Assembly: GCF_900292015.1 (NCBI RefSeq)
Contig: NZ_LR130759.1
Location: forward strand, 4,712,001-4,776,000
Direction of reading: 5' to 3'
Source: Mycobacterium basiliense
GTDB taxonomy: Bacteria; Actinomycetota; Actinomycetes; Mycobacteriales; Mycobacteriaceae
Length of the DNA stretch: 64,000 bases
Every line of letters begins with the position of its first letter. Position 1 is the first letter of the stretch. Both the position numbers and the translations under genes were made by a program. The notes beneath the pieces were generated by a model. It saw only the letters and a list, made by a program, of their open reading frames with translations. It made no database searches and had not been told where the DNA came from. Of this stretch, positions 1-64,000 are shown one piece after another.

Positions 1-210
1 CGCGGTCACCTTGCCAATCTGCACCCCGCGGTACGTCACGTTGCTGAAGCGGTAGAGACCACCGGTGGCGGGCAGCTCCAGGGTTACCGTCATCTTGCCG
101 ATGCCCAGCAGCGTCGGCGCCTGGACGTACCACACAACCATCACCGCCACACCGATGATTCCTACGATCGCGAAGATCGCCAACTGGATTCGGACGAAAC
201 GGGTCAGCAC
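1..210 (-). CDS. mceF: MceF family protein (partial, runs off left edge)
   Basis: Last gene of the mce cluster; only the first 70 codons are inside the window. A GTG start at 210 directly abuts the TAG stop of mceE (TAGGTG). My translation begins VLTRFVRIQLAIFAIVG, giving one N-terminal membrane segment at about residues 8-28, then the start of the MCE domain with the family-typical GLYR...NVTYRGVQIGKV around residues 51-68. MceF is one of six periplasmic MCE subunits thought to form the lipid-conducting hexamer across the mycobacterial envelope. Gene order and motif make the family call secure; the C-terminal part cannot be judged. Confidence 0.9.
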   Translation of the reverse strand, partial: MLTRFVRIQLAIFAIVGIIGVAVMVVWYVQAPTLLGIGKMTVTLELPATGGLYRFSNVTYRGVQIGKVTA

Positions 211-1464
211 CTATGGGCCCCCCTCCGTCAGCGCGGTGGTGGCCGGAGTCGCGCCCGGTATCGGGACAGTAGATTCGGGCGCAGGGCCTGGGGCCGGGCC
301 CACCGGAGCCGGCTCTCCAGCCGGTGGCGGACCGGGCGGTAGCGGAGCGCCAAATTTGAACTGCAGATACTCCGGATCTCCCGGCGCGGGCACGCCTTCG
401 GCCCCTAGCCGTCCCCAGTGAGTTCCCAGCAGGATGCTCTTACGTAGCCCGGCATTGGTCAGATCGATGATGAAGTACCCGTTGACGTAGTCACCTCGGA
501 CATAGCGGTCGATAAATCCCTGAGTGAACGGGAAGGTCGGCGCGTAGGCAATGGCGGCGTCGAGATCCGGCCCGATGTCGGCGAGCGCACTAATCGTTGG
601 ACCGAGATTTTGCAGGTTCTTGACCAAATCTGATCCCGCGTCGTTGACCAGTCTGGTGGCGGTATCACTAAACGTGCCGAGTTTGTTGAGCGCCGCGGTG
701 AAACGCGGCCGCTCCCGGAGGAGCACGTCTAGCGCCGGCGGAATCTTGTACAGCGCCTGGGTGATCACGTCGCGTTGGCTGGCAAAGGTGCCGGAAAGGC
801 GGTTCAGGGCTTGTATGGATGCGACCAGGTTGTCCCGCTGGTCATCGAGCGTGCCGACGAATCTGTCCAGACGTTCGATTAGGTCACGAATGTCCCCGGC
901 GCGCCCGGACAGCGCGGCGGTGACGTTGTGGATGATGTCCCCAATCTGTCCCAGTCCGCCGGCATTGAGGATCACCGATAGCGACGACAGCGTCTGCTCG
1001 GTCGACGGATAGGTCGAGGACCGGTCCAGCGGGATCGTGGAACGCGGTTCGAGCTTTCCTTCGGCGAGCTTGCCCGGAGGCGGATTGAGTTCCAGATGCA
1101 TGGATCCCAGCAGGCTGGTCTGGCCGACGCGGGCAACCGCATTGCCCGGCACTTCAACATCGGGATTCACCGAGATTTCGACGTCCGCATGCCAACCCTT
1201 TGCCGTGCGCTGCACCGTCATCTTTCGGATGCTGCCGACAACGACGTCGTTGATCATCACCGGTGAATTCGGCTCGAGGGTACCGACGTTGGCGACCTCA
1301 ACGTGGTAGATGGTGGCCCCCGGTCCACGGCCCACCGCGCCGGGAAGCGGCAGTGAGTTCAGCCCGTTGAACGCGCACCCGGTCGCGACCAGCATGACAC
1401 AGCAACAAATGCCCAGACCCCTGGCAATCGCGGCCATGGCTGGTACGGCGCCCCTTCCCGTCAC
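211..1464 (-). CDS. mceE: MceE family lipoprotein (LprK-like)
   Basis: MCE subunit of 417 residues anchored as a lipoprotein. The N-terminus has a hydrophobic stretch ending in the lipobox LVATGC, so Cys30 should be diacylated after signal peptidase II cleavage. It is followed by the MCE beta domain (about 48-130, with PVMINDVVVGSI), a long helical region (about 155-320) and a Pro/Ala-rich tail (about 370-410). GTG start at 1464 overlaps the mceD stop as GTGA, so translation is coupled; an ATG at 1437 would also leave the lipobox intact. Fifth subunit of the six-protein importer; the lipoprotein is always the E member in mycobacteria. Confidence 0.93.
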   Translation of the reverse strand: MTGRGAVPAMAAIARGLGICCCVMLVATGCAFNGLNSLPLPGAVGRGPGATIYHVEVANVGTLEPNSPVMINDVVVGSIRKMTVQRTAKGWHADVEISVNPDVEVPGNAVARVGQTSLLGSMHLELNPPPGKLAEGKLEPRSTIPLDRSSTYPSTEQTLSSLSVILNAGGLGQIGDIIHNVTAALSGRAGDIRDLIERLDRFVGTLDDQRDNLVASIQALNRLSGTFASQRDVITQALYKIPPALDVLLRERPRFTAALNKLGTFSDTATRLVNDAGSDLVKNLQNLGPTISALADIGPDLDAAIAYAPTFPFTQGFIDRYVRGDYVNGYFIIDLTNAGLRKSILLGTHWGRLGAEGVPAPGDPEYLQFKFGAPLPPGPPPAGEPAPVGPAPGPAPESTVPIPGATPATTALTEGGP

Positions 1465-2888
1465 GGCTGCGCCCCTTCCGCCGGGAGGAGCATGTCCGAC
1501 ACCTTCGCCGGGGGCGGCGAGGTTTCGACCGGCGTGCTCGGCGGGGGCGGCTCCGGCATCGCCGCGCCCGGTATCCGCGCCGGCGGCGGCGGGGGCGGCG
1601 GCGCGGGAGGTACATCACCCGGCAGCCCGGTGTACGCCGACACCGCCGGCGGCAGCTCGGGCGCGATCGGCTTCGGTCCCTGCCCGCCCGGCGCCAGCCG
1701 CTGCTCGGTGTAGACCACGTTTTGCAGGTCAAACGCGGGAGCCAGGATCGGATTGACCGGGATTGGGAAATAGTTGAAGTTGAAGTAGAGCAACGGATTG
1801 AACACCTTCAACGCCGGGCTCAGGTACAGGCCGCACAGCTTGCCCGATTCGACCGAGGTGACGTTCTCCATCGCGCCGAGTTGTGAGCATATCGACCACA
1901 CCGGGTTGGTGAGGTTCTGGATTCCCACGCCGCCGCGGACATTTCCGACATCCGGATCGTAATCGTTGTAGGCGTTCGCCAGCGCGTTCGGTGTAACGTG
2001 CAGAACGTTTTTCAACGCCATCTTGTTGTCGACAAGGATCTGCGTCAGGTCGGCCAACCGGGTAATCTGCTCGGCGGTCTGATCACGACTGCCCGCGATG
2101 AACCGCTGTACCTCGCCGACCGCACTCGACAGGTCGGTCAGTGCCGCATCCAGATCGGACTTGTTGTCGTCGAGCACACTGGTCAGTGTGGCCAGTCGAT
2201 CGTTGAATTGCACTATCTGAACGTTGCTGTCCCGCAACGCCCCGATGAAAGTCTGCAGGTTCTTGACGATGTCGACGATGTTGCCGCTGCCGTTGGCCAG
2301 GATCCGCCCCACTCCGGAGAGTTGAGCCAGCGTCTCACGCAGCTTGACGCCGTTTCCGTTACCCAACGCGTCGGCAGCGCTGTCGATAAACCGAGAAATC
2401 GATGGCGTGGACACCTGGCTGTTGGGCCCCAGCTCCGTTGCCAACCTCATCAGTTGGTCTTTCACCTCATCCCATTCGACGGGTACCGCGGTGCGTTCGA
2501 TCGGTATGACCGCGCCGTCGGCCATCACGGGGCCACTCGACCGATACGCCGGAGTGAGCTGTACATAGCGCGCCGCCACCAAATTCTGGGCGACGATCAC
2601 CGCTTTCGCGTCCGCCGGAACAGGCACGTCGCGGTCGACGTGCAGAACCATCTTGGCCCGGGTCCCCTCCGGCCGGATCGCGGCGATGCTCCCGACCTTC
2701 ATGCCCGAGACGCGCACATCGTCGCCGGGGTAGATCGCGGTGGCGGTGGGGAAATAGGCGGTGATCGTGGTGGGACGGAAGAAGGTGTTACGCACCGCAA
2801 CTGCAGAGCCGACAACGACGAGCCCGACCAATACCATCATCAGTCCGGCCTTGACCGCCGTGCGCTGAGTCCTCTCGAGCCGCATCAT
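1461..2888 (-). CDS. mceD: MceD family protein
   Basis: Fourth MCE subunit, 475 residues from the ATG at 2888. The open frame continues upstream to 3008, but ATG 2888 makes an ATGA overlap with the mceC stop and places the single membrane segment at the expected residues (about 15-34). The MCE domain carries YPGDDVRVSGMKVGSIAAI. A helical stretch follows, and the C-terminal 90 residues are dominated by proline, including a run of seven. Pro-rich tails are usual in MceC/D proteins and may cross or bind cell wall (inference). Substrate cannot be deduced. Confidence 0.92.
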   Translation of the reverse strand: MMRLERTQRTAVKAGLMMVLVGLVVVGSAVAVRNTFFRPTTITAYFPTATAIYPGDDVRVSGMKVGSIAAIRPEGTRAKMVLHVDRDVPVPADAKAVIVAQNLVAARYVQLTPAYRSSGPVMADGAVIPIERTAVPVEWDEVKDQLMRLATELGPNSQVSTPSISRFIDSAADALGNGNGVKLRETLAQLSGVGRILANGSGNIVDIVKNLQTFIGALRDSNVQIVQFNDRLATLTSVLDDNKSDLDAALTDLSSAVGEVQRFIAGSRDQTAEQITRLADLTQILVDNKMALKNVLHVTPNALANAYNDYDPDVGNVRGGVGIQNLTNPVWSICSQLGAMENVTSVESGKLCGLYLSPALKVFNPLLYFNFNYFPIPVNPILAPAFDLQNVVYTEQRLAPGGQGPKPIAPELPPAVSAYTGLPGDVPPAPPPPPPPARIPGAAMPEPPPPSTPVETSPPPAKVSDMLLPAEGAQP

Positions 2889-3967
2889 CGCGACCCCCCC
2901 GGGTTCTGGTTGAAGGGGAAGGGGAACAGTGCCCGCGGCCCGGCGTTGTCGGGTGGCTGACCGGGAGCTCCGTGGGCGCGGAAGCCAAACGCATAATCGA
3001 TGAACCACTGGAAGAACTGAATTGTGAACAGGTTTGGAATAAACGGGTTGTAGTAGAAGCCGCTGGACACGGTCTCGCCTTGGGTCAACTCGTACTTCGC
3101 CAGCCCCGGAAGCGCCTCGGCGAGGTTATCCCGGTTCTTCTCCAGCATCGCGGTCACCGAATTGAGGCGTTCCAGCGTCGGCGCGAGTTTGCTTTCGTTG
3201 TCCTGCACCAAACCGGACAGCTGCCTGGCCACCGCAGACGTGCTGGCGAGCAGCCGCACGATGGCCTGGCGACGCGTCACCAGCATGGACAAAAGGTCGT
3301 CGGCGTTGAGGATCAGCGTGTTAAGTTGCTGGCTACGTTGCGACAAGATGCCGGTGACATCGGCGGCGCCCTTAAGTAGCTCACCGAGCGTCTGATTGCG
3401 GCTGTTGAGCGCTTGCGATAGTCGGGTCAGTCCATCGAACGATGGACCCAGTTGCGGCGCAATCTGATTCAACGTTGCCGAGAGCGTATCGAGGGACTGG
3501 TTGAGTGCATCGGTGTTGGTTCCGGCGATATCGGTTGCCGCATCACTAACGGCTTCGGATAGCGAATAGGGCGACGAGGTTCGCGATATCGGGATGACGG
3601 CCCTTGGACGCAACGTACCGTCGCCCGCGGATTCCACGGTGAGCACCCGTTGGCCCAACAGCGAGCCCGTCCTGATGTGCGCGGTACTGGCCGCCCCGAG
3701 TTCGACCTTCCCGCTAACGGTGAATGTCACCAGGACGTCGCCATGCTGCAACGACATCCCCGACACGCTGCCGACCTTGATACCCGATACCGTCACATCG
3801 TTGCCGACGGCCAAACCACCGGCATCAGAAAACAGCGCCTGATAGCGGACGGTGGTGGCACGTTGTAGTAGCTGTTCGGGATTTAGCCCGACGGCGATCA
3901 CCAGCACCACCAGAACGGCGCCGATAAATCCGGCCCGAATGAGACCTGCTCCGCGGTACTTAAGCAT
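2885..3967 (-). CDS. mceC: MceC family protein
   Basis: Third MCE subunit, 360 residues. N-terminal membrane segment at about residues 9-27, then the MCE beta domain with AVGNDVTVSGIKVGSVSGM (about 53-71), a long alpha-helical needle region rich in Leu/Asn/Gln heptads (about 150-290), and a short Pro/Phe-rich end. ATG start at 3967 overlaps the end of mceB by 8 bases, and its TGA overlaps the mceD start as ATGA. Shorter than many MceC proteins because the long Pro-rich tail is nearly absent. Confidence 0.92.
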   Translation of the reverse strand: MLKYRGAGLIRAGFIGAVLVVLVIAVGLNPEQLLQRATTVRYQALFSDAGGLAVGNDVTVSGIKVGSVSGMSLQHGDVLVTFTVSGKVELGAASTAHIRTGSLLGQRVLTVESAGDGTLRPRAVIPISRTSSPYSLSEAVSDAATDIAGTNTDALNQSLDTLSATLNQIAPQLGPSFDGLTRLSQALNSRNQTLGELLKGAADVTGILSQRSQQLNTLILNADDLLSMLVTRRQAIVRLLASTSAVARQLSGLVQDNESKLAPTLERLNSVTAMLEKNRDNLAEALPGLAKYELTQGETVSSGFYYNPFIPNLFTIQFFQWFIDYAFGFRAHGAPGQPPDNAGPRALFPFPFNQNPGGSR

Positions 3968-4991
3968 CGGGTTCTGCGCACCTCCCGGTGACCTGGTGGG
4001 TTACCCCAACTTCCACCGTCCGGTACTGCAGATCGGAGACGCGCAACGCAAGTCCGCACAGGTAGTACGGGAACCACGCGCCGTAGGAACCCAACCTCGT
4101 CAGTTTGCGGTAGTTGTCCGGCAACTTCTGCAGCGAGATGTCGATTAGGTTCTTGTCCTTGTCCAGCAACGGGGCCAACCGATTCAACTGATCCACAGTG
4201 CCGGCCAGCGGCGCACGGGCGCGGCCGAGTAGATCCGCGATCGAAGCGGTTCCATTGTCCAGGGCGGTGATGGCGGCGCCAATGGTGTCGCGGTCTTGCG
4301 ACAGGGCACTGACCAACCGCTCGAGACGGTCGATGGCGTCGGAGAACTTGGCGCCGTCTTTGTCTACGGCGCCCACCACGACATTGAGGTTGTCAATCAG
4401 CGCCTGCACGGTCTCGTTGTTGTCGGCCAACGTGTTGGAAAACGACGACGTCTTGTTCAGCAGCGACTCCAGCGTCCCACCCTCGCCCTGGAAGACCTCG
4501 ATGAGCGCCGCGCTGAGCGCATTGACGTCTTGCGGATTAAGGCCCTGGGTAACCGGTTTCAGTCCGCCGAGCAGCAGATCGAGATCGAGGGCCGGTGCCG
4601 TCCGATCGATCGGGATCTGCCCGCCGGGCGGCAGCGCCTTGGTCGATCCGGGTCCGTCGACAAGCTCCAGATAGCGATCACCGACCAGATTGAGATACCG
4701 AACGACGGCACGCGTGCCGGTGCTGAGCACGACACCGCGGTCGGTGTCGAACTGCACCAGAACCTTCTTGTCCGCACGCAGCGAGACGCTGTTGACAGTG
4801 CCCACCCGAACCCCTGCGACCCGTACCGTCTCTCCGGGCTTGAGCCGCGATACATCGTTGAACACGGCCGAATACGCATTGGTCGCACCGGTTCGGTATT
4901 GCCCAAATATGAAGAACAGGAACACCGTTAAGAGGATCATCACGGCGGCAAACACCCCGAACTTGATGATCATCGCGCGCGAGCCGGTCAT
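3960..4991 (-). CDS. mceB: MceB family protein
   Basis: Second MCE subunit, 343 residues. Membrane segment at about residues 9-29 (IIKFGVFAAVMILLTVFLFF), MCE domain with RLKPGETVRVAGVRVGTV (about 49-66), helical region to about residue 300, and a compact C-terminus with three Cys in the last 45 residues, as usual for MceB. The ATG at 4991 overlaps the mceA stop (ATGA); a second in-frame ATG at 4973 is possible but lacks that coupling. Confidence 0.92.
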   Translation of the reverse strand: MTGSRAMIIKFGVFAAVMILLTVFLFFIFGQYRTGATNAYSAVFNDVSRLKPGETVRVAGVRVGTVNSVSLRADKKVLVQFDTDRGVVLSTGTRAVVRYLNLVGDRYLELVDGPGSTKALPPGGQIPIDRTAPALDLDLLLGGLKPVTQGLNPQDVNALSAALIEVFQGEGGTLESLLNKTSSFSNTLADNNETVQALIDNLNVVVGAVDKDGAKFSDAIDRLERLVSALSQDRDTIGAAITALDNGTASIADLLGRARAPLAGTVDQLNRLAPLLDKDKNLIDISLQKLPDNYRKLTRLGSYGAWFPYYLCGLALRVSDLQYRTVEVGVTHQVTGRCAEPDA

Positions 4992-6265
4992 CCGGGTTGT
5001 CCGATCTGCATGGAGTTGCGCGGCGGCCCGTCGATCGGCCCGTACAACAACTGCTTGAGCGCGTCGGAGTTGAGCAGCAGTTGCGGGTTGCCGTATTCCA
5101 TCGGGTTGGCGCCGACATCGGCCACCACGAACGGTGGCGCCTTGTCGAAGGGCACCACGGGGAGGTCATGGCATTGTGGCCCGCCGGTGGCGGCCACCTT
5201 GGGCAAGTTGGACGGATACCGGTAGCGCTCCGCGCCGAAGCCAAGGTAAACCAATACCTTGATCATCGGCTCGGGCAGCGGCGGCGCGTGGAGATTCACC
5301 AGGGAACCGGAAATGCCGCACCACAGCGCTTGGCGGTACTCGTAGAGTAGATCGCTGGTCGGCACCAACAGATCCAGGACATCGGTCAGCGCCTGTCTAT
5401 TGCCGCCGACCACTTCATTGCCCATATCGGCTAAGCCGATCGAACTGATCAGGAACGCGTCCAGGTTTCGTTGCTCATCGACGATCGACTTGCTGATTCT
5501 GATCGCGTTGTCCGCCGTGGTAATGAGGTCCTGCGCCGCGTCCGCGTAGGCGTTGCTCACCACGGGCAGCACCGAGAGGTCGTGACCGAGATCGGGAAGA
5601 CTTGGATCTTGCTTGGTCAGAAACGAATCCAGATCGGACAACATCTGACCGATCTGGTGGCCGCGGCCGTTCACCGCCGACGCAATGGCGCCAAGGGTTT
5701 CGTTGAGCTTGGCCGGATCGATTGTCGACAGCAGGGAGGTGAGTTGTTGGAATACCGTGTTGACTTCCACGGTGACGTGTTTGCCGTCGAGTACCTGATG
5801 AGGTTGCAGGCTCTGCGACGACGGCTTGTCGGGCGGGACCAGTTCGACGAACTTGGCGCCGAACACACTCGTCGACGCGATGTCGACGAGCACATTGTGC
5901 GGAATGAGTTTGATCTGCACCGGATCTATCGCGAGGTGCAGAACGGCGTCGCCATTGGGCCGCACATCAATGCCAGCAACCTTGCCCACTTCGACGCCGC
6001 GCATCTTCACCTTGGCATCCGGGTTCATCACCAATCCGGCCCGCGGTGAAACCACGGTGACCGGCACGCTCTCGGTGAAGTCACCGCGGAACAAGGCGAC
6101 CGAGACGGCAACGATGGCGACGACCACCAAGACGGTCGCCAGGCCCGTCAACGGACGGGCGTAGGAACGCACGCCGAAGTGGCGACCCGGCGACGCCGCG
6201 ACGGGTGTTGCGGTGCTGGTGGTTTCCGAACGGTGCATCGGGTTCGGCCCGAGGTTGCGCGACAT
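4988..6265 (-). CDS. mceA: MceA family protein
   Basis: First MCE subunit, 425 residues. A Ser/Thr/Ala-rich cytosolic lead of about 35 residues precedes the membrane segment (about 41-60). The MCE domain includes MRGVEVGKVAGIDV (about 88-101). ATG start at 6265 has a strong ribosome site (GGGGAGG, within the yrbEB stop region) and lies 18 bases after yrbEB. MceA is the founding member linked to lipid uptake; the YrbE partners here resemble both the Mce1 and Mce4 (cholesterol) types, so I do not assign a paralogue number. Confidence 0.92.
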   Translation of the reverse strand: MSRNLGPNPMHRSETTSTATPVAASPGRHFGVRSYARPLTGLATVLVVVAIVAVSVALFRGDFTESVPVTVVSPRAGLVMNPDAKVKMRGVEVGKVAGIDVRPNGDAVLHLAIDPVQIKLIPHNVLVDIASTSVFGAKFVELVPPDKPSSQSLQPHQVLDGKHVTVEVNTVFQQLTSLLSTIDPAKLNETLGAIASAVNGRGHQIGQMLSDLDSFLTKQDPSLPDLGHDLSVLPVVSNAYADAAQDLITTADNAIRISKSIVDEQRNLDAFLISSIGLADMGNEVVGGNRQALTDVLDLLVPTSDLLYEYRQALWCGISGSLVNLHAPPLPEPMIKVLVYLGFGAERYRYPSNLPKVAATGGPQCHDLPVVPFDKAPPFVVADVGANPMEYGNPQLLLNSDALKQLLYGPIDGPPRNSMQIGQPG

Positions 6266-6283
6266 CTTTTTCTGCGGCCTCCC

Positions 6284-7129
6284 CTACCCCGACAAGTGGA
6301 AGTTGCCGTTGGAGCCGTATATGGACAGCGAAACCAGCAGAGTGACCGATACCACCACGATCAGCGAGGTGCGCACGGCGTTACCCGTTGCGACGCCTAC
6401 ACCCGCCGGTCCGCCGGAGGCGAAATAGCCGAAATACGTATGGATCAGCAAGATCGTGATCGCCATCAGGACGGCCTGCAGGAACGACCACAACAGGTCG
6501 ATCGGGTTGAGGAATGTCGTGAAGTAATGCTGGTACAAGCCACCCGACTGACCGAACAGCACCACCGTGGTGAACTGGCTGGCCAGAAACGACAGGATGA
6601 CCGCGATGGAATACAACGGGGTGATCGCCATCATCCCGGCGACGATCCTGGTGCTGACCAAATACGAAACCGGCCGGATGGCCATCGATTCCAGCGCGTC
6701 GATCTCTTCGTTGATCCGCATCGCACCCAGCTGCGCGGTCACGCCGGCGCCGAACGTGGCGGCCAAACCAATTCCGGCGACTATGGGCGCGGCGATCCGA
6801 ACATTGATGAAGGCCGCCAGAAACCCGGTGAGCGCCTCGATGCCGATATTGCCCAGGGAGCTATAGCCCTGCACCGCCAGCGTTCCGCCGGCGGCTAGCG
6901 TTAGGAAACCGACGATCACGAGTGTGCCGCCGATCATGGCCAAAGTCCCTGCACCCATGCTGATCTCAGCTACCAGGCGAATGATCTCCCGCCGGTAGTG
7001 AGTGGCCGCGAAGGGTGCTCCGGCAATCGCCCTGCCATAGAACAGGGTGTGGTCACCGATGCGGCTCAGGGCACCAACCGGCTTCTGGAGTTGCCGCGTC
7101 AGTCGCGGATAGACGGCTCTTAGCGCCAC
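6284..7129 (-). CDS. yrbEB: YrbEB, MlaE-type ABC permease
   Basis: Integral membrane permease of 281 residues, the second of the two MlaE-like proteins that pair with the MCE hexamer and an MceG-type ATPase encoded elsewhere. The conserved cytosolic loop GAMRINEEIDALESMAIRP (about 141-159) is the ATPase-coupling EExDAL segment. About five hydrophobic segments follow the family pattern. GTG start at 7129; the ribosome site GGAGGAGG lies about 14 bases upstream, longer than usual. 42 bases separate it from yrbEA. Confidence 0.93.
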   Translation of the reverse strand: MALRAVYPRLTRQLQKPVGALSRIGDHTLFYGRAIAGAPFAATHYRREIIRLVAEISMGAGTLAMIGGTLVIVGFLTLAAGGTLAVQGYSSLGNIGIEALTGFLAAFINVRIAAPIVAGIGLAATFGAGVTAQLGAMRINEEIDALESMAIRPVSYLVSTRIVAGMMAITPLYSIAVILSFLASQFTTVVLFGQSGGLYQHYFTTFLNPIDLLWSFLQAVLMAITILLIHTYFGYFASGGPAGVGVATGNAVRTSLIVVVSVTLLVSLSIYGSNGNFHLSG

Positions 7130-7171
7130 AACGTGTGTTTACACCTCCTCCGCGAACCTTCGTTTGCTCAA

Positions 7172-7978
7172 CTACTTGGCCGACATTCGGATGCCGATCG
7201 CAGTGACCACCACGTTGACGACGAATAGCGACATGAACGCGTACACCACCGTTTCGTTGACGGCGTTTCCGACCGCCTTGGCGCCACCGCCAGATATCGT
7301 CAGCCCCCGGTAGCAGGCCACCAAGCCGGCGATCAGACCGAAAAGTGCTGCCTTGACACACGAGATGATGACCTCAGGTACGCCGGTCAGCAGGGTGATG
7401 CCGGCGGCGAACGCACCGGGATTTACATCCTGGACGAAAACCGAAAAGACATAGCCACCCACGATCCCGATGATCACCACCAGACTGTTCAGTAGGAGGG
7501 CCACCAGCCCTGAGGCCAGCATGCGCGGCGTCACCAAGCGCTGCACCGGATTGATGCCCAGCACCTCCATCGCGTCGATCTCTTCGCGAATCGTTCTCGA
7601 GCCCAGGTCTGCGCACATCGCCGTGGCACCGGCACCCGCCACGATCAACACCGTCACCAGCGGTCCGACCTGGGTGACCGCGCCGAATGCGGCTCCGGCA
7701 CCGGACAAGTCCGCGGCCCCCAACTCGCGCAACAAGATATTGAGGGTAAAGCTGACCAAGACGGTGAACGGGATGGCCACCAACAGCGTGGGCAACATCG
7801 CCACGCGGGCGACAAACCATGACTGCTCGAGGAACTCACGCCACTGGAACGGCCGGCGGAAAATGAACTTGATGGCGTCTGCCGACATCGCGAACAGCCC
7901 GCCGACCGCCTGCATCGGTTTGGAACCACGCCCGAACGTAATGCCTGGGCTCCAGCGGTCCGCCGCCCTATTCGCCAT
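7172..7978 (-). CDS. yrbEA: YrbEA, MlaE-type ABC permease
   Basis: First gene of the mce cluster, 268 residues. The MlaE permease core contains the coupling segment SRTIREEIDAMEVLGINP (about 127-144) and the family-typical C-terminal NAVNETVVYAFMSLFVVNVVVTAIG. The first 21 residues are not conserved in the relatives I know, so an internal ATG (residue 22, position 7915) is a possible start; ATG 7978 is kept because the frame is open and used by neighbours. Together with YrbEB it forms the transmembrane dimer of the Mce importer. Confidence 0.93.
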   Translation of the reverse strand: MANRAADRWSPGITFGRGSKPMQAVGGLFAMSADAIKFIFRRPFQWREFLEQSWFVARVAMLPTLLVAIPFTVLVSFTLNILLRELGAADLSGAGAAFGAVTQVGPLVTVLIVAGAGATAMCADLGSRTIREEIDAMEVLGINPVQRLVTPRMLASGLVALLLNSLVVIIGIVGGYVFSVFVQDVNPGAFAAGITLLTGVPEVIISCVKAALFGLIAGLVACYRGLTISGGGAKAVGNAVNETVVYAFMSLFVVNVVVTAIGIRMSAK

Positions 7979-8294
7979 AGGTCAACGGACTTCCCGTATC
8001 GTGGATGCAAAACACGCTGCAGACCAAACTAATTCGAGCATCGAATAGCATCGACCGCTCCGCAGAGCGCATCGATTCGCCGTGTACAGCGGCTACCATC
8101 CTCACGCCAGTCCTCCGTTCTGTTGCGTGAGTTGGCGCTTGCAAGCGATGCTGACCCGACCCAGCCCCATGTCTTGCCGCGTTCGGCGATTATTACTCAT
8201 CGCGCGTCCAGGGGGAACCGAAAACGCACAACCGTTATCCGATCCGATGGATAGGCCGGCGACGGTGGCGGCGTTGGTCATATGGGCTCCGGTT
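7979..8294. other. Intergenic region upstream of the mce cluster
   Basis: A 316-base gap between yrbEA and the CoA-transferase gene, both on the minus strand, so it should hold the terminator of the transferase operon and the mce promoter. Open frames here are short and antisense-like. The only structure I see is the 6-bp palindrome listed separately at 8032-8046. Confidence 0.5.
8032..8046. promoter_or_regulatory. Palindrome ATTCGA-GCA-TCGAAT upstream of mce
   Basis: Perfect 6-base inverted repeat around a 3-base spacer, about 54-68 bases upstream of the yrbEA start. Size and position suit a repressor operator for the mce cluster, but it is a single copy and unlike the other palindromes in the window. 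Confidence 0.3.
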
Positions 8295-9500
8295 CTAGGT
8301 AACGGCGCCGGCCGCTTTGAGTTCGATGATGCGGTCCCAGTCGAATCCGAGTTCCAGCAGGATCTCATCGGTCTGCTCGGCGAACCCCGGCGCCGGTCCA
8401 GTGTGCGGCGCTGCGACGTCGAATTGCACCGGGTTGGCCACGAGTTCGAGTTCGCCGGCGCGCACCACATACTCGTTGGCACGGACCTGTGCGTCGTCGG
8501 CCGCTTCCAGCGTGTCCTGCACCGGCGCCCAAGGTCCCGCGAGCGTCGCAAAGCGTTCGCTCCACTCGGCAAGCGTGCGTGTTGCGATAACTTTGGTCAA
8601 GATCTCCACAGCATCTGCCGTGTTAGCGGCGATCCTTTCGGCGGTCGCGAAGCGCGGATCGTCGCACAGCTCGGGACGGCCGATGTGCCGGCAAACATCG
8701 GCCCAGAACTTCCCGGGCTGCATCATCACCAGGGAGATGTACCGGCCGTCCGCAGTCGCGTAGACGCCCACCAGCGGGTTGACCGGAGAACCGTGGATGC
8801 CGGGCGGTGGCGCTTCCAGCCGCTGTCCCAGGTGCACGGTCAGTGCCACGGTGTGACCCATCGACCAAAGGCCGCTGCCGAGCAGCGACACATCGACGAC
8901 GGATGGTTCACCGGTGCGCTCACGCTTGAGCAGCGCCGCCGCGATGCCACCGGCCAGGTTGGTGCCGGAGATGGTGTCGCCGTAGGCGGGCCCGGGCGGA
9001 TTGATCATTCCCGAGTAGCCCATCGGCGTGATGGTGGCGGCGGTGCCTGCCCGGCACCAGAACGCGGTCATGTCGTATCCGCCCTTGGTCGCTTCCTCAC
9101 CACGCGGCCCCAGCGCGCTGCCGCGGGCGTAAATGATCGACGGGTTCACCGACCGAATGTCGTCGACGTCGATGCCGAACTTTTGCCGCGCATCGGGCAG
9201 GAAACTGGTCAAAAAGACATCGGACCGGCGGGCCAACTCGTGCAGCACGTCTTTGCCCTCGGGTACCGACATGTCCAGCCCGAGACTGCGCTTGCCGCGA
9301 TTGGCGTGTTCGATGTTGGGGTTTGGGTCCCCTTCCACCCGCAACATGCCGGTCTGCCGGAGGCCACGCTGGGGATCGCCGTTCACCGCGTGCTCAACCT
9401 TGACCACGTCGGCGCCCCACTCGACCAATACGGCGCCCGCCGAGGGGACGAACCCATACATGGCGACTTCCAGCACGCGGATGCCTTCCAGGGGCTTCAT
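8295..9500 (-). CDS. Class III CoA-transferase (CaiB/BaiF family)
   Basis: Protein of 401 residues that should move CoA between two carboxylic acids through an aspartyl-CoA intermediate. The N-terminus LEGIRVLEVAMYGFVPSAG and the nucleotide-fold region are typical. The catalytic Asp is visible as Asp175 in YGDTISGTNLAGG, matching the D-x3-G pattern of formyl-CoA transferase. Its ATG overlaps the stop of the upstream aldehyde dehydrogenase (ATGA), so the two form an operon: the dehydrogenase makes an acid that the transferase could activate. Substrate unknown. Confidence 0.9.
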   Translation of the reverse strand: MKPLEGIRVLEVAMYGFVPSAGAVLVEWGADVVKVEHAVNGDPQRGLRQTGMLRVEGDPNPNIEHANRGKRSLGLDMSVPEGKDVLHELARRSDVFLTSFLPDARQKFGIDVDDIRSVNPSIIYARGSALGPRGEEATKGGYDMTAFWCRAGTAATITPMGYSGMINPPGPAYGDTISGTNLAGGIAAALLKRERTGEPSVVDVSLLGSGLWSMGHTVALTVHLGQRLEAPPPGIHGSPVNPLVGVYATADGRYISLVMMQPGKFWADVCRHIGRPELCDDPRFATAERIAANTADAVEILTKVIATRTLAEWSERFATLAGPWAPVQDTLEAADDAQVRANEYVVRAGELELVANPVQFDVAAPHTGPAPGFAEQTDEILLELGFDWDRIIELKAAGAVT

Positions 9501-11047
9501 GGGCGGGCCTCCTCGGCGGGGACCGCCGGCACGGCGAACGTCTTGCGTTCCAGAAACTCTTCCAGTCCGGCGACACCCATCTCACGACCGACACCCGACT
9601 GCTTGAAACCGCCGAACGGGCTGTCGGCGCCGAAATAGTTGCCGCCATTGATAGAGAACGATCCGGTGCGGATGCGCCGCGCCACCGCCAGCGCCCGGTC
9701 CTGGTCACGGCTGAACACGGCGCCGGCCAGTCCGTAGATCGAGTTGTTGGCGATGCGCACGGCGTCGTCATCGTCGTCGAACGCGATCACCACGAGCACC
9801 GGCCCAAACACTTCGTCTTGGGCGATCTCGCTGTCCGGGTCGACGTTGGTGAGCAATGTGGGCGCATAGAAAAAGCCGGGGTCCATTCGCATGCCACCGG
9901 TAACCAGAATCGCCCCGGCCGCGACGGCCCGCTGCACCATGCCGTCGACCTTGTCACGCTGGCGTTCGTTAATCAGCGGACCCATATAGGTCTTCGGGTC
10001 CGCCGGGTCCCCATGGCGCACCTCGGCGAAATTCTGCGCGATCAACTCCACGATCTCGTCGTGGTGCGACCGGGGCACCAGCAGCCGCGACGTGAGCGCA
10101 CAGCCCTGGCCTGCGTGGGTGACCATGCTGAATGCGGCGAACATGGCGGCGCCGGCAAAGTCGGCGTCGTCGAGCATGATCACCGCCGACTTGCCACCCA
10201 GTTCCAAGAACACCCGCTTGACCGTCGCGCTTGCCGCGGCCATGATTCGCCGGCCGGTCGCGGTGGATCCGGTGAAGGTCACGACATCGACATCGGGGCT
10301 GGTGGTCAGCGCCTCTCCCACGGCAGGCCCCGATGAACTGAGCACGTTGACCACGCCGGCCGGGATATCGGTGTGGTTGGCGATCAGCTCACCCAAGGCC
10401 AACGTGACCAGGGGAGTATCCGGCGCGGCCTTTAGTACGAGGGTGCAGCCGGCGGCCAGTGCCGGGGCCAGCTTGGCCAGCGCAAGCTGGTTCGGATAGT
10501 TATAGGCGATGATGGCAGCCACCACGCCCGCGGCTTCCTTCTCCACCCAGCGGTGATGCAGCATTCCTCGCGATTCCTTTTCGCCGAGGTCTTCGGAGAA
10601 GTCGTAACCGGACAGCAACTCGGCGTAAAAGCGCACGATGCCAATCGGTTCGTCGAGTTGAGCGCCCTGTGTCAGCGCGCGAGTCGCGCCCACTTCGGCA
10701 ATCGTTAGCTCGCGAAATTCCTCGGCGTGATCGACCAGCGCCTGATGCAACTGATTCAAACACCGGATCCGCAGCGCGACGTCAGTCGACCATTCCCCCG
10801 TGTCGAAGGCGCGCCTCGCCGCCGCGACCGCGGCCTGGGTGTCTGCAACGCTGGCATCGGGAGCGTGTCCCAGAATCGCGCCGGTGGCTGGGTTGATGGA
10901 TGGAAAGGCAGCATCGGCGGTGACGAGCCGGCCGTCGATCAAGAGTCGATGGTGGTCGTGCGAATCGATTGCGATCCCGCCATCGTCAGTTGCCGATCGC
11001 ACATCCACGACGGTGGCGCCGGCGTTCGTGGTGTGCTGCGATGGCAT
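9497..11047 (-). CDS. NAD(P)-dependent aldehyde dehydrogenase
   Basis: 516-residue aldehyde dehydrogenase oxidising an aldehyde to a carboxylate. The general base is Glu282 in LELGGKSA and the nucleophile Cys316 in GQGCALTS; the cofactor segment FTGSTATGRRI (about 258-268) and the C-terminal PFGGFKQSGVGREMG are also clear. About 30 poorly conserved residues precede the fold, so the true start may be later than the ATG at 11047. Its promoter region carries a one-mismatch copy of the window's recurring operator (11077-11091). Confidence 0.93.
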   Translation of the reverse strand: MPSQHTTNAGATVVDVRSATDDGGIAIDSHDHHRLLIDGRLVTADAAFPSINPATGAILGHAPDASVADTQAAVAAARRAFDTGEWSTDVALRIRCLNQLHQALVDHAEEFRELTIAEVGATRALTQGAQLDEPIGIVRFYAELLSGYDFSEDLGEKESRGMLHHRWVEKEAAGVVAAIIAYNYPNQLALAKLAPALAAGCTLVLKAAPDTPLVTLALGELIANHTDIPAGVVNVLSSSGPAVGEALTTSPDVDVVTFTGSTATGRRIMAAASATVKRVFLELGGKSAVIMLDDADFAGAAMFAAFSMVTHAGQGCALTSRLLVPRSHHDEIVELIAQNFAEVRHGDPADPKTYMGPLINERQRDKVDGMVQRAVAAGAILVTGGMRMDPGFFYAPTLLTNVDPDSEIAQDEVFGPVLVVIAFDDDDDAVRIANNSIYGLAGAVFSRDQDRALAVARRIRTGSFSINGGNYFGADSPFGGFKQSGVGREMGVAGLEEFLERKTFAVPAVPAEEARP

Positions 11048-11076
11048 TCCAGGCCCCCTGCTGTGGCGACAGTCAC

Positions 11077-11091
11077 GAAAATTTCATTCTC
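11077..11091. promoter_or_regulatory. Operator-like palindrome, one mismatch to GAGAAT-N3-ATTCTC
   Basis: Sequence GAAAATTTCATTCTC, differing from the recurring palindrome at one base. It lies 30 bases upstream of the aldehyde dehydrogenase start, the same spacing as the perfect copy in front of the FadE operon at 15915. Confidence 0.55.
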
Positions 11092-11252
11092 ATCTCTGGC
11101 GAATCTTACATTCGAGCACTGAGAGTTCAAGGCAGTCAATGTACCGAATTGGCTCGCTGATCAGCTAAGCAATCGCTCAGCGCCGACCTGAACACGTCCG
11201 TTGGCCCAGGCCCTGGGCGGTTTCGTCGCGAGCTTGCGAGCCGCTCGACCGC

Positions 11253-11267
11253 GAGAGTAAGGTTCTC
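11253..11267. promoter_or_regulatory. Degenerate operator-like palindrome, two mismatches
   Basis: GAGAGTAAGGTTCTC is itself a perfect 6-base inverted repeat (GAGAGT/GTTCTC allowing one non-pairing base at the inner end) and differs from GAGAAT-N3-ATTCTC at two inner positions. It sits about 85 bases upstream of the SDR start. Confidence 0.35.
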
Positions 11268-11297
11268 ATTATTGTAAGGGCGATTCTTTATGATTGA

Positions 11298-11324
11298 GAT
11301 CGATTCCCGTGGATCGATTCCCGT
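11298..11324 (+). repeat. 13-base tandem direct repeat
   Basis: GATCGATTCCCGT occurs at 11298-11310 and again at 11312-11324, in the leader of the SDR gene. Could be a slippage product or paired binding sites; no function can be assigned. Confidence 0.6.
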
Positions 11325-11350
11325 CGACCGAAGGCTTGGATGTTACGGAG

Positions 11351-12052
11351 ATGAAGACTGCGGTCGTCACCGGTGGTGGATCGGGCATCGGACTTGCCGT
11401 TGCGCACCGCCTCCGGGCCGACGGCTTCAACGTCGCCACCCTCGACCGCAAACCGTCCGACAACGAATTCGCCTACACCGCGGACGTGACGGACCGTTCT
11501 CAGGTTGATGCCGCACTGTCGGCAATCCGCGACCGACTGGGACCAATCACGATCTTGATCAACGCCGCGGGCCTGGACGGATTCAAGCGGTTCAGCAACA
11601 TCACGGTCGACGACTGGCACCGGGTCATCGACGTCAACCTCAACGGGGTCTTCCATACGACCCAAGCCGTGCTGCCCGACATGGTGGCGGCCGGCTGGGG
11701 CCGGATCGTGAACATTTCATCGTCAAGCACACATTCCGGCACTCCCTATATGGCCCACTATGTGGCGGCAAAATCCGCGGTGAACGGACTCACCAAGACG
11801 CTGGCGCTCGAGTACGGGCCCAGCGGGATCACCGTCAACGCGGTACCTCCCGGGTTCATTGACACCCCGATGCTGCGCCACGCCGCCGAGCAGGGATTTC
11901 TCGGCGACATCGAGCAGAGCATTGCTAGTACTCCGGTGCGCCGGATGGGCAAGCCGGAAGACATCGCGGCGGCATGCGCGTTTCTGGTGTCCGAGGAAGC
12001 CGGCTACATCACCGGCCAAATTCTGGGTGTCAACGGCGGTCGAAACACCTGA
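11351..12052 (+). CDS. Short-chain dehydrogenase/reductase
   Basis: Classical SDR of 233 residues from the ATG at 11351 (MKTAVVTGGGSGIGLAV), chosen because the cofactor motif TGGGSGIG then begins at residue 7 as in the family; the frame is open further upstream. Active-site residues: Ser in NISSSSTHSG and the Tyr-x3-Lys of HYVAAKSAV. C-terminal GQILGVNGGRNT is typical. Probably NAD(P)-dependent oxidation of a hydroxyl. First gene of an SDR-ferredoxin-P450 operon, so it may oxidise the alcohol made by the P450. Confidence 0.88.
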   Translation: MKTAVVTGGGSGIGLAVAHRLRADGFNVATLDRKPSDNEFAYTADVTDRSQVDAALSAIRDRLGPITILINAAGLDGFKRFSNITVDDWHRVIDVNLNGVFHTTQAVLPDMVAAGWGRIVNISSSSTHSGTPYMAHYVAAKSAVNGLTKTLALEYGPSGITVNAVPPGFIDTPMLRHAAEQGFLGDIEQSIASTPVRRMGKPEDIAAACAFLVSEEAGYITGQILGVNGGRNT

Positions 12053-12070
12053 ACCTAGGAGGAAAGAACC

Positions 12071-12124
12071 GTGCGAGAACCCGCGCCAGGCCACGTCGCC
12101 CTCGCTAGCCAGGAGGCAGCGTGA
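12071..12124 (+). CDS. 17-codon mini-ORF before ferredoxin
   Basis: GTG start at 12071 preceded by a consensus ribosome site AGGAGG (12057-12062, 8-base spacing) and ending in a TGA that overlaps the ferredoxin GTG (GTGA at 12121-12124). The peptide reads VREPAPGHVALASQEAA. The ferredoxin also has its own AGGAGG inside the mini-ORF. It could be a leader that couples translation from the SDR gene; no protein-level evidence. Confidence 0.4.
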   Translation: MREPAPGHVALASQEAA

Positions 12125-12321
12125 AGGTCTGGGTTGATCCCGAACGCTGCCAGGGACACACCCTGTGCTCGATGATCGCTCCGCATTCTTTCCAGTTAAG
12201 CGACATCGACGGCAGCTCGTCGGCGACGAGCGACGTCGTTCCGGCTGATCGGCAGGACCGGGTTCGCGAAGCCGCTCAATCCTGTCCCGAACAGGCGATC
12301 GTCATTACCGACGAAACATGA
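12121..12321 (+). CDS. P450-type single-cluster ferredoxin
   Basis: 66-residue ferredoxin carrying electrons to the P450 encoded 13 bases downstream. Cluster ligands fit C-x2-X-x2-C...CP: Cys10, Cys16 and the Cys of SCPEQA, with His13 in place of the fourth Cys (CQGHTLC). Such mycobacterial ferredoxins bind one 3Fe-4S or 4Fe-4S cluster and the X residue tunes it. GTG start with AGGAGG ribosome site. Confidence 0.93.
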   Translation: MKVWVDPERCQGHTLCSMIAPHSFQLSDIDGSSSATSDVVPADRQDRVREAAQSCPEQAIVITDET

Positions 12322-12334
12322 AGGGGACAGCATC

Positions 12335-13699
12335 TTGAGCGTGGATGGCGCCGTTGACGATAGCGGTCGTAAGAAGACCCGGTACCACTTCGACCGGCAC
12401 TCGGCGCAGTACCGGTCGCAATTCGAGACGATCACCACGGAGATGCACACCAAGTGTCCGGTGGCGTGGAGCGACACCTACGGCGGGCACTGGGTAGCCG
12501 CCGGTAGCCACGAGGTATTCGAGCTTGCCCGCTGCCCCGCGGTCTCCAACGATCACGACGTCAACAACAAGCGTCGTGGCTACAAAGGGATCTCAATCCC
12601 AACGGCTAGCCGCATCAACGGCGTGCGGGGCGGCATCCTGGAGATGGACGACCCCGAACACCGCATCTATCGCACGGTGCTCAACCCCTATCTGTCTCCG
12701 GCCGCGGTCAGACGTTGGGCGCCTTTCATTGACGACGTAACGCGCGCCTGCCTTGACGAAAAGATCGAAGCGGGCAGCATCGACTTTGTCGACGATCTGG
12801 CCAACATCGTCCCGGCAGTGCTGACGCTGGCAATCCTGGGTATCCCGCTAAAGAACTGGCAGATGTACAGCGAACCCACCCATGCCGCGGTGTACACTCC
12901 CGAGCATTCGCCGGACATCCAGCGCGTTACCGAAATGCACCGGCAAATGGGGCTGGACCTGGTCAACAATATGATCGAGATTCGGAACAACCCGCGACCC
13001 GGTGTGGTTAATGCTCTAGTCGAGATGCGAGTCGACGGCGAACCGGCCCCCGACTTGGAAATTCTGGGCAATCTTGGATTGGTCATTGGTGGTGGCTTCG
13101 ACACCACGACGGCACTGACCGCCCATGCACTGGAATGGCTTTCGGAGAATCCCCACCAGCGGACACGCCTTCGAGAGCACCTGGACACCATGCTCGATCC
13201 GGCGACCGAGGAATTTCTCCGCTACTTTACTCCCGCGCCCGGAGACGGCCGGACCTTCTCCGACGATGTCGAGCTCGACGGAACGCATTTCAAAGAAGGC
13301 GAGCGCCTGTGGATATCGTGGGCCATGGCGAACCGCGACCCGGCGTTGTTCCACGATCCGGAGAAGCTAGTCCTCGATCGTAAAGGTAACCGGCACTTTA
13401 GCTTTGGCATCGGCATACACCGGTGCATCGGATCAAACGTGGCGCGCACCGTGTTCAAATCCATGCTGGCTGCGGTACTCGACCGGATGCCCGACTACCG
13501 TTGCGACCGCGACGGCGCCGTCCACTACGAAACGATCGGTGTCATTCAGGGTATGCGCAAGTTACCGGCAACCTTCAGCCCAGGTCCCAAGGTTGGCGCC
13601 GGCCTCGACGAAACCCTCGACAGGCTGCAACGCATTTGCGATGAGCAAGAACTCGCCCGACCCGTCACCGAACGCAAAGACGCTGCGGTCATCGATTGA
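12335..13699 (+). CDS. Cytochrome P450
   Basis: 454-residue P450 from the TTG at 12335, which has AAGGGG 8 bases upstream. Haem ligand is Cys364 in HFSFGIGIHRCIG; the I-helix oxygen-activation segment is GGGFDTTTA (Asp256-Thr257) and the E-x-x-R pair is Glu293/Arg296. It lies in an SDR-ferredoxin-P450 operon. The GGFDTT I-helix and long C-terminus (about 45 residues beyond the usual end) are unlike the other four P450s here. Substrate unknown; probably a hydrophobic ring or side chain given the FadE and Mce neighbours. Confidence 0.93.
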   Translation: MSVDGAVDDSGRKKTRYHFDRHSAQYRSQFETITTEMHTKCPVAWSDTYGGHWVAAGSHEVFELARCPAVSNDHDVNNKRRGYKGISIPTASRINGVRGGILEMDDPEHRIYRTVLNPYLSPAAVRRWAPFIDDVTRACLDEKIEAGSIDFVDDLANIVPAVLTLAILGIPLKNWQMYSEPTHAAVYTPEHSPDIQRVTEMHRQMGLDLVNNMIEIRNNPRPGVVNALVEMRVDGEPAPDLEILGNLGLVIGGGFDTTTALTAHALEWLSENPHQRTRLREHLDTMLDPATEEFLRYFTPAPGDGRTFSDDVELDGTHFKEGERLWISWAMANRDPALFHDPEKLVLDRKGNRHFSFGIGIHRCIGSNVARTVFKSMLAAVLDRMPDYRCDRDGAVHYETIGVIQGMRKLPATFSPGPKVGAGLDETLDRLQRICDEQELARPVTERKDAAVID

Positions 13700-13745
13700 G
13701 AACTGCGACGCCGTCGGCGGAACCGAGCACGAATCACAGCTGGGC

Positions 13746-14921
13746 TCAGCCGCGGGGTAACCCGAGCACACGCTGCGCAATGATGTTGCGCTGAATCTCG
13801 GATGTTCCGCCGGCAATGGTGCCGGAAAAGCTGCGGGCATAACGTTCGAACCAGCTGGCGAAGTAGTGATCCAGATTCATCGGCGCGTACGGTCCAGTCA
13901 AGGCGGGATGAACGAGCCCGTCGGGTCCGGCCGAGGATAAGGCATGCTCGCTAGCATGCAGTTCCGCCTCGGAACCCAGCAGCTTGAGCACCGAAATCGC
14001 GGCGGTGTCGTCCTCGCCGCGGGCAGCGCGAGCCAGGGCCACCGAACCCAACAGGCGTAGCGCTTGTTTGTCCAAAACCATAGTGGCGTAGCGATCTCGG
14101 TCCAGCGCGGTCACGGGATCAAAATCGGCGACCAGGTTGTCCAAACGATCGGCAAAGCCCAGCCACATCATGGTGCGCTCATGCCCGAGTGACCCGTTGG
14201 CCACTCGCCACCCCTGGTTGAGTGGACCGACAAGATTCTCCGCCGGCACCCGCACGTCGGTGAAGAACACCTCGTTGAAATCCAGGTCCTCGGCCGAGCA
14301 AATGGACGGGAAGGGCCTGCGCACCACGCCAGCGATATCGGTAGGGATCAGTAAGGCGCTGATGCCCTTGTGCTTTGGCGCCCCGGGATCGGTGCGCACG
14401 AAGGTCAACAGCACGTCGGCGTCGTGGGCGCCAGAGGTCCATACCTTTTGCCCGTTGACAACGAAGTGATCGCCGTCGAGCACCGCTCGGGTACGTAACG
14501 ACGCTAGATCGGATCCGGCGCTAGGCTCACTCATGCCGAGCGAAGCGGTAATCTCCGCGCGCAGAATCGGCACCGCCCAACGATGCTTCTGCTCGTCACT
14601 TCCGAACGACAGCAACGACGCCGCAACGATGTTGACACCTTGCGGGTTCAGACTGTGGTAGATCCGCCGGCGGCACAGTTCCTCAAGGTGGACAAACTGC
14701 TGAACCACTGTCGCGTTGCGCCCGCCGAACTCGGGTGGTTGGCCGGGCAACAGCCAGCCGTTGTCGAACAGCCGCCGCTGCCAGCGGCGCGCCCAGGGGG
14801 GCATGTGCGAAACTGACCGCGGTCTCTCCACGGTTTCGCTTGCGGGCGGTAGGTTTTCATCAAGAAAGGCCGCGAACTCCGCACGGAACGCCTCGACCTC
14901 GGGGTCAAAAGTCAGCTGCAC
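13746..14921 (-). CDS. Acyl-CoA dehydrogenase, FadE type (large-subunit partner)
   Basis: 391-residue FAD enzyme introducing a 2,3-double bond into an acyl-CoA. Typical segments: SLGMSEPSAGSDLASLRTRA (flavin/substrate loop, about 133-152), VNGQKVWTSGAHDAD and the C-terminal GTSEIQRNIIAQRVLGLPRG. GTG start at 14921 with AGGAG just upstream; it overlaps the upstream FadE gene by 17 bases. Such overlapping unequal FadE pairs form alpha2-beta2 enzymes that act on bulky, steroid-like CoA esters (known for the cholesterol FadEs). A close paralogue is encoded at 44939-46126. Confidence 0.93.
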   Translation of the reverse strand: MQLTFDPEVEAFRAEFAAFLDENLPPASETVERPRSVSHMPPWARRWQRRLFDNGWLLPGQPPEFGGRNATVVQQFVHLEELCRRRIYHSLNPQGVNIVAASLLSFGSDEQKHRWAVPILRAEITASLGMSEPSAGSDLASLRTRAVLDGDHFVVNGQKVWTSGAHDADVLLTFVRTDPGAPKHKGISALLIPTDIAGVVRRPFPSICSAEDLDFNEVFFTDVRVPAENLVGPLNQGWRVANGSLGHERTMMWLGFADRLDNLVADFDPVTALDRDRYATMVLDKQALRLLGSVALARAARGEDDTAAISVLKLLGSEAELHASEHALSSAGPDGLVHPALTGPYAPMNLDHYFASWFERYARSFSGTIAGGTSEIQRNIIAQRVLGLPRG

Positions 14922-15915
14922 GGTACTCCTCGGCGATCTGGGCTCGATGCTCGGCGGCGCCGCCCAGCATCAGCTCACCCGCCTTGGCCCGCTTGAGCGC
15001 GAACTGCAGGTCGTTCTCCCACGTGAATCCCATTGCGCCGAATAGCTGTAACCCGTGCCGAAACACCAGGGACTGACACTCCCCCGCCGCTGCTTTTGCC
15101 ATCGCGGCGGCCAGCCGCCGGCGGGGATCATCCGCGGAGATCGTCAGCGCGGCAAAGTAAGCCAGTGCCCGGGCGCGTTGCACCGCAACGTGCATGTCCG
15201 CGGCCTTGTGCTGCACGGCCTGAAAGGAGCCAATCGGCACTCCGAACTGATGACGACTGCGAACATGGTCGAGCACCAGATCGAGGATCCGCTGACAGGC
15301 GCCAACCATGGTGATCGCCATGCCGGTCAGGGCGACATGGCGAGCGCGCTCGCGGTCAACAGCTACCCGGGCACGGTCGGGTAGCCGTACGTCACAAAAG
15401 GACAAGTCCGCGACGTGCAGGACTGGGTCGAAGACGGACTCGCGGCGCGCCGAGACCCGGCTGGCGTCGACGACGAATACCCCGGCGTCGGTCACCACCG
15501 CCAAACGGTCGACCCGATCGCCGTCGAGAACATGGCGTGCCGTGCCGTCCAGCAGCCAGGCGTCGCCGCCCCGGCGCGCGGTGACCCCGCTGTAGACGGC
15601 GGTGCCCGACTGGTGCGGGTCGAACCGATCGGCGGCCAGCGGCGCAAACTGGCTCATGGTCGCCAGAAAGGGGGTGGGATCGGTGGCATGACCCAACTCC
15701 TCGAGGACGATCGCCAACTCCACCGCGCCGGCCGGTTCATTGAGCTCGGTCCAGCCGAGGTCGACATACGCCTTCCAAAGGGGCTCCCACAATGGCCCCG
15801 GGTCGGCGCCGTCCTCGGCGACTGCCCGAACCAGTGCGGGCGGGCACTGCTTGGTGACGACGTCGCGCACTGTGTCCTGCCACAGGCGCTGATCAGCATC
15901 GAACTCCAAAAGCAT
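14905..15915 (-). CDS. Acyl-CoA dehydrogenase, FadE type (small-subunit partner)
   Basis: 336-residue shortened acyl-CoA dehydrogenase. The N-terminal helical and C-terminal helical domains (RHQFGVPIGSFQAVQHKAAD, about 221-240; MGFTWENDLQFALKRAK) are clear, while the middle beta-domain is cut down, as in the non-identical subunits of alpha2-beta2 FadEs. ATG start at 15915; first gene of the two-gene operon. A perfect GAGAAT-N3-ATTCTC palindrome lies 31 bases upstream. Confidence 0.9.
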   Translation of the reverse strand: MLLEFDADQRLWQDTVRDVVTKQCPPALVRAVAEDGADPGPLWEPLWKAYVDLGWTELNEPAGAVELAIVLEELGHATDPTPFLATMSQFAPLAADRFDPHQSGTAVYSGVTARRGGDAWLLDGTARHVLDGDRVDRLAVVTDAGVFVVDASRVSARRESVFDPVLHVADLSFCDVRLPDRARVAVDRERARHVALTGMAITMVGACQRILDLVLDHVRSRHQFGVPIGSFQAVQHKAADMHVAVQRARALAYFAALTISADDPRRRLAAAMAKAAAGECQSLVFRHGLQLFGAMGFTWENDLQFALKRAKAGELMLGGAAEHRAQIAEEYRAADF

Positions 15916-15945
15916 GCGGGCCGCCTCCCGTCGTGGCTATCCACC

Positions 15946-15960
15946 GAGAATAGCATTCTC
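15946..15960. promoter_or_regulatory. Perfect operator palindrome GAGAAT-AGC-ATTCTC
   Basis: Perfect 6-base inverted repeat in the 110-base divergent region between the FadE pair (start 15915) and the NTF2-like gene (start 16026). One of three perfect copies in the window; its position over the likely FadE promoter suggests repression of both directions. Confidence 0.7.
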
Positions 15961-16025
15961 AGATGCGGAAGTAGTAATCTCGCAAAAGAGCTACGCGATG
16001 CTGATGCAGCGGCGAAGGGACCGTA

Positions 16026-16526
16026 ATGCCGGACACTGCAACGAAACTGTGGGAGATCGAGGCGATCAAACAACTGAAGGCCCGGTACTGCCGCTACCTG
16101 GATACCAAGCGGTGGGACGACTGGCGACAACTGTTCACCGACGGCTTCGTCAGCGATACCTCGCAGGCGGGTGGACGGCTGATCTCGGGCGCCGACGAGT
16201 TCGTGGCCTATGTGCGCAACACGTTGGGCAAGCCGTCACAGCCCACGGTGCACCAAGTGCATACCCCCGAGATCACGCTGACGTCGGCGACCACCGCGAC
16301 CGGCATCTGGGCGCTCGCGGATGTCGTACGTTTGGGCCCCGGCGTCAACCTCAACGGGCATGGTCACTATCACGAAACCTACGCGAAGCTTGACGGCGGG
16401 TGGCTAATCGAATCCTCGACCTTGACCCGACTCCGGGAGGATCTGTTCAATCCGTTCTTCTCGGTGCGTATTTCACCCCGGCTGCGCAACACCGGGGCCT
16501 TTCTGGCTCGCGGGTTGGGGCGGTAA
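16026..16526 (+). CDS. NTF2/SnoaL-like protein
   Basis: 166-residue cone-shaped alpha+beta fold protein of the SnoaL-like superfamily: an N-terminal helix (EIEAIKQLKARYCRYLDTKRWDDWRQLFTDG), then repeated beta strands ending in DGGWLIESSTLTRLRED. Members include isomerases, hydratases and aldolase partners; the active residues cannot be assigned here. Only 3 bases separate it from the following epimerase-like gene, so it heads a three-gene operon. Confidence 0.85.
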   Translation: MPDTATKLWEIEAIKQLKARYCRYLDTKRWDDWRQLFTDGFVSDTSQAGGRLISGADEFVAYVRNTLGKPSQPTVHQVHTPEITLTSATTATGIWALADVVRLGPGVNLNGHGHYHETYAKLDGGWLIESSTLTRLREDLFNPFFSVRISPRLRNTGAFLARGLGR

Positions 16527-16529
16527 TCG

Positions 16530-17633
16530 ATGGGCTCTGCCACCGTGCTTGTCTCTGGTGCTTTCGGCCAGGTCGGTAAGCGTTGCGCCGAAATCCTTTT
16601 ACACCGTGGCTACACCGTGGTCGCCATGGACCTCCGCAACGACACTTCAGCAAACACCGCTACGAACTTGGCCGAGATCTGTTGCGCGGGCTCGCTGATG
16701 GTGGAGTTCGCCGATCTCACCGATGCCGAGGCGGTCGGTGCCGTGCTAACCCGGCACCGCCCCAGCGCGATCGTGCACCTAGCGGCAATCGTTTCCCCAC
16801 CCTGCTACCACAATCCTCGGCTGGCCCGCAAGGTAAACGTGGACGGCACCAACAACCTCGTGCGTGCCGCGCAGTCCTTGGCCGACCCGCCGATGTTCGT
16901 GTTCGCTTCCAGCGCGGCCGTCTACGGTTCCCGCAACCCGTACCGGCGGCCGGATCTCATCACCGGCCACACGCCGGTGAACCCGGTCGACCGGTATGGC
17001 CAGGACAAGGTCTTAGCCGAAGCCGTGATCTCAGCCAGTAGCATGCCATACGCCATTCTGCGACTGGGTGGGGTGATCTCGCCCGACACGTCGGCCCGAC
17101 TCGACGCCGATTACTTGCTGCTCATGCGGGCCACCCCGGCCGACAACCGGATGCATTCGGTCGACGCCCGCGACGTCGCACTGGCCTTCGCCAACGCCGT
17201 AGACCGCAGAGCGTCCGTTGCCGGCAAGGTGCTGGTGATCGCCGGCAATGACACCTACCTGCATCTGATGAGCGAACTGCAGGACGACGTCATGGCCACC
17301 GTCGGCCTCGGCCGACTCGGCCCGTCGGCCGGACTGCCCGGCGATCCCGAGGATGACCACGGTTGGGCATTTACCGGATGGTTCGACACCACCGAATCCC
17401 AATCCTTGCTCGACTATCAACAGCACGACTGGGCTGACACGCTGGTTTGGCTTGGGAACGCCGTGGGCCGGCGCCGCATTCTGCTGCGCGCACTCGGCCC
17501 GGTAGTCCGTCCGACAATGCGGCTGGCATTGGCCCTGCAGCGTCGACTCGAGCGCCGCGGCCCGTATGCCGACCCGTGGGCCCTCATCGAGCAGAAGTAC
17601 GGCCCCGATGCGCTCGTGGCCACCACCTGCTGA
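16530..17633 (+). CDS. NAD-dependent epimerase/dehydratase family protein (extended SDR)
   Basis: 367-residue extended SDR. Rossmann motif SGAFGQVGKR at about residues 9-18; catalytic Tyr-x3-Lys in DRYGQDKVLAE; Ser in VFASSAAVYGS. A C-terminal region of about 110 residues (after about 260) forms the substrate part. Could act on a nucleotide sugar or on a hydroxysteroid-like alcohol; the neighbourhood favours the latter (inference). Confidence 0.85.
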   Translation: MGSATVLVSGAFGQVGKRCAEILLHRGYTVVAMDLRNDTSANTATNLAEICCAGSLMVEFADLTDAEAVGAVLTRHRPSAIVHLAAIVSPPCYHNPRLARKVNVDGTNNLVRAAQSLADPPMFVFASSAAVYGSRNPYRRPDLITGHTPVNPVDRYGQDKVLAEAVISASSMPYAILRLGGVISPDTSARLDADYLLLMRATPADNRMHSVDARDVALAFANAVDRRASVAGKVLVIAGNDTYLHLMSELQDDVMATVGLGRLGPSAGLPGDPEDDHGWAFTGWFDTTESQSLLDYQQHDWADTLVWLGNAVGRRRILLRALGPVVRPTMRLALALQRRLERRGPYADPWALIEQKYGPDALVATTC

Positions 17634-17639
17634 GCACTG

Positions 17640-18647
17640 ATGACCACGACACCAACCAAGAAGTTGGTCATCGGCGGCAGCGGCTTCCTGGGCTCACATG
17701 TCACGCGCCAACTGGTAGCGGCCGGCGCAGATGTGCGAGTCATGGTGCGGCGCACCAGCATCACCAGAGGAATCGATGACCTTGTCCAGGCCGACATTGT
17801 TGAGCTCCGTTACGGCGATGTCTTCGACGATGCCGCGTTGCGTTGGGCCATGACTGGGTGCGATGTCGTCTACTACTGCGTGGTCGACGCCCGGATGTGG
17901 TTACGCGACCCCACGCCGTTGTTCCGCACCAATGTCGAAGGCCTGCGGCATGTGCTCGACGCCGCCCTCGCCACGCAGCTGCGCAAATTCGTATTTACCA
18001 GTAGCACAGGAACATTAGCTATCGATGACCGCCGACCCGTCACCGAAGAGGACGTGCACAACTGGGATGACGGCGGCGCCTATATTCAATCCCGGGTCGC
18101 CGCAGAGGATCTGGTCATGAAATACGCCCGGGAAAGGGGCTTTCCGGCGGTGGCAATGTGCATCTCGACCACCTACGGCCCTGGCGACTGGGCGCCAACA
18201 CCGCATGGCTCGCTTATCGCCAGCGTCGCCAACGGACGATTTCCGTTCTATCTCGGCTTCTCTTCCGAGGTGGTCGGAATCGAAGATGCCGCCCGTGCAA
18301 TGCTTCTTGCGGCGGAACATGGTCGAGTCGGCGAGCGCTACATCGTCTCCGATCGCTACCTGAGCAGCCGGGAGGTGCACGACATCGCGGCTCGCGCCGT
18401 AGGCAAGCGCCCACCACATATACCCATCCCGATGCCGGCAATGCGCGCCGCAGCGCGTCTGAACGATTTTGCGGCCCGGCTGCTACGCCGCGACTTGCCA
18501 TTCGCCTACGTCGGAGCGCGGATGGCCGAACTGATGTCACCGCTGGACCACAGCAAGGCCGAACGTGAACTCGGCTGGAAACCCGAGCCGGTCGAAGAAT
18601 CGATCCGCAAGGCCGCCCGATTCTTTGCATCGCGCTCAACCAAATAG
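17640..18647 (+). CDS. Extended SDR (3-beta-HSD/epimerase-like) with Tyr-x3-Arg
   Basis: 335-residue protein with Rossmann motif GGSGFLGSH (about 12-20) and the extended-SDR Ser region FTSSTGT. The active-site Tyr148 is followed by Arg152 (YIQSR) where the family has Lys. The remainder (YGPGDWAPTPHGSLI, C-terminal RELGWKP) is intact. Six bases after the previous SDR; its end overlaps the convergent nitroreductase end by 12 bases. Arg may replace Lys functionally or indicate altered chemistry. Confidence 0.83.
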   Translation: MTTTPTKKLVIGGSGFLGSHVTRQLVAAGADVRVMVRRTSITRGIDDLVQADIVELRYGDVFDDAALRWAMTGCDVVYYCVVDARMWLRDPTPLFRTNVEGLRHVLDAALATQLRKFVFTSSTGTLAIDDRRPVTEEDVHNWDDGGAYIQSRVAAEDLVMKYARERGFPAVAMCISTTYGPGDWAPTPHGSLIASVANGRFPFYLGFSSEVVGIEDAARAMLLAAEHGRVGERYIVSDRYLSSREVHDIAARAVGKRPPHIPIPMPAMRAAARLNDFAARLLRRDLPFAYVGARMAELMSPLDHSKAERELGWKPEPVEESIRKAARFFASRSTK

Positions 18648-19280
18648 TGCGCCGGCCGGCCGGTCCCAATGGTCGAGATAGGCCGCCTCGGCAAGCGGAC
18701 GTCGGCGTACGGGCCCGTGGTGACCTTTTGGCCATCCGACCACGATGTGACCAGCCAGCATCCAGTCTTCGGGTACGCCGACGGCTTGGCGTAATAGCCG
18801 TTCGCCTCCGTAGGAAGCCCAGCTGGTCATGCAGGCACCGAGGCCCTGGGCGCGGGCGGCGAGGAGGAAGTTCTGCATGGCGGGGTAGATCGATCCCCCG
18901 AGCAAGAGTTCGGAAGCGGTCGGGTAGTGCTGCTGGGCGAACAACACCGACGTGAATTCGCCTGCCCGATCGTGTAGCTCGTAGGTGGCACGGTAGGTGC
19001 GGGCCCGCCGGCTGTTGTCGTGTGTCGCGGGCCGGCTCATGCCATAGACCGGTTCGATTACCGCTAACGCGCGAACCGCCGCCTCGGCTACCACCGCCCG
19101 TTGCGCAGCCGATCGCAGCACAACGAAGCGCCAACCTTGCGCGTTGGCGCCCGAGGGTGCCCACGTGGCGGCTTCCAGACACCGACGCAGGGTGGTGTTA
19201 TCGACCGGTTGGTCGGTGAAGCGGCGAATCGTGCGGGCGGTCGACATCACCTCCCAGATGTCACCGCATGCTGCATTCAT
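18636..19280 (-). CDS. Nitroreductase family flavoprotein
   Basis: 214-residue FMN-dependent oxidoreductase. FMN-binding ARTIRRFTDQPVD near the N-terminus, the ATWAPSGANAQGWRFVVL segment (about 38-55) and LGACMTSWASYGGERLLRQAVGVPEDWMLAGHIVVGWP at the C-terminal half are all family-typical. It should reduce a substrate with NAD(P)H. ATG 19280 has GGAGGG about 7 bases upstream. Divergent from the phospholipase gene. Confidence 0.88.
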   Translation of the reverse strand: MNAACGDIWEVMSTARTIRRFTDQPVDNTTLRRCLEAATWAPSGANAQGWRFVVLRSAAQRAVVAEAAVRALAVIEPVYGMSRPATHDNSRRARTYRATYELHDRAGEFTSVLFAQQHYPTASELLLGGSIYPAMQNFLLAARAQGLGACMTSWASYGGERLLRQAVGVPEDWMLAGHIVVGWPKGHHGPVRRRPLAEAAYLDHWDRPAGALFG

Positions 19281-19307
19281 GGGTTTCCCTCCGGCGGGTA
19301 GGCCTCG

Positions 19308-19329
19308 TTCATATCAGCTTCATATCAGC
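19308..19329 (+). repeat. 11-base perfect tandem repeat
   Basis: TTCATATCAGC occurs twice with no spacer (19308-19318, 19319-19329), 28 bases upstream of the nitroreductase start. A phasing of 11 bases suits two regulator subunits on one helix face. Confidence 0.5.
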
Positions 19330-19535
19330 GCTGCACCCGAAACCGGCCGCGTTCTCGCGCAATTGCGGCCACCGCCCAATCCGCGACGTGTCGGTTTGCG
19401 CCGCACGATCCGGTTCCCACGCGTGTGCCAAATTAGTACCGCAACAGCAAAGTTCGCTTACGACACACCCGCTGCGTGGCGAGTTCGGTCGGTGTCGTAA
19501 AGATACAGTTGCCCAACAGTGCAGAAGGACGCGCG

Positions 19536-21092
19536 ATGATGGGCAATGGCTCGGTTGACCCGATGTCCCGTCGGGAGTTTTTGGCTAATATCACCGCGGC
19601 CGCCACCACCGGGGCACTCATGTCGTTGGCCGGGCCGGTGATCGAAAAGGCGTACGGGGCCGGGCCGTGCGCGGGTCACTTGACCGACATCGAGCACATC
19701 GTGTTGTTGATGCAGGAAAATAGGTCGTTTGACCACTACTTCGGCACGCTCTCGGACACTGACGGGTTCAACACCGCCACGCCACTGTTTCAGCAACGAG
19801 GCTGGAACCCCCGGACGCAGACGCTGGACCCGGGCGGCATCACGGCCCCGTTCCGGCTGGACACCACCAGACCCCCCTTGGTCAACGGCGCATGCGCCAA
19901 CGACCCGGACCATGATTGGATCACCTTGCACCAGTCATGGAATGGCGGCGCCAACGACAATTGGCTGCCGGCGCAGGCGCGGACCCGCTCGGCGCCCAAC
20001 GTCCCACTCACGATGGGTTACCACACACGAGATGACATCCCGATTCATTTCCTGTTGGCCGACACCTTTACCGTCTGCGACCGCTATTTTTGCTCGGTGT
20101 TGGGACCCACCTTTCCCAACCGACTGTATTGGCTGAGCGCCTGGCTGGATCCCGCCGGCGCCAATGGCGGCCCATTGCTAGCGACCACCCCTACGCCGCC
20201 GACGGCACGGTTTAGCTGGCGCACGATGCCGCAGAACCTCAGCGATGCGGGAGTCAGCTGGAAGGTGTACTACGACAAGAGATTAGGACCCGCGGTCAAC
20301 GCCTACGTCGGCTACGGCGGAATCGTGCACTGGTTTCAGGAAGCTCAAGACCCGAGGTCGGACCTGGCTCGGTTCGGTGTTACACCCCGCTACCCTCGGG
20401 ACTTCGCGGCCGACGTCAAAGCCAACAAATTGCCACAGGTTTCCTGGCTGATTCCGAACATTCTCGAGTCCGAACATCCCTCAATGCCGAACGCGGGCGG
20501 CGCGATCGCGTTCTTGGACGCGCTGCGGATTCTGCTGTCCAATCCGGCGGTGTGGGAAAAGACCGCGCTGATCGTTAGCTACGACGAAAACGGCGGCTTC
20601 TTTGACCACGTGGTGCCGCCGACTGCACCGGCGGGGACGGCAGGCGAATACCTTACGGTCTCCGATATCGACCAGGTGCGCGGTTCGGGCGGCATCCGCG
20701 GGCCGATAGGGTTAGGTTATCGCGTTCCCTGCCTGGTTATTTCGCCGTATAGCCGCGGCGGGCTGATGGTCCATGACGTGTTCGATCACACCTCTCAGCT
20801 GCGATTGATCGAGACACGCTTCGGTGTTCCGGTACCCAATTTGTCCGCCTGGCGAAGAAGCACTACTGGCGACATGACGTCAACGTTCAACTTCGTCGCC
20901 GCGCCCAATCCTTCGCAACCCAACGTGAACCAATCAAAGCGGGTTCTGCCCCAACTGGCGCAGTGCGGACTCGGAGTCGCGGCGGTGACGGGCATATTCG
21001 CATTGAACCCGCCCTATCGGGTGCCGTATCCACAGGCAATGCCGACCCAGGAAGCCACGCCCAGCAGAGGGATCCCCAGCGGTCCCTGCTAG
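19536..21092 (+). CDS. Tat-exported phospholipase C (PlcA-D family)
   Basis: 518-residue phosphoesterase-family enzyme hydrolysing phospholipid head groups outside the membrane. ATG 19536 has GAAGGA 6 bases upstream. The Tat signal is [12 protein letters not shown] (Arg12-Arg13) with a hydrophobic region to about residue 33. The mature start contains [19 protein letters not shown], the metal/nucleophile motif shared with M. tuberculosis PlcA-D, and [15 protein letters not shown] later. A single, complete copy rather than a plcABC array. Possibly supplies fatty acid or host lipid (inference). Confidence 0.93.
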
Positions 21093-21325
21093 CGCTGCGC
21101 AAGGTGAGCAACGCGGTGTGCTACCACTCCACTTCGGCGGCAGCGGGCGTGCCGAGCACGATCGACCTTCGGCCGGCCAGCACGACATTTGCGCGACATT
21201 AGCGCGGCTCGACGGGGCGGCCTACGCCGGTATATTAGGGGACAAATGTTACGTCGCTGTAAATATTGGATCATTTGCCGCGCCGTCCCGCACCCTGCGG
21301 GGCGCAGCTTGACCGGGAGGAGATC

Positions 21326-21784
21326 GTGGAAGCGCAAAGTGGTCAGAAGAGGTGGACGAAGCGGCGCCGTTGGATCGGCCTTGGCGCCGCCGGCGTGGTT
21401 GTTGTGGTCGCACTGATCGCCACGCTGGCGCATCCATTTGGCCCACATCCGCACAAGGCGGTCGCACGTAGCGACCCGGGTTCCCACGTTGCCATGCCGC
21501 CCATCCCCCCGATTAGGCCGCTTTATGGGGCAATCGCCGTGGCCGACAACGGCGCAGCGGGCAAGACATGGGGACACCGAAGCCGTTCACAGGCGGAGCG
21601 GGACGCGATGCGAATGTGCGCTCACCCCAGCTGCCAAGTGCTGAGCGTCTTCACCCGGTGCGGCGCCATCGCGCACGACGGCGAAAGGTTCCACGGTGGG
21701 ATCGGCCACTCGCGCCAAGTAGCCGAACACGATGCCAGGACGCGACTCGGCGGCGGCTGGATCGTGACATCGGCCTGCAATTGA
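21326..21784 (+). CDS. DUF4189-domain membrane-anchored protein
   Basis: 152 residues from the GTG at 21326, which has GGAGGAG about 6 bases upstream. A basic stretch (KRWTKRRR) and one hydrophobic helix (about 17-35) are followed by a Pro-rich linker and a DUF4189 domain: YGAIAVADNGAAGKTWGH, CAHPSCQVLSVFTRCGAIAHDG and a final Cys. Four Cys in the domain likely make disulfides outside the cell. Function of the domain is not known. Confidence 0.8.
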   Translation: MEAQSGQKRWTKRRRWIGLGAAGVVVVVALIATLAHPFGPHPHKAVARSDPGSHVAMPPIPPIRPLYGAIAVADNGAAGKTWGHRSRSQAERDAMRMCAHPSCQVLSVFTRCGAIAHDGERFHGGIGHSRQVAEHDARTRLGGGWIVTSACN

Positions 21785-21900
21785 ATTCGCCCGCGCTCGG
21801 GGCGTGATCATCACTCACCAGCCGAACATTCGGCGGTAGCCGGCCGCCCGACTGCTGCTGATGTCACCTCAGGAAGCGCAATGCACCCCACCCCAATTGG

Positions 21901-21921
21901 GAGAATGATATTATCATTCTC
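21901..21921. promoter_or_regulatory. 21-base palindromic operator
   Basis: Arms GAGAATGATA and TATCATTCTC around a single T, a perfect 10-base inverted repeat, 146 bases upstream of the amidohydrolase start. Its outer halves equal those of the recurring GAGAAT-N3-ATTCTC site but are spaced 9 apart; read in the shorter register, its first 15 bases match the 15-base site with one mismatch, so it may be two overlapping sites. Confidence 0.6.
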
Positions 21922-22066
21922 GAAGAACAAGACTTGCATCAGCGCTGAAAAGACGATGTCCAACAGCACAAATGACTAATCGAAGCGCTTACCGGAATTC
22001 CGTTGATCGGTGGCCAGGAAAAATGTTAGGTTGTCTATCATATGCCCGAGCCGGAGGGTGGCTTTC

Positions 22067-23167
22067 GTGATCGAGCATGCCGACGGAACGCGCACGCCTG
22101 TCATCGATGCCAGCGTGCATATCTTCTTTCCGTCCAACAAAGACCTCCGCAGCTTCCTGCGTGAGCCCTTCAAGAGCCGTGGCTTTCCCGACTACGAGAT
22201 GGACTGGTACGGAGCACCCGGCAGCGAATACGCCCCCACCACCGAAGGGCCCAACCGCCGCTACCCGGGCTCGGACCCGGAACTCGTTGCCCATGAGTTG
22301 TTTTCCAAGCGTGGTGTAGACGTCGCGATCCTGCACCCAATGGGGCGCGGCATCATGCCCGACCGGCACCTCGGTAGCGCACTGCACGCCGCGCACAACG
22401 AGATGATGGTGTCTCGCTGGCTGGAACACGATGAGTTCGGCGGCCGCTTCCGCGGCACCATCCGCGTCAACCCCGATGACATCGCCGGCGCCCTCCGCGA
22501 GATCGAACGGTGGCGCGCCCACCCGCAGGTAATTCAGATCGGCGTTCCGCTACAGTCCCGGGAGCTCTACGGCAAACCACAGTTCTGGCCACTTTGGGAA
22601 GCCGCGGCCCACGCTAACCTCCCGGTCGCGGTCCATATCGAGTCCGGCGAAGGCATTGGATTTCCGCCCACCCCGTCCGGTCACACCCGCACCTACGAGC
22701 AGTACGTCAGCTTCATGGCGCTCAACTACCTGTACCACCTGATGAACATGATCGCCGAGGGTGTCTTCGAGCGCTTTTCAGATCTGAAGTTCGTCTGGGC
22801 CGACGGCGCAGCGGATTTCGTGACGCCGTTCATCTGGCGGATGGACACCTTCGGCCGGCCACACCTCGAGCAGACACCCTGGGCACCGCGGATACCCAGT
22901 GACTACCTGCCTGGCCACGTCTATTTCGTGCAGGGCGGCCTGGACGGTCCCGGCGACGCGGAATTCGCCGATGAATGGTTCGCCTTCACCGGCAAGGAAA
23001 ACATGGTGATGTTCGGTTCCAGCTATCCGCATTGGCAGTGCTATGACATCCGAGACCTCCACAAGCTGCCCAAAGCGCTGTCCATCGAGCAGCGCGAAAA
23101 GTTGTGCTGGCGTAACGCGGCCAACCTCTACGGGATCGATATTTCGGTCGACCTCGCCACGAGCTAG
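22067..23167 (+). CDS. Amidohydrolase-2 family protein lacking key metal ligands
   Basis: 366 residues from the GTG at 22067 (GGAGGG 9 bases upstream; the frame is open to 22010). The fold resembles ACMSD/aminocarboxymuconate decarboxylase-like amidohydrolases: VIDASVHIFFP at the N-terminus and a C-terminal MVMFGSSYPHW. In the paralogue next door the corresponding segments read VEHAFTW and YSSDYPHW; here they are VWADGAADF and GSSYPHW, so the metal-binding Asp and the preceding Glu/His are gone. It is probably a non-catalytic or altered subunit. Same operon as 23201-24346, 33 bases apart. Confidence 0.82.
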   Translation: MIEHADGTRTPVIDASVHIFFPSNKDLRSFLREPFKSRGFPDYEMDWYGAPGSEYAPTTEGPNRRYPGSDPELVAHELFSKRGVDVAILHPMGRGIMPDRHLGSALHAAHNEMMVSRWLEHDEFGGRFRGTIRVNPDDIAGALREIERWRAHPQVIQIGVPLQSRELYGKPQFWPLWEAAAHANLPVAVHIESGEGIGFPPTPSGHTRTYEQYVSFMALNYLYHLMNMIAEGVFERFSDLKFVWADGAADFVTPFIWRMDTFGRPHLEQTPWAPRIPSDYLPGHVYFVQGGLDGPGDAEFADEWFAFTGKENMVMFGSSYPHWQCYDIRDLHKLPKALSIEQREKLCWRNAANLYGIDISVDLATS

Positions 23168-23200
23168 TCGCAGAATGGAAGTGAGGGAGGCCGAAGAGAC

Positions 23201-24346
23201 ATGACGCTGACTTCTATGCAGGAACGGATGCCCGCCACCGAACGTATCGCCGTGCGCTGCGTCGACTCCGATGTACATCCGGTGCCCAAACGCGGCGAGA
23301 TCACCCCGTACATCCCCGAGCCGTGGCGCAGCAAGTTCTTCTTAGACCACAAGGTTGGCGAGCTGATCTACTACGACGCTCCTGACTACGCCCACAGCTT
23401 CGCGATGCGGGTCGATACCTTCCCGCCCGACGGCGAGTTTCCCGGCAGCGACCCGGACATGGCGTTTCGCCAGCTGATCATGGAGGCCGGCTCCGACATC
23501 GCGATTCTGGAGCCCGGTGGTCGCACGCCACGCTTGCCCGAGGCGCACCAGGCGTACTCAACCGCGCTCAATCGTTGGCAAGCCAATCACTGGCTCGACA
23601 GCCACAACAATTGGCACCAACGCTGGCGCGGTTCGGTGTGTGCCGCTGTTGAGGACCCCGTGGGAGCGGCCCGCGAGATCGAGGAGTGGGCCGGGCACCC
23701 CTACATGGCGCAGGTGCTGATCAAAGCCGAGCCACGGCCGTCATGGGGTCACCCCGTGTACGACCCCATTTGGGCGGCGGCGACCAAGCACGACATCACC
23801 GTGAGCTGTCACCTGTCGCGAAGCAATTATGAGATGCTGCCGACACCGCCGGTGGGCTTCCCGAGCTACAACCACGACTTCATGGTCACCTACTCGTTGC
23901 TGGCCGCCAACCAGGTGATGAGCCTGATCTTCGACGGCGTCTTCGACCGCTTTCCGACGCTGCGGATCGTTTTTGTCGAGCACGCATTCACCTGGATCTT
24001 GCCGCTGATGTGGCGCATGGACGCCGTCTACGAGGCCCGCAAGTCTCGGATGGACATCAAGCGCAAGCCCTCCGAGTACGTCAAGGACCACATCAAATTC
24101 ACCACCCAGCCGCTGGACTACCCCGAAGACAAGACGGAACTGACTCGGGCGATCGAGTGGATGGAGGGTGACAAGATCCTGCTCTATTCCTCGGACTACC
24201 CGCACTGGACGTTCGACGACCCGCGCTGGTTGGTCAAACACCTGCCCAAGGCGGCCCGGGACGCGGTGATGTACAAGAACGGTATCGCGACCTATCGCCT
24301 CCCAGAGACGGTGCCGGTGCTCGAGGGTCAGACGCGGGTGTTCTGA
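23201..24346 (+). CDS. Amidohydrolase-2 family enzyme
   Basis: 381-residue metal-dependent hydrolase/decarboxylase-like protein. N-terminal metal motif VDSDVHP (about 21-27), a central TVSCHLSRSN His, VEHAFTW and the C-terminal LYSSDYPHW with the active-site Asp retained. Mycobacterial relatives occur in steroid and aromatic degradation clusters. It is homologous along its length to the preceding gene. ATG 23201 follows a GGGAGG sequence; the next gene begins 2 bases after its stop. Confidence 0.86.
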   Translation: MTLTSMQERMPATERIAVRCVDSDVHPVPKRGEITPYIPEPWRSKFFLDHKVGELIYYDAPDYAHSFAMRVDTFPPDGEFPGSDPDMAFRQLIMEAGSDIAILEPGGRTPRLPEAHQAYSTALNRWQANHWLDSHNNWHQRWRGSVCAAVEDPVGAAREIEEWAGHPYMAQVLIKAEPRPSWGHPVYDPIWAAATKHDITVSCHLSRSNYEMLPTPPVGFPSYNHDFMVTYSLLAANQVMSLIFDGVFDRFPTLRIVFVEHAFTWILPLMWRMDAVYEARKSRMDIKRKPSEYVKDHIKFTTQPLDYPEDKTELTRAIEWMEGDKILLYSSDYPHWTFDDPRWLVKHLPKAARDAVMYKNGIATYRLPETVPVLEGQTRVF

Positions 24347-24348
24347 AA

Positions 24349-24747
24349 TTGACCGAAGACACCAAGCGGCCCCAGCCACGCCTCGCCCAGGGCCGCGAGC
24401 ACGTGGTCGCCACAGTAGACGAGATTCCGCCCGGCGCGCACAAGCTCGTGCCGATCGGACGCCACGGCGTGGGCGTCTACAACGTCAACGGAGCGTTCTA
24501 CGCCATCGCGAATTACTGCCCCCACCAAGGCGGTCCGCTGTGTTCGGGTCGTGCCCGGGGCCGCACCATCGTAGATGAAAGCGCGCCTGGTGACGCGGTT
24601 ATGGTACGCGACCTGGAGTTCGTCTTCTGCCCATGGCACCAATGGGGTTTCGAGCTTGCCACCGGCACCACCGCGGTCAAGCCGGAGTGGAGCATTCGCA
24701 CCTACCCAGTTCGGGTGATCGGCAACGACGTGCTGGTGATGGCGTGA
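24349..24747 (+). CDS. Rieske [2Fe-2S] ferredoxin
   Basis: 132-residue Rieske protein. Cluster ligands Cys57-x-His59 (CPHQGG) and Cys94-x2-His97 (CPWH), with a longer loop between them than most ferredoxins of this type. TTG start at 24349, 2 bases after the amidohydrolase stop. It probably feeds electrons to an oxygenase; the nearest candidate in the window is the Rieske oxygenase at 39633, which has no ferredoxin of its own. Confidence 0.9.
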   Translation: MTEDTKRPQPRLAQGREHVVATVDEIPPGAHKLVPIGRHGVGVYNVNGAFYAIANYCPHQGGPLCSGRARGRTIVDESAPGDAVMVRDLEFVFCPWHQWGFELATGTTAVKPEWSIRTYPVRVIGNDVLVMA

Positions 24748-25631
24748 CATTACCGGCGAATCGAATGGCTGTGGTCGAGGTGAACGGCGGCAACGTCGTC
24801 TACGAAATCCTGGGTGAGTCTGGCGATCTCGTTGTTCTGACACCCGGTGGCCGGTACGGCAAAGAGATCCCGGGACTGCGCCCGCTGGCCGAAGCCCTAG
24901 TCGAGGGCGGCTATCGGGTGCTGTTGTGGGACCGGCCGAATTGCGGTGCCTCCGATGTCCAGTTCTACGGACAAAGTGAGTCGCACATGCGCGCCGAGAC
25001 CCTACGCGGCCTATTGGGCGCGCTTGGCGTTGAACAATGCATCATCGCGGGCGGCTCTGGCGGGGCACGGGATTCGATGCTCGCCACCATGCTCTATCCC
25101 GAGCTGGCCAAGAAGCTGGTGGTGTGGAACATCGTGGGCGGGGTCTACGGCACATTCGTGCTGGGTTCCTACTACGTGGTGCCCAGCATCCTCGCCGCCC
25201 GCGGGACCGGAATGGACGGCGTCATCAAACTGGCCGAGTGGCGAGAGCGCATCGAAGAAAACCCGGCGAACAAGCAACGTTTCCTCGACTTCGACCGGGA
25301 CGAGTTTCTCAAGGTGATGCTGCGCTGGCTCAATGCCTTCGTGTCCAAGCCGGGCCAGACAATTCCCGGTGTTGAGGACGAAATGTTTGACCGTATAACG
25401 GTTCCCACGTTGATCATCCGCGGCGGCGAGAATGATTGGGACCACCCCAAGCGGACTTCGCTGGAGGTCAGCTGCTTGATCAAAGGCGCAAAGCTGATCG
25501 ATCCACCCTGGCCGGAGGACGCCTGGGAGCGTGCCGCCGAAGACCGCGCGGCCGGAAGGGTCAAGCAGTTCAACATGTTCGACACCTGGGTGCAGGCCGC
25601 GCCGGCAATCTTGGAATTCTTGGCCTCGTGA
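24744..25631 (+). CDS. Alpha/beta hydrolase
   Basis: 295 residues from a GTG overlapping the Rieske stop (GTGA at 24744-24747). Nucleophile elbow GGSGGA with Ser105; acid candidate in GGENDWDHP; oxyanion region TPGGRYG. I do not see the usual GH motif for the catalytic His near the C-terminus (the segment reads DPPWPEDAWERAAED), so hydrolase activity is not assured. Last gene of the amidohydrolase-Rieske operon; C-C bond hydrolases of this fold act late in ring degradation. Confidence 0.82.
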   Translation: MTLPANRMAVVEVNGGNVVYEILGESGDLVVLTPGGRYGKEIPGLRPLAEALVEGGYRVLLWDRPNCGASDVQFYGQSESHMRAETLRGLLGALGVEQCIIAGGSGGARDSMLATMLYPELAKKLVVWNIVGGVYGTFVLGSYYVVPSILAARGTGMDGVIKLAEWRERIEENPANKQRFLDFDRDEFLKVMLRWLNAFVSKPGQTIPGVEDEMFDRITVPTLIIRGGENDWDHPKRTSLEVSCLIKGAKLIDPPWPEDAWERAAEDRAAGRVKQFNMFDTWVQAAPAILEFLAS

Positions 25632-25645
25632 TGTCGCAAATAGCG

Positions 25646-26119
25646 TTACTCGGTATGGATGCGGACCTCGCAATTGAGCGACGCCTCGAGCGCTGTATGG
25701 ATCCGGCTTTCCGGCACGCGATCCAGGTCATCTGCGCGCAGCGTCACGTGAACGATATCGAATCCCTCAGCACCGGGTTCGCGGACAATCTCACCCGTCA
25801 GCCCGAACGCGGCCAGAACTCCATGCGCGTCATCGTCGGTTCCCCTGCTGACGAAAGTGACCACGCCGATCATCGGGTTGGTGTTGAAAGCATTGGCACA
25901 CAACCTAAACGCGGACCGACTGGCCACATCGACTTCATCGCCGGCGATGAGCAGTTCCACTTCCCGTCGGCCGGCCGGCCGGGCCTCAAGGTCGCTTTCG
26001 ACCAACCCGACACCGATCGGTTCAATCAGTTCGCGGAGTGCGGCCATGCCCTGGCGTAGCTGGGCAGCAGCGAGAACACCCGTCGGGTCCACATTGACCC
26101 GCACCACCGCGGTACGCAT
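25646..26119 (-). CDS. Conserved hypothetical protein
   Basis: 157 residues from the ATG at 26119 (MRTAVVRVNVDPTG). The open frame continues far upstream antisense to the next gene, but codon choice and acidic composition change at this Met, and it leaves 48 bases to the divergent NuoF-like gene. Alternating strands and helices (GMAALRELIEPIGVGLVESDL, DIVHVTLRADDLDRV) suggest a small alpha/beta protein; I recognise no domain. Convergent with the hydrolase. Confidence 0.65.
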   Translation of the reverse strand: MRTAVVRVNVDPTGVLAAAQLRQGMAALRELIEPIGVGLVESDLEARPAGRREVELLIAGDEVDVASRSAFRLCANAFNTNPMIGVVTFVSRGTDDDAHGVLAAFGLTGEIVREPGAEGFDIVHVTLRADDLDRVPESRIHTALEASLNCEVRIHTE

Positions 26120-26170
26120 GCGGGCTACCCTAACCCGCGATCGCACCGAGCAACGACGGCGGGCGAATTG

Positions 26171-27481
26171 ATGGAAGCCACCTCCACCGCGATCATGACG
26201 GCCACCTGGAACGGCTGCCCACCTCGGCTGCTGAGGAAGGGCGACGAAGCCGAAGACGTCGCCATATATCGAGGTCAAGGTGGATACCAACCTCTCGGCG
26301 ACGCCGGTGAATTGCTGCACGAGATCGAGCGCGGTGGACTGCTTGGTCGCGGCGGCGCCGCGTTCCCGCTCGCGGTGAAATTGCAGGCGGTACGCGACAA
26401 CGGGCGTGTCGCCGGCGGCGCCGTGGTGATCGCGAATGGCGAGGAGGGAGAGCCGGCTTCGATCAAGGACCGCTGGCTGCTGCGCACCCGTCCGCATCTG
26501 GTCTTGGACGGGCTTCGTTTGGCGGCAGCGATCGTCGGCGCCGAGCGGGCCTACGTCTATGCATCCGATCTCGACTCGGCGCTGGGTGTCAAGAGCGCGC
26601 TCGGCGAAGTGGACTCCGATGTTCTCGGCAACGTCCGGATCAGCATGTGCACCGTGCAACCGGGGTACGTCGCCGGCGAGGAAACCGCCGCGGTCCGCGC
26701 GATCAATGGGGGCCCGGCAAAGCCGACCGATAAACCGCCACGCCCCTTCGAAGTCGGTGTCGCCGGCTTGCCCACGCTGGTGAGCAATGTGGAGACGCTG
26801 GCCAACCTGCCGCAGCTGCAGCGCCATGGTTCGGCGGCTTTTCGCTCGCAGGGAACGCGGTTGTCGCCGGGGACGTTCCTAGCCACCGTCACCGGCGCCA
26901 GCCGACCGTCGGCGCTGTATGAACTCCCGCACGGCTTGCGGTTCACCGATTTGCTTGCACTGCATGGAGTCTCATCTGAGCATGTGCGCGGAGTCCTGAT
27001 GGGCGGGTACTTCGCCGGGATGCTCAACCGCCGCGTGCTGGACACCACATTGGACCACGAAACGATGCGACGGGTGGGCAGCGGCCTAGGCTGCGGTGCG
27101 ATCTCGGTGATCACCGATGACTGCCCGCTCGCGGTCGCGGCATCGGTGCTGGCGTATTTCGATCGTGAGAATGCCGGGCAGTGCGGGTCCTGTTTCAATG
27201 GCACCGCGGCGATGGCGGCCGTTGCCGGAGCATTGCGGGACTTCGTGGGGACACCGGAGGATCTGGCTCGGTTACGACGCTGGTCGGTGGTGTTGCGCGG
27301 GCGCGGCGCGTGCGCAACGCTGGACGCCGCCACCAATGTGGCCGCCTCCCTGCTCGATCAGTTCCCCGACGAGGTGGCCCGTCATCTCAACGGTACGTGC
27401 CACGATTGCCGAAACAGACCCGGTGGCGCCTTTCGCGCCGACCGTCCCTACCAGGCAATCTCGGCGGTGAGCTCGATATGA
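26171..27481 (+). CDS. NuoF-like FMN/Fe-S oxidoreductase
   Basis: 436-residue protein related to complex I NuoF: GGLLGRGGAAFP (NADH site, about 55-66), NGEEGEPASIKDR (FMN, about 89-101), SLBB-type middle and a C-terminal cluster domain. NuoF has C-x2-C-x2-C; here the first Cys is Ala335 (AGQCGSC), leaving Cys338, Cys341 and Cys381, and an added CHDC (410-413) near the end. With a ferredoxin overlapping its stop (ATGA) it likely acts as an NADH:ferredoxin reductase, perhaps serving the P450s. Confidence 0.87.
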   Translation: MEATSTAIMTATWNGCPPRLLRKGDEAEDVAIYRGQGGYQPLGDAGELLHEIERGGLLGRGGAAFPLAVKLQAVRDNGRVAGGAVVIANGEEGEPASIKDRWLLRTRPHLVLDGLRLAAAIVGAERAYVYASDLDSALGVKSALGEVDSDVLGNVRISMCTVQPGYVAGEETAAVRAINGGPAKPTDKPPRPFEVGVAGLPTLVSNVETLANLPQLQRHGSAAFRSQGTRLSPGTFLATVTGASRPSALYELPHGLRFTDLLALHGVSSEHVRGVLMGGYFAGMLNRRVLDTTLDHETMRRVGSGLGCGAISVITDDCPLAVAASVLAYFDRENAGQCGSCFNGTAAMAAVAGALRDFVGTPEDLARLRRWSVVLRGRGACATLDAATNVAASLLDQFPDEVARHLNGTCHDCRNRPGGAFRADRPYQAISAVSSI

Positions 27482-27774
27482 AAATTCGTCTTGATCGCAC
27501 GGTGTGCGATGGCTTCGGCTTGTGCGCCAAGCAGGCCCCCGGTTACTTCTCACTCGACGACTGGGGATACGCCTGCCTGATCGGGGACGGCACCGTGGCC
27601 GAGAAAGACCACGATGCGGTGATGCGGGCGTTGATGGACTGCCCGGTGCACGCCATTACCGAACTCGGCGAACGTACACCCCAGGTTGGTCACACCTACT
27701 GCGCGAGCGCGGAGGATCCGGCCCGGAATCTCAAGACCGAGTCGAACGAAGCGCAGTGGGGATTTACTCGCTGA
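27478..27774 (+). CDS. Single-cluster ferredoxin (Phe variant)
   Basis: 98-residue ferredoxin. Ligands Cys10, Cys16 (CDGFGLC) and the Cys of CPVHAI, with Phe13 at the variable position. A C-terminal extension of about 30 residues is unusual for this type (62-66 residues elsewhere in the window). ATG overlaps the NuoF-like stop, which makes that flavoprotein its obvious reductase. Confidence 0.9.
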   Translation: MKIRLDRTVCDGFGLCAKQAPGYFSLDDWGYACLIGDGTVAEKDHDAVMRALMDCPVHAITELGERTPQVGHTYCASAEDPARNLKTESNEAQWGFTR

Positions 27775-27884
27775 CCTGACCCGGCGGCGGGCTCGCCGGC
27801 AGCGGTCGTGGCGTCGGGCCCGGGGCACGGATCGGCCCTTGCCCACACGATCGCTCGCTGGGCGCGGCGTGCGGACAGCCAGAT

Positions 27885-27899
27885 GATAACGTTATTCTC
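27885..27899. promoter_or_regulatory. Degenerate operator-like site, two mismatches
   Basis: GATAACGTTATTCTC differs from GAGAAT-N3-ATTCTC at two bases; its inner part GATAACGTTATT is nearly palindromic. It lies 59 bases upstream of the DUF35-thiolase gene, a typical operator distance. Confidence 0.35.
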
Positions 27900-27957
27900 G
27901 TATTCGCATAATGCGTTTACCAAGTTGCGCTGTGGGCCGCTAATCCGCGGAGGTGAC

Positions 27958-29613
27958 GTGTCAGCAGCATCGGGACGCCCGCTGCCCCTCATCACCGAGG
28001 AGAACGAGTTTTTCTGGACGTCGGGCGCGGACGGAAGGCTGCGATTTCAGCACTGCAACGCCTGCGCCTCGTTAATCCACCCGCCCGCTCCGGTGTGCCG
28101 ATATTGCCGCTCCCGAGATCTGGATGTGCGGACCGTCTCCGGTAGCGGGGCACTGGCCGGATTCACGGTGAACCACCGATTCAGCCTGCCCGGAATGCCG
28201 GCCCCGTACGTGATAGCGCAGGTGGCAATAGCGGAGGATCCCCGGGTCCGGCTGACCACCAACCTCGTCGACTGCGACCCCGAGACGCTCGAACTGGGCC
28301 AGCCGGTCGAAGTCGTGTTCGAGCACCTCGAGGACGTGTGGCTGCCACTGTTCCGCCCGATCCCCCAAGCCGGGCCGAGCCCGCTGCCGGTCGATGAGAT
28401 CGCGCCAGAACGCTTCGCCGAACACGTCCGTCCGATGCTGACTGCGGAGAAATTCGAGGACAAGGTGGCGCTCACCGGGATCGGCATGTCGAAGATCGGC
28501 CGCCGGTTAATGGTCCCGCCGCTGTCGCTGACGGTGGACGCCTGCGAGGCGGCAATTGCCGACGCCGGGCTGACGTACGCCGATATTGACGGCCTGTCGA
28601 CCTACCCCGGCGGCGGCAATCTCGGCGGGTTCGGCGAAGGCGGCATCACCTCACTGGAAGCCGCGCTGGGCATCCGGCCTACCTGGCACAACGGCGGTGT
28701 CGAGACCTTCGGACCGGGTGGCTCGGTGATCGCGGCCATGCTCGCCGTCGCCGGCGGTCTGGCCCGCCACGTGCTGTGCTTCCGCACGCTGTGGGAGGCC
28801 ACCTTCAACGAGCTGCTGAACCAGGGCAAGATCGCCCGACCCGCCGGCCGGACCGCCAGCTGGCAATACCCGTTCGGCGCCACCTCGGCCGCACACACCC
28901 TGGCAATCAACGCGCAGCGCCACTTCCACCGTTATGGGACAACCAAAGAAACCCTGGGCTGGATCGCGTTGAACCAGCGCGCCAACGCCGAACTCAACCC
29001 CACCGCGGTCTATCGGTCACCGATGACGATGGATGACTACCTGAACGCTCGACCCATCACCACCCCGTTCGGTCTCTACGACTGCGACGTGCCCTGCGAC
29101 GCCGCGATAGCCGTCATCGTCTCCGCCGCAGATGTCGCCCGCGACCTCGTCAAACCGCCAATCCTGGTGGAGGCGGTGGGAACCCAGATCGTCGAGCGCA
29201 TCGATTGGGACCAAAGCACTCTCACCCATGAACCGCAGGTGTTGGGCCAGGCCGCGCACATGTGGACACGCACCTCGCTTCGACCCGTCGACATCGACGT
29301 CGCCGAACTCTATGACGGCTTCACGATGAACTGTCTGTCCTGGATTGAGGCGCTTGGGTTCTGCGCGATCGGTGAGGCGAAGGAATTCCTGGACGGCGGC
29401 AAGAACATCGCCCGCGATGGTCTGATACCGCTCAACACCCATGGTGGCCAACTGTCGCACGGCCGTACGCACGGCATGGGTCTGCTACACGAGGCCATCA
29501 TCCAATTACGCGGCGAAGCGGGCGCACGCCAGGTCACCGATGCCCGGGTCGGCGTGGTCAGCAGCGGGGGGCTAACTCCCAGCGGTGCGCTCCTGCTGCG
29601 AGCGGACACATAG
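27958..29613 (+). CDS. DUF35/OB-fold - thiolase-like fusion protein
   Basis: 551 residues from the GTG at 27958 (GGAGGTGA just upstream). Residues 1-150 are a DUF35 module: rubredoxin-like zinc site Cys33, Cys36, Cys47, Cys50, then an OB fold. Residues 168-551 are a thiolase-like domain of the Ltp/SCPx type ending in THGGQLSHGRTHGMG and GALLLRADT. The segment that should hold the nucleophilic Cys reads ETFGPGGS, without Cys. In the cholesterol pathway separate DUF35 (ChsH2) and thiolase-like (Ltp2) proteins form a retro-aldolase; this gene joins both in one chain. Confidence 0.88.
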   Translation: MSAASGRPLPLITEENEFFWTSGADGRLRFQHCNACASLIHPPAPVCRYCRSRDLDVRTVSGSGALAGFTVNHRFSLPGMPAPYVIAQVAIAEDPRVRLTTNLVDCDPETLELGQPVEVVFEHLEDVWLPLFRPIPQAGPSPLPVDEIAPERFAEHVRPMLTAEKFEDKVALTGIGMSKIGRRLMVPPLSLTVDACEAAIADAGLTYADIDGLSTYPGGGNLGGFGEGGITSLEAALGIRPTWHNGGVETFGPGGSVIAAMLAVAGGLARHVLCFRTLWEATFNELLNQGKIARPAGRTASWQYPFGATSAAHTLAINAQRHFHRYGTTKETLGWIALNQRANAELNPTAVYRSPMTMDDYLNARPITTPFGLYDCDVPCDAAIAVIVSAADVARDLVKPPILVEAVGTQIVERIDWDQSTLTHEPQVLGQAAHMWTRTSLRPVDIDVAELYDGFTMNCLSWIEALGFCAIGEAKEFLDGGKNIARDGLIPLNTHGGQLSHGRTHGMGLLHEAIIQLRGEAGARQVTDARVGVVSSGGLTPSGALLLRADT

Positions 29614-29640
29614 CCCAAGCGATGGGAAGGAGCGGCGCCG

Positions 29641-30537
29641 ATGGGCCAACTCGCTGTTCGCCCCCGGGTGGTGATCGTCGACGGTGTCCCGATGTCGGGG
29701 CTCGTCGCCGAGGCTCCTGAACCCGTGGCGGTCGTCGTGGCCCTCCATGGCGGCGGCACCACCTCGCGGTACTTCGACTGCCCTGGGCATCCGCAGTTGT
29801 CGCTGCTACGACTAGGCGCGGCTGTCGGCTTCACCACCATCGCCCTCGATCGTCCCGGCCACGGCAGCTCGGCGTCCTACCCCGAGGCAATGGCACGCCC
29901 CGAGCAACGCGTCGACCTCACCTTCGGCGCCGTTGATCGCATCCTCGACCAGAAGCCGCGCGGGTCGGGGCTATTCCTAATGGGCCATTCCGGTGGCTGC
30001 GAGTTGGTGTTGCGCATGGCCACCAGCACGCGCGGCGCCGATCTGCTCGGAGTCGAACTCGGTGGTACCGGTAGGCGCTACCGCCCGGCCGCGAAGGAAG
30101 TCATGCGGGTGGCGGCCCTGCAGGATCGCCCGCCCGGCGTGCGCGAGCTGTTATGGGAGCCGATGCGGCTTTACCCGGACGATATATTGCGCGGAATCGC
30201 AAACCCCTCGGCGGCTCCGCACTACGAGCGCGCCATGGCGCTCAACTGGCCACATCAGGATTTTCCGGCGCTGGCACCGAGGGTACGAGCGCCGGTGCGG
30301 TTCAGTATCGGCGAGCACGACAATGTGTTTCGAGCCGACCCGACCGCGCTGGCCGAGATCAGCAATATGTTCTCGGCCACACCATCTTTCGTCGCTGACC
30401 TGCACCGGGATGCGGGGCACAATCTCAGCCTCGGACACACCGCCGCCGAATACCACCGCAAGGTGTTGACCTTCGTCACCGAATGCGTGGCCGCGCGCCC
30501 CTCAGATACGCCCCCAGATGACGATGTCAATGCGTAG
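29641..30537 (+). CDS. Alpha/beta hydrolase
   Basis: 298-residue hydrolase. Oxyanion HGGG at about 36-39, nucleophile Ser117 in GHSGG, acid in GEHDNV and His in DAGHNLSLGH, so the triad is complete. ATG 29641 follows GGAAGGAGCG. It lies 27 bases after the DUF35-thiolase gene and is probably co-transcribed; it may cleave an ester or thioester formed in the pathway (inference). Confidence 0.88.
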   Translation: MGQLAVRPRVVIVDGVPMSGLVAEAPEPVAVVVALHGGGTTSRYFDCPGHPQLSLLRLGAAVGFTTIALDRPGHGSSASYPEAMARPEQRVDLTFGAVDRILDQKPRGSGLFLMGHSGGCELVLRMATSTRGADLLGVELGGTGRRYRPAAKEVMRVAALQDRPPGVRELLWEPMRLYPDDILRGIANPSAAPHYERAMALNWPHQDFPALAPRVRAPVRFSIGEHDNVFRADPTALAEISNMFSATPSFVADLHRDAGHNLSLGHTAAEYHRKVLTFVTECVAARPSDTPPDDDVNA

Positions 30538-30607
30538 GCGGGTTGATGCGAATCGGTCTCAACGAGCGTTCCGGTCCTTTTCGGCCCACCACGAAAGAGC
30601 TACCGTT

Positions 30608-30639
30608 AGCGTTACAGTCGAGCGTTCTGGAGTAACGCT
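30608..30639. promoter_or_regulatory. Inverted repeat AGCGTTAC-N16-GTAACGCT upstream of P450
   Basis: Perfect 8-base arms at 30608-30615 and 30632-30639 with a 16-base spacer, 34 bases upstream of the P450 start. Either an operator with arms two turns apart or a leader hairpin. Confidence 0.4.
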
Positions 30640-30672
30640 TCTAGCCCGTAACTGGCCGCCGAGGAGTACGCA

Positions 30673-31875
30673 ATGACCACATCGAAGGTCGTCTTCGATC
30701 CGTTCTCCGAGGAGTTTTTCAACGGGCCATGGCAGACATACCGGCGTATGCAGGAGGAGGCGCCGGTCTACTACAGCGAGGAGTACGACTTCTACGCGTT
30801 GACACGCCACGCGGACGTGGCCGCAGGCCTGAAGAACTTCGAGGCCTATTCCTCTGCCTACGGCATCGACTTATCGATGGTGCGGTCCGGTCAAAAGCCG
30901 CCGCAGTCGATCATCTTCATGGACCCTCCGGATCATCGGCACATGCGCAGCCTGCTCAACAAGGTCTTCACCCCGCGCGCCATTCAGTCCCAGAGACAAA
31001 CGGTCATCGACAAGATCGACAAGTATCTGGGCGCTCTCGATCCCGACGGCTTCGATGCCGTACAGGAGTTTTCCGGCCCCTTCCCGGTGGAAGTGATTAC
31101 CACCATGCTGGGGGTCCCCGAGCGGCACGCGCAGCAGGTGCGCTACTGGATCGATGAGTCACTGACCCGCGAGCCAGGACAAGTCGAAGTCGGTGACGTC
31201 GGCATGCAAGCCAATATCAACACCGCCATGCTCTACTACGATCTGGTCAAGCAACGCCGCGACGACCCGCGCGATGACCTGTTCACCAGGCTGATCAACG
31301 CGGAGATCGAGCGTGAAGACGGGCACAAGACTAAGCTCGACGACCTGGAAATCGCAGGCTTTGCAACACTATTGGGCGGCGCTGGCGCCGAGACCGTGAC
31401 GAAGCTGGTCGGCAACGCGCCGGTGGTGTTCGCCCAGAATCCCGAGCAGTGGCAGAAGCTGCTCGACGACCGCAGTAAGATCCCCGCGGCGGTGGAGGAA
31501 CTACTGCGCTACGAGGCACCCTCCCAATATCAGGTCCGCCGTTCGATGAGCGATGTTGAATTGCACGGCGTCAGGATTCCCGCCGGGAAACCGGTGTTCC
31601 TCATCAATGGCGCGGCCAATCGCGATCCGCGGGCATGGACCGATCCGGACGAGTTCAACATCGATCGCGACCCGCACGAGGCCACCAATCTCGGTTTCGG
31701 CTACGGGATTCACAGCTGCCTGGGCGCGGCGCTGGCCCGGATGGAAAGCGCGATTGCGCTGGAGAAGTTGCTTGACTTCATGCCTCGATTCGAAGTGGAT
31801 TGGGCCGGCTGTCGGCGGGTCCACATGCAAAACGTCGCCGGCTGGCAGAACGTGCCAGTACGGGTGTTGCGATAG
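30673..31875 (+). CDS. Cytochrome P450
   Basis: 400-residue P450. Haem ligand Cys349 in FGYGIHSCLG; I-helix GGAGAET (Glu240-Thr241); E-x-x-R at Glu276/Arg279. ATG 30673 with GAGGAG about 8 bases upstream. A ferredoxin gene follows 9 bases later. Shares its N-terminal pattern (FDPFSEEFF...YRRMQEEAPVYYSEEYDFYALTR) with the P450 at 47179, suggesting related families. Confidence 0.93.
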   Translation: MTTSKVVFDPFSEEFFNGPWQTYRRMQEEAPVYYSEEYDFYALTRHADVAAGLKNFEAYSSAYGIDLSMVRSGQKPPQSIIFMDPPDHRHMRSLLNKVFTPRAIQSQRQTVIDKIDKYLGALDPDGFDAVQEFSGPFPVEVITTMLGVPERHAQQVRYWIDESLTREPGQVEVGDVGMQANINTAMLYYDLVKQRRDDPRDDLFTRLINAEIEREDGHKTKLDDLEIAGFATLLGGAGAETVTKLVGNAPVVFAQNPEQWQKLLDDRSKIPAAVEELLRYEAPSQYQVRRSMSDVELHGVRIPAGKPVFLINGAANRDPRAWTDPDEFNIDRDPHEATNLGFGYGIHSCLGAALARMESAIALEKLLDFMPRFEVDWAGCRRVHMQNVAGWQNVPVRVLR

Positions 31876-31884
31876 GGGTGCGCT

Positions 31885-32076
31885 ATGAGAGTCGACGTCG
31901 ATTGGGAGCTGTGCGAAAGCAACGGGGTGTGTATGGGCATCGTCTCGGAGGTTTTCCAACTTGGCGATGACGACATGCTGACCATCCTGCAGCCAGAAGT
32001 CGCTTCCGAAAGCGAGGAACTGGTGCGTGAGGCGGTACGGCAATGCCCTCGACAGGCCATCTCGATCACGGAGTAG
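31885..32076 (+). CDS. P450-type ferredoxin (Asn variant)
   Basis: 63 residues. Cys10 and Cys16 in CESNGVC with Asn13 at the variable ligand position, plus the Cys of CPRQAI. Highly acidic, as needed for docking to P450s. Nine bases downstream of the P450 gene, so the natural pair; its stop is 5 bases from the stop of the opposing ferredoxin. Confidence 0.93.
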   Translation: MRVDVDWELCESNGVCMGIVSEVFQLGDDDMLTILQPEVASESEELVREAVRQCPRQAISITE

Positions 32077-32081
32077 CCCGG

Positions 32082-32270
32082 TCAATTCTCCCTAATCGCC
32101 TGTTCCGGGCAGCATTCGATAGCCTCGCGAGCCACCTCTTCCAATTCCGTTGGAACATCGGATGTTATCGCCACCGAGTAGCCGTCGTCGGTCAGACTGA
32201 ACACCTCCGGGCACAGCGTTAGGCACATGCCGTGGCCACGACAGCACTGATCGTCAACATGGACTTTCAT
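32082..32270 (-). CDS. P450-type ferredoxin (His variant)
   Basis: 62 residues. Cluster motif C10-x2-His13-x2-C16 (CCRGHGMC) plus the Cys of CCPEQAI; an extra Cys sits next to two of the ligands. ATG at 32270 overlaps the stop of the upstream P450 (ATGA), which identifies its partner. Confidence 0.93.
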   Translation of the reverse strand: MKVHVDDQCCRGHGMCLTLCPEVFSLTDDGYSVAITSDVPTELEEVAREAIECCPEQAIREN

Positions 32271-33538
32271 ACCGACGTGAACTCCAGCTGCAACTCAACA
32301 AGGCCGCGCAGAATATAGGTCGGAACGTATTGGTAGCGACGGCCATTCACCGGGCCATGCACCCGCTCGCTGATCCTGATGTCCGATGTTCGGTCGAGCA
32401 GCCGCTCGATGGCCACCCTGGTTTCGGCCCGTGCCAGTGGCGCGCCGGGGCAGCTGTGGATTCCCCGCCCAAACGAGATGTGCTGGCGAGCATTCTTGCG
32501 GGCCGGATCGAATGTGGTCGGGTCCTCGAACCGGCGTGGATCCCGGTTAGCCGCCGCCTGCACAACCATCACGGTGGTGCCCGCGGGAAGGTCGACCCCG
32601 CCCACATTGACGGGCACCCGATTCATCCGGAAGTCTCCCTTGACCGGGCTCTCGATGCGCAACACCTCTTCGATGAAGTTGGGGATCAGGCTGCGCTCCT
32701 TGCGTAGCTGCGCCTGGATGTCGGGGCGCCCGCCGATTGTCTGCAGCGCGGCACCGAGCAGCCGAACCGTGGTTTCCTGGCCCGCCGAAAACACGTTGCT
32801 TGCAACGCGAGCAACGTCCTCCACATCGGGAACGGTGCCGTCGGGAAATGTGGCAGTCGCAAGGCCGGTCAGCACATCGTCGCGGGGTTCGCGACGACGG
32901 TCGCGGACGTAGTCGGAGAAGGTTCCGTAGAGGAATTCGAGCGGACTATGGGCCAGCGATTCCTTGCCGGTGCCGCCGACGCCGCCACCCGAGTGCTTGC
33001 GAATGTTGCTGACGAAGTGCTCGCGATCCCCCTCCGGCACGCCCAACAGGTCGGCAATGACCAGCAGCGTGAAGGGTCCCGCGAAGCCCTTGATGAACTC
33101 GCCCTCACCCGGCGCCAAGAACGTATCCAGCACACGGTCGGCAAGCACCCACATGGCGTCTTCGTTTTCCTTGAGCCGCTTCGGGGTGATCAGCCGCATC
33201 AGCAGCGCGCGATGGTTGGTATGGGTCGGTGGATCCAACGTCGGCAATTGGTCACTGAACGGCAGCTCATCTCGGTACCGCTCGATCAATTCTGTGACGT
33301 CATCACCGTCGAGTGGGACCGGGAAGCCCGGAAAAGGGCCGGTCACCGAGATGCACGAGGAGAAGGTTTCGGCGTCGTTCAAGACCCCGACCGCCTCATC
33401 CCAGCCCGTGACCATGATGACCCCGTGGTGGCCCTCCGAGGTCACCGGACAGCGCCGGCGAAGCGCCTCGTAGTAGGGGTAGGGGTTCTCGACGAGCCGC
33501 TCATCGCGGAAGAAGTCCAGTTCGGTGGCATCGCTCAT
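32267..33538 (-). CDS. Cytochrome P450
   Basis: 423-residue P450. Haem ligand Cys363 in ISFGRGIHSCPG; I-helix FSAGQETTV (Glu255-Thr256); E-x-x-R at Glu291/Arg294. ATG start at 33538 with GAGAGG about 9 bases upstream. Translationally coupled to the ferredoxin behind it. A Gly-rich insert (KHSGGGVGGTGKES, about 181-194) between the F and G helices is unusual and could shape the substrate entrance. Confidence 0.93.
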   Translation of the reverse strand: MSDATELDFFRDERLVENPYPYYEALRRRCPVTSEGHHGVIMVTGWDEAVGVLNDAETFSSCISVTGPFPGFPVPLDGDDVTELIERYRDELPFSDQLPTLDPPTHTNHRALLMRLITPKRLKENEDAMWVLADRVLDTFLAPGEGEFIKGFAGPFTLLVIADLLGVPEGDREHFVSNIRKHSGGGVGGTGKESLAHSPLEFLYGTFSDYVRDRRREPRDDVLTGLATATFPDGTVPDVEDVARVASNVFSAGQETTVRLLGAALQTIGGRPDIQAQLRKERSLIPNFIEEVLRIESPVKGDFRMNRVPVNVGGVDLPAGTTVMVVQAAANRDPRRFEDPTTFDPARKNARQHISFGRGIHSCPGAPLARAETRVAIERLLDRTSDIRISERVHGPVNGRRYQYVPTYILRGLVELQLEFTSV

Positions 33539-33634
33539 GAGAACTATCCTCTCAAAGATGAGTATGACATTTCCATGCGCGGGCGCCCAACGTCAACGCG
33601 TCAGCACTGAGTCCGGCCGACCGGCAAGTTGACT

Positions 33635-34138
33635 TCAGGCGGGAAGCAGATCGGCCGCAACCGACTGGCACGACATCAACCCGCTGCGAAAAATCTCGGT
33701 GGTGCCGATCGAGCTCATTGGTGACGCGGCGGCCGTCAACGCCTGAGCCTTGAACGTCTGCGCCGCCATGCTCAACCGATGCTGCACCCGGCCAACGCTG
33801 GCATCCAGCTCGGCGGGCCACCCCTCCCCCCACAAAGTGACCTCGGTGACGCCATGATCGAGGGCCCGCAGCACACCCCGCCGAACCCGCCGATCGCACC
33901 CGAACAGATTCGCCGCGGCCGCCAGCGCCTGCGGACGGGGACGAGTCCGAACCGCGGCCAGGGCTTCCTCCAGGTCGAGTGTCTGGACACCGAGAATGTG
34001 CAGTGGACGCTCGTTCGAGGTATCGGCGACCAGCACGGTCACATCCCACCCGGCCATCGCCCGGTCAAAGAGCCAACCGCCGGCGCAGCGCACCACATCG
34101 ATCACCGTCGCGGCGACGACGTCGAGCCGGTATCTCAT
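33635..34138 (-). CDS. Conserved hypothetical protein
   Basis: 167 residues from the ATG at 34138, which overlaps the TetR stop (ATGA); the frame is open further upstream but inside the TetR gene. N-terminal part alternates strands and helices (RYRLDVVAATVIDVVRCAGGWLFDRAMAGWDVTVLVAD); I recognise no named domain. Coupling to the TetR gene suggests it works with that regulator. Confidence 0.7.
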   Translation of the reverse strand: MRYRLDVVAATVIDVVRCAGGWLFDRAMAGWDVTVLVADTSNERPLHILGVQTLDLEEALAAVRTRPRPQALAAAANLFGCDRRVRRGVLRALDHGVTEVTLWGEGWPAELDASVGRVQHRLSMAAQTFKAQALTAAASPMSSIGTTEIFRSGLMSCQSVAADLLPA

Positions 34139-34785
34139 GTCGTGGTCAACGTCGTTTCGGGCGGGGAAAAGTCGCGCGCCAGCGCCTCCGCGTACTCCTT
34201 GAATACCTCGGTTATCGGTATCGACGGATCGAGCAACCATGTCATTTCCATTCCGTGGATGAAGGCGAGGATTTCTGTTGCCTTAACGGTGGGGTCGATG
34301 TCGGTGCGATACCGGCCAGCCGCTTGACCACGGCGGATGGCTCCAGCGACGATTTCGGTCGCGTCGCGCTGCCGGGCGACCAGGCGGTCATGCAGCGGCG
34401 CCTCCGGGTCGATATTTTCCACCAGCAGCACGGTGAATGTGCCAACCAATTCGGGCGCCCGGGTGAAGCGATCGGCGACCTGGGCGATTTCGCCGATCAG
34501 GTCGCCGGCACGGTCGGCATGAGCGTCGTCGTCGAGGTCACGAGCATCCAGTACCGCGTGCAGCAGCTGTTCCTTGGACGCAAAGTGGTGCAGCAGGCCC
34601 GCCGGCGTCACCCCGGCTTCACCAGCAATTTGGGCCAGGGTGGTGTTGCGCCAGCCGTTGCGCGAAAGCAGCCGCTGTGCGACCGCCAGGATTCGCTGTT
34701 TGCGGTCTTCACCCTTGGCCAACAGCGCGTCGTAGGGCCGTACGTCAGGCAACCGGGTTCCTTCTGCGCGGACTGAGCTAACCAA
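34135..34785 (-). CDS. TetR-family transcriptional regulator
   Basis: Up to 216 residues. N-terminal helix-turn-helix RKQRILAVAQRLLSRNGWRNTTLAQIAGEAGVTPAGLLHHFASKEQL at about 28-74, followed by a helical ligand domain. Start is uncertain: TTG 34785 is inside the palindrome at 34780-34811, whereas TTG 34752 has GAAGGA at a good distance and would leave the palindrome upstream. Likely self-repressing; next gene 33635-34138 is coupled. Confidence 0.87.
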   Translation of the reverse strand: MVSSVRAEGTRLPDVRPYDALLAKGEDRKQRILAVAQRLLSRNGWRNTTLAQIAGEAGVTPAGLLHHFASKEQLLHAVLDARDLDDDAHADRAGDLIGEIAQVADRFTRAPELVGTFTVLLVENIDPEAPLHDRLVARQRDATEIVAGAIRRGQAAGRYRTDIDPTVKATEILAFIHGMEMTWLLDPSIPITEVFKEYAEALARDFSPPETTLTTT

Positions 34786-34811
34786 CCTAGTAAATACACA
34801 GTAGGTTGGTT
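34780..34811. promoter_or_regulatory. TetR operator candidate AACCAACCTA-N12-TAGGTTGGTT
   Basis: Perfect 10-base inverted repeat with a 12-base spacer immediately upstream of the TetR gene and 34 bases after the thiolase stop. The 32-base size fits two TetR dimers or one long operator. Favours the later TetR start at 34752. Confidence 0.55.
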
Positions 34812-34844
34812 TGCCCGCCGCGACAAGGGGTCGTGAGCGCAGCG

Positions 34845-35993
34845 CTAACGTGCGAGTTCAACCAGAGTGGCGTTGGCGGTTCCTCCGCCCTCACACATCG
34901 TCTGCAGGCCGTAGCGAATTCCGTTGTCTCGCATGTGATGCACCATCCTGGTCATCAGCACCGCGCCGGAGGCACCCAGCGGGTGCCCGAGCGCGATGGC
35001 ACCACCGAGCGGATTCAGCAGGCGCGGGTCCGCGCCGGTTTCCACCAGCCAGGCCAGCGGCACAGGGGCGAACGCCTCGTTCACCTCGAACACCCCAACG
35101 TCGTGCAGCGAAACGCCGGACTTGCTCAGCACCTGCTCGGTGGCCGGGATCGGGCCGGTCAGCATGAGCACCGGATCGGCGCCGGTGACCACGCCGGCGC
35201 GATAACGCACGATCGGCGTCAAGCCCAGCTCCAGCGCCAGCTGCGACGTGGTCACCAGCAGCGCGGCCGCACCGTCGGAGATCTGCGATGAGTTGCCCGC
35301 GTGGATTACCCCGTCCTCGATGAACGCCGGCTTGAGTGTGGCCAGTTTCTCGACGCTGGTACCACGCCGGACCCCCTCATCGGCGCTGACCATCGTGCCT
35401 TCGTCGACGAAGACCGGAACGATCTGGTTGACGAAGGCACCGGCGTCCTGGGCCGCGCCGGCCCGCTCATGGGAGAGCGCAGAGTATTCGTCGAGTCGAC
35501 TGCGCGAAAACCCCCATTTCTTGGCGATCATCTCGGCCGACAGACCCTGGTTGAACGAGAAATTTTCATAACGGGCAAGCACGTTCGGGCCGTAGGGCAT
35601 GCCCGATGCCCTGGCCGCTCCCAGCGGAACGCGGCTCATGACCTCGACCCCACCGGCCACCACGACGTCCTGCTGGCCCGACATCACCGCCTGCGCCGCG
35701 AAATCGAGGGCCTGCTGACTGGATCCACACGCGCGGTTGACGGTGGTACCCGGGATCCTCTCCGGCCAGCCCGCGGCCAGGACCGCGTAGCGCCCGATGT
35801 TGCTGGACTGATCGCCAACCTGGGAAACACAACCCCAAACGACGTCGTCAATGAGCTCCGGACTGATTCCGGCACGCTCCAGCAGCTCATTGAGCACGAG
35901 CGCGGAGAGGTCGGCGGGGTGGATGCCGGCCAATGCCCCGTTACGCTTCCCGACCGCGGTGCGAGCGGCCTCGACGACGACGGCGTCACGCAT
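34845..35993 (-). CDS. Acetyl-CoA acetyltransferase (thiolase)
   Basis: 382-residue thiolase with every catalytic element: nucleophile Cys89 in NRACGSS, His in NEAFAPV and GHPLGASG, and the second Cys in CEGGGTAN. It cleaves 3-ketoacyl-CoA with CoA, releasing acetyl- or propionyl-CoA. It starts at 35993, 27 bases after the FadE stop, and is followed by the TetR gene; the three genes run in the same direction and may be one transcript. Confidence 0.92.
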   Translation of the reverse strand: MRDAVVVEAARTAVGKRNGALAGIHPADLSALVLNELLERAGISPELIDDVVWGCVSQVGDQSSNIGRYAVLAAGWPERIPGTTVNRACGSSQQALDFAAQAVMSGQQDVVVAGGVEVMSRVPLGAARASGMPYGPNVLARYENFSFNQGLSAEMIAKKWGFSRSRLDEYSALSHERAGAAQDAGAFVNQIVPVFVDEGTMVSADEGVRRGTSVEKLATLKPAFIEDGVIHAGNSSQISDGAAALLVTTSQLALELGLTPIVRYRAGVVTGADPVLMLTGPIPATEQVLSKSGVSLHDVGVFEVNEAFAPVPLAWLVETGADPRLLNPLGGAIALGHPLGASGAVLMTRMVHHMRDNGIRYGLQTMCEGGGTANATLVELAR

Positions 35994-36020
35994 GGTCTGC
36001 TCCGTACATCGGGTTGGCCA

Positions 36021-37187
36021 TCAGTAACTCCGTGGCAATTTCAACGCGTGCGTGCCCAGGAAGTTGAGGATCATCTCCTGGCTGATCGGCGCGATTTTCA
36101 TCAGCCGCGCCTCGCGGAAGTAGCGTGCGACGTGATACTCCTCCGCGTAGCCCATGCCGCCGTGAGTTTGCAGCGCTCGGTCCGCGGCGGCAAACCCGGC
36201 ATCGGCGCAGAGGTACTTGGCGGTGTTCGCTTCGCGCCCACAGGGTTTGCCGTTGTCGTAGAGCCAGGTGGCTTTCCGCAATATCAGCTCGGCGGCATCC
36301 AGCCGGGCCAGCGAGTCGGCCAGCGGAAATTGAATGCCCTGGTTCATGCCGATGGGCCGGCCGAAGACCTCGCGGTCGATGGCGTATTTGACCGCCTTGT
36401 CCAGCGCCACCCGGCCGATGCCGAGCGCCTCGGCTGCGATCAGCATCCGCTCGGGGTTCAAGCCGTCCAAGATGTATTGGAATCCCCTGCCTTCGTCGCC
36501 GACTCGGTCTTCGACGGGAACTTCGAGGTTGTCGATGAACAACTCGTTGGAGCTGACGGCATTGCGACCCATCTTGCGGATCGGGCGGACATCGACGCGG
36601 CTGCGGTCGAGATCGGTGAGGAATAGCGTCATGCCGTCGGTTTTCTTCGTGACCTCGTCGTGGCTTTGGGTGCGGGTTAGCAGCAGAATTTTCTCGGATT
36701 CCAGGGCTTTGGAGATCCACACCTTGCGGCCGTTGACGATGTAGCGATCCCCGTCGCGTTTCGCGAACGTGGTGATGCGTGACGTGTCCAGCCCCGCGCC
36801 CGGTTCGGTGACCCCGAAGCAGACGTGCACCTCACCCGTCGCGACCGGCGGCAACGTTCTCGCCTTGAGTTCTTCGGAGCCGTGCACCACTACGGGTTGC
36901 ATACCGAAGATCGACAAGTGAATTGCGCTGGCCGCGTTCATGCCGCCACCGGATTTGGCGACCTCCTCCAACAACAATGTGGCTTCGGTGATCCCCAGCC
37001 CATGGCCGCCGTACTGGGTTGGGATGGTCATGCCCAGCCAGCCGCCCTCAGCTATGGCCCGATAGAACTCGGTGGGGAACTCATGGGCCTGGTCTTTTTC
37101 CATCCAGTAGTGGTCGTCGAACTTGCGCGACAGCTCAGCGACCGACCGGCGCATCAATTCCTGATCGTCGGTCAGCTCGAACTCCAT
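36021..37187 (-). CDS. Acyl-CoA dehydrogenase (FadE type)
   Basis: 388 residues from ATG 37187 (AGAGGG 8 bases upstream; a GTG at 37196 is also open). Full-length homotetramer-type dehydrogenase: FGVTEPGAGLDTSRITTFAKRDGDRYIVNGRKVWIS, IGRVALDKAVKYAIDREVFGRPIGMNQGIQFPLA and QTHGGMGYAEEYHVARYFREARL with the isovaleryl/short-branched type C-terminal pattern. Unlike the other FadEs in the window it is not paired with a small subunit. Confidence 0.92.
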   Translation of the reverse strand: MEFELTDDQELMRRSVAELSRKFDDHYWMEKDQAHEFPTEFYRAIAEGGWLGMTIPTQYGGHGLGITEATLLLEEVAKSGGGMNAASAIHLSIFGMQPVVVHGSEELKARTLPPVATGEVHVCFGVTEPGAGLDTSRITTFAKRDGDRYIVNGRKVWISKALESEKILLLTRTQSHDEVTKKTDGMTLFLTDLDRSRVDVRPIRKMGRNAVSSNELFIDNLEVPVEDRVGDEGRGFQYILDGLNPERMLIAAEALGIGRVALDKAVKYAIDREVFGRPIGMNQGIQFPLADSLARLDAAELILRKATWLYDNGKPCGREANTAKYLCADAGFAAADRALQTHGGMGYAEEYHVARYFREARLMKIAPISQEMILNFLGTHALKLPRSY

Positions 37188-37207
37188 TCCGCACACCCTC
37201 TTTCAGC

Positions 37208-37267
37208 GCGAGCAGACACAGAATCGCACAATTTCGGTCCAAACGATGCGATTCTGTGTCTGCTCGC
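37208..37267. terminator. Long perfect hairpin downstream of amidohydrolase gene
   Basis: Left arm 37208-37228 beginning GCGAGCAGACACAGAATCG and right arm 37247-37267 are perfect 21-base complements with an 18-base loop. It begins 29 bases after the amidohydrolase stop, so it can act as an intrinsic terminator without a T run, as is common in mycobacteria. The sequence resembles palindromes that recur between mycobacterial genes, so it may be a dispersed element. Confidence 0.7.
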
Positions 37268-37295
37268 CGGACCCAGGTTGCATTCGGATGGCGCC

Positions 37296-38594
37296 TCAGT
37301 CCTTGTTACCGGTAAGCGCTTTCGCATTGGCCGTAAAGTCTGCGACCGACGAACCCGCCCTGGCCTGCTTGTGATGACTGAGCGCCCGAATGGATACGTC
37401 GTGGCCCTCTGCGGCCTTCCGCAGCGCTCCAACCGTCGCCTGCTCGCGGGCGATGTGGGTGAAGGGGTCGAACGAGTACCAACGCATGGCGTTTTCATGC
37501 GTCATCTTGTTGATCTCATCGTCGGGCACTTCATTGCGCGACAGGACATCCCAAAGCTCCTCTGGCGCGCCGGGCCACATCGAGTCGCTGTGCGGGTAGT
37601 CGGCCTCCCAGCAGATGTTGTCGATGCCGATCATGTTGCGCAGCTGCACACCCACCTTGTCGCTGATGAAACAGGTCAAGAAGTGCTCGCGGAAGACCTC
37701 GCTAGGCAGCTTGCCGCCAAAGTTCTGGTGGGTCCACGTCGAGTGCATCTCGAAGGTGCGGTCGGCACGCTCCAGGAAGTAGGGGATCCAGCCGGTGCCG
37801 CCCTCGGAGAGGGCGACCTTCAGCTCCGGGAACTCTTTGATCGGCCGCGACCACAGTAGATCGGCCGCGGCCTGCACGATGTTCATCGGCTGCAACGTGA
37901 TCATCACGTCCATCGGCGCATCCGGCGCGGTGATCGCCAATCTGCCCGAGGATCCGATGTGCACGTTCATTACGGTGTTGGTGTCGCACAACGCCTTCCA
38001 CAACGGATTCCAATGCGCGTCGTGAAAGCTCGGGTAGCCCATCGCCGCCGGGTTTTCGGTGAAGGTCAGCGCGTGTACACCCTTCTTGGCAACACGGCGC
38101 ACCTCCGCGGCGCACGCCTCGGCATCCCAGATCACCGGCAACGCCATCGGGATGAAGCGCGCCGGATACGCGCCGCACCACTCGTCGATGTGCCAATCGT
38201 TGTAGGCCTGCACCAGGGCCACCGAGAAATCCAGATCTTCGGTGGCGAACAGGCGTCCGGCAAAGCCCGGAAAGGACGGAAAGCAGATCGAGGCGAGTAT
38301 GCCCCCGGCGTTCATGTCTTTAATGCGCTCATCGACGTTGTAGCAACCTGGGCGAATCTCGTCGAGACCTTGCGGCTCGAGGCCGTACTCCTCCTTGGGC
38401 CGGCCGGCCACCGCGTTGAGCGCCACATTGGGTATCACCGTGTCGCGAAACTTCCACATATCCGAACCGTCGGGGTTGTGCACCAGCCGCGGCGCGTCAT
38501 CCAGGTACTTGGCCGGCAAGTGGTCCTTGAACATGTCCGGGGGCTCAACCGTGTGGTCATCCACGCTGATCAGGACCATGTCGTCTTTGTTCAT
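37296..38594 (-). CDS. Amidohydrolase-2 family enzyme
   Basis: 432 residues from ATG 38594 (AGAGG 7 bases upstream; open frame to 38660). Motifs: ISVDDHTVEPPDMF at about 8-21, central MNVHIGSSG His, SEGGTGWIPYFLERAD and C-terminal CWEADYPHSDSMWP with the active-site Asp. Belongs to the same large actinobacterial family as those at 23201 and 56676. Single-gene unit closed by the hairpin at 37208-37267. Confidence 0.87.
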   Translation of the reverse strand: MNKDDMVLISVDDHTVEPPDMFKDHLPAKYLDDAPRLVHNPDGSDMWKFRDTVIPNVALNAVAGRPKEEYGLEPQGLDEIRPGCYNVDERIKDMNAGGILASICFPSFPGFAGRLFATEDLDFSVALVQAYNDWHIDEWCGAYPARFIPMALPVIWDAEACAAEVRRVAKKGVHALTFTENPAAMGYPSFHDAHWNPLWKALCDTNTVMNVHIGSSGRLAITAPDAPMDVMITLQPMNIVQAAADLLWSRPIKEFPELKVALSEGGTGWIPYFLERADRTFEMHSTWTHQNFGGKLPSEVFREHFLTCFISDKVGVQLRNMIGIDNICWEADYPHSDSMWPGAPEELWDVLSRNEVPDDEINKMTHENAMRWYSFDPFTHIAREQATVGALRKAAEGHDVSIRALSHHKQARAGSSVADFTANAKALTGNKD

Positions 38595-38737
38595 CGCCGT
38601 ACCTCTTTCGAGTACCTCTCTGAAACTCTGCTGAATCTCCCTGGATCTTTTAGTGTCCATCGGATGGCAAAACGCGGCGCCACCGAGCGGGCACCGGCAA
38701 GCCGCCGCTCGCCGACCAGCTCTCTGTGAAAACTATC

Positions 38738-38754
38738 TTCTCGCATAGCGAGAA
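38738..38754. promoter_or_regulatory. Palindrome TTCTCGC-ATA-GCGAGAA
   Basis: Perfect 7-base inverted repeat with arms in the reverse order to the recurring operator (TTCTC first). Lies 144 bases upstream of the amidohydrolase start. Related sequence content suggests a relative of the same site, but the geometry differs. Confidence 0.4.
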
Positions 38755-39015
38755 TCAACATTCAAATGCTTCGGAGCGGGCCCACCAGGACGACCCAGCC
38801 GGGCAAACACACCCGGATTTCCGCCCCTGGGCCACGACCCGGTAGCGGAAGTACCGGCAGCGCCGGTCCAAGTAGCAAAGCCGGGAATCGGTCGCCCGAC
38901 GCCGGACGGGTGCAGCGCCGACCGAGCCGGCCACGGCGCCGGACGGACCTACCGCGTCGAACGTCTGGGCCAGCATTGACCAGGCGATCGAATCGTGCAA
39001 GTCTATTAGTAATAA

Positions 39016-39034
39016 ATGAGAATATCATTCTCAT
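39016..39034. promoter_or_regulatory. Perfect operator ATGAGAAT-ATC-ATTCTCAT
   Basis: The longest copy of the recurring site: 8-base perfect arms containing GAGAAT-N3-ATTCTC (39018-39032), 44 bases upstream of the first gene of the Rieske-oxygenase operon. Confidence 0.7.
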
Positions 39035-39077
39035 ACACCGAGAAGGCCCGGAAAGGACATCGAGAGGAGACGGCTGG

Positions 39078-39605
39078 ATGCGCCTGCCGCCGCTGCCCGC
39101 CGACCGATGGGATGAGGCTGTCCAACGCGCGCTGTCCGGCATGCTGCCCCCAGAACGGTGCAATCCGCGCGACGCGGGCAACGCACTGTCGACATTTGCC
39201 AATCATCCCGCCCTGGCCAAGGCGTTCCTGAGGTTCAATACCCACCTGCTGTTCGCATCCACGCTGCCGCCTCGCGTTCGCGAACTCGCCATCTTGCGGG
39301 TCGCCCATCGTCGCGCCTGCGGCTACGAGTGGAACCACCACGTCTTGCTGGCGCAACGAGCGGGGGTTAGCGACGACGAGATCGCCGCGCTTCGCCGCGG
39401 CGATGCTGCCGACGACTTCGAACGAGCGGTGCTTGCCGGCGTCGACGAACTCGATGCGAAGTCGGAGCTGTCCGACGAAACCTGGGCCGCGCTCGGCGAA
39501 CGCCTAGACGACCGGCAGCGCATGGACTACGTCTTCACGGTCGGCTGCTATGCGCTACTGGCCATGGCCTTCAACACTTTTGGCGTGCAGCTCGAACGCG
39601 ACTGA
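39078..39605 (+). CDS. Carboxymuconolactone decarboxylase/AhpD-like protein
   Basis: 175 residues from ATG 39078 (GAGGAG 9 bases upstream). CMD-domain signature RVRELAILRVAHRRACGYEWNHHVLLAQ with Cys81, Glu84 and His87/88; there is only one Cys, so it is not a CxxC peroxidase reductant but the gamma-carboxymuconolactone decarboxylase-like type. First gene of the seven-gene operon. Confidence 0.86.
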   Translation: MRLPPLPADRWDEAVQRALSGMLPPERCNPRDAGNALSTFANHPALAKAFLRFNTHLLFASTLPPRVRELAILRVAHRRACGYEWNHHVLLAQRAGVSDDEIAALRRGDAADDFERAVLAGVDELDAKSELSDETWAALGERLDDRQRMDYVFTVGCYALLAMAFNTFGVQLERD

Positions 39606-39632
39606 CCAGACGTAAAGAGAGGTAGAAACACC

Positions 39633-40913
39633 TTGCCCCACTTCACTAAACCAGCCGCCGGAAGCTGGACCGAAAACTATCCGGACCTCGGCACCGCGCC
39701 GGTCGACTACACCGATTCGATCGACCCCCGCTACTTCGCCGACGAACAGCAGGCGATCTTTTGGCGAACCTGGCTCAATGTCGGGCGCATCGAACGTCTG
39801 CCCCGAATCGGCAGCTACTTCACAAAGGAACTGCCGTCGGCCAGCGCCGGGATGTCAGTGATCGTCGTCAAGGGCAAGGACGGCGTGATCAGGGCCTTCC
39901 ACAACATCTGTCGGCACCGCGGTAACAAGCTGGTGTGGAACGACTTTCCGCACGAGGAGACCGCGGGTATCTGCCGGCAGTTCACCTGTAAATATCACGC
40001 GTGGCGTTACAGCCTGGACGGCGAATTGACCTTCATTCAGCAGGAGGGCGAGTTCTTCGACGTCGACAAGAGCCATTACGGTCTCAAGCCGGTGCGCTGC
40101 GAGGTGTGGGAAGGCTTCATCTTTGTCAACCTGGACGCGAATGCCGGACCCCTCACCGAATATCTGGGCTCAATGGCCAAAGGCATTGAGGGCTATCCCT
40201 TTGGCGAGATGACCGAGGTCTACTCCTACAAGGCCGAGGTCGGCAGCAACTGGAAGCTGTTCATTGACGCGTTCGCCGAGTTCTATCACGCGCCGGTGCT
40301 ACACCAAGGCCAATACACCAAGGAAGAAGCTGCCAAGATCATCAAGTACGGCTTCGAAGCGCTGCACTACGAGTTGGCCGGTCAACACTCGATGATCTCC
40401 GTCTGGGGCGGGCAATCACCACCGGCAGACCTAAACATGGTGAAGCCCATGGACCGCGTGTTGCGCAGCGGGCTGTTCGGCCCCTGGGACCGCCCCGACG
40501 TGATCAATCAGCTCAACGAGCTACCGCCCGGTGTCAACCCGACCAAGGCCAGGCAGTGGGGCATCGACTCGTTTCTCTTCTTCCCGAACTTCATGCTGCT
40601 GATCTGGGCGCCGGGCTGGTACCTGACCTACCACTACTGGCCAACCACAGTTGATAAGCACATCTTCGAAACCACGCTGTATTTCGTGCCCCCCAGAAAT
40701 GCGCGCGAGCGGTTGGCCCAGGAGCTGGCGGCCGTGACGTTCAAGGAGTATGCGCTGCAGGACGCGAACACTTTGGAAGCCACCCAAACCATGATCGGTA
40801 CCGGGGTCGTCAAGGATTTTCCGTTGTGCGACCAGGAAATCCTGCTCCGCCATCTGCACAAGATGACCGCGGACTACGTAAAGGAGTACCGCAACAATGG
40901 CCACCCCAAGTAG
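39633..40913 (+). CDS. Rieske non-haem iron oxygenase, alpha subunit
   Basis: 426-residue ring-hydroxylating oxygenase. Rieske ligands Cys93-x-His95 and Cys119-x2-His122; mononuclear iron ligands His219 and His224 in DAFAEFYHAPVLH with Asp212 as electron bridge. TTG start at 39633 with AGAGAGG about 9 bases upstream. No reductase or ferredoxin lies in the operon. It is not KshA by its motifs; likely hydroxylates a ring or activated carbon of the pathway substrate. Confidence 0.92.
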   Translation: MPHFTKPAAGSWTENYPDLGTAPVDYTDSIDPRYFADEQQAIFWRTWLNVGRIERLPRIGSYFTKELPSASAGMSVIVVKGKDGVIRAFHNICRHRGNKLVWNDFPHEETAGICRQFTCKYHAWRYSLDGELTFIQQEGEFFDVDKSHYGLKPVRCEVWEGFIFVNLDANAGPLTEYLGSMAKGIEGYPFGEMTEVYSYKAEVGSNWKLFIDAFAEFYHAPVLHQGQYTKEEAAKIIKYGFEALHYELAGQHSMISVWGGQSPPADLNMVKPMDRVLRSGLFGPWDRPDVINQLNELPPGVNPTKARQWGIDSFLFFPNFMLLIWAPGWYLTYHYWPTTVDKHIFETTLYFVPPRNARERLAQELAAVTFKEYALQDANTLEATQTMIGTGVVKDFPLCDQEILLRHLHKMTADYVKEYRNNGHPK

Positions 40914-41232
40914 CCTGCCCGCCCAATTCGCCGACCTGGAACCCCACCTCGGTTGGGACCTGGCCACCGAGCCCGAGCGCTACGCCAAGCGGCTGTCCTC
41001 GTCCATGTCAGAGATGCAAGCCTTCTACGACGCCGCGTTCCCACGTCTGGAGGACGTAATCGCCTACTGTGACGAGTACCCGCTGGACGATTTGCCCGAG
41101 GACGCAAAGACTTTGATGCACATGATGCAGTCGCTAGTCATGGTGTCGTTTCCGGTGGAAGCGTGGAAACAGCCCCGGGTCCCCGACAGCGGCGCCGCGT
41201 GGGTGGAGCTGATCCGGGAGCCGGTGATCTGA
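40897..41232 (+). CDS. Small conserved protein partner of Rieske oxygenase
   Basis: 111 residues, overlapping the Rieske gene by 17 bases. Mostly helical, acidic (FADLEPHLGWDLATEPERYAKRLSSSMSEMQAFYDAAFPRLEDVIAYCDEYPLDDLPEDAKTL split over two helices). No known domain recognised. The overlap implies a subunit or accessory protein of the oxygenase. Confidence 0.75.
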   Translation: MATPSSLPAQFADLEPHLGWDLATEPERYAKRLSSSMSEMQAFYDAAFPRLEDVIAYCDEYPLDDLPEDAKTLMHMMQSLVMVSFPVEAWKQPRVPDSGAAWVELIREPVI

Positions 41233-41235
41233 CCG

Positions 41236-42456
41236 GTGCTAACGCTTAGGGCCGCCGGACTGCTGGACGTCGACGCCGGCGAGATCATGCGGCCGGGTGT
41301 GGTCCGCATCGACGGCGACCGGATCACCGGCGTCGGCGGGGAACCCGAAGGCGACGTGATCGACCTTGGCGACCAGGTCCTGCTGCCTGGGCTGATGGAC
41401 ATGGAGGTCAACCTGCTGATGGGCGGGCGCGGCGAGAAGCCCGGGCTATCGCAGGTCCAAGACGACCCGCCGACCAGGGTTTTGCGCGCCATCGGCAATG
41501 CCCGTCGCACGCTACGTGCCGGTTTTACCACCGTGCGCAACCTCGGTCTGTTCGTTAAGACCGGCGGATACCTACTCGACGTCGCGTTGAGCAATGCCGT
41601 CGACGCGGGCTGGATCGATGGCCCACGGATTGTGCCGGCCGGACATGCCATTACCCCCACCGGCGGGCATCTGGACCCCACCATGTTCGCCGCGTTTGCA
41701 CCGCATGTGCTGGAACTGACCGTCGAGGAAGGCATCGCCAACGGCGTTGATGAGATCCGCAGGGCGGTGCGCTACCAGATCAAGCACGGGGCTCAGCTGA
41801 TCAAGGTGTGCTGTTCGGGCGGGGTGATGTCATTGACGGGACCGCCTGGTGCACAGCACTATTCCGATGACGAGCTGCGCGCGATCGTCGATGAGGCCCA
41901 CCGACGTGGGTTGCGCGTCGCCGCGCACACCCATGGCGCCGAAGCCGTCAAACATGCGGTGGCCGCCGGCATCGACTGCATCGAGCACGGCTTTCTGATC
42001 GACGACGAGGCGATCGCGATGATGGTCGAGCACGGGACCTTTCTGGTGAGCACCCGCCGCCTAGCCGACGCCAATGCGATGGATATCTCCCACACTCCGC
42101 CCGAGCTACAGGCCAAGGCCGCCGAGATGTTCCCCCGCTCGCGCACATCGATACTGGCCGCGCACGACGCTGGAGTCAGGATCGCGGTCGGGACCGATGC
42201 TCCGGCGATACCGCACGGCCGCAACGCCGACGAGCTGGTCACCCTTGTCGATTGGGGCTTGCCACCGCTGGCGGTGCTGCGGGCGGCGACGGTGACCGCG
42301 GCCGAGCTGATCAACGTCACCGATCGCGGCAGGCTCGTCGAGGACCAGCTCGCCGACATCATCGCAGTGCCAGGAGACCCGTTGGCGGACATCACCGTTA
42401 CCCGCAACGTCGGCTTTGTCATGAAAGGCGGCAAGATTCATGTCCGGCCGAACTGA
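41236..42456 (+). CDS. Amidohydrolase (imidazolonepropionase/prolidase-like) with E-x-N
   Basis: 406-residue TIM-barrel hydrolase. Visible ligands: Lys190 (carboxylated type, LIKVCCSGG), His231/His233 (AAHTHG), His251 (IEHG) and Asp321 (GTDAP). The first metal motif, normally D-x-H-x-H, reads Asp55-Met-Glu57-Val-Asn59. Loss of both His alters the alpha-metal site. GTG start at 41236, 3 bases after the previous stop. Distinct from the amidohydrolase-2 proteins elsewhere in the window. Confidence 0.87.
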   Translation: MLTLRAAGLLDVDAGEIMRPGVVRIDGDRITGVGGEPEGDVIDLGDQVLLPGLMDMEVNLLMGGRGEKPGLSQVQDDPPTRVLRAIGNARRTLRAGFTTVRNLGLFVKTGGYLLDVALSNAVDAGWIDGPRIVPAGHAITPTGGHLDPTMFAAFAPHVLELTVEEGIANGVDEIRRAVRYQIKHGAQLIKVCCSGGVMSLTGPPGAQHYSDDELRAIVDEAHRRGLRVAAHTHGAEAVKHAVAAGIDCIEHGFLIDDEAIAMMVEHGTFLVSTRRLADANAMDISHTPPELQAKAAEMFPRSRTSILAAHDAGVRIAVGTDAPAIPHGRNADELVTLVDWGLPPLAVLRAATVTAAELINVTDRGRLVEDQLADIIAVPGDPLADITVTRNVGFVMKGGKIHVRPN

Positions 42457-42859
42457 GGACCTGGTCGAGATCCAGCAACTGCTCGCTCGGTATGCAGTCA
42501 CCATCACCCAGGAGGACATCGACGGTCTGGTCAGCGTGTTCACGACCGACGGGACCTACAGCGCGTTCGGCGACACCTACACCTTGGACCGATTTCCCGA
42601 CCTGGTGGCCGCCGCACCGAAAGGCCTGTTCCTCACCGGAACCGCTGTGGTGGAGTTGGACGGCGATTCGGCCAGCGGCACCCAGCCGCTGTGCTTCATC
42701 GAACACGCCACCCATGACATGCGAATCGGCTACTACCGCGACACGTATTCGCGCACCGCCGACGGCTGGCGTCTGAAAACCCGGGCGATGACGTTTATAC
42801 GGCGCAGCGGCGTACACGACTCGGGTCGTCCGCACGCGATAGGCCGCCCCCAACCGTGA
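42440..42859 (+). CDS. SnoaL/NTF2-like protein
   Basis: 139 residues. N-terminal EDLVEIQQLLARYAVTITQEDIDGLVSVFTTDGTYSAFG is the typical first helix-strand of the SnoaL-like fold; ends with a beta sheet (ADGWRLKTRAMTFIRR). Overlaps the amidohydrolase by 17 bases and the next FadE by 4 (GTGA), so tightly coupled. Possibly a hydratase/isomerase. Confidence 0.85.
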   Translation: MSGRTEDLVEIQQLLARYAVTITQEDIDGLVSVFTTDGTYSAFGDTYTLDRFPDLVAAAPKGLFLTGTAVVELDGDSASGTQPLCFIEHATHDMRIGYYRDTYSRTADGWRLKTRAMTFIRRSGVHDSGRPHAIGRPQP

Positions 42860-43971
42860 CTATCGATGTCGCGCAATTCCGGGCGGACTTGCGGGCGTGG
42901 CTCGACGACAATGACCTGACACCTGGGCCCGATCACTCGCTGCAGGGTCAGCTGCGCCAACTAGCCCGCGTGCACGCCGCTCTGTACGAAGCGGGTTGGA
43001 TGCGCTACGGCTGGCCCGTCGAAGTCGGTGGATTGGGCGGACCCGCGCTCCTGCGCGCGATCGTCGGCGAGGAAGTGGTCGGCCGACGACTCGCCGAACC
43101 CGGCCCGTACTCGATGGCCGAGGTACTGGCTCCCACGATGATCGATTACGCGCCGGCGCAACTCGCGGCCGAAATGGTGCCGCGTCTACTCAGCGGTCGC
43201 GAGCAGTGGTGTCAAGGCTTTTCCGAACCCGGATCGGGAAGTGACTTGGCGTCGTTGTCCACCCGCGCCACCCGGCGCGGGGACAGCTGGATCGTCAACG
43301 GACAAAAGGTCTGGACCAGCTTCGCGCAGTTCTCCACCAGGTGTGTCCTGCTTACCCGGACAGCGCCGGGGCATGACGGAATCACCGCATTTCTCGTCGA
43401 TCTCGAGACGCCGGGAATCAGCATCCGGCCGCTGCGCACCATGCACGGGGTCGACGAATTCTGCGAGGTGTACTACGACGAGGTGGTGATCCCGTCGGAT
43501 CGGATGCTCGGCCAGCCGGGTGACGGCTGGCGGCTGGCGATGGACCTGCTGCCCTACGAGCGCTCAACGTGTTTTTGGCAACGCATCGCCTATCTGTATT
43601 CCAGGTTCGATCAACTCATTGCAGACCGCACCGGCAGCTCGGCAAGCTCCGAACTCGACGAGTTCGACCTCGGCTCTGCCTATCTAGCGCTGCACACATT
43701 GCGCAGTCGTTCCTGGCAAACCCTGCATCGGTTGGCCGACGGCGCACGACTGGGACCGGAAACCTCGATCGACAAGGTGCTATTGGCATCCGCCGAGCAA
43801 CGACTTTACGACACCGTGCGCGACCTGCTGCCGGGAGCGCTCGAACTCGAGGACACACCCTGGCGATCCGAATACCTGTATTCGCGCGCGGCAACCATCT
43901 ACGGCGGTACCGCCGAAGTTCAGCGCAACATCATCGCTCGTCGGCTGCTCAACCTCGGGAAGGAGGGTTGA
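42856..43971 (+). CDS. Acyl-CoA dehydrogenase, FadE type (large-subunit partner)
   Basis: 371 residues. CQGFSEPGSGSDLASLSTRA (about 115-134), VNGQKVWTSFAQ and C-terminal IYGGTAEVQRNIIARRLLNLG. GTG start overlaps the SnoaL-like stop; the next FadE-like gene begins at its stop (TGATG). Together they form a second alpha2-beta2 type pair in the window. Confidence 0.92.
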   Translation: MTIDVAQFRADLRAWLDDNDLTPGPDHSLQGQLRQLARVHAALYEAGWMRYGWPVEVGGLGGPALLRAIVGEEVVGRRLAEPGPYSMAEVLAPTMIDYAPAQLAAEMVPRLLSGREQWCQGFSEPGSGSDLASLSTRATRRGDSWIVNGQKVWTSFAQFSTRCVLLTRTAPGHDGITAFLVDLETPGISIRPLRTMHGVDEFCEVYYDEVVIPSDRMLGQPGDGWRLAMDLLPYERSTCFWQRIAYLYSRFDQLIADRTGSSASSELDEFDLGSAYLALHTLRSRSWQTLHRLADGARLGPETSIDKVLLASAEQRLYDTVRDLLPGALELEDTPWRSEYLYSRAATIYGGTAEVQRNIIARRLLNLGKEG

Positions 43972-44789
43972 TGGATTCAACCGATCCCGAGTCATTGCGT
44001 CTGTTGACCAACTCGGTGCGGACAGCGATGACGGAATCCTCGGCAGCCGGCAGCGCCAAGCTCGACGCGGCGTTGGCCAACTTGGGATGGCGCGATATGC
44101 TCGACGAAATTCCGCAACTCGCAATACCTTTGGTCTTCGGTCTACTTGGCGAGACCGGAGCGCACGCACCGGTGCTCAACGATGTGGTGCTGCGTGCCGC
44201 TGGGCGTCCCAGCGGACATACCGTGCCGCTGCCGTTCGCCGGCAATGCCTGGGTGATCTGGGCGCGTAGCGATCAGGACACCTCGGCGGTGGATGGCGAG
44301 CTTCCGATACACCGGGTGGCACCAGCCGATCCGTTGCCTGGTGTGGGTTTGGCCGCGGGGCGGCGAGCGCTGGGATGGTGGTTGGTTGGAACCAGTCGCG
44401 CGATGATGGCACTGGCACGTCAGCACGCACTGGATCGGGTCCAGTTCGGCCGGCCGATCGCCGCTTTTCAGGCCGTCCGGCACCGGCTCGCCGAGGCGTT
44501 TGTCGCCATCGAAGGTGCCGAGGCGACCCTGCGAGCCACCACGAACCAGACCGACCAGTTGGCGTGCCTGTTGGCTAAGGCCGCGGCCGGACAGGCGGCA
44601 TTGACCACCGCCCGCCATTGTCAGCAGGTGCTTGCCGGCATCGGCTTTACCGAAGAACACCAGCTGCACCGCCACATCAAACGGTCACTGCTGCTAGATG
44701 GGCTGCTCGGCAGTTCGCGCGAACTCACCCGGGAGGCGGGAGCGGTATTGCACGCCAGCGGATTTGCACCCCGGCTAGCGGATCTGTAG
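43971..44789 (+). CDS. Acyl-CoA dehydrogenase, FadE type (small-subunit partner)
   Basis: 272 residues from ATG 43971 with AAGGAGGG upstream; the frame is open to 43569 but inside the preceding gene. Reduced dehydrogenase with GWWLVGTSRAMMALARQHALDRVQFGRPIAAFQAVRHRLAEAF and a C-terminal GFTEEHQLHRHIKRSLL. The flavin-binding middle is strongly shortened, as in partner subunits. Last gene of the operon; 149 bases of convergent spacer follow. Confidence 0.87.
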   Translation: MDSTDPESLRLLTNSVRTAMTESSAAGSAKLDAALANLGWRDMLDEIPQLAIPLVFGLLGETGAHAPVLNDVVLRAAGRPSGHTVPLPFAGNAWVIWARSDQDTSAVDGELPIHRVAPADPLPGVGLAAGRRALGWWLVGTSRAMMALARQHALDRVQFGRPIAAFQAVRHRLAEAFVAIEGAEATLRATTNQTDQLACLLAKAAAGQAALTTARHCQQVLAGIGFTEEHQLHRHIKRSLLLDGLLGSSRELTREAGAVLHASGFAPRLADL

Positions 44790-44938
44790 CGCCGAACCGC
44801 GGCAACCACCGCTGCCCCACCCGTCTCCGGCGGCGCCGGTATCCCGTTTGCCCGCCTCCTAGCGACAACCAGGGTCGGCAACGGATTTGTTCACGAGGCG
44901 ACGCGCAAAGTGGCAGCTGCGACTGCCTGAAGTGTGCA

Positions 44939-46126
44939 TCAATTGCGCGGCAGCCCGAGGATCCGCTCGGCGATGATGTTCCGCTGAATTTCTGACGTAC
45001 CGCCCGCGATGGTGCCGGCAAAACTGCGCGCATAGCGATCGAACCAGCTGCCGTAATAGTCGTCGAGGCTCAGCGGAGCGACCTTCGCGGTCATCGCCGG
45101 ATGCACCAGCCCGCCGGTGCCCGCGGCACTAAGCGCGTCTTCGGAGGCGCGTTGCAACGCCTCCGAGCCCAGCAGCTTGAGCACCGACTGTCCGGGTACG
45201 TCCTCGTGTCCGCGCGCGGCCCGCGCCAGAGCCGCCGACCCCAACAGTCGCATCGCCTGGGCGTCCATTACCAGTGTGGCGTAGCGATCCCGTTGGAGCG
45301 GTCCCGTCGGCGTGAAATCGGTTGTCAGCTCGTCTAACAGGTTGGCGTAGTCCAGCCACAACATGGTGCGTTCATGCCCCAGGGAGCCGGTCGCCACCCG
45401 CCAGCCCCGGTTGAGTTCACCCACCAGATTCGCAGCCGGAACACGCACGTCGGTGAAGAAGACCTCGTTGAATTCAACATCGCCACGATCGCACACCGAC
45501 GCGAACGGTCGCCGAACAACCCCCCGGGTGTCGGTGGGGATCAGCAATACACTGATGCCCTTGTGTTTTGGAGCATGGGGGTCGGTGCGGACGAACGTCA
45601 GCAACACGTCCGCGTCATGGGCACCCGACGTCCAGACCTTTTGACCGTTGACCACGAAGTGGTCGCCGTCCGAATCCGAGTCGAGCACCGCCCGCGTTTT
45701 CAGTGCGGCCAGATCGGAGCCCGCACCCGGTTCACTCATCCCCAGCGAGGCGGTGATCTCGGCCCGCAGGATGGGCACGGCCCACCGTCGCTTCTGCTCC
45801 GGGGTGCCAAATGACAGTAACGATGCCGCGATGATGCCGACACCCTGCGGGTTGAAGCTGCGATAGATCCGTCTGCGGGCCAGCTCTTCGGCGTGCACGT
45901 ACTGCTGCAACAACGAGGCGTTGCGGCCGCCGAACTCCGGCGGATTACCGGGAAGCAGCCAACCGCGGTCAAACATCAGCCGTTGCCACCGGCGGGCCCA
46001 CTGCGGCACGTGCGAGCACGAACGCGGCCGCTCCATCCCAACCGCCTCGCCAGGCAAATGCTCATCGAGAAAAGCAATGAATTCTTCGCGGAATGCCTCA
46101 ACATCGGCATCAAAGGTCAGCTGCAC
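44939..46126 (-). CDS. Acyl-CoA dehydrogenase, FadE type (paralogue of 13746-14921)
   Basis: 395 residues from GTG 46126 (GAGGAG upstream; the frame is open to 46282). By eye, roughly three quarters of residues match the FadE at 13746-14921, including WARRWQR, EFGGRNA and KVWTSGAHDADVLLTFVRTD, and even the start context GTGCAGCTGAC(T/C)TTTGA is shared. A small insert DSDSDGD is unique to this copy. It lacks an adjacent small subunit on its strand. A perfect operator palindrome lies 53 bases upstream. Confidence 0.92.
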   Translation of the reverse strand: MQLTFDADVEAFREEFIAFLDEHLPGEAVGMERPRSCSHVPQWARRWQRLMFDRGWLLPGNPPEFGGRNASLLQQYVHAEELARRRIYRSFNPQGVGIIAASLLSFGTPEQKRRWAVPILRAEITASLGMSEPGAGSDLAALKTRAVLDSDSDGDHFVVNGQKVWTSGAHDADVLLTFVRTDPHAPKHKGISVLLIPTDTRGVVRRPFASVCDRGDVEFNEVFFTDVRVPAANLVGELNRGWRVATGSLGHERTMLWLDYANLLDELTTDFTPTGPLQRDRYATLVMDAQAMRLLGSAALARAARGHEDVPGQSVLKLLGSEALQRASEDALSAAGTGGLVHPAMTAKVAPLSLDDYYGSWFDRYARSFAGTIAGGTSEIQRNIIAERILGLPRN

Positions 46127-46178
46127 GGCACTCCTCGGCGCCCACTCATTTGACTTTGCTTCCCAAACATACGGCAAA

Positions 46179-46193
46179 GAGAATAGTATTCTC
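46179..46193. promoter_or_regulatory. Perfect operator GAGAAT-AGT-ATTCTC
   Basis: Perfect copy in the 123-base divergent region between the FadE (start 46126) and the TetR gene (start 46250 or 46229). A TetR protein beside its own palindrome is the usual arrangement, making this regulator the best candidate reader of all copies. Confidence 0.7.
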
Positions 46194-46249
46194 GCCATGA
46201 GGAAGTTACAATCTCCAAGACATCGTCCATGAGGAGGTCGAGCGCAGCG

Positions 46250-46969
46250 ATGGCACGACGTTCTCCGGTACAGTCCAACCATGTTCTCCCCTCGAGGCCG
46301 TCAACCGAGCCGCCCGTGACCAATCCGAGCGAAGAGCCCGCCTGGAAGCAGCGCGCCGTCGAGCGGTCCATCAAGACCGCGAAATTGCGGGCAGCACAGC
46401 GCGTTCAGCGATTTCTGGATGCCGCACAGGCCATCATTATCGAAAAGGGCAGCACGGACTTTACCGTCCAGGAAGTGGTGGACCGGTCGCGCCAATCGTT
46501 GCGCAGTTTCTATCTACAGTTCGACGGCAAACACGAGCTTTTGCTGGCGCTGTTCGAGGACGCACTGAGCCGGTCGGCCGACCAGATCCGTGCCGCCACG
46601 GAAAACCACACCGACCCACTCGAGCGGCTCAAGGTCGCCATTGAGCTGTTATACGACGCTTCCCGCCCCGATCCGACCGCCAAACGACCCCTATTCACCG
46701 ACTTTGCGCCGCGGCTGCTAGTCACCCATCCGGCCGAGGTCAAGGTCGCCCACGCACCATTGATGGCATTGCTCGCCGAACTCATGGAGGCCGCGGCCGA
46801 GGCCGGCGAGCTGCGCTCCGGCGTCAACGCCAAGCGGATGGCCGCCATGACCATGCAGACGGTCATGTTCATCGCGCAGTCCAGCGGCGGAGCCGACGAG
46901 GCGACCGCGCATCCCATTACCGCCGACGAGGTATGGGACTTCTGTTCGCGCGGATTCGCCGGCCCTTAG
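46250..46969 (+). CDS. TetR-family transcriptional regulator
   Basis: 239 residues from ATG 46250; GAGGAGG lies 12 bases upstream, and an earlier ATG at 46229 has no ribosome site. A basic, Pro/Ser-rich lead of about 45 residues precedes the helix-turn-helix QRFLDAAQAIIIEKGSTDFTVQEVVDRSRQSLRSFYLQFDGKHELL (split about 52-97). The long N-terminal arm is unusual. Divergent from FadE with a shared palindrome. Confidence 0.88.
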   Translation: MARRSPVQSNHVLPSRPSTEPPVTNPSEEPAWKQRAVERSIKTAKLRAAQRVQRFLDAAQAIIIEKGSTDFTVQEVVDRSRQSLRSFYLQFDGKHELLLALFEDALSRSADQIRAATENHTDPLERLKVAIELLYDASRPDPTAKRPLFTDFAPRLLVTHPAEVKVAHAPLMALLAELMEAAAEAGELRSGVNAKRMAAMTMQTVMFIAQSSGGADEATAHPITADEVWDFCSRGFAGP

Positions 46970-47020
46970 ACCACGTCACCCCCGCGTACCGATGCATCGC
47001 CCCAACGCAGGATCCTGCGC

Positions 47021-47049
47021 ATCTTATGAGAACATACTTCTCATAAGAT
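47021..47049. promoter_or_regulatory. 29-base palindrome upstream of P450
   Basis: Arms ATCTTATGAGAA (47021-47032) and TTCTCATAAGAT (47038-47049) are perfect 12-base complements around CATAC. The core GAGAACATACTTCTC has two mismatches to the recurring operator, and TGAGAAC repeats right after the right arm (47050-47056 region). Lies 130 bases upstream of the P450 start. Confidence 0.6.
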
Positions 47050-47178
47050 GAGAACTATAAATGGCTGAAATGGATCTTGCGTTGACACTCGTTGGTGGGT
47101 GATGACAGAGTTCAGATGCAGCACGAGTCGCGCTCCCGCGGGGAGGGGCGAGCGCGTTCCGGCGAGAGGCGATAACCC

Positions 47179-48378
47179 GTGACAATCACCGCAGCCAGCG
47201 ACGTCTACTTCGACCCCTACGATGTCGAGCTCAACGCCGACCCCTACCCAGTGTTCCGACGACTCCGCGAAGAGGCGCCGCTCTACTTCAACGAGCAACA
47301 CGATTTCTACGCACTGAGCAGATTCACCGATGTCGATAGCGCCATCGTCGACTACCAGACCTTCAGCTCGGCCCGGGGCGCGATCCTCGAACTCATCCGG
47401 GCAAATATCGAAATGCCGCCGGGCGTGCTCATTTTCGAAGATCCGCCGATCCACGACATCCACCGCAAGCTGCTGGCCCGCATGTTCACTCCACGCAAGA
47501 TCGGCGCGCTGGAGCCCAAGATCCGCGAATTCTGCGCGCGCAGTTTAGATCCGCTGGTCGGCACCGACCGGTTCGACTTCGTCGCCGACCTTGGGGCGCA
47601 AATGCCGATGCGGGTGATCGGCATGCTGCTGGGCGTCCCCGAAGAAGATCAACAAGCAGCACGCGATTTCGCCAACGCCCAGCTGCGAACCGAGGCCGGC
47701 AAGCCGATGAAGCTGGACGACGGCATAGGTAGCGCCGACTTCTTCGCCCGCTACCTCGATTGGCGGGCAGAACATCCCTCCAACGACATCATGACCGAAC
47801 TGCTCAACGCGGAGTTCGAGGACGAGGCCGGAAATATCCGCCAGCTCAGACGCGACGAACTGCTCACCTATGTCAGCGTCGTCTCGGGAGCGGGTAACGA
47901 AACCACCACCCGGCTTATCGGCTGGGCCGGCAAGGTATTAGCCGAGCATCCAGATCAGCGGCGCGCCCTGGTGGAGAACCCGTCATTGATTCCACAGGCC
48001 GTCGAGGAGCTGCTGCGGTACGAGGCCCCGGCTCCGCACGTGGCCCGATACGTGACCCGGGACGTCGAATACTACGGCGGACGGGTGCCCGCAGGCAGCA
48101 TCATGATGATGCTCATCGGAGCGGCAAACCGCGATCACCGCCAATTCCCGCCGGACGGAGATGTTTTCGATATCCACCGCGAGCCTCGCCAGCATTTGAC
48201 ATTCAGTGTCGGCACTCACTACTGCCTGGGCTCGGCGCTGGCCCGATTGGAGGGGCGAATCGCGCTGGAGGAGATCTTGAAGCGATTCCCCGAGTGGGAT
48301 GTCGACCTGACCCGCGCCAAGCTGTCCCCCACTTCCACCGTGCGGGGCTGGGAGGCCATGCCGGCCGTTATCAGCTGA
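47179..48378 (+). CDS. Cytochrome P450
   Basis: 399-residue P450. Haem ligand Cys349 in LTFSVGTHYCLG; I-helix VSGAGNETTT (Glu241-Thr242); E-x-x-R at Glu277/Arg280. GTG start at 47179. Unlike the other four P450s it has no ferredoxin gene beside it; it is followed 23 bases later by a mycofactocin-type SDR, suggesting alcohol made here is oxidised there. Confidence 0.93.
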   Translation: MTITAASDVYFDPYDVELNADPYPVFRRLREEAPLYFNEQHDFYALSRFTDVDSAIVDYQTFSSARGAILELIRANIEMPPGVLIFEDPPIHDIHRKLLARMFTPRKIGALEPKIREFCARSLDPLVGTDRFDFVADLGAQMPMRVIGMLLGVPEEDQQAARDFANAQLRTEAGKPMKLDDGIGSADFFARYLDWRAEHPSNDIMTELLNAEFEDEAGNIRQLRRDELLTYVSVVSGAGNETTTRLIGWAGKVLAEHPDQRRALVENPSLIPQAVEELLRYEAPAPHVARYVTRDVEYYGGRVPAGSIMMMLIGAANRDHRQFPPDGDVFDIHREPRQHLTFSVGTHYCLGSALARLEGRIALEEILKRFPEWDVDLTRAKLSPTSTVRGWEAMPAVIS

Positions 48379-48401
48379 GCCACCTACGGAATGAGGTAAT
48401 C

Positions 48402-49241
48402 ATGACGGGACGCGTCGCGGGAAAAGTCGCCTTCATCACCGGGGCCGCGCGCGGCCAGGGCCGCAGCCACGCAGTGCGATTGGCGCAGGAGGGCGCTGAC
48501 ATCATCGCCGTCGACGTTTGCCGGCCGATCGTGCAAAACACCACGATCCCGGCGTCGACACCGGAGGATTTGGCCGAGACCGCCGACCTTGTCAAGGGCC
48601 ACAACCGCAGAATCTTCACGGCCGAAGTGGACGTGCGTGACTATGCAGCGCTAAAGGCCGTGGTCGATGCCGGCGTGGAGCAGCTGGGCCGACTGGACAT
48701 CATCGTGGCCAATGCGGGCATTGGCAACGGCGGAGACACATTGGACAAAACCACCGAATACGACTGGCAGGAAATGATCGACGTGAACTTGTCGGGTGTC
48801 TGGAAGTCGGTGAAGGCCGGCTTGCCACACATCATTGCCGGCGGTGCGGGCGGCTCGATCGTCCTGACCAGTTCCGTCGGGGGGCTGAAGGCCTACCCGC
48901 ACTGCGGTAGCTATGTCGCGGCCAAGCACGGAGTGGTAGGACTGATGCGATCATTCGCAGTCGAGTTGGGCCAGCAGATGATTCGCGTCAACTCGGTACA
49001 CCCGACCCACGTGCGAACACCCATGCTGCACAACGACGGAACGTTCAAGATGTTCCGCCCCGACCTGGAGAATCCGGGCCCCGAGGACATGGCTCCGATC
49101 TGCCAGATGTTCCACACGCTGCCGATTCCGTGGGTTGAGGCCGAGGACATCAGTAACGCGGTGTTGTTCTTCGCCTCCGACGAATCCCGCTACATCACCG
49201 GAGTCACCCTGCCCGTCGACGCCGGAGGCTGCCTGAAATAG
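48402..49241 (+). CDS. Mycofactocin-coupled SDR family oxidoreductase
   Basis: 279 residues from ATG 48402 (TGAGGTAATC upstream). The N-terminus GRVAGKVAFITGAARGQGRSHAV with RGQGRSH after the glycine motif and the IIAVDVC strand with an inserted loop are hallmarks of SDRs that hold NAD tightly and pass electrons to mycofactocin. Catalytic Ser in LTSSVGG and Tyr-x3-Lys in SYVAAKHG. Family members oxidise alcohols made by P450s. Confidence 0.9.
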   Translation: MTGRVAGKVAFITGAARGQGRSHAVRLAQEGADIIAVDVCRPIVQNTTIPASTPEDLAETADLVKGHNRRIFTAEVDVRDYAALKAVVDAGVEQLGRLDIIVANAGIGNGGDTLDKTTEYDWQEMIDVNLSGVWKSVKAGLPHIIAGGAGGSIVLTSSVGGLKAYPHCGSYVAAKHGVVGLMRSFAVELGQQMIRVNSVHPTHVRTPMLHNDGTFKMFRPDLENPGPEDMAPICQMFHTLPIPWVEAEDISNAVLFFASDESRYITGVTLPVDAGGCLK

Positions 49242-49252
49242 GGTTCCGTCCT

Positions 49253-50083
49253 ATGGACGGATTTCGCGGCCGCGGTGCGGTCGTTACTGGCGGCGCCAGC
49301 GGCATCGGCTTGGCCACCGCCACCGAGTTTGCCCGTCGCGGAGCCAATGTGGTGCTGGCCGACATCGACCGGACCGGGCTGGAACAGGCCGTCGCGGAGC
49401 TGCGAGCGGGCGGGTTCGACGCGCACAGCGTGATGTGCGACGTCCGGCACCTGGACGAGATGACGCATCTTGCTGTCGAAGCCGACCGCCTGCTCGGAAA
49501 GATCGACATCGTGTTCAGCAATGCGGGCATTGTCGTTGCGGGACCGATCGCGGATATGACCCACACCGACTGGCGATGGGTGATCGATATCGACCTGTGG
49601 GGCTCGATTCATGCCGTCGAAGCGTTCTTGCCAATGCTGCTGGACCGGGGCGGCCACATCGCGTTCACCGCATCCTTTGCCGGACTGGTACCCAACGCCG
49701 GGCTAGGCGCATACGGCGTTGCCAAGTACGGCGTCGTCGGCCTCGCGGAAACCCTCGCCCGTGAGGTCCGGGATCGTGGAGTCGGAGTTTCGGTTCTGTG
49801 CCCCATGGTCGTTGACACCAAGCTGGTTTCGAACTCGGAGCGAATCCGCAGCGCGGACTACGAACCTTCATCAACCCCCGAAGTCACCGGGGACCTCGGG
49901 CCGCTCCCGGCGCAGGATGACACGCTAGGCGTTGCCGATATCGCGCGTCTGACGGCCGACGCGATTCTGGCAAACCGCCTCTACGTCCTTCCACACGAGG
50001 CCGCCCGGACCTCCATCCGCCGTAGGTTCGAACGCATTGATCGCAGCTTCGACCAGCAGGCCGCCGAGGGGTGGCGCCACTAA
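49253..50083 (+). CDS. Short-chain dehydrogenase/reductase
   Basis: 276-residue classical SDR. TGGASGIGLATATEFARRGANVVLADID at about 12-40 (Asp38 favours NAD), Ser in FTASFAG, Tyr-x3-Lys in AYGVAKYG. A C-terminal extension with RRRFERIDRSFDQQAAEGWRH is common in SDRs acting on large substrates. Eleven bases after the mycofactocin SDR; converges with a 4-base overlap on the next SDR. Confidence 0.88.
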   Translation: MDGFRGRGAVVTGGASGIGLATATEFARRGANVVLADIDRTGLEQAVAELRAGGFDAHSVMCDVRHLDEMTHLAVEADRLLGKIDIVFSNAGIVVAGPIADMTHTDWRWVIDIDLWGSIHAVEAFLPMLLDRGGHIAFTASFAGLVPNAGLGAYGVAKYGVVGLAETLAREVRDRGVGVSVLCPMVVDTKLVSNSERIRSADYEPSSTPEVTGDLGPLPAQDDTLGVADIARLTADAILANRLYVLPHEAARTSIRRRFERIDRSFDQQAAEGWRH

Positions 50084-50886
50084 CCGGGCCCCAGCCGGTA
50101 GTCGCCGGTCTGCGGATCGCGGTACCAGCCGCCCGCGGCATGCGTTCCGCCGTCGACGTGCAACGTTTGACCGGTGATGTAACCCGCCATGTCGGAGGCG
50201 AGAAATACTGCTGCACTCGCGATCTCATCGACTCGACCGAGGCGCCCCAACGGCACCATGTTGCCAATGCCCGCAGGAGCCGCCGCCCCGCTAAGTTGGG
50301 AAAGGCCCTCGGTCAGTGTGATATCCGGCGCTATCGCGTTTACCCGGATGCCATGGGTCGCCAATTCCAGGGCCGCCGTCTTCGTGTAGTTGATGACACC
50401 GGCTTTGGCGGCGGCGTACATCGCGTATCCGGGTGCGGCACGCACACCTTCAATCGAAGTGACCGCGATGATGCTGCCCGGCACCCCGGCTTTCACCAAA
50501 TGCCCTGCGACGCGCTGGGTGCAGAGCAGCACGTGGCGCAGGTTCGCGCGGTAGAGGGCGTCCCAACCGTTTTCGGTGGTCTCCAGTAGCGGCGAGAAAA
50601 ATACCCCGCCCACATTGTTGACCAAGATGGTCACCTGGCCCAGTTCGGCCTCGGTGCGCTGCAGCGCCGCATCGACTTGGCCGCTGTCCCGGACATCGGT
50701 AGTGACCCCCAGCGCACCAATATCATTAGCCGCTCGAGCACATGCTCTTGAATCACGCTCCCAGACGGACACCGATGCGCCGAAGGCCGCCAGTCCGGCC
50801 GCGATACCGCGCCCGATCCCCGATCCGCCGCCGGTGACCACCGCCACGCGGCCATTGAGCAGAATGTTCGACGGGTCGATGGCCAT
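50080..50886 (-). CDS. Short-chain dehydrogenase/reductase
   Basis: 268-residue SDR. TGGGSGIGRGIAAGLAAFG at about 18-36, Ser in AVTSIEG, Tyr-x3-Lys in MYAAAKAG, C-terminal GQTLHVDGGTHAAGGWYRDP. Resembles 3-oxoacyl reductases and hydroxyacyl-CoA-type SDRs. ATG at 50886 lies 6 bases after the CoA-transferase stop; last gene of the nine-gene minus-strand operon. Confidence 0.88.
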   Translation of the reverse strand: MAIDPSNILLNGRVAVVTGGGSGIGRGIAAGLAAFGASVSVWERDSRACARAANDIGALGVTTDVRDSGQVDAALQRTEAELGQVTILVNNVGGVFFSPLLETTENGWDALYRANLRHVLLCTQRVAGHLVKAGVPGSIIAVTSIEGVRAAPGYAMYAAAKAGVINYTKTAALELATHGIRVNAIAPDITLTEGLSQLSGAAAPAGIGNMVPLGRLGRVDEIASAAVFLASDMAGYITGQTLHVDGGTHAAGGWYRDPQTGDYRLGPG

Positions 50887-50892
50887 GGCGTC

Positions 50893-53325
50893 TCAGGTCG
50901 TCGAGTACCGGGCGGGGGTCGTGCCGATGACACCCTCGGCTTCCAACTCGGAGATTTCGGCGGCGGTCAGGCCCAGCTCGCACAGCAACTCGTGATTGTG
51001 TTGCCCCAGCAGAGGCGCTGGTTGCGTGTGGAAACGACGAGGTCCGCCGACCAGCCGCATCGGCACGGTGCTGAGCCTAGCTGGGCCGTTCACCGGATGA
51101 TCAACCACCTCGAAGAAGCCGCGAGCGTCCAGCTGCGCCAACTCGGACTGCCGGTGCGGCTGGATCACCTTTGCCGTCGGTACACCCGCCTCCCACAATG
51201 TTGCGACGACTTCGTCGCTGCATTGGCGCCCACACCATGCCGCCAAGTGGTCGTCGATGTCGTCTTGGTGCGCGCGCCGACCGGCGGCGGTGGCCAATAT
51301 GGGATCCGCCGCCCAGGAGGGTGATCCGAGCGTGAAAGCCAACTGACGCCAGTGCTCGTCGGTCGCCACCGCGATCGCGACCCAGCAGTCGGGTCGGCCA
51401 AACTCGTCGGTGTCGGCGGTTCGGTAGAGGTTTTGCGGCACGGCGGTGGGGCCCCGGTTGCCCGCACGCTCTAGCAATGCGCCATAGGCGGAGAATTCGA
51501 CGACCTGCTCGGCGGCGATGTTCAAGGCGGCATCGACCATTGCCGCTTCCACTAATACGCCCTCGCCGGTACGGCGGCGGTGTTCGAGCGCGAGCAGCAG
51601 CGCATTGATCGCATGAACGCCGGCATTGGGGTCACCCACCGAATATGGCTCGTAGGGGGCGCTGTCCGGATAGCCGGTCAACCAGCTGATGCCTGACGCG
51701 GCTTCGATGACGTAGGCGAAGGCCGGATTATCGCGCCAGGGCCCGTCGAGCCCGAAACCCGGCATCCGCAGCATGATCGCATCGGGTCGAATCGATTGGA
51801 CCGCTGCGAAGTCCAGCCCGATGTGGTCCAGCACGCGTGGTGTGAAGTTCTCCGCGATGACGTCGCAGGTGGCGATGAGACGATGCAGTAGCTCGCGCCC
51901 CCGGGCAGCACGCAGGTCGACCGTCAAACCCTTCTTGTTGGTGTTCAGTGCCGCGAAAATCGGCGACCTTTCCCACCATTGATCTTCGGTGACCGGGACG
52001 CCGGCAATCAACCGGGTGCCGTCCAGGCGGCGGCTGGACTCGACATGGATCACCTCGGCGCCGAGCATCGCCAGGAAGTGTGTGCAGGACGGGCCCGCCC
52101 AAAACGTCGTCATGTCGAGCACTCGAAGCCCGCTAAGCGGTAGTTGTTGTACTGGTTCGGATGGCAACGCCGGCTTGGGAGAAAGACTGGCGCGACGGTA
52201 GCGGTCGGTATGTTCGCCCAACCGCGGCGGCGGGCCCGGCCGGCGCAGCCGTGCGGGCCACAACCTGTAGGGGGTGCCTGGCTGCTGGAATCCGTCGCGG
52301 GGGTTGCGCACCAGGGACCCCCTCGCCTGGAAGTGATCCAGCGACCCGATATTGGCCCCGTTGGCCACCGGTGCGTTGGGTATGCGGAATGCGGTGGCAA
52401 GTTCGCGGATCTCGTCGACCGAGTGACTGCCCACCCACGCATAGATCTCGTCGGCATGAACGTTGGCCAGTTCGGTGATGGATAGCGGGGACTCCTCGTC
52501 GATCCATTCCGGGTGGCCAACCATTGCACACAGGTCGAACCACTGTTGAGCGGTTCCACAACCAAGGTCCACCAAACCGTCTTGGGCGCGGGCCACCCCG
52601 GGCACGGTCAGGCGCCGCGCGTCGCGCCACGGCCGGCCAAGCATCTCGAAGAAGGTCACCGGATAGTAGGTGAGACCCAGGATCTGGGTCTCCAGCATCG
52701 ATAGATCTATCAGTTCTCCAGCGCCACAACGGATCTGCCGGTATCGGCAGGCAAGAGTGGCGGCGCTGGCGTACGCACCGGCAAGGTATTCGCCGACCTG
52801 CCCACCAACAAACACCGGCGCCCTGTCCTGGACCCCGCGTCCCAAGCCGACTATTCCACCCGACCACGCCTGCAGGGTGAATTCGGTCGCGGCGCGATCT
52901 CGCCAGGGGCCGCTCAAGCCGAACGGGGTGATCGAAGTGACGACCAGGTGGGCATGCCGGCAATGCAGCGCTTCTGGCCTAAAGTCCTGGTGTTCCGCGA
53001 TTCTGGAGCCCGAGGACCACACCGCCGCGTCAGCACCGGCCAGCAGTCGGTTGACCAAGTCGATGTCGGCCGCATCGACAGGATCAACCACGACGCTGTG
53101 CTTGGAAGCTGCCAGAAAGCTGAATAGCGCACCATCGGCGCGCGCAGCGCTCGGCGCACCTGAGGCCGACCAGTGTCGCAGCGAATCACCCTCGGGTGGT
53201 TCCACTTTGATGACGTCGGCACCGCCTTCGACCAGCAGCTTGGTGCAGTATGCGCCCGCAATACCGGTGGAGAGGTCCACCACCTGATAGCCGGCCAGAG
53301 GCGGTTCGACCGTCGGGTTGGCCAC
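50893..53325 (-). CDS. Tandem class III CoA-transferase (two CaiB/BaiF domains)
   Basis: 810 residues, twice the family size: domain 1 about 8-375, domain 2 about 395-800. Domain 2 carries the catalytic Asp565 in SVGDPNAG. At the matching site domain 1 has Glu179 (GGQVGEYLAG), so the first half is probably altered or structural. Class III transferases act as interlocked dimers, so one chain may form a pseudo-heterodimer. GTG start at 53325 shares one base with the preceding stop (TAGTG). Confidence 0.9.
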   Translation of the reverse strand: MANPTVEPPLAGYQVVDLSTGIAGAYCTKLLVEGGADVIKVEPPEGDSLRHWSASGAPSAARADGALFSFLAASKHSVVVDPVDAADIDLVNRLLAGADAAVWSSGSRIAEHQDFRPEALHCRHAHLVVTSITPFGLSGPWRDRAATEFTLQAWSGGIVGLGRGVQDRAPVFVGGQVGEYLAGAYASAATLACRYRQIRCGAGELIDLSMLETQILGLTYYPVTFFEMLGRPWRDARRLTVPGVARAQDGLVDLGCGTAQQWFDLCAMVGHPEWIDEESPLSITELANVHADEIYAWVGSHSVDEIRELATAFRIPNAPVANGANIGSLDHFQARGSLVRNPRDGFQQPGTPYRLWPARLRRPGPPPRLGEHTDRYRRASLSPKPALPSEPVQQLPLSGLRVLDMTTFWAGPSCTHFLAMLGAEVIHVESSRRLDGTRLIAGVPVTEDQWWERSPIFAALNTNKKGLTVDLRAARGRELLHRLIATCDVIAENFTPRVLDHIGLDFAAVQSIRPDAIMLRMPGFGLDGPWRDNPAFAYVIEAASGISWLTGYPDSAPYEPYSVGDPNAGVHAINALLLALEHRRRTGEGVLVEAAMVDAALNIAAEQVVEFSAYGALLERAGNRGPTAVPQNLYRTADTDEFGRPDCWVAIAVATDEHWRQLAFTLGSPSWAADPILATAAGRRAHQDDIDDHLAAWCGRQCSDEVVATLWEAGVPTAKVIQPHRQSELAQLDARGFFEVVDHPVNGPARLSTVPMRLVGGPRRFHTQPAPLLGQHNHELLCELGLTAAEISELEAEGVIGTTPARYSTT

Positions 53326-54326
53326 TACCCCTTCTTCTTCCGATTACCTTTGCCGGTCCGTTCGTTCTTGCGCGCCTTCTTGCTCAGGCGCCATTCGGGC
53401 GGCAACCGGCTGTCGTAGTCTTTCACCGCATCGCCCAGCCCCTGCTCAATCGCGTCGTCGAGCATCAGGTCGTCGGCATCGGCTCGTACACCGCTGCCCA
53501 TCGATTCGAAAAACCCGCTGAGCAGGCTGCCCATGTACTCGCCCTGGAATTGCTTCATGATCTCGAAGAAGACCTTCTGCATGAAGACCGTGTCGTTGGG
53601 CCGATTGCGTGCGCACGCCAGCGCGTACTTCTCAACCTCTGCCTCGAGCTGGTCGCGGGGTACCACGCTGTTGAGAAAATTGCACTCCCGCATCTCCGCT
53701 GCGGTGAACGCCCGTCCGGTGAATACCATCTCCTGGAACTTCCGTATGCCCATCGTCTGCGCCCACCACCACATCCGCGGACCCCAGCCGTAATACCGGA
53801 AGGACGGGTGCCCGAAGAGCGCGTCGTCGCTGGAGATCACCAAATCAGCGTCGGCCGCCTGATAGAAGTGCCAGCCGTAGCAGTAACCCTTCACCTCCAG
53901 GATGCTGATCTTCTTGAAGTCCTGCAGTCCCCGAATCCCGGCGTTCGGATTCGCATACCATTGGCTGACCGACGCGCCGTGGCGGAACGAACCCAACGGC
54001 GGATACTTGACTTCGTCGGCACCAATCCGAAATTCGGCAAGCCGCGGTCCCTGATCTTCCGAATTCATGACCGCCATGAATTCCTCGAGATCGGCGCCTG
54101 AGCCGAGATCCTCACCAGCACCACGAACTACCAATACCTTGACTTCGTCGTCGAGACTCGCCCGATGCAGCAAGTCCGCATAGCGCAACCGGGCGGCGAT
54201 GGTCGGCGCGTTCAGCTGGCCCGGACGGTCGAACGTAATGGTCGCGACGCGCGTATCGGCGCTCTTCTCATACCGGATGACCTTCTCCGCCGGTGGATCC
54301 GACTTCGGCATGGCTATGCCCGCCAA
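53325..54326 (-). CDS. Crotonase-fold protein (enoyl-CoA hydratase-like)
   Basis: 333 residues; ATG 54326 overlaps the M24-like gene by 13 bases (ATG 54311 also possible). Crotonase features: ITFDRPGQLNAPT, oxyanion DLGSGADLEEF, and KGYCYGWHFYQAADADLVISSDDALFGHPSF. The two Glu residues used by hydratases are not at their usual positions (Tyr/Gln after the GYCYGW turn and Ser in HPSF), so the reaction may differ. The C-terminus ends with a very basic tail rich in Lys/Arg. Confidence 0.86.
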   Translation of the reverse strand: MAGIAMPKSDPPAEKVIRYEKSADTRVATITFDRPGQLNAPTIAARLRYADLLHRASLDDEVKVLVVRGAGEDLGSGADLEEFMAVMNSEDQGPRLAEFRIGADEVKYPPLGSFRHGASVSQWYANPNAGIRGLQDFKKISILEVKGYCYGWHFYQAADADLVISSDDALFGHPSFRYYGWGPRMWWWAQTMGIRKFQEMVFTGRAFTAAEMRECNFLNSVVPRDQLEAEVEKYALACARNRPNDTVFMQKVFFEIMKQFQGEYMGSLLSGFFESMGSGVRADADDLMLDDAIEQGLGDAVKDYDSRLPPEWRLSKKARKNERTGKGNRKKKG

Positions 54327-55441
54327 CCCGGGCTCGACGTCAGTACTTGAGGTTCATCGGCGGTGATGAGCACCGCTTCCCGCCCGAACACAGCGCCAAT
54401 CCCCGATTCCCAGACGTAACCCGTTACGGCAAGCACCATTCCCGGCTCCAATCGATCATCGGCAGCTGTTTGCGGAAGAAGAGGCGAGATGACCGGCGGG
54501 TCAAAGCCCATACCCAGGCCACGTGCCACCGGCATCGGCGGCGCCGGTTCCCCTGCCGCGTCATATGCTGCCAGTAGCTCACAGGTTTTGGCATCTGGTC
54601 GGCATGCCGTAATCAACTTGTCCCACAACCGCTCCCAGCGTTGGTAGAGCGGCGCCGCACCGGCCAGAGCTTGCCCCCGATCGGCGGGCCAGGTTCGACC
54701 CACCTCACCCATGTATCCGCCGGCCAACACCCCGGCAGCGAAGGCAACCAGGTCTCCGGCGCGGACCAATCCGCTGCCATTCGCCCGCCGCCAACGGTGT
54801 TCGCGAGAAGTCACCCAAGCCAGGTCTTGATTCGACGGGGTGCTGACCCCGCCGGCCGCCATGGCTTCCAATAGCACCCCGGCCAGGATTTGTTCGCTCA
54901 CCCCGGGCCGCAGCTCGGCCACGGCCGCAGCCAAGCCCGATTCGGCTACCGCGACGGAATTCCTCAGCGCGACCACTTCCTCGTCCGTCTTGACCCGCCG
55001 GGCCGCCCGCATGGCCAGTTCCCCGTCGACCAACTCGGCACTGGGAAATGCCGTCGGTAGTAGCTGCGCGAAAGCCGGTGATAGTGCGTCTGTTCCAACG
55101 CGTCGAGCGGTATCCGCACCATCGATGCGCCGCAATACCGAGATGGCGTTGATCGGATTCCACGAGATGCCGTACAGGTTCTCGTGCGGGATATCCTCGG
55201 GAACGCCTTCGTCCCACGTGCTGAGCAGATGAACGGCACCGGTCGCGCGGATCAGCACACAGGTTGGACCGAAAGGCCGGGTTCCCGCGACCCACAGTTG
55301 TGGAGTACCGGAGACATAGCGGACATTGGCCTGCCGACCGAGTACCAGGACGTCGAGGTCGTGTGCTGCCATTTGGTCCAGGGCCCGCTGCCGTCGCCCC
55401 GAGCGCAGCGTCCGATCGTCGGGCAGGACTTCAGTCGGCAT
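54314..55441 (-). CDS. M24 (creatinase/Xaa-Pro peptidase fold) protein lacking metal ligands
   Basis: 375 residues. The two-domain creatinase/prolidase fold is clear (N-terminal GTPQLW, C-terminal pita-bread half), but by alignment with its neighbour the metal ligands are replaced: Asp to Ala235, Asp to Glu246, His to Arg in VARGLGMG and Glu to Thr in LAVTGYVW. Only the last Glu (GREAVLI) is kept. Either a metal-free enzyme like creatinase or an inactive partner. Overlaps the next gene by 11 bases. Confidence 0.85.
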   Translation of the reverse strand: MPTEVLPDDRTLRSGRRQRALDQMAAHDLDVLVLGRQANVRYVSGTPQLWVAGTRPFGPTCVLIRATGAVHLLSTWDEGVPEDIPHENLYGISWNPINAISVLRRIDGADTARRVGTDALSPAFAQLLPTAFPSAELVDGELAMRAARRVKTDEEVVALRNSVAVAESGLAAAVAELRPGVSEQILAGVLLEAMAAGGVSTPSNQDLAWVTSREHRWRRANGSGLVRAGDLVAFAAGVLAGGYMGEVGRTWPADRGQALAGAAPLYQRWERLWDKLITACRPDAKTCELLAAYDAAGEPAPPMPVARGLGMGFDPPVISPLLPQTAADDRLEPGMVLAVTGYVWESGIGAVFGREAVLITADEPQVLTSSPGWRA

Positions 55442-56666
55442 ACGGGTGATAGGGGTAGTCGGTCAATCGCGTCGAGCCTTCCTCGGTAATCACTAGCACC
55501 TCTTCGCTGCGGTAGCCGCCGGTGCCGTCCTCCCACACCACCGGCTCGAGAACCAACACCATTCCCGGCTGCAGCACGAAGCTCTCGTCGAACTCCTCGC
55601 CGAGATCGGTTCCAATCATGGGCATTTCAGCGGCATTCACCCCGATGCCGTGGCCCAGGTAGAAGTGCGGTAGCCAGGGCCGAGTGCCGCCGTTGGCGGC
55701 CGTCGCCGCCCTGCCCAGGTCGGCGGCGGTAGCCCCGGCGCGGGCCACGCCCAGCACGGCCCTCATGATTTCGCCCCATTGGTCGAACTGAGCCTGCTGT
55801 CGCGGCGTCGGTCCGCGCCCAACGATCCACGTCCGTCCAAAGTCGGAACAGTACCCCCGGTAGGTGATGCTCACGTCGGTCCACAGCACATCGCCGTCGT
55901 TCAACTCGCGCTCGGTAGTCAACAGCGGCAGCGCCAGATCGCCATGGGTGGTCCACACCCCCTCCGCCCTGCTATGTGGCATCACCTGCCAGATCGGTTC
56001 GAGCATGCTGGCGGTGGCGCCCAGCTCGAATGCCCTGCGTAAAAATCGTGCCGACAAGTCGATCTGGCGGATACCGGGCGCCAGCGCCTGGTGCACTTCA
56101 ACCATCGCCTCATCGGTGATCCGCACCGCGGTGCGAATACACGCCAGCTCGTCACGGGTCTTGACCACCTTGGCGGCACCGACCACGGCGGTGGCATCCT
56201 CGGGAGCACCGTTGGGGAACAGCAGCTTCTGCGCGCGCACCATGGCGCCGGTAAGCTCATCGACCGCAAGGTTCGCCCCGGCCGGAACCAGATCAACCAA
56301 TAGGCGGGCGAAATTCTCTACCCCTTCGTCGAATTCAAGATAGACGGGCCCATGCAAGTGATCGACGGGCAGTTCGGTTTCCAGTGCCACACCCTCACGG
56401 AACGGGAGATACAGATGGGGCCATTCATCCTGGGCCAGCACCACCGCCACCGGCCGCTCCACGTAGGACAGTCCAGCGTCCCCGAGGGGCCAGCTGGTTC
56501 CGGTGGCGTAAACCACGGCGCTGTTGCCCAGCAGAACCATCGCGTCGACGGCACGCTCGGCCATAGCCGCCCGCAGCCGAGCGCCGGTCTCTCGGCGCAT
56601 ACGAGCCAGATCCGGCGCGTCCGGAATTTGGCTCGCAGCGGACGGTGGCTGCACGAATGTCGTCAT
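55431..56666 (-). CDS. M24 family metallopeptidase/hydrolase
   Basis: 411 residues with a complete metal site: Asp264 and Asp275 (LWTDVSITYRGYCSDFGRTW), His339 (GHGIG), Glu374 (LVLEPVV) and Glu389 (GYRSEEVLV). Related to Xaa-Pro dipeptidases and creatinases; the operon context with CoA-transferase and crotonase points to a non-peptide amide or C-N substrate (inference). Nine bases after the amidohydrolase stop; end overlaps the metal-less paralogue, suggesting a heterodimer. Confidence 0.88.
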   Translation of the reverse strand: MTTFVQPPSAASQIPDAPDLARMRRETGARLRAAMAERAVDAMVLLGNSAVVYATGTSWPLGDAGLSYVERPVAVVLAQDEWPHLYLPFREGVALETELPVDHLHGPVYLEFDEGVENFARLLVDLVPAGANLAVDELTGAMVRAQKLLFPNGAPEDATAVVGAAKVVKTRDELACIRTAVRITDEAMVEVHQALAPGIRQIDLSARFLRRAFELGATASMLEPIWQVMPHSRAEGVWTTHGDLALPLLTTERELNDGDVLWTDVSITYRGYCSDFGRTWIVGRGPTPRQQAQFDQWGEIMRAVLGVARAGATAADLGRAATAANGGTRPWLPHFYLGHGIGVNAAEMPMIGTDLGEEFDESFVLQPGMVLVLEPVVWEDGTGGYRSEEVLVITEEGSTRLTDYPYHPYAD

Positions 56667-56675
56667 TGAGGTGCC

Positions 56676-57848
56676 CTACAGGCCAAGGAATTCGGAGACG
56701 TTGCCGCTGACGATCCGGGCCGCGTCTGCGGGCCCAACGGCGTCCACGACCGCCGCCAGTGACTTTTCGGAGTAACCGTAGGTGCTCTCATTGTGCGGAT
56801 AGTCCGACGACCACATGACTTTGTCGACACCTATCCGGTCGATCAACTCCAGGCCCAGCGGGTCAACCATGAACGACGCGCTCATGTGGGTGTTCCAGTA
56901 GTAGCGGACGTCGTGCTCGAGCGGCCGGTTGAACATGTGCTGATAGGACGCCACCAGGTGCTCGGCGTCTTGCAGCGCCCAGGGAATCCAAGCGATGCCG
57001 CCCTCGAACCACCCAATCCGCAAGCTTGGATGCTGGTCGAGGATGCCGCCGAAGATGTACTTGGAAAACGTCTCCCGGAATCCGTCAATATTGATCATCA
57101 TCCCGACGACGACACTGTTGAATTCGCAAGGGCTTTTCGGCGGCGTCTCACCGATGTGGTGAGTAACCGGTATTCCGGACGCCTCGATTTCGTCCCACAC
57201 CGGGCGCATCATGGTACTCGAGTAGTCGATCGGGTTGCCGTCATCGTCCTTGCCCGGGTTGAGCGGCATCAAAAAGGTCTTGAGCCCCAATGATTTCAGC
57301 TCCGCCAGCGTGCGCCGGGTGCCTTCCGGATCCCACCAATTAATCAGGCCGGCACCGTAGAATCGGCCACCGGAGCGTTCTTGGAGCTCCGCGATGTACT
57401 CGTTGTAGATGCGGAACGCAAGCTCGCGAAGGTTCTTGTCCGGGTAGTGGAACAACGCCAGGACTGCGTTGGGAAACGCCAGCTCCTTATCGACGCCGTC
57501 GTCATGCAACTCCTGGATCCTGGCCTCGATGTTGGTGCTGGCCGCCCCGGGCAGGTCGTCGTACTGCATGAGCACCGCGCTGAAGTCGCCCGGCAGGAAG
57601 GACTGGCCCTTGCGACCGACTTGATACGCGCCATCCTCGTACCAGATACGCGGTGCCTTGTCCTTGAGCTCTTCCGGGAACCGCTCGTAGAAGATGTCGG
57701 CGGCCAGCGAAATGTGATTGTCCGCCGAAAAAACCACCGTTCCCGCCGGCAAACCCACGTTGGTTCCGGAGGCGTGCCCGCGTCGATTCTTCGGGGCACC
57801 AAGCCCTTCCGGAGGATACAGCGAAATGGTGCTGGACCGAGTCGACAT
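56676..57848 (-). CDS. Amidohydrolase-2 family enzyme
   Basis: 390 residues from ATG 57848, chosen for GGAGGG 7 bases upstream (frame open to 58046). VVFSADNHISLAADIF at the N-terminus, VTHHIGETPPK His pair in the middle, FEGGIAWIPWALQDAE and MWSSDYPHNESTYGY with the active-site Asp. Third gene of the TetR-ferredoxin-P450 operon, 38 bases behind the P450. Confidence 0.87.
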   Translation of the reverse strand: MSTRSSTISLYPPEGLGAPKNRRGHASGTNVGLPAGTVVFSADNHISLAADIFYERFPEELKDKAPRIWYEDGAYQVGRKGQSFLPGDFSAVLMQYDDLPGAASTNIEARIQELHDDGVDKELAFPNAVLALFHYPDKNLRELAFRIYNEYIAELQERSGGRFYGAGLINWWDPEGTRRTLAELKSLGLKTFLMPLNPGKDDDGNPIDYSSTMMRPVWDEIEASGIPVTHHIGETPPKSPCEFNSVVVGMMINIDGFRETFSKYIFGGILDQHPSLRIGWFEGGIAWIPWALQDAEHLVASYQHMFNRPLEHDVRYYWNTHMSASFMVDPLGLELIDRIGVDKVMWSSDYPHNESTYGYSEKSLAAVVDAVGPADAARIVSGNVSEFLGL

Positions 57849-57886
57849 TGATTGACCCTCCATTCGGATCGGCATTGCGTGGTTGG

Positions 57887-59149
57887 TCACCAGGTCACCG
57901 GTAGTTCGTATACGCCGTAGGCGAGCCGGTCGTCTTTGAATGCGACGTCTTCGATCGGGATCGCCACGGCCAGGGTGGGAATGCGGCGCAACAAGGTGCG
58001 AAACACAATCTGCAGCTCCGCACGGGCGAGCTGTTGTCCCACGCACTGATGTCTGCCGTAGCCGAAGGCAACGTTGCGGTCGGCGCCGGCGCGGTGCAGA
58101 TACAGCCGATCGGGTTCGGCGAATGCGTTTGGATCCCAGTTGGCCGGCGCCAGGTCGATGATGATGCCGTCGCCGGCGCGGATCGTTTCTCCGGCAATCT
58201 GGATGTCTTCGAGGGCTACCCGGCGCTGGCCGTTCTGAATGATGCTGAGGTAGCGCAGCAGTTCTTCGACCGCATTCGCAACCACCTTGGGATCTTCGGC
58301 GTCACGAAGGACGGCGGCCTGGTCCGGGTATTCCATTAGCGCGAGCGCACCCAGGCCGATCATGTTCGCGGTCGTTTCATGCCCGGCGATCAGCAACCCG
58401 GTGCCCAACTGGGCGGCCTCTTTCACACTGAGCTCTCCGGCACTTACCCGTTCGGCCAGATCCGAAACCGCATCTGGCGCGGAATTGGGGGCCGGGTTGT
58501 CCATTTTGGCCTCGACCAGCTCAGCTAGGTACTTGTGCAGGCTCATCGCACCTTTAACGGTGTCCTCACCGGTCGCGTAGCGGGCCAGGCCGACATTCGC
58601 ATGGTGCTGAATCATCTCGGCATCCTCGTAGGGGACGCCCAACAGTTGGCTGATCACCAGCGAGGGCACCGGCAGAGCCAGCGCCGTGACCAGATCGGCC
58701 GGCTTGGGCCCGGCCAACATCGCATCGATGTGGTCATCGGTGATCCGCTGAATGGTTGGGCGCAAGGCCTCCACCCGTTTGAAGGTGAACGGCTTCGACA
58801 GCATTCGCCTGAATCGAGTGTGCTCCTCGCCGTCGGCGGTGAACACCGACCTGGGGCGCTTGTGGACTGTCGACAACATGCCCGCGTTCCAATGCGGGAA
58901 GCCCGGCACGCGATCGTCGACGCTAACTCGCGAATCGGAAAACAGTTCGCGCACTTGCTCATAGCCGGTAATGAGCCATGGTGTACTGCCGTCCCAGATG
59001 CGAACCCTGGACAATGTTTTCGCTCTTGCCAGCTCCATGACGTCTGGCGGTGGAGCAAACGGGCAACCGGGCGAGCGCTCCATCGGATAGTCGGGGGTCC
59101 CGGGGGCGGCCTCGGCGGTAGTGCTGGCGACTGTGTCAGACACGTTCAT
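57887..59149 (-). CDS. Cytochrome P450 (CYP105-like)
   Basis: 420-residue P450. Haem ligand Cys369 in FGYGRHQCVG; I-helix LLIAGHETTA (Glu258-Thr259); E-x-x-R at Glu296/Arg299. The CPFAPPPDV proline region and overall pattern resemble the CYP105 group of actinobacteria. ATG overlaps the ferredoxin stop (ATGA), so the pair is fixed. Second functional step of the nine-gene operon. Confidence 0.92.
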   Translation of the reverse strand: MNVSDTVASTTAEAAPGTPDYPMERSPGCPFAPPPDVMELARAKTLSRVRIWDGSTPWLITGYEQVRELFSDSRVSVDDRVPGFPHWNAGMLSTVHKRPRSVFTADGEEHTRFRRMLSKPFTFKRVEALRPTIQRITDDHIDAMLAGPKPADLVTALALPVPSLVISQLLGVPYEDAEMIQHHANVGLARYATGEDTVKGAMSLHKYLAELVEAKMDNPAPNSAPDAVSDLAERVSAGELSVKEAAQLGTGLLIAGHETTANMIGLGALALMEYPDQAAVLRDAEDPKVVANAVEELLRYLSIIQNGQRRVALEDIQIAGETIRAGDGIIIDLAPANWDPNAFAEPDRLYLHRAGADRNVAFGYGRHQCVGQQLARAELQIVFRTLLRRIPTLAVAIPIEDVAFKDDRLAYGVYELPVTW

Positions 59150-59340
59150 TCCTCGATCCGAATCGCCATCGCCGGGCAGAGGGTGGCGGCTTTGCGGGCG
59201 CCCTCCGCATGCTCTGCCGGCGGGTTTTCACTGAGCAGCACGACAACGCCGTCCTCCGCACGCTGATCGAACACCTCGGGAGCGTTCATCACGCAGTTTC
59301 CCGAGGATGCGCAGATGCCTTGGTCAACAATTACTTTCAT
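59146..59340 (-). CDS. P450-type ferredoxin (Ser variant)
   Basis: 64 residues. Cys10 and Cys16 in CASSGNC with Ser13 at the variable position, plus the Cys of LCPAMAI. Serves the P450 that overlaps it. Starts 13 bases after the TetR stop, so it belongs to the TetR-headed transcript. Confidence 0.93.
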   Translation of the reverse strand: MKVIVDQGICASSGNCVMNAPEVFDQRAEDGVVVLLSENPPAEHAEGARKAATLCPAMAIRIEE

Positions 59341-59353
59341 GGTCAGATGCCGT

Positions 59354-60016
59354 TCACTGGTCTGGCGTCACGGGTGCTAGCCACAGGCCCACGATCGCGT
59401 CGATGAGACCGGTGGCCGCGGCGCGCCAGGAGGGCCGGGGTACCGACGTGCCCGCAGCCAGGGCGCGTTCCAGATCAGCACAGGTGTGCATCAGGAGGTT
59501 TCGAGCCATCAGGTTGCGTTCGAAGCGCACATCCACGGGCAGGTCGGGCAGGCAGCCGTTAATGCCGTCGATCACCTGAACCAGCGACGGCGAACTGAGC
59601 GCATCCTTGACCACAATGTTGTGGTACGCAGGATCGGTCATTGCCTGCGCCGCAAACCGCGCATACCAGGTGGGGTTGCCGAGGTCCTCGAGGTGTTCGG
59701 TGAGCGGGCGCACCAGGCATGCCACCCAATCGCGCATGGCGGCGTCGCGCTTCTCTTGTACCTCGGCCACCATTTGTTGGCGAAGCAATTCCACCGGTCC
59801 ACGATGCTTCTGCTCGATGGCGCGGACCAAGTCCGTCTTGGTGCCGAAGTGGTAGCCGACCGCGGCGTTGTTGCCTTGTCCGGCGGCCTCGCTAACTTGC
59901 CGGTTGGACACCGCGAACACGCCATGCTCGGCGAACAACCGTTCGGCCGCATTCAGGATCGCCTCCTGGGTGGAGCTGGCACGCTCGCCGCGAACAGCCC
60001 TGCCGACGGTGGTCAT
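59354..60016 (-). CDS. TetR-family transcriptional regulator heading operon
   Basis: 220 residues. Helix-turn-helix TQEAILNAAERLFAEHGVFAVSNRQVSEAAGQGNNAAVGYHFGTKTDLV at about 15-63 (split here over two helices), followed by a large ligand domain with Trp/Phe/Tyr residues. ATG 60016. The palindrome at 60045-60066 sits 29 bases upstream and recurs before the SDR at 61009, so this protein probably represses both units. Confidence 0.9.
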   Translation of the reverse strand: MTTVGRAVRGERASSTQEAILNAAERLFAEHGVFAVSNRQVSEAAGQGNNAAVGYHFGTKTDLVRAIEQKHRGPVELLRQQMVAEVQEKRDAAMRDWVACLVRPLTEHLEDLGNPTWYARFAAQAMTDPAYHNIVVKDALSSPSLVQVIDGINGCLPDLPVDVRFERNLMARNLLMHTCADLERALAAGTSVPRPSWRAAATGLIDAIVGLWLAPVTPDQ

Positions 60017-60044
60017 GTGACCCAGTCAACCGCGACCAGAGGCA

Positions 60045-60066
60045 TTAAGTCAAGCGATTGATTTAA
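60045..60066. promoter_or_regulatory. Operator TAAGTCAA-GCGA-TTGATTTA before TetR operon
   Basis: Inverted repeat with one mismatch in nine-base arms (TTAAGTCAA/TTGATTTAA) around GCGA, 29 bases upstream of the TetR start. The same 14-base string GCATTAAGTCAAGC and TTGATTTA occur before the SDR gene, which argues for a shared regulator. Confidence 0.7.
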
Positions 60067-60205
60067 ATAGATTGGTGGTTCCCCCTCCGCGCGCCCGGGC
60101 GACCCAAACCGCGGGAAGCGACACACCACCGAACGTGAACTGGCTGCGAAAAACGCGCCCAAAAATGACAGTGAGTTCACGCTCGGCGCAATCTATGCGC
60201 GCAAT

Positions 60206-61009
60206 CTATGTGCGCCGACGAATCACCTTGCCGGCCACGGTCCCTCCGTCCACCGGCAAAACGGTCCCGGTGACATAGCGGGATCGCTCGCTGGCGAAAT
60301 ACAGGACGGCCTCGGCAATGTCTTCGGGTGTCCCCTCGCGTTTCAGTGGCCGATCATCGCGCATAGTCTGGCGAATCGCGGCCTCGTAACGCTCGACTTC
60401 CTCGTGATTCATACCCGGCGCCGAGGACGCCAACAGGGGCGTCGGAATGTTGCCCGGTGCGATGGCGTTGACCCGAATCTCATAATGCGCCAGCTCAATT
60501 GCGGCAGATTTGGTGAACTGGATGACGGCCGCCTTAGACGCGCGGTAGGACATGACGCCGCCACCGGCTTGGATTCCGCCGATCGAGGTGAGGTTGACGA
60601 TCGATCCCCCGCCGTGGTCGGCCATGTGCCGAGCGGCATCGCGGGTGCCCGCCATCACGCCCAACACGTTGACCCCCATGATGCGGTGAAAGTCGGCCAG
60701 ATCGTCGTCGAGGAAGCGACGATGCATGGTGCCGGAAACGCCGGCATTGTTCACCATGACATGCAGGCCGCCGAATCGCTCGACGGCTGAGGCCACGAGT
60801 GCGGCAATCTGTTGGGGGTCGGCGACGTCGGTGCGCCGGAAGCACGCCTCGGGGCCAAGCGTCGCCGCCAACTCCGCACCCCGATCGGTGTCGGTATCGG
60901 CGAGGACAACCCGCGCACCCTCGGCCACAAACCGCTGCACCGTGGCCCGACCGATGCCGGAAGCCCCGCCGGTGACGACGGCCACCTTGCCCACCAGTTC
61001 GTTGGCCAC
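60206..61009 (-). CDS. Short-chain dehydrogenase/reductase
   Basis: 267-residue SDR from GTG 61009. TGGASGIGRATVQRFVAEGARVVLADTD at about 13-40, Ser in NLTSIGG, Tyr-x3-Lys in SYRASKAAV, C-terminal GTVLPVDGGTVAGKVIRRRT. Single-gene unit between the TetR operon and the LuxR-type gene, controlled by the second copy of the TetR operator 28 bases upstream. Confidence 0.88.
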   Translation of the reverse strand: MANELVGKVAVVTGGASGIGRATVQRFVAEGARVVLADTDTDRGAELAATLGPEACFRRTDVADPQQIAALVASAVERFGGLHVMVNNAGVSGTMHRRFLDDDLADFHRIMGVNVLGVMAGTRDAARHMADHGGGSIVNLTSIGGIQAGGGVMSYRASKAAVIQFTKSAAIELAHYEIRVNAIAPGNIPTPLLASSAPGMNHEEVERYEAAIRQTMRDDRPLKREGTPEDIAEAVLYFASERSRYVTGTVLPVDGGTVAGKVIRRRT

Positions 61010-61037
61010 CAGAAGAGTTAATCGGCGTCATCAGCAT

Positions 61038-61057
61038 TAAGTCAAGCAGTTGATTTA
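61038..61057. promoter_or_regulatory. Operator TAAGTCAA-GCAG-TTGATTTA before SDR
   Basis: Second copy of the site at 60045-60066, differing only in two spacer bases and flanks. 28 bases upstream of the SDR start, nearly the same distance as in the TetR copy, and 133 bases upstream of the divergent LuxR-type gene. Confidence 0.7.
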
Positions 61058-61189
61058 GCGTTTGGGCGTTGGTAGCCACCGACAAGCTTGCGACACCGCA
61101 CCCGTCGCCTGCCTACACTGCGAGTAAGTCCCAGTTCAGGCCCACAGTCGGTAAGGTCAACGACAATCCTTCGATACGGGCGGTGTTGC

Positions 61190-63982
61190 GTGACCGACAC
61201 TGGTCGGGTAGTTGGTTTGCGGGGTCGGCGCGATGAATGCGCCACCCTCAATCGTTTGACATCCCTTGCCCGTTCCGGCCAAAGCCAGGTCCTTGTGCTG
61301 CGCGGCGAAGCGGGTATTGGCAAGACGGCATTGCTTGATTTCGTGGCGCACCGCGCGCCGGGCTTCGGGGTGGCGCGGACATCGGGCGTCGAGTCCGAAA
61401 TGGAGCTTGCGTTCGCCGCCCTGCAACAACTTTGCGCGCCAATGCTGGCCGGCCGCGATCGGTTGCCGGCTCCGCAGCGCGAGGCACTGGATATCGCGTT
61501 CGGCCTCAGCGCCGGGTTGGCGCCCGACCGGTTTCTGGTCGGGTTGGCGGTACTGAGCTTGATCGGCGCAGCGACACAGAACCGGCCCTGGGTCTTTCTT
61601 GTCGACGACGCGCACTGGATCGACCATGTGTCGGCCCAAATCTTGGCGTTTGTGGCACGCCGGCTGGTCGCTGAACCCGTCGCGATGATCTTTGCGGTTC
61701 GCGACGGTTCAACAGCCCCGGCCAACGAATTGACCGGGCTGCCGGAACTACCGGTCCGCGGGCTGAGCACCGGCGATGCCCGGGCGGTGTTGGATTCCGC
61801 CATTCTGGGCCGGATGGACGACGAGGTGCTCGACCGCATCGTCGCCGAAGCCCGCGGCAACCCGCTGGCTCTACAGGAACTCCCCAAAGGTTGGACGGCC
61901 GAGGAGTTGGCGGGGGGTTTCGGCCGGCCCGACGTGCGTCACTTGGCGGGGCAGATCGAGCGGACCTTTCTACGCCGGATCCGGTCGCTGTCGGGTCAGG
62001 CCCAGCAATTCTTGCTCACCGCCGCGGCCGAACCGACCGGAGACGTGGCGCTGGTGTCACGCGCCACCGAACGCCTTGGCCTGCCACCGGACGCCGCCAC
62101 CGGAGCCGAGGCAGAGGGGCTGGTCGACGTCGGGACCCGAGTGCGGTTCCGTCATCCTTTGGTGCGTTCGGCCGCATACCGGGCCGCGGATCTGACGGAC
62201 CGCAGACACATTCATCGCGCGTTGGCCGAGGCAACCGACAGGCATTCCGATCCGGACCGCCGCGCGTGGCACCTGGCCCTCGCAGCGGCCGGCCCCGACG
62301 AAACTGTGGCGGTTCAACTCGAACGCTCCGCCGAGCGTGCACAAGCCAGAGGAGGTGTGGCCGCGGCGGCCGCCTTCTTGGAACGGGCAACCCAGCTGAC
62401 TTCCGATCCGGTCGGTCGCGGCATCCGGGCTCTGGCCGCGGCCCAGGCCAAACGCGACGTGGCCGCCTTCGACGCCGCGGAAGAGCTCCTGAGAATCGCC
62501 GAGGCGTCGGCGCTGGACGGGCTGAGGCGAGCTCGACTGATGCGGCTTCGCGCTGAGATCGCCTTCGCCCGCGGCCGCAGCGGTGACGCGGACGCGCCCA
62601 CGGTCTCCGAAGCCGCCGTCGGCCTGCTGGAGGCCGCCAAGCAACTGGAAACCCTGGACACCGGCCAGTCCCGAGAGGCATACCTGGACGCTGTGGGCGC
62701 GGCGCTGTTCGGCGGCCGGTTATGCCCGCAGGGTGGTATCCAGATGACGGCCGCGGCAGCCCGTGCGGCCCCGCCCGGACCGGAACCGGCACGACCGGTC
62801 GATCTGCTCCTTGACGGCATCGCCATCCGCGCCACCGACGGCCACGCCGCCAGTGTGCCGGTGCTGAAGGACGCGCTGACCCGGTTCGGCGCGGAGTCGC
62901 AGCACGGCGACCGCGACGCTCGGTGGTTCTGGCGGGCCTTCCCCATCGTGCAGGAATCCGCCGCCCACGAATTGTGGGACGACGGCGTGTGGCATCAGCT
63001 GGCCACCCACGCCGTACGGCTCGCCCGCGAAGCGGGTGCACTTGCCGTGCTACCCCTGGCGTTGGTCTACCGCGCCGGCGTGCATGTGCAGGCCGGCGAA
63101 TTCGCGGCGGCGTCGTCGCTCATCGAAGAATCCAACGCTATCTCTGCGGCAACCGGTTACGCACCGGTGAAGTATCACTCGGTGCTGCTAGCCGCCTGGT
63201 GCGGCGACGAGAAAGACGCGACCGGGCTGATCAAGGCGGCCAAAGCAGACGGAGTCGCCAGAGGTGAAGGGCGCGCCATCGGCCTGGCCGGCTACGCGAC
63301 TGCCCTGCTGTACAACGGCCTGGGTCGCTACGACGACGCCCTCGCCGCGGCCGGGGAGGCATGCGAACACGAGGATCTGGGCTTGTTCGGCTGGTGCCTG
63401 ATCGAACTTATCGAAGCGGGAGCCAGAAGCGGCAATCGGGCGGTCGCGCTGGACGCACTGCGACAACTCGAAGAACGCGTGGTGAGCAGCGAAACCAACT
63501 GGGCGCGGGGCGTTTTGGCGCGATCACGAGCGCTATTGGCCGATGACCGGATGGCCGAAGCCGGCTACCAGGAGGCAATCCACACGCTCGAGCGCACCCG
63601 GATCCGCGTTCACCTGGCTCGCAGCCATCTGCTGTACGGGGAGTGGTTGCGCCGTTGCAACCGCCGCGTCGACGCGCGCACGCAATTGCGTACCGCCCAC
63701 GAAATGTTTGTCGCCATGGGCGCTAACGGCTTCGCCGAGCGGGCCCGGCGCGAGCTGCTGGTCACCGGAGAGAAGGCGAGCAAACGCGTGGCTGCATCGG
63801 CCGGTGGGCTGACGGCTCAGGAGGCTCAGATCGCCAAGCTGGCCGGTGCCGGACTGACCAACCCCGAGATAGCGGCGCAGCTGTTCATCAGCACCCACAC
63901 GGTCGAGTGGCACCTGCGAAAGGTCTTCGCAAAGCTCGGCATCACTTCGCGCCGACAACTGCGCGGATCGACCGGGCAGTGA
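61190..63982 (+). CDS. LuxR-type large ATP-binding regulator (LAL family)
   Basis: 930 residues from the GTG at 61190, chosen because TDTGRVVGLRGRRDECATL is the usual start of this family (frame open from 61088; ribosome site weak). N-terminal ATPase: Walker A GEAGIGKT (39-46), Walker B VFLVDDAHW (Asp139/Asp140). A long TPR-like helical region (about 300-860) senses a ligand. C-terminal LuxR helix-turn-helix LTAQEAQIAKLAGAGLTNPEIAAQLFISTHTVEWHLRKV (about 868-906). Likely activates a catabolic set; target unknown. Confidence 0.9.
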   Translation: MTDTGRVVGLRGRRDECATLNRLTSLARSGQSQVLVLRGEAGIGKTALLDFVAHRAPGFGVARTSGVESEMELAFAALQQLCAPMLAGRDRLPAPQREALDIAFGLSAGLAPDRFLVGLAVLSLIGAATQNRPWVFLVDDAHWIDHVSAQILAFVARRLVAEPVAMIFAVRDGSTAPANELTGLPELPVRGLSTGDARAVLDSAILGRMDDEVLDRIVAEARGNPLALQELPKGWTAEELAGGFGRPDVRHLAGQIERTFLRRIRSLSGQAQQFLLTAAAEPTGDVALVSRATERLGLPPDAATGAEAEGLVDVGTRVRFRHPLVRSAAYRAADLTDRRHIHRALAEATDRHSDPDRRAWHLALAAAGPDETVAVQLERSAERAQARGGVAAAAAFLERATQLTSDPVGRGIRALAAAQAKRDVAAFDAAEELLRIAEASALDGLRRARLMRLRAEIAFARGRSGDADAPTVSEAAVGLLEAAKQLETLDTGQSREAYLDAVGAALFGGRLCPQGGIQMTAAAARAAPPGPEPARPVDLLLDGIAIRATDGHAASVPVLKDALTRFGAESQHGDRDARWFWRAFPIVQESAAHELWDDGVWHQLATHAVRLAREAGALAVLPLALVYRAGVHVQAGEFAAASSLIEESNAISAATGYAPVKYHSVLLAAWCGDEKDATGLIKAAKADGVARGEGRAIGLAGYATALLYNGLGRYDDALAAAGEACEHEDLGLFGWCLIELIEAGARSGNRAVALDALRQLEERVVSSETNWARGVLARSRALLADDRMAEAGYQEAIHTLERTRIRVHLARSHLLYGEWLRRCNRRVDARTQLRTAHEMFVAMGANGFAERARRELLVTGEKASKRVAASAGGLTAQEAQIAKLAGAGLTNPEIAAQLFISTHTVEWHLRKVFAKLGITSRRQLRGSTGQ

Positions 63983-64000
63983 TGTCCCGGGACTACGGAC

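Follow-up and report, generated by a model that had tools for sequence, protein, structure and literature searches.

The window, a 64-kb stretch of Mycobacterium basiliense DNA, carries oxygenase, dehydrogenase and hydrolase genes scattered over many transcription units and raises the question of whether these genes are controlled together, and by which protein. A preliminary description of the window had noticed a recurring 15-base palindrome, GAGAAT-N3-ATTCTC, in front of several of these units, had read the genes as one regulon, and had put forward the TetR-family regulator encoded at 46250..46969 (+ strand), henceforth referred to as TetR 46250, as the best candidate reader.

Occurrence of the palindrome in the window and genome

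Rescanning the window reproduced all of the previously listed site coordinates. Three perfect copies are present, at 15946, 39018 and 46179, and none of 100 dinucleotide shuffles contained any. Allowing one mismatch added the sites at 11077 and 21901 (shuffle mean 0.07, largest 1), and allowing two raised the total to nine through the sites at 11253, 21907, 27885 and 47028 (shuffle mean 1.15, largest 5), with 21907 overlapping 21901. Three-mismatch matches were discarded as noise (18 in the window vs a shuffle mean of 12.3). The earlier chance figure of about 0.004 perfect matches is right at equal base use; at the real base composition, about 0.0008 perfect copies are expected per window and 0.07 per genome.

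The full-genome scan suggested as a check was also run. The 5.61-Mb genome contains six perfect copies, five of which are clustered within 108 kb, as well as seven one-mismatch copies and 88 sites with up to two mismatches. Since the last count is close to the genome expectation of about 100, as scaled from the window shuffles, isolated two-mismatch sites were treated as background unless conserved. An even spread that includes coding regions, named beforehand as evidence against a regulon, is not displayed by the perfect copies and is true of isolated two-mismatch matches alone.

The sites had been described as lying in promoters rather than in genes, and this holds once likely start codons are used; the 39018 and 46179 sites appear intragenic only when the longest open reading frame is chosen. 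The CMD-family gene likely starts at the in-frame ATG at 39078, which is preceded by GAGGAGA and lies 3' of the 39018 site. At 46179, the N-terminal domain of the acyl-CoA dehydrogenase (FadE) starts at residue 60 of the longest frame, and the likely start is the in-frame GTG at 46126, reading VQLTFDADVEAFRE, 53 bp from the site. A start at 46149 was dropped as out of frame. Across 12 genomes, 78 of 83 perfect sites were located within 350 bp 5' of a called gene pointing away from them, a count that tolerates a site up to 60 bp inside the called gene start.

Operons of the set and conservation of their sites

The putative operators, to which no strand is assigned, and the genes beside them are as follows. 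The perfect site at 15946..15960 separates two FadE genes with overlapping ends (13746..15915, - strand) from a SnoaL-like gene and two epimerase/3-beta-HSD-like genes (16026..18647, + strand), and a perfect copy adjoins the orthologous FadE in 10 of 12 genomes. The perfect site at 39018..39032 precedes genes for a CMD-family protein, a Rieske oxygenase, a small protein, an amidohydrolase, a SnoaL protein and a FadE (39078..43971, + strand), with a divergent amidohydrolase gene on its other side (37296..38594, - strand). A counterpart with at most one mismatch lies 6.9–9 kb before tetR in 69 of the 72 named loci reaching far enough, and adjoins the orthologous amidohydrolase in 6 of 12 genomes. 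The third perfect site, 46179..46193 (GAGAATAGTATTCTC), is placed between a FadE gene (44939..46126, - strand) and the divergent tetR, and is proposed to be autoregulatory. Beyond tetR, the two-mismatch site at 47028..47042 precedes genes for a CYP130-like P450 and two SDRs (47179..50083, + strand); a counterpart with at most one mismatch is found 700–1400 bp after the tetR start in 71 of 80 named loci.

The imperfect sites named in the preliminary description are also conserved, some in close relatives only. At 21901..21921, a one-mismatch site with an overlapping two-mismatch form precedes genes for two amidohydrolases, a Rieske ferredoxin and an alpha/beta hydrolase (22067..25631, + strand); the one-mismatch site is kept in all four relatives examined, and the overlapping form was not seen in those four. 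The two-mismatch site at 11253..11267 lies between the unit encoding a CoA-transferase III and an aldehyde dehydrogenase (8295..11047, - strand) and the genes for an SDR, a 4Fe-4S ferredoxin and a P450 (11351..13699, + strand). All 13 orthologous promoters, that of M. basiliense included, have a site there that follows the form GAGAAY-N3-ACTCTC, with one or two mismatches. A second, one-mismatch operator near the aldehyde dehydrogenase start (11077..11091) has a one- or two-mismatch counterpart in five of these 13 promoters, again with its own included. The weakest site of the set is the two-mismatch operator at 27885..27899, before genes for a DUF35-thiolase fusion, an alpha/beta hydrolase, a P450 and a ferredoxin (27958..32076, + strand), where the form GATAAC-N3-ATTCTC is found in 8 of 18 orthologous promoters, its own included.

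A perfect copy starting 63–79 bp before the tetR start codon was present in 79 of 80 named Mycobacterium loci, in keeping with the TetR-family trait of a palindrome in the regulator's own or divergent promoter. The 12 core bases of this operator are 99.7% conserved, compared to 79% for the other aligned upstream positions and 88% for those that separate the site from the ATG. In 77 of 79 loci, a TACAAT -10-like box follows the operator at a distance of 13 nt, which would place the operator over the -35 region of tetR; no match to a sigma-70 consensus promoter was detected at the site. The -10-like block (-46 to -35) equals the operator in conservation (0.993), so that conservation alone is not specific. 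In 48 sampled genomes, the 500 bp upstream of the TetR orthologue were examined for the best-matching site, which was perfect in 39 genomes and had one mismatch in six and two in two; one genome had none.

Of the 83 perfect copies in the 12 other genomes, 72 adjoin orthologues of this gene set. Sites are kept before orthologous operons in several genomes, as would be the case for a coherent regulon. Site conservation and clustering uphold the reading of the scattered genes as one regulon, and its extent is larger than first stated, reaching 11 kb to the left and 33 kb to the right of the window and including one operon 585 kb away.

Among genomes from other families, the motif was found in 9 of 170. 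One genome of another genus (G084) contains ten copies, and both of its TetR 46250 homologues (73% and 59%) have a perfect site upstream, while none was found upstream of the three 33–35% TetR paralogues examined there. In three genomes (G016, G022 and G200), a tetR of the TetR 46250 family is preceded by the symmetric variant GAGAAG-N3-CTTCTC, the sole copy per genome. This variant was rejected as a second regulon; nine of 63 genomes have one copy each, three of which are the copies before such a tetR.

TetR 46250 and alternative explanations

TetR 46250 contains a TetR_N helix-turn-helix domain (PF00440, 31.1 bits vs a cut-off of 24), and its residues 28–117 are rich in invariant positions. 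Of five TetR genes in 164 kb, it alone has a site with up to two mismatches within 400 bp upstream. Its choice as reader is supported by this promoter position together with conservation. An orthologue is present in 50 of 60 Mycobacterium genomes, M. basiliense included, and the motif occurs in 49 of these 50 vs one of the ten lacking it (raw counts, kinship ignored). Individual genomes depart from this pattern: G026 has TetR 46250 and no recognisable site before its tetR, G080 has the regulator with no perfect genomic copy and a one-mismatch copy before its tetR, and G068 has one perfect copy and no TetR 46250. Presence and absence was dropped as decisive evidence when two neighbouring TetRs, used as controls, were found to co-occur as well. 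The gene at -9556..-8972 has the same pattern (49 of 60 genomes) and that at 34135-34752 nearly so (46 of 60). Co-occurrence is therefore mostly a signal of the whole cluster, and the claim for TetR 46250 rests on promoter position.

It is accordingly worth considering that one of these two TetRs, or an IclR regulator (G000:4792795), reads the motif and has TetR 46250 among its targets, which we regard as improbable. The co-occurrence of TetR -9556 with the motif equals that of TetR 46250, and the IclR gene has a perfect site in its promoter in six genomes. However, neither TetR -9556 nor TetR 34135 is preceded within 400 bp by a site with up to two mismatches; G081 and G065 (the latter 89% complete) have five and six motif copies, respectively, and yielded no TetR 34135; and G026, in which neither neighbouring TetR was detected at the threshold used, retains TetR 46250 and one copy of the motif. 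In M. basiliense and G161, the IclR site is degenerate, with two and three mismatches, respectively, and examination of the stretches taken from G006, G029 and G034, which have seven, six and nine motif copies, revealed no IclR gene.

Two further alternatives were judged unlikely. Action of the palindrome in RNA, as a leader hairpin serving as attenuator or stability element, would draw on its ability to fold into a 6-bp stem with a 3-nt loop, and two of three copies do beat shuffled sequences (z -2.55 and -2.09), but the third does not (z -0.22). The stem is constrained in its base order and not only in its pairing, the tetR site, 13 nt before the -10-like box, is upstream of the likely transcript start, and no terminator-like tail was found at 46100-46300; we give this explanation very little credence. 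That several near-identical 15-mers occur inside 108 kb could also suggest a mobile or dispersed repeat. The copies hold orthologous promoter positions, though, and the flanks of 83 copies show no strong common sequence outside the core (highest base frequency 0.51) and neither target duplications nor a common flank in the 8 bases on either side, leaving a dispersed repeat with hardly any probability.

Proposed regulon and comparison with known systems

The explanation that we consider highly probable is that GAGAAT-RNY-ATTCTC is the operator of TetR 46250 and governs a peripheral catabolic regulon by ligand-released repression. The motif itself, its place in promoters, its conservation and clustering and its link to the TetR 46250 subfamily are established by the analysis; DNA binding, repression, ligand and substrate are inferred. 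A TetR 46250 dimer would occupy the 15-bp inverted repeat, which in its own promoter overlies the -35 region, and would probably sit over about ten catabolic promoters as well, blocking transcription until released by a pathway intermediate, perhaps an acyl-CoA or an oxidised ring compound. The regulon may encode a peripheral catabolic route for a ring compound that is hydrophobic and probably resembles a terpenoid or sterol. The enzymes of this route would be P450s and ferredoxins, a Rieske oxygenase, CoA ligases and a CoA-transferase, paired FadE dehydrogenases, hydratases, a retro-aldolase-like thiolase and amidohydrolases. NCBIfam and PDB searches of the proteins of the set yielded no precise enzyme assignment, and the best matches of the P450 at 47179 among solved structures were CYP130. 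From the enzyme classes, it is plausible that all of the genes serve one pathway. We incline slightly towards a wider proposal, namely a genus-wide, KstR-independent regulon that spans about 110 kb, comprises at least eight promoters and is run by one autoregulated TetR, serving an undescribed pathway for a sterol- or terpenoid-like compound in most mycobacteria sampled. Conserved imperfect operators would grade the response, and some genomes would have a duplicated TetR with the shifted operator GAGAAG-N3-CTTCTC.

A mycobacterial genome can encode about a hundred TetR regulators, and at least 104 TetR_N matches were counted in M. basiliense (150 of 179 candidates scored). The accessible part of one survey calls the role of most mycobacterial TetR regulators unknown (PMC4482099). 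The present results assign a likely operator to one such protein, list its target operons and provide a sequence code that can be tested, and they bring a large orphan set of P450, Rieske, FadE and amidohydrolase genes together as one unit. The operator also offers a way to the inducer and, from there, to the substrate.

The KstR regulon is made up of FadE, P450 and CoA genes. KstR and KstR2, which control mycobacterial cholesterol catabolism, likewise are TetR-family proteins acting through short palindromic operators over many lipid-type catabolic promoters, and PMC3388012 describes the KstR sites as strongly conserved palindromes. The operator of TetR 46250 differs from both consensus sequences: in 164 kb, the KstR consensus matched once, inside a predicted gene, and that of KstR2 not at all. 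A KstR-type cholesterol regulon is thus not supported, neither consensus being matched in the promoters. None of the 11 solved PDB chains matched by TetR 46250 is named KstR or KstR2, as judged by chain names only.

No description of GAGAAT-N3-ATTCTC was found in the accessible open-access literature. Two motif surveys, in the parts available, worked from gene numbers of M. tuberculosis or from expression data, and the palindrome could have escaped them. In one of them, Balhana et al. 2015, palindromes are predicted for 30 mycobacterial TetR regulators (PMC4482099, accessible text). Its table gives M. tuberculosis gene numbers and its logos are figures; the motif was compared by text alone and may coincide with one of those logos, and that text describes no multi-operon regulon with this palindrome. 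The approach taken there was the same, and members of that set resemble TetR 46250 in having a divergent TetR gene and a conserved palindrome between gene and neighbour. The same text includes the Rv1255c-cyp130 pair of M. tuberculosis, in which a TetR gene lies beside a P450, an arrangement like that of TetR 46250 and its CYP130-type neighbour, with the likeness drawn by P450 family only. The regulon appears to be new and of an already known kind.

Motif copies and proposed target operons

All copies of the 15-base palindrome GAGAAT-N3-ATTCTC that the preliminary description had placed in the window, three perfect (15946, 39018 and 46179) and the others imperfect, were recovered at the same positions by a window scan, and a perfect copy was present in 0 of 100 window shuffles. 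The genome is a single contig of 5,607,630 bases in which the window spans 4,712,001–4,776,000. Perfect copies number 6, one-mismatch copies 7 and matches with up to two mismatches 88; a genome-wide control scan with the motif read backward returned 5 copies. The full-genome scan, proposed in the same description, demonstrated that the perfect copies are clustered, with five of six falling within 108,006 bases (scanning-corrected chance of about 8e-7). The sixth, at 5,393,221, fronts an APH-type phosphotransferase gene together with SDR, FadE, TetR and alcohol dehydrogenase genes. Three of the seven one-mismatch sites lie in the cluster; the other four are located within a well-called gene (4,959,008), within a doubtful short ORF (3,654,595), between convergent genes (1,402,326) and before a gene (223,010). 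The two-mismatch matches listed, a part of the total, include 4,701,156 and 4,701,178, both within the enoyl-CoA hydratase gene near 4,700,620, and 4,683,940, left of the window.

Putative target genes were assigned by Pfam domains. The sites at 11077 and 11253 front CoA-transferase/aldehyde dehydrogenase and SDR/ferredoxin/P450 genes, and that at 15946 a FadE pair and SnoaL/epimerases. Amidohydrolases/Rieske ferredoxin/hydrolase follow 21901, and DUF35-thiolase/hydrolase/P450/ferredoxin follow 27885. The 39018 site fronts CMD/Rieske oxygenase/amidohydrolase/SnoaL/FadE and a divergent amidohydrolase, 46179 lies between FadE and tetR, and 47028 precedes a CYP130-like P450 and SDRs. Outside the window, the perfect site at 4,700,620 fronts amidohydrolase/CoA ligase genes and, in addition, an enoyl-CoA hydratase unit; that at 4,808,612 fronts CoA ligase/FadE pair/hydratase genes as well as a 2Fe-2S ferredoxin. 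A one-mismatch site before an alpha/beta hydrolase (4,803,470) is inside the ORF as called, a later start being assumed. The two-mismatch site at 4,792,693, before an alpha/beta hydrolase/IclR pair, is perfect in six other genomes. A single intergenic site is common to this hydrolase and IclR (4792669–4792795, right of the window), and IclR may be a second regulator under control of the TetR.

Other window genes were also recorded. Beside the regulon lies an Mce/YrbE-type operon (211–7978), to which none of the motif copies was assigned; its part in the window has five genes for MlaD-domain proteins and two for MlaE permeases. A single 810-residue protein (50893–53325) contains two CoA-transferase III stretches. 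Amid the P450 and Rieske genes is a stand-alone NuoF-like protein (26171–27481), below the curated NuoF cut-off and perhaps an electron donor. At the right end, a large LuxR-type (GerE) regulator (61400–63982) has no motif copy with up to two mismatches nearby.

Conservation of the proposed operator

The tetR promoter was compared in named loci of 5.8–20.7 kb each, the best 80 of 424 found. A perfect motif copy starts 63–79 bp 5' of the tetR ATG in 79 of 80; the sole exception, M. tilburgii, has a 3-mismatch remnant before tetR. The 12 core bases had a mean conservation of 0.997, compared with 0.88 for the interval between site and ATG and 0.79 for the remainder of the aligned 260-bp upstream stretch. 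The only other equally conserved stretch (0.993) is a block from -46 to -35 before tetR containing a -10-like box. TACAAT occurs 13 nt 3' of the operator in 77 of 79 loci, a spacing that would have the operator cover roughly -40 to -26 of the promoter, a repressor position. This -10 box is a reading of the conserved sequence rather than a tool call, since a consensus scanner identified no sigma-70 promoter at the tetR site.

Across 12 genomes, 83 of 84 perfect copies were analyzed, one copy from genome G168 being left out. Among these sites, 72 adjoin a gene orthologous, at 55% identity or more, to one of the cluster or of the distant operon, and 78 lie within 350 bp 5' of an outward-pointing called gene, allowing up to 60 bp inside the called start. 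Intergenic placement was found for 64 using a simple gene caller that often takes overlong ORFs. Perfect sites are present in the promoters of the amidohydrolase at -12599 (left of the window) in 11 of 12 genomes, of tetR, FadE 14905 and CoA ligase 95157 in 10 each, of ferredoxin 96701 in 9 and of amidohydrolase 22067 in 8. Of the three bases between the half-sites, the first tends to be a purine and the last a pyrimidine (0.82 in both cases), and base frequencies at flanking positions do not rise above 0.51. Eleven copies were unmapped; the neighbours of five (L192, L200, L223, L228 and L238, from five genomes) gave identical weak best matches, none reaching 55% in the stretches compared, and these loci may represent an additional unit of the regulon present in a different branch.

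Equivalents of 39018 with 0–1 mismatch were observed in 69 of the 72 named loci reaching far enough, and of 47028 in 71 of 80. Imperfect sites were kept as imperfect in 13/13 (11253) and 5/13 (11077) aldehyde dehydrogenase promoters and in 8/18 promoters for 27885, own genome counted each time, and in 4/4 relatives for 21901. The aldehyde dehydrogenase counts leave out four further aldehyde dehydrogenases; no site precedes three more distant ones (53–71% identity). Retention of the same imperfect half-site across many species suggests that these are tuned, weaker operators.

The candidate reader of the motif

The genome has 104 TetR_N matches (from 150 scored of 179 candidates), among them the TetR at 46250–46969. 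The named homologues and loci shown belong to Mycobacterium or Mycolicibacterium, including M. asiaticum and M. gordonae (92% identity), M. marinum, M. kansasii, M. triplex, M. celatum and M. lepraemurium. Of 60 sampled Mycobacterium genomes, 50, including its own, carry an orthologue with 75% identity or more (in one, G065, the gene is cut at a contig end). Among the 50, a perfect motif was present in 49 (mean 6.3 copies), versus 1 of the 10 genomes lacking the orthologue (Fisher 6.6e-9, kinship ignored); in the one exception, G080, the copy before tetR has one mismatch. In an order-wide sample of 200 genomes, the motif occurred in 21/22 Mycobacterium (own included), 2/8 genomes of the family's other genera and 9/170 of other families.

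Co-occurrence could also implicate another TetR of the cluster. Those at 34135–34752 and -9556 to -8972 are present in 46 and 49 of the 60 genomes (kinship ignored) and accompany the motif almost as well, so that co-occurrence links the motif to the cluster as a whole. The link to TetR 46250 itself comes first from promoter position: among five TetR genes in the 164 kb of window plus flanks (domain start used as gene start for one), this gene alone has a site within 400 bp upstream. The site also accompanies the gene into another genus: G084, with ten copies, encodes two homologues (73% and 59%), each with a perfect upstream site. G115 (one copy) and G175 (none) gave no TetR 46250 match at the threshold used. 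The motif is absent before the three 33–35% paralogues examined, many more such paralogues being listed. TetR 46250, initially put forward as the best candidate, is thus favoured by promoter position and by the site following the gene, and is predicted to bind the motif.

The helix-turn-helix stretch RQSLRSFYLQF was invariant in the 11 TetR sequences compared and nearly matched in the two G084 proteins (KQSLRSFYLQF and GQSLRSFYLLF). In three genomes (G016, G022 and G200; loci L046, L047 and L184), the sequence before a tetR of this family is GAGAAG-N3-CTTCTC, in which both half-sites are changed symmetrically and which occurs once per genome, possibly an operator shift after duplication. The TetR behind this variant carries D78E and D92N, which flank the helix-turn-helix stretch.

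Proposed mechanism and relation to known systems

TetR-type repressors are generally ligand-released dimers on palindromes. Given this family behaviour and the -35 position of the operator, TetR 46250 would repress its targets until a pathway intermediate lifts repression, and would regulate its own gene through the 46179 site. The enzyme set, comprising P450s, a Rieske oxygenase, a DUF35-thiolase and paired FadEs (of a type known from steroid side-chain breakdown), with Mce-type uptake genes alongside, points to a sterol- or terpenoid-like substrate; the tools used gave no substrate name.

A search with consensus sequences for the KstR and KstR2 operators found practically none in the 164 kb. 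A literature search found no published description of GAGAAT-N3-ATTCTC. Two mycobacterial motif surveys tabulate M. tuberculosis gene numbers (PMC4482099) and cluster M. tuberculosis expression data (PMC3388012); no description of the motif was found in their available text, the logos of PMC4482099 lying outside the comparison. The DUF35 (ChsH2-like) and thiolase domains encoded at 27958–29613 are fused in one 551-residue chain, whereas resembling domains occupy two chains in entry 6ok1. PMC4482099 also describes TetR-type repressors as dimers on palindromes released by ligand.
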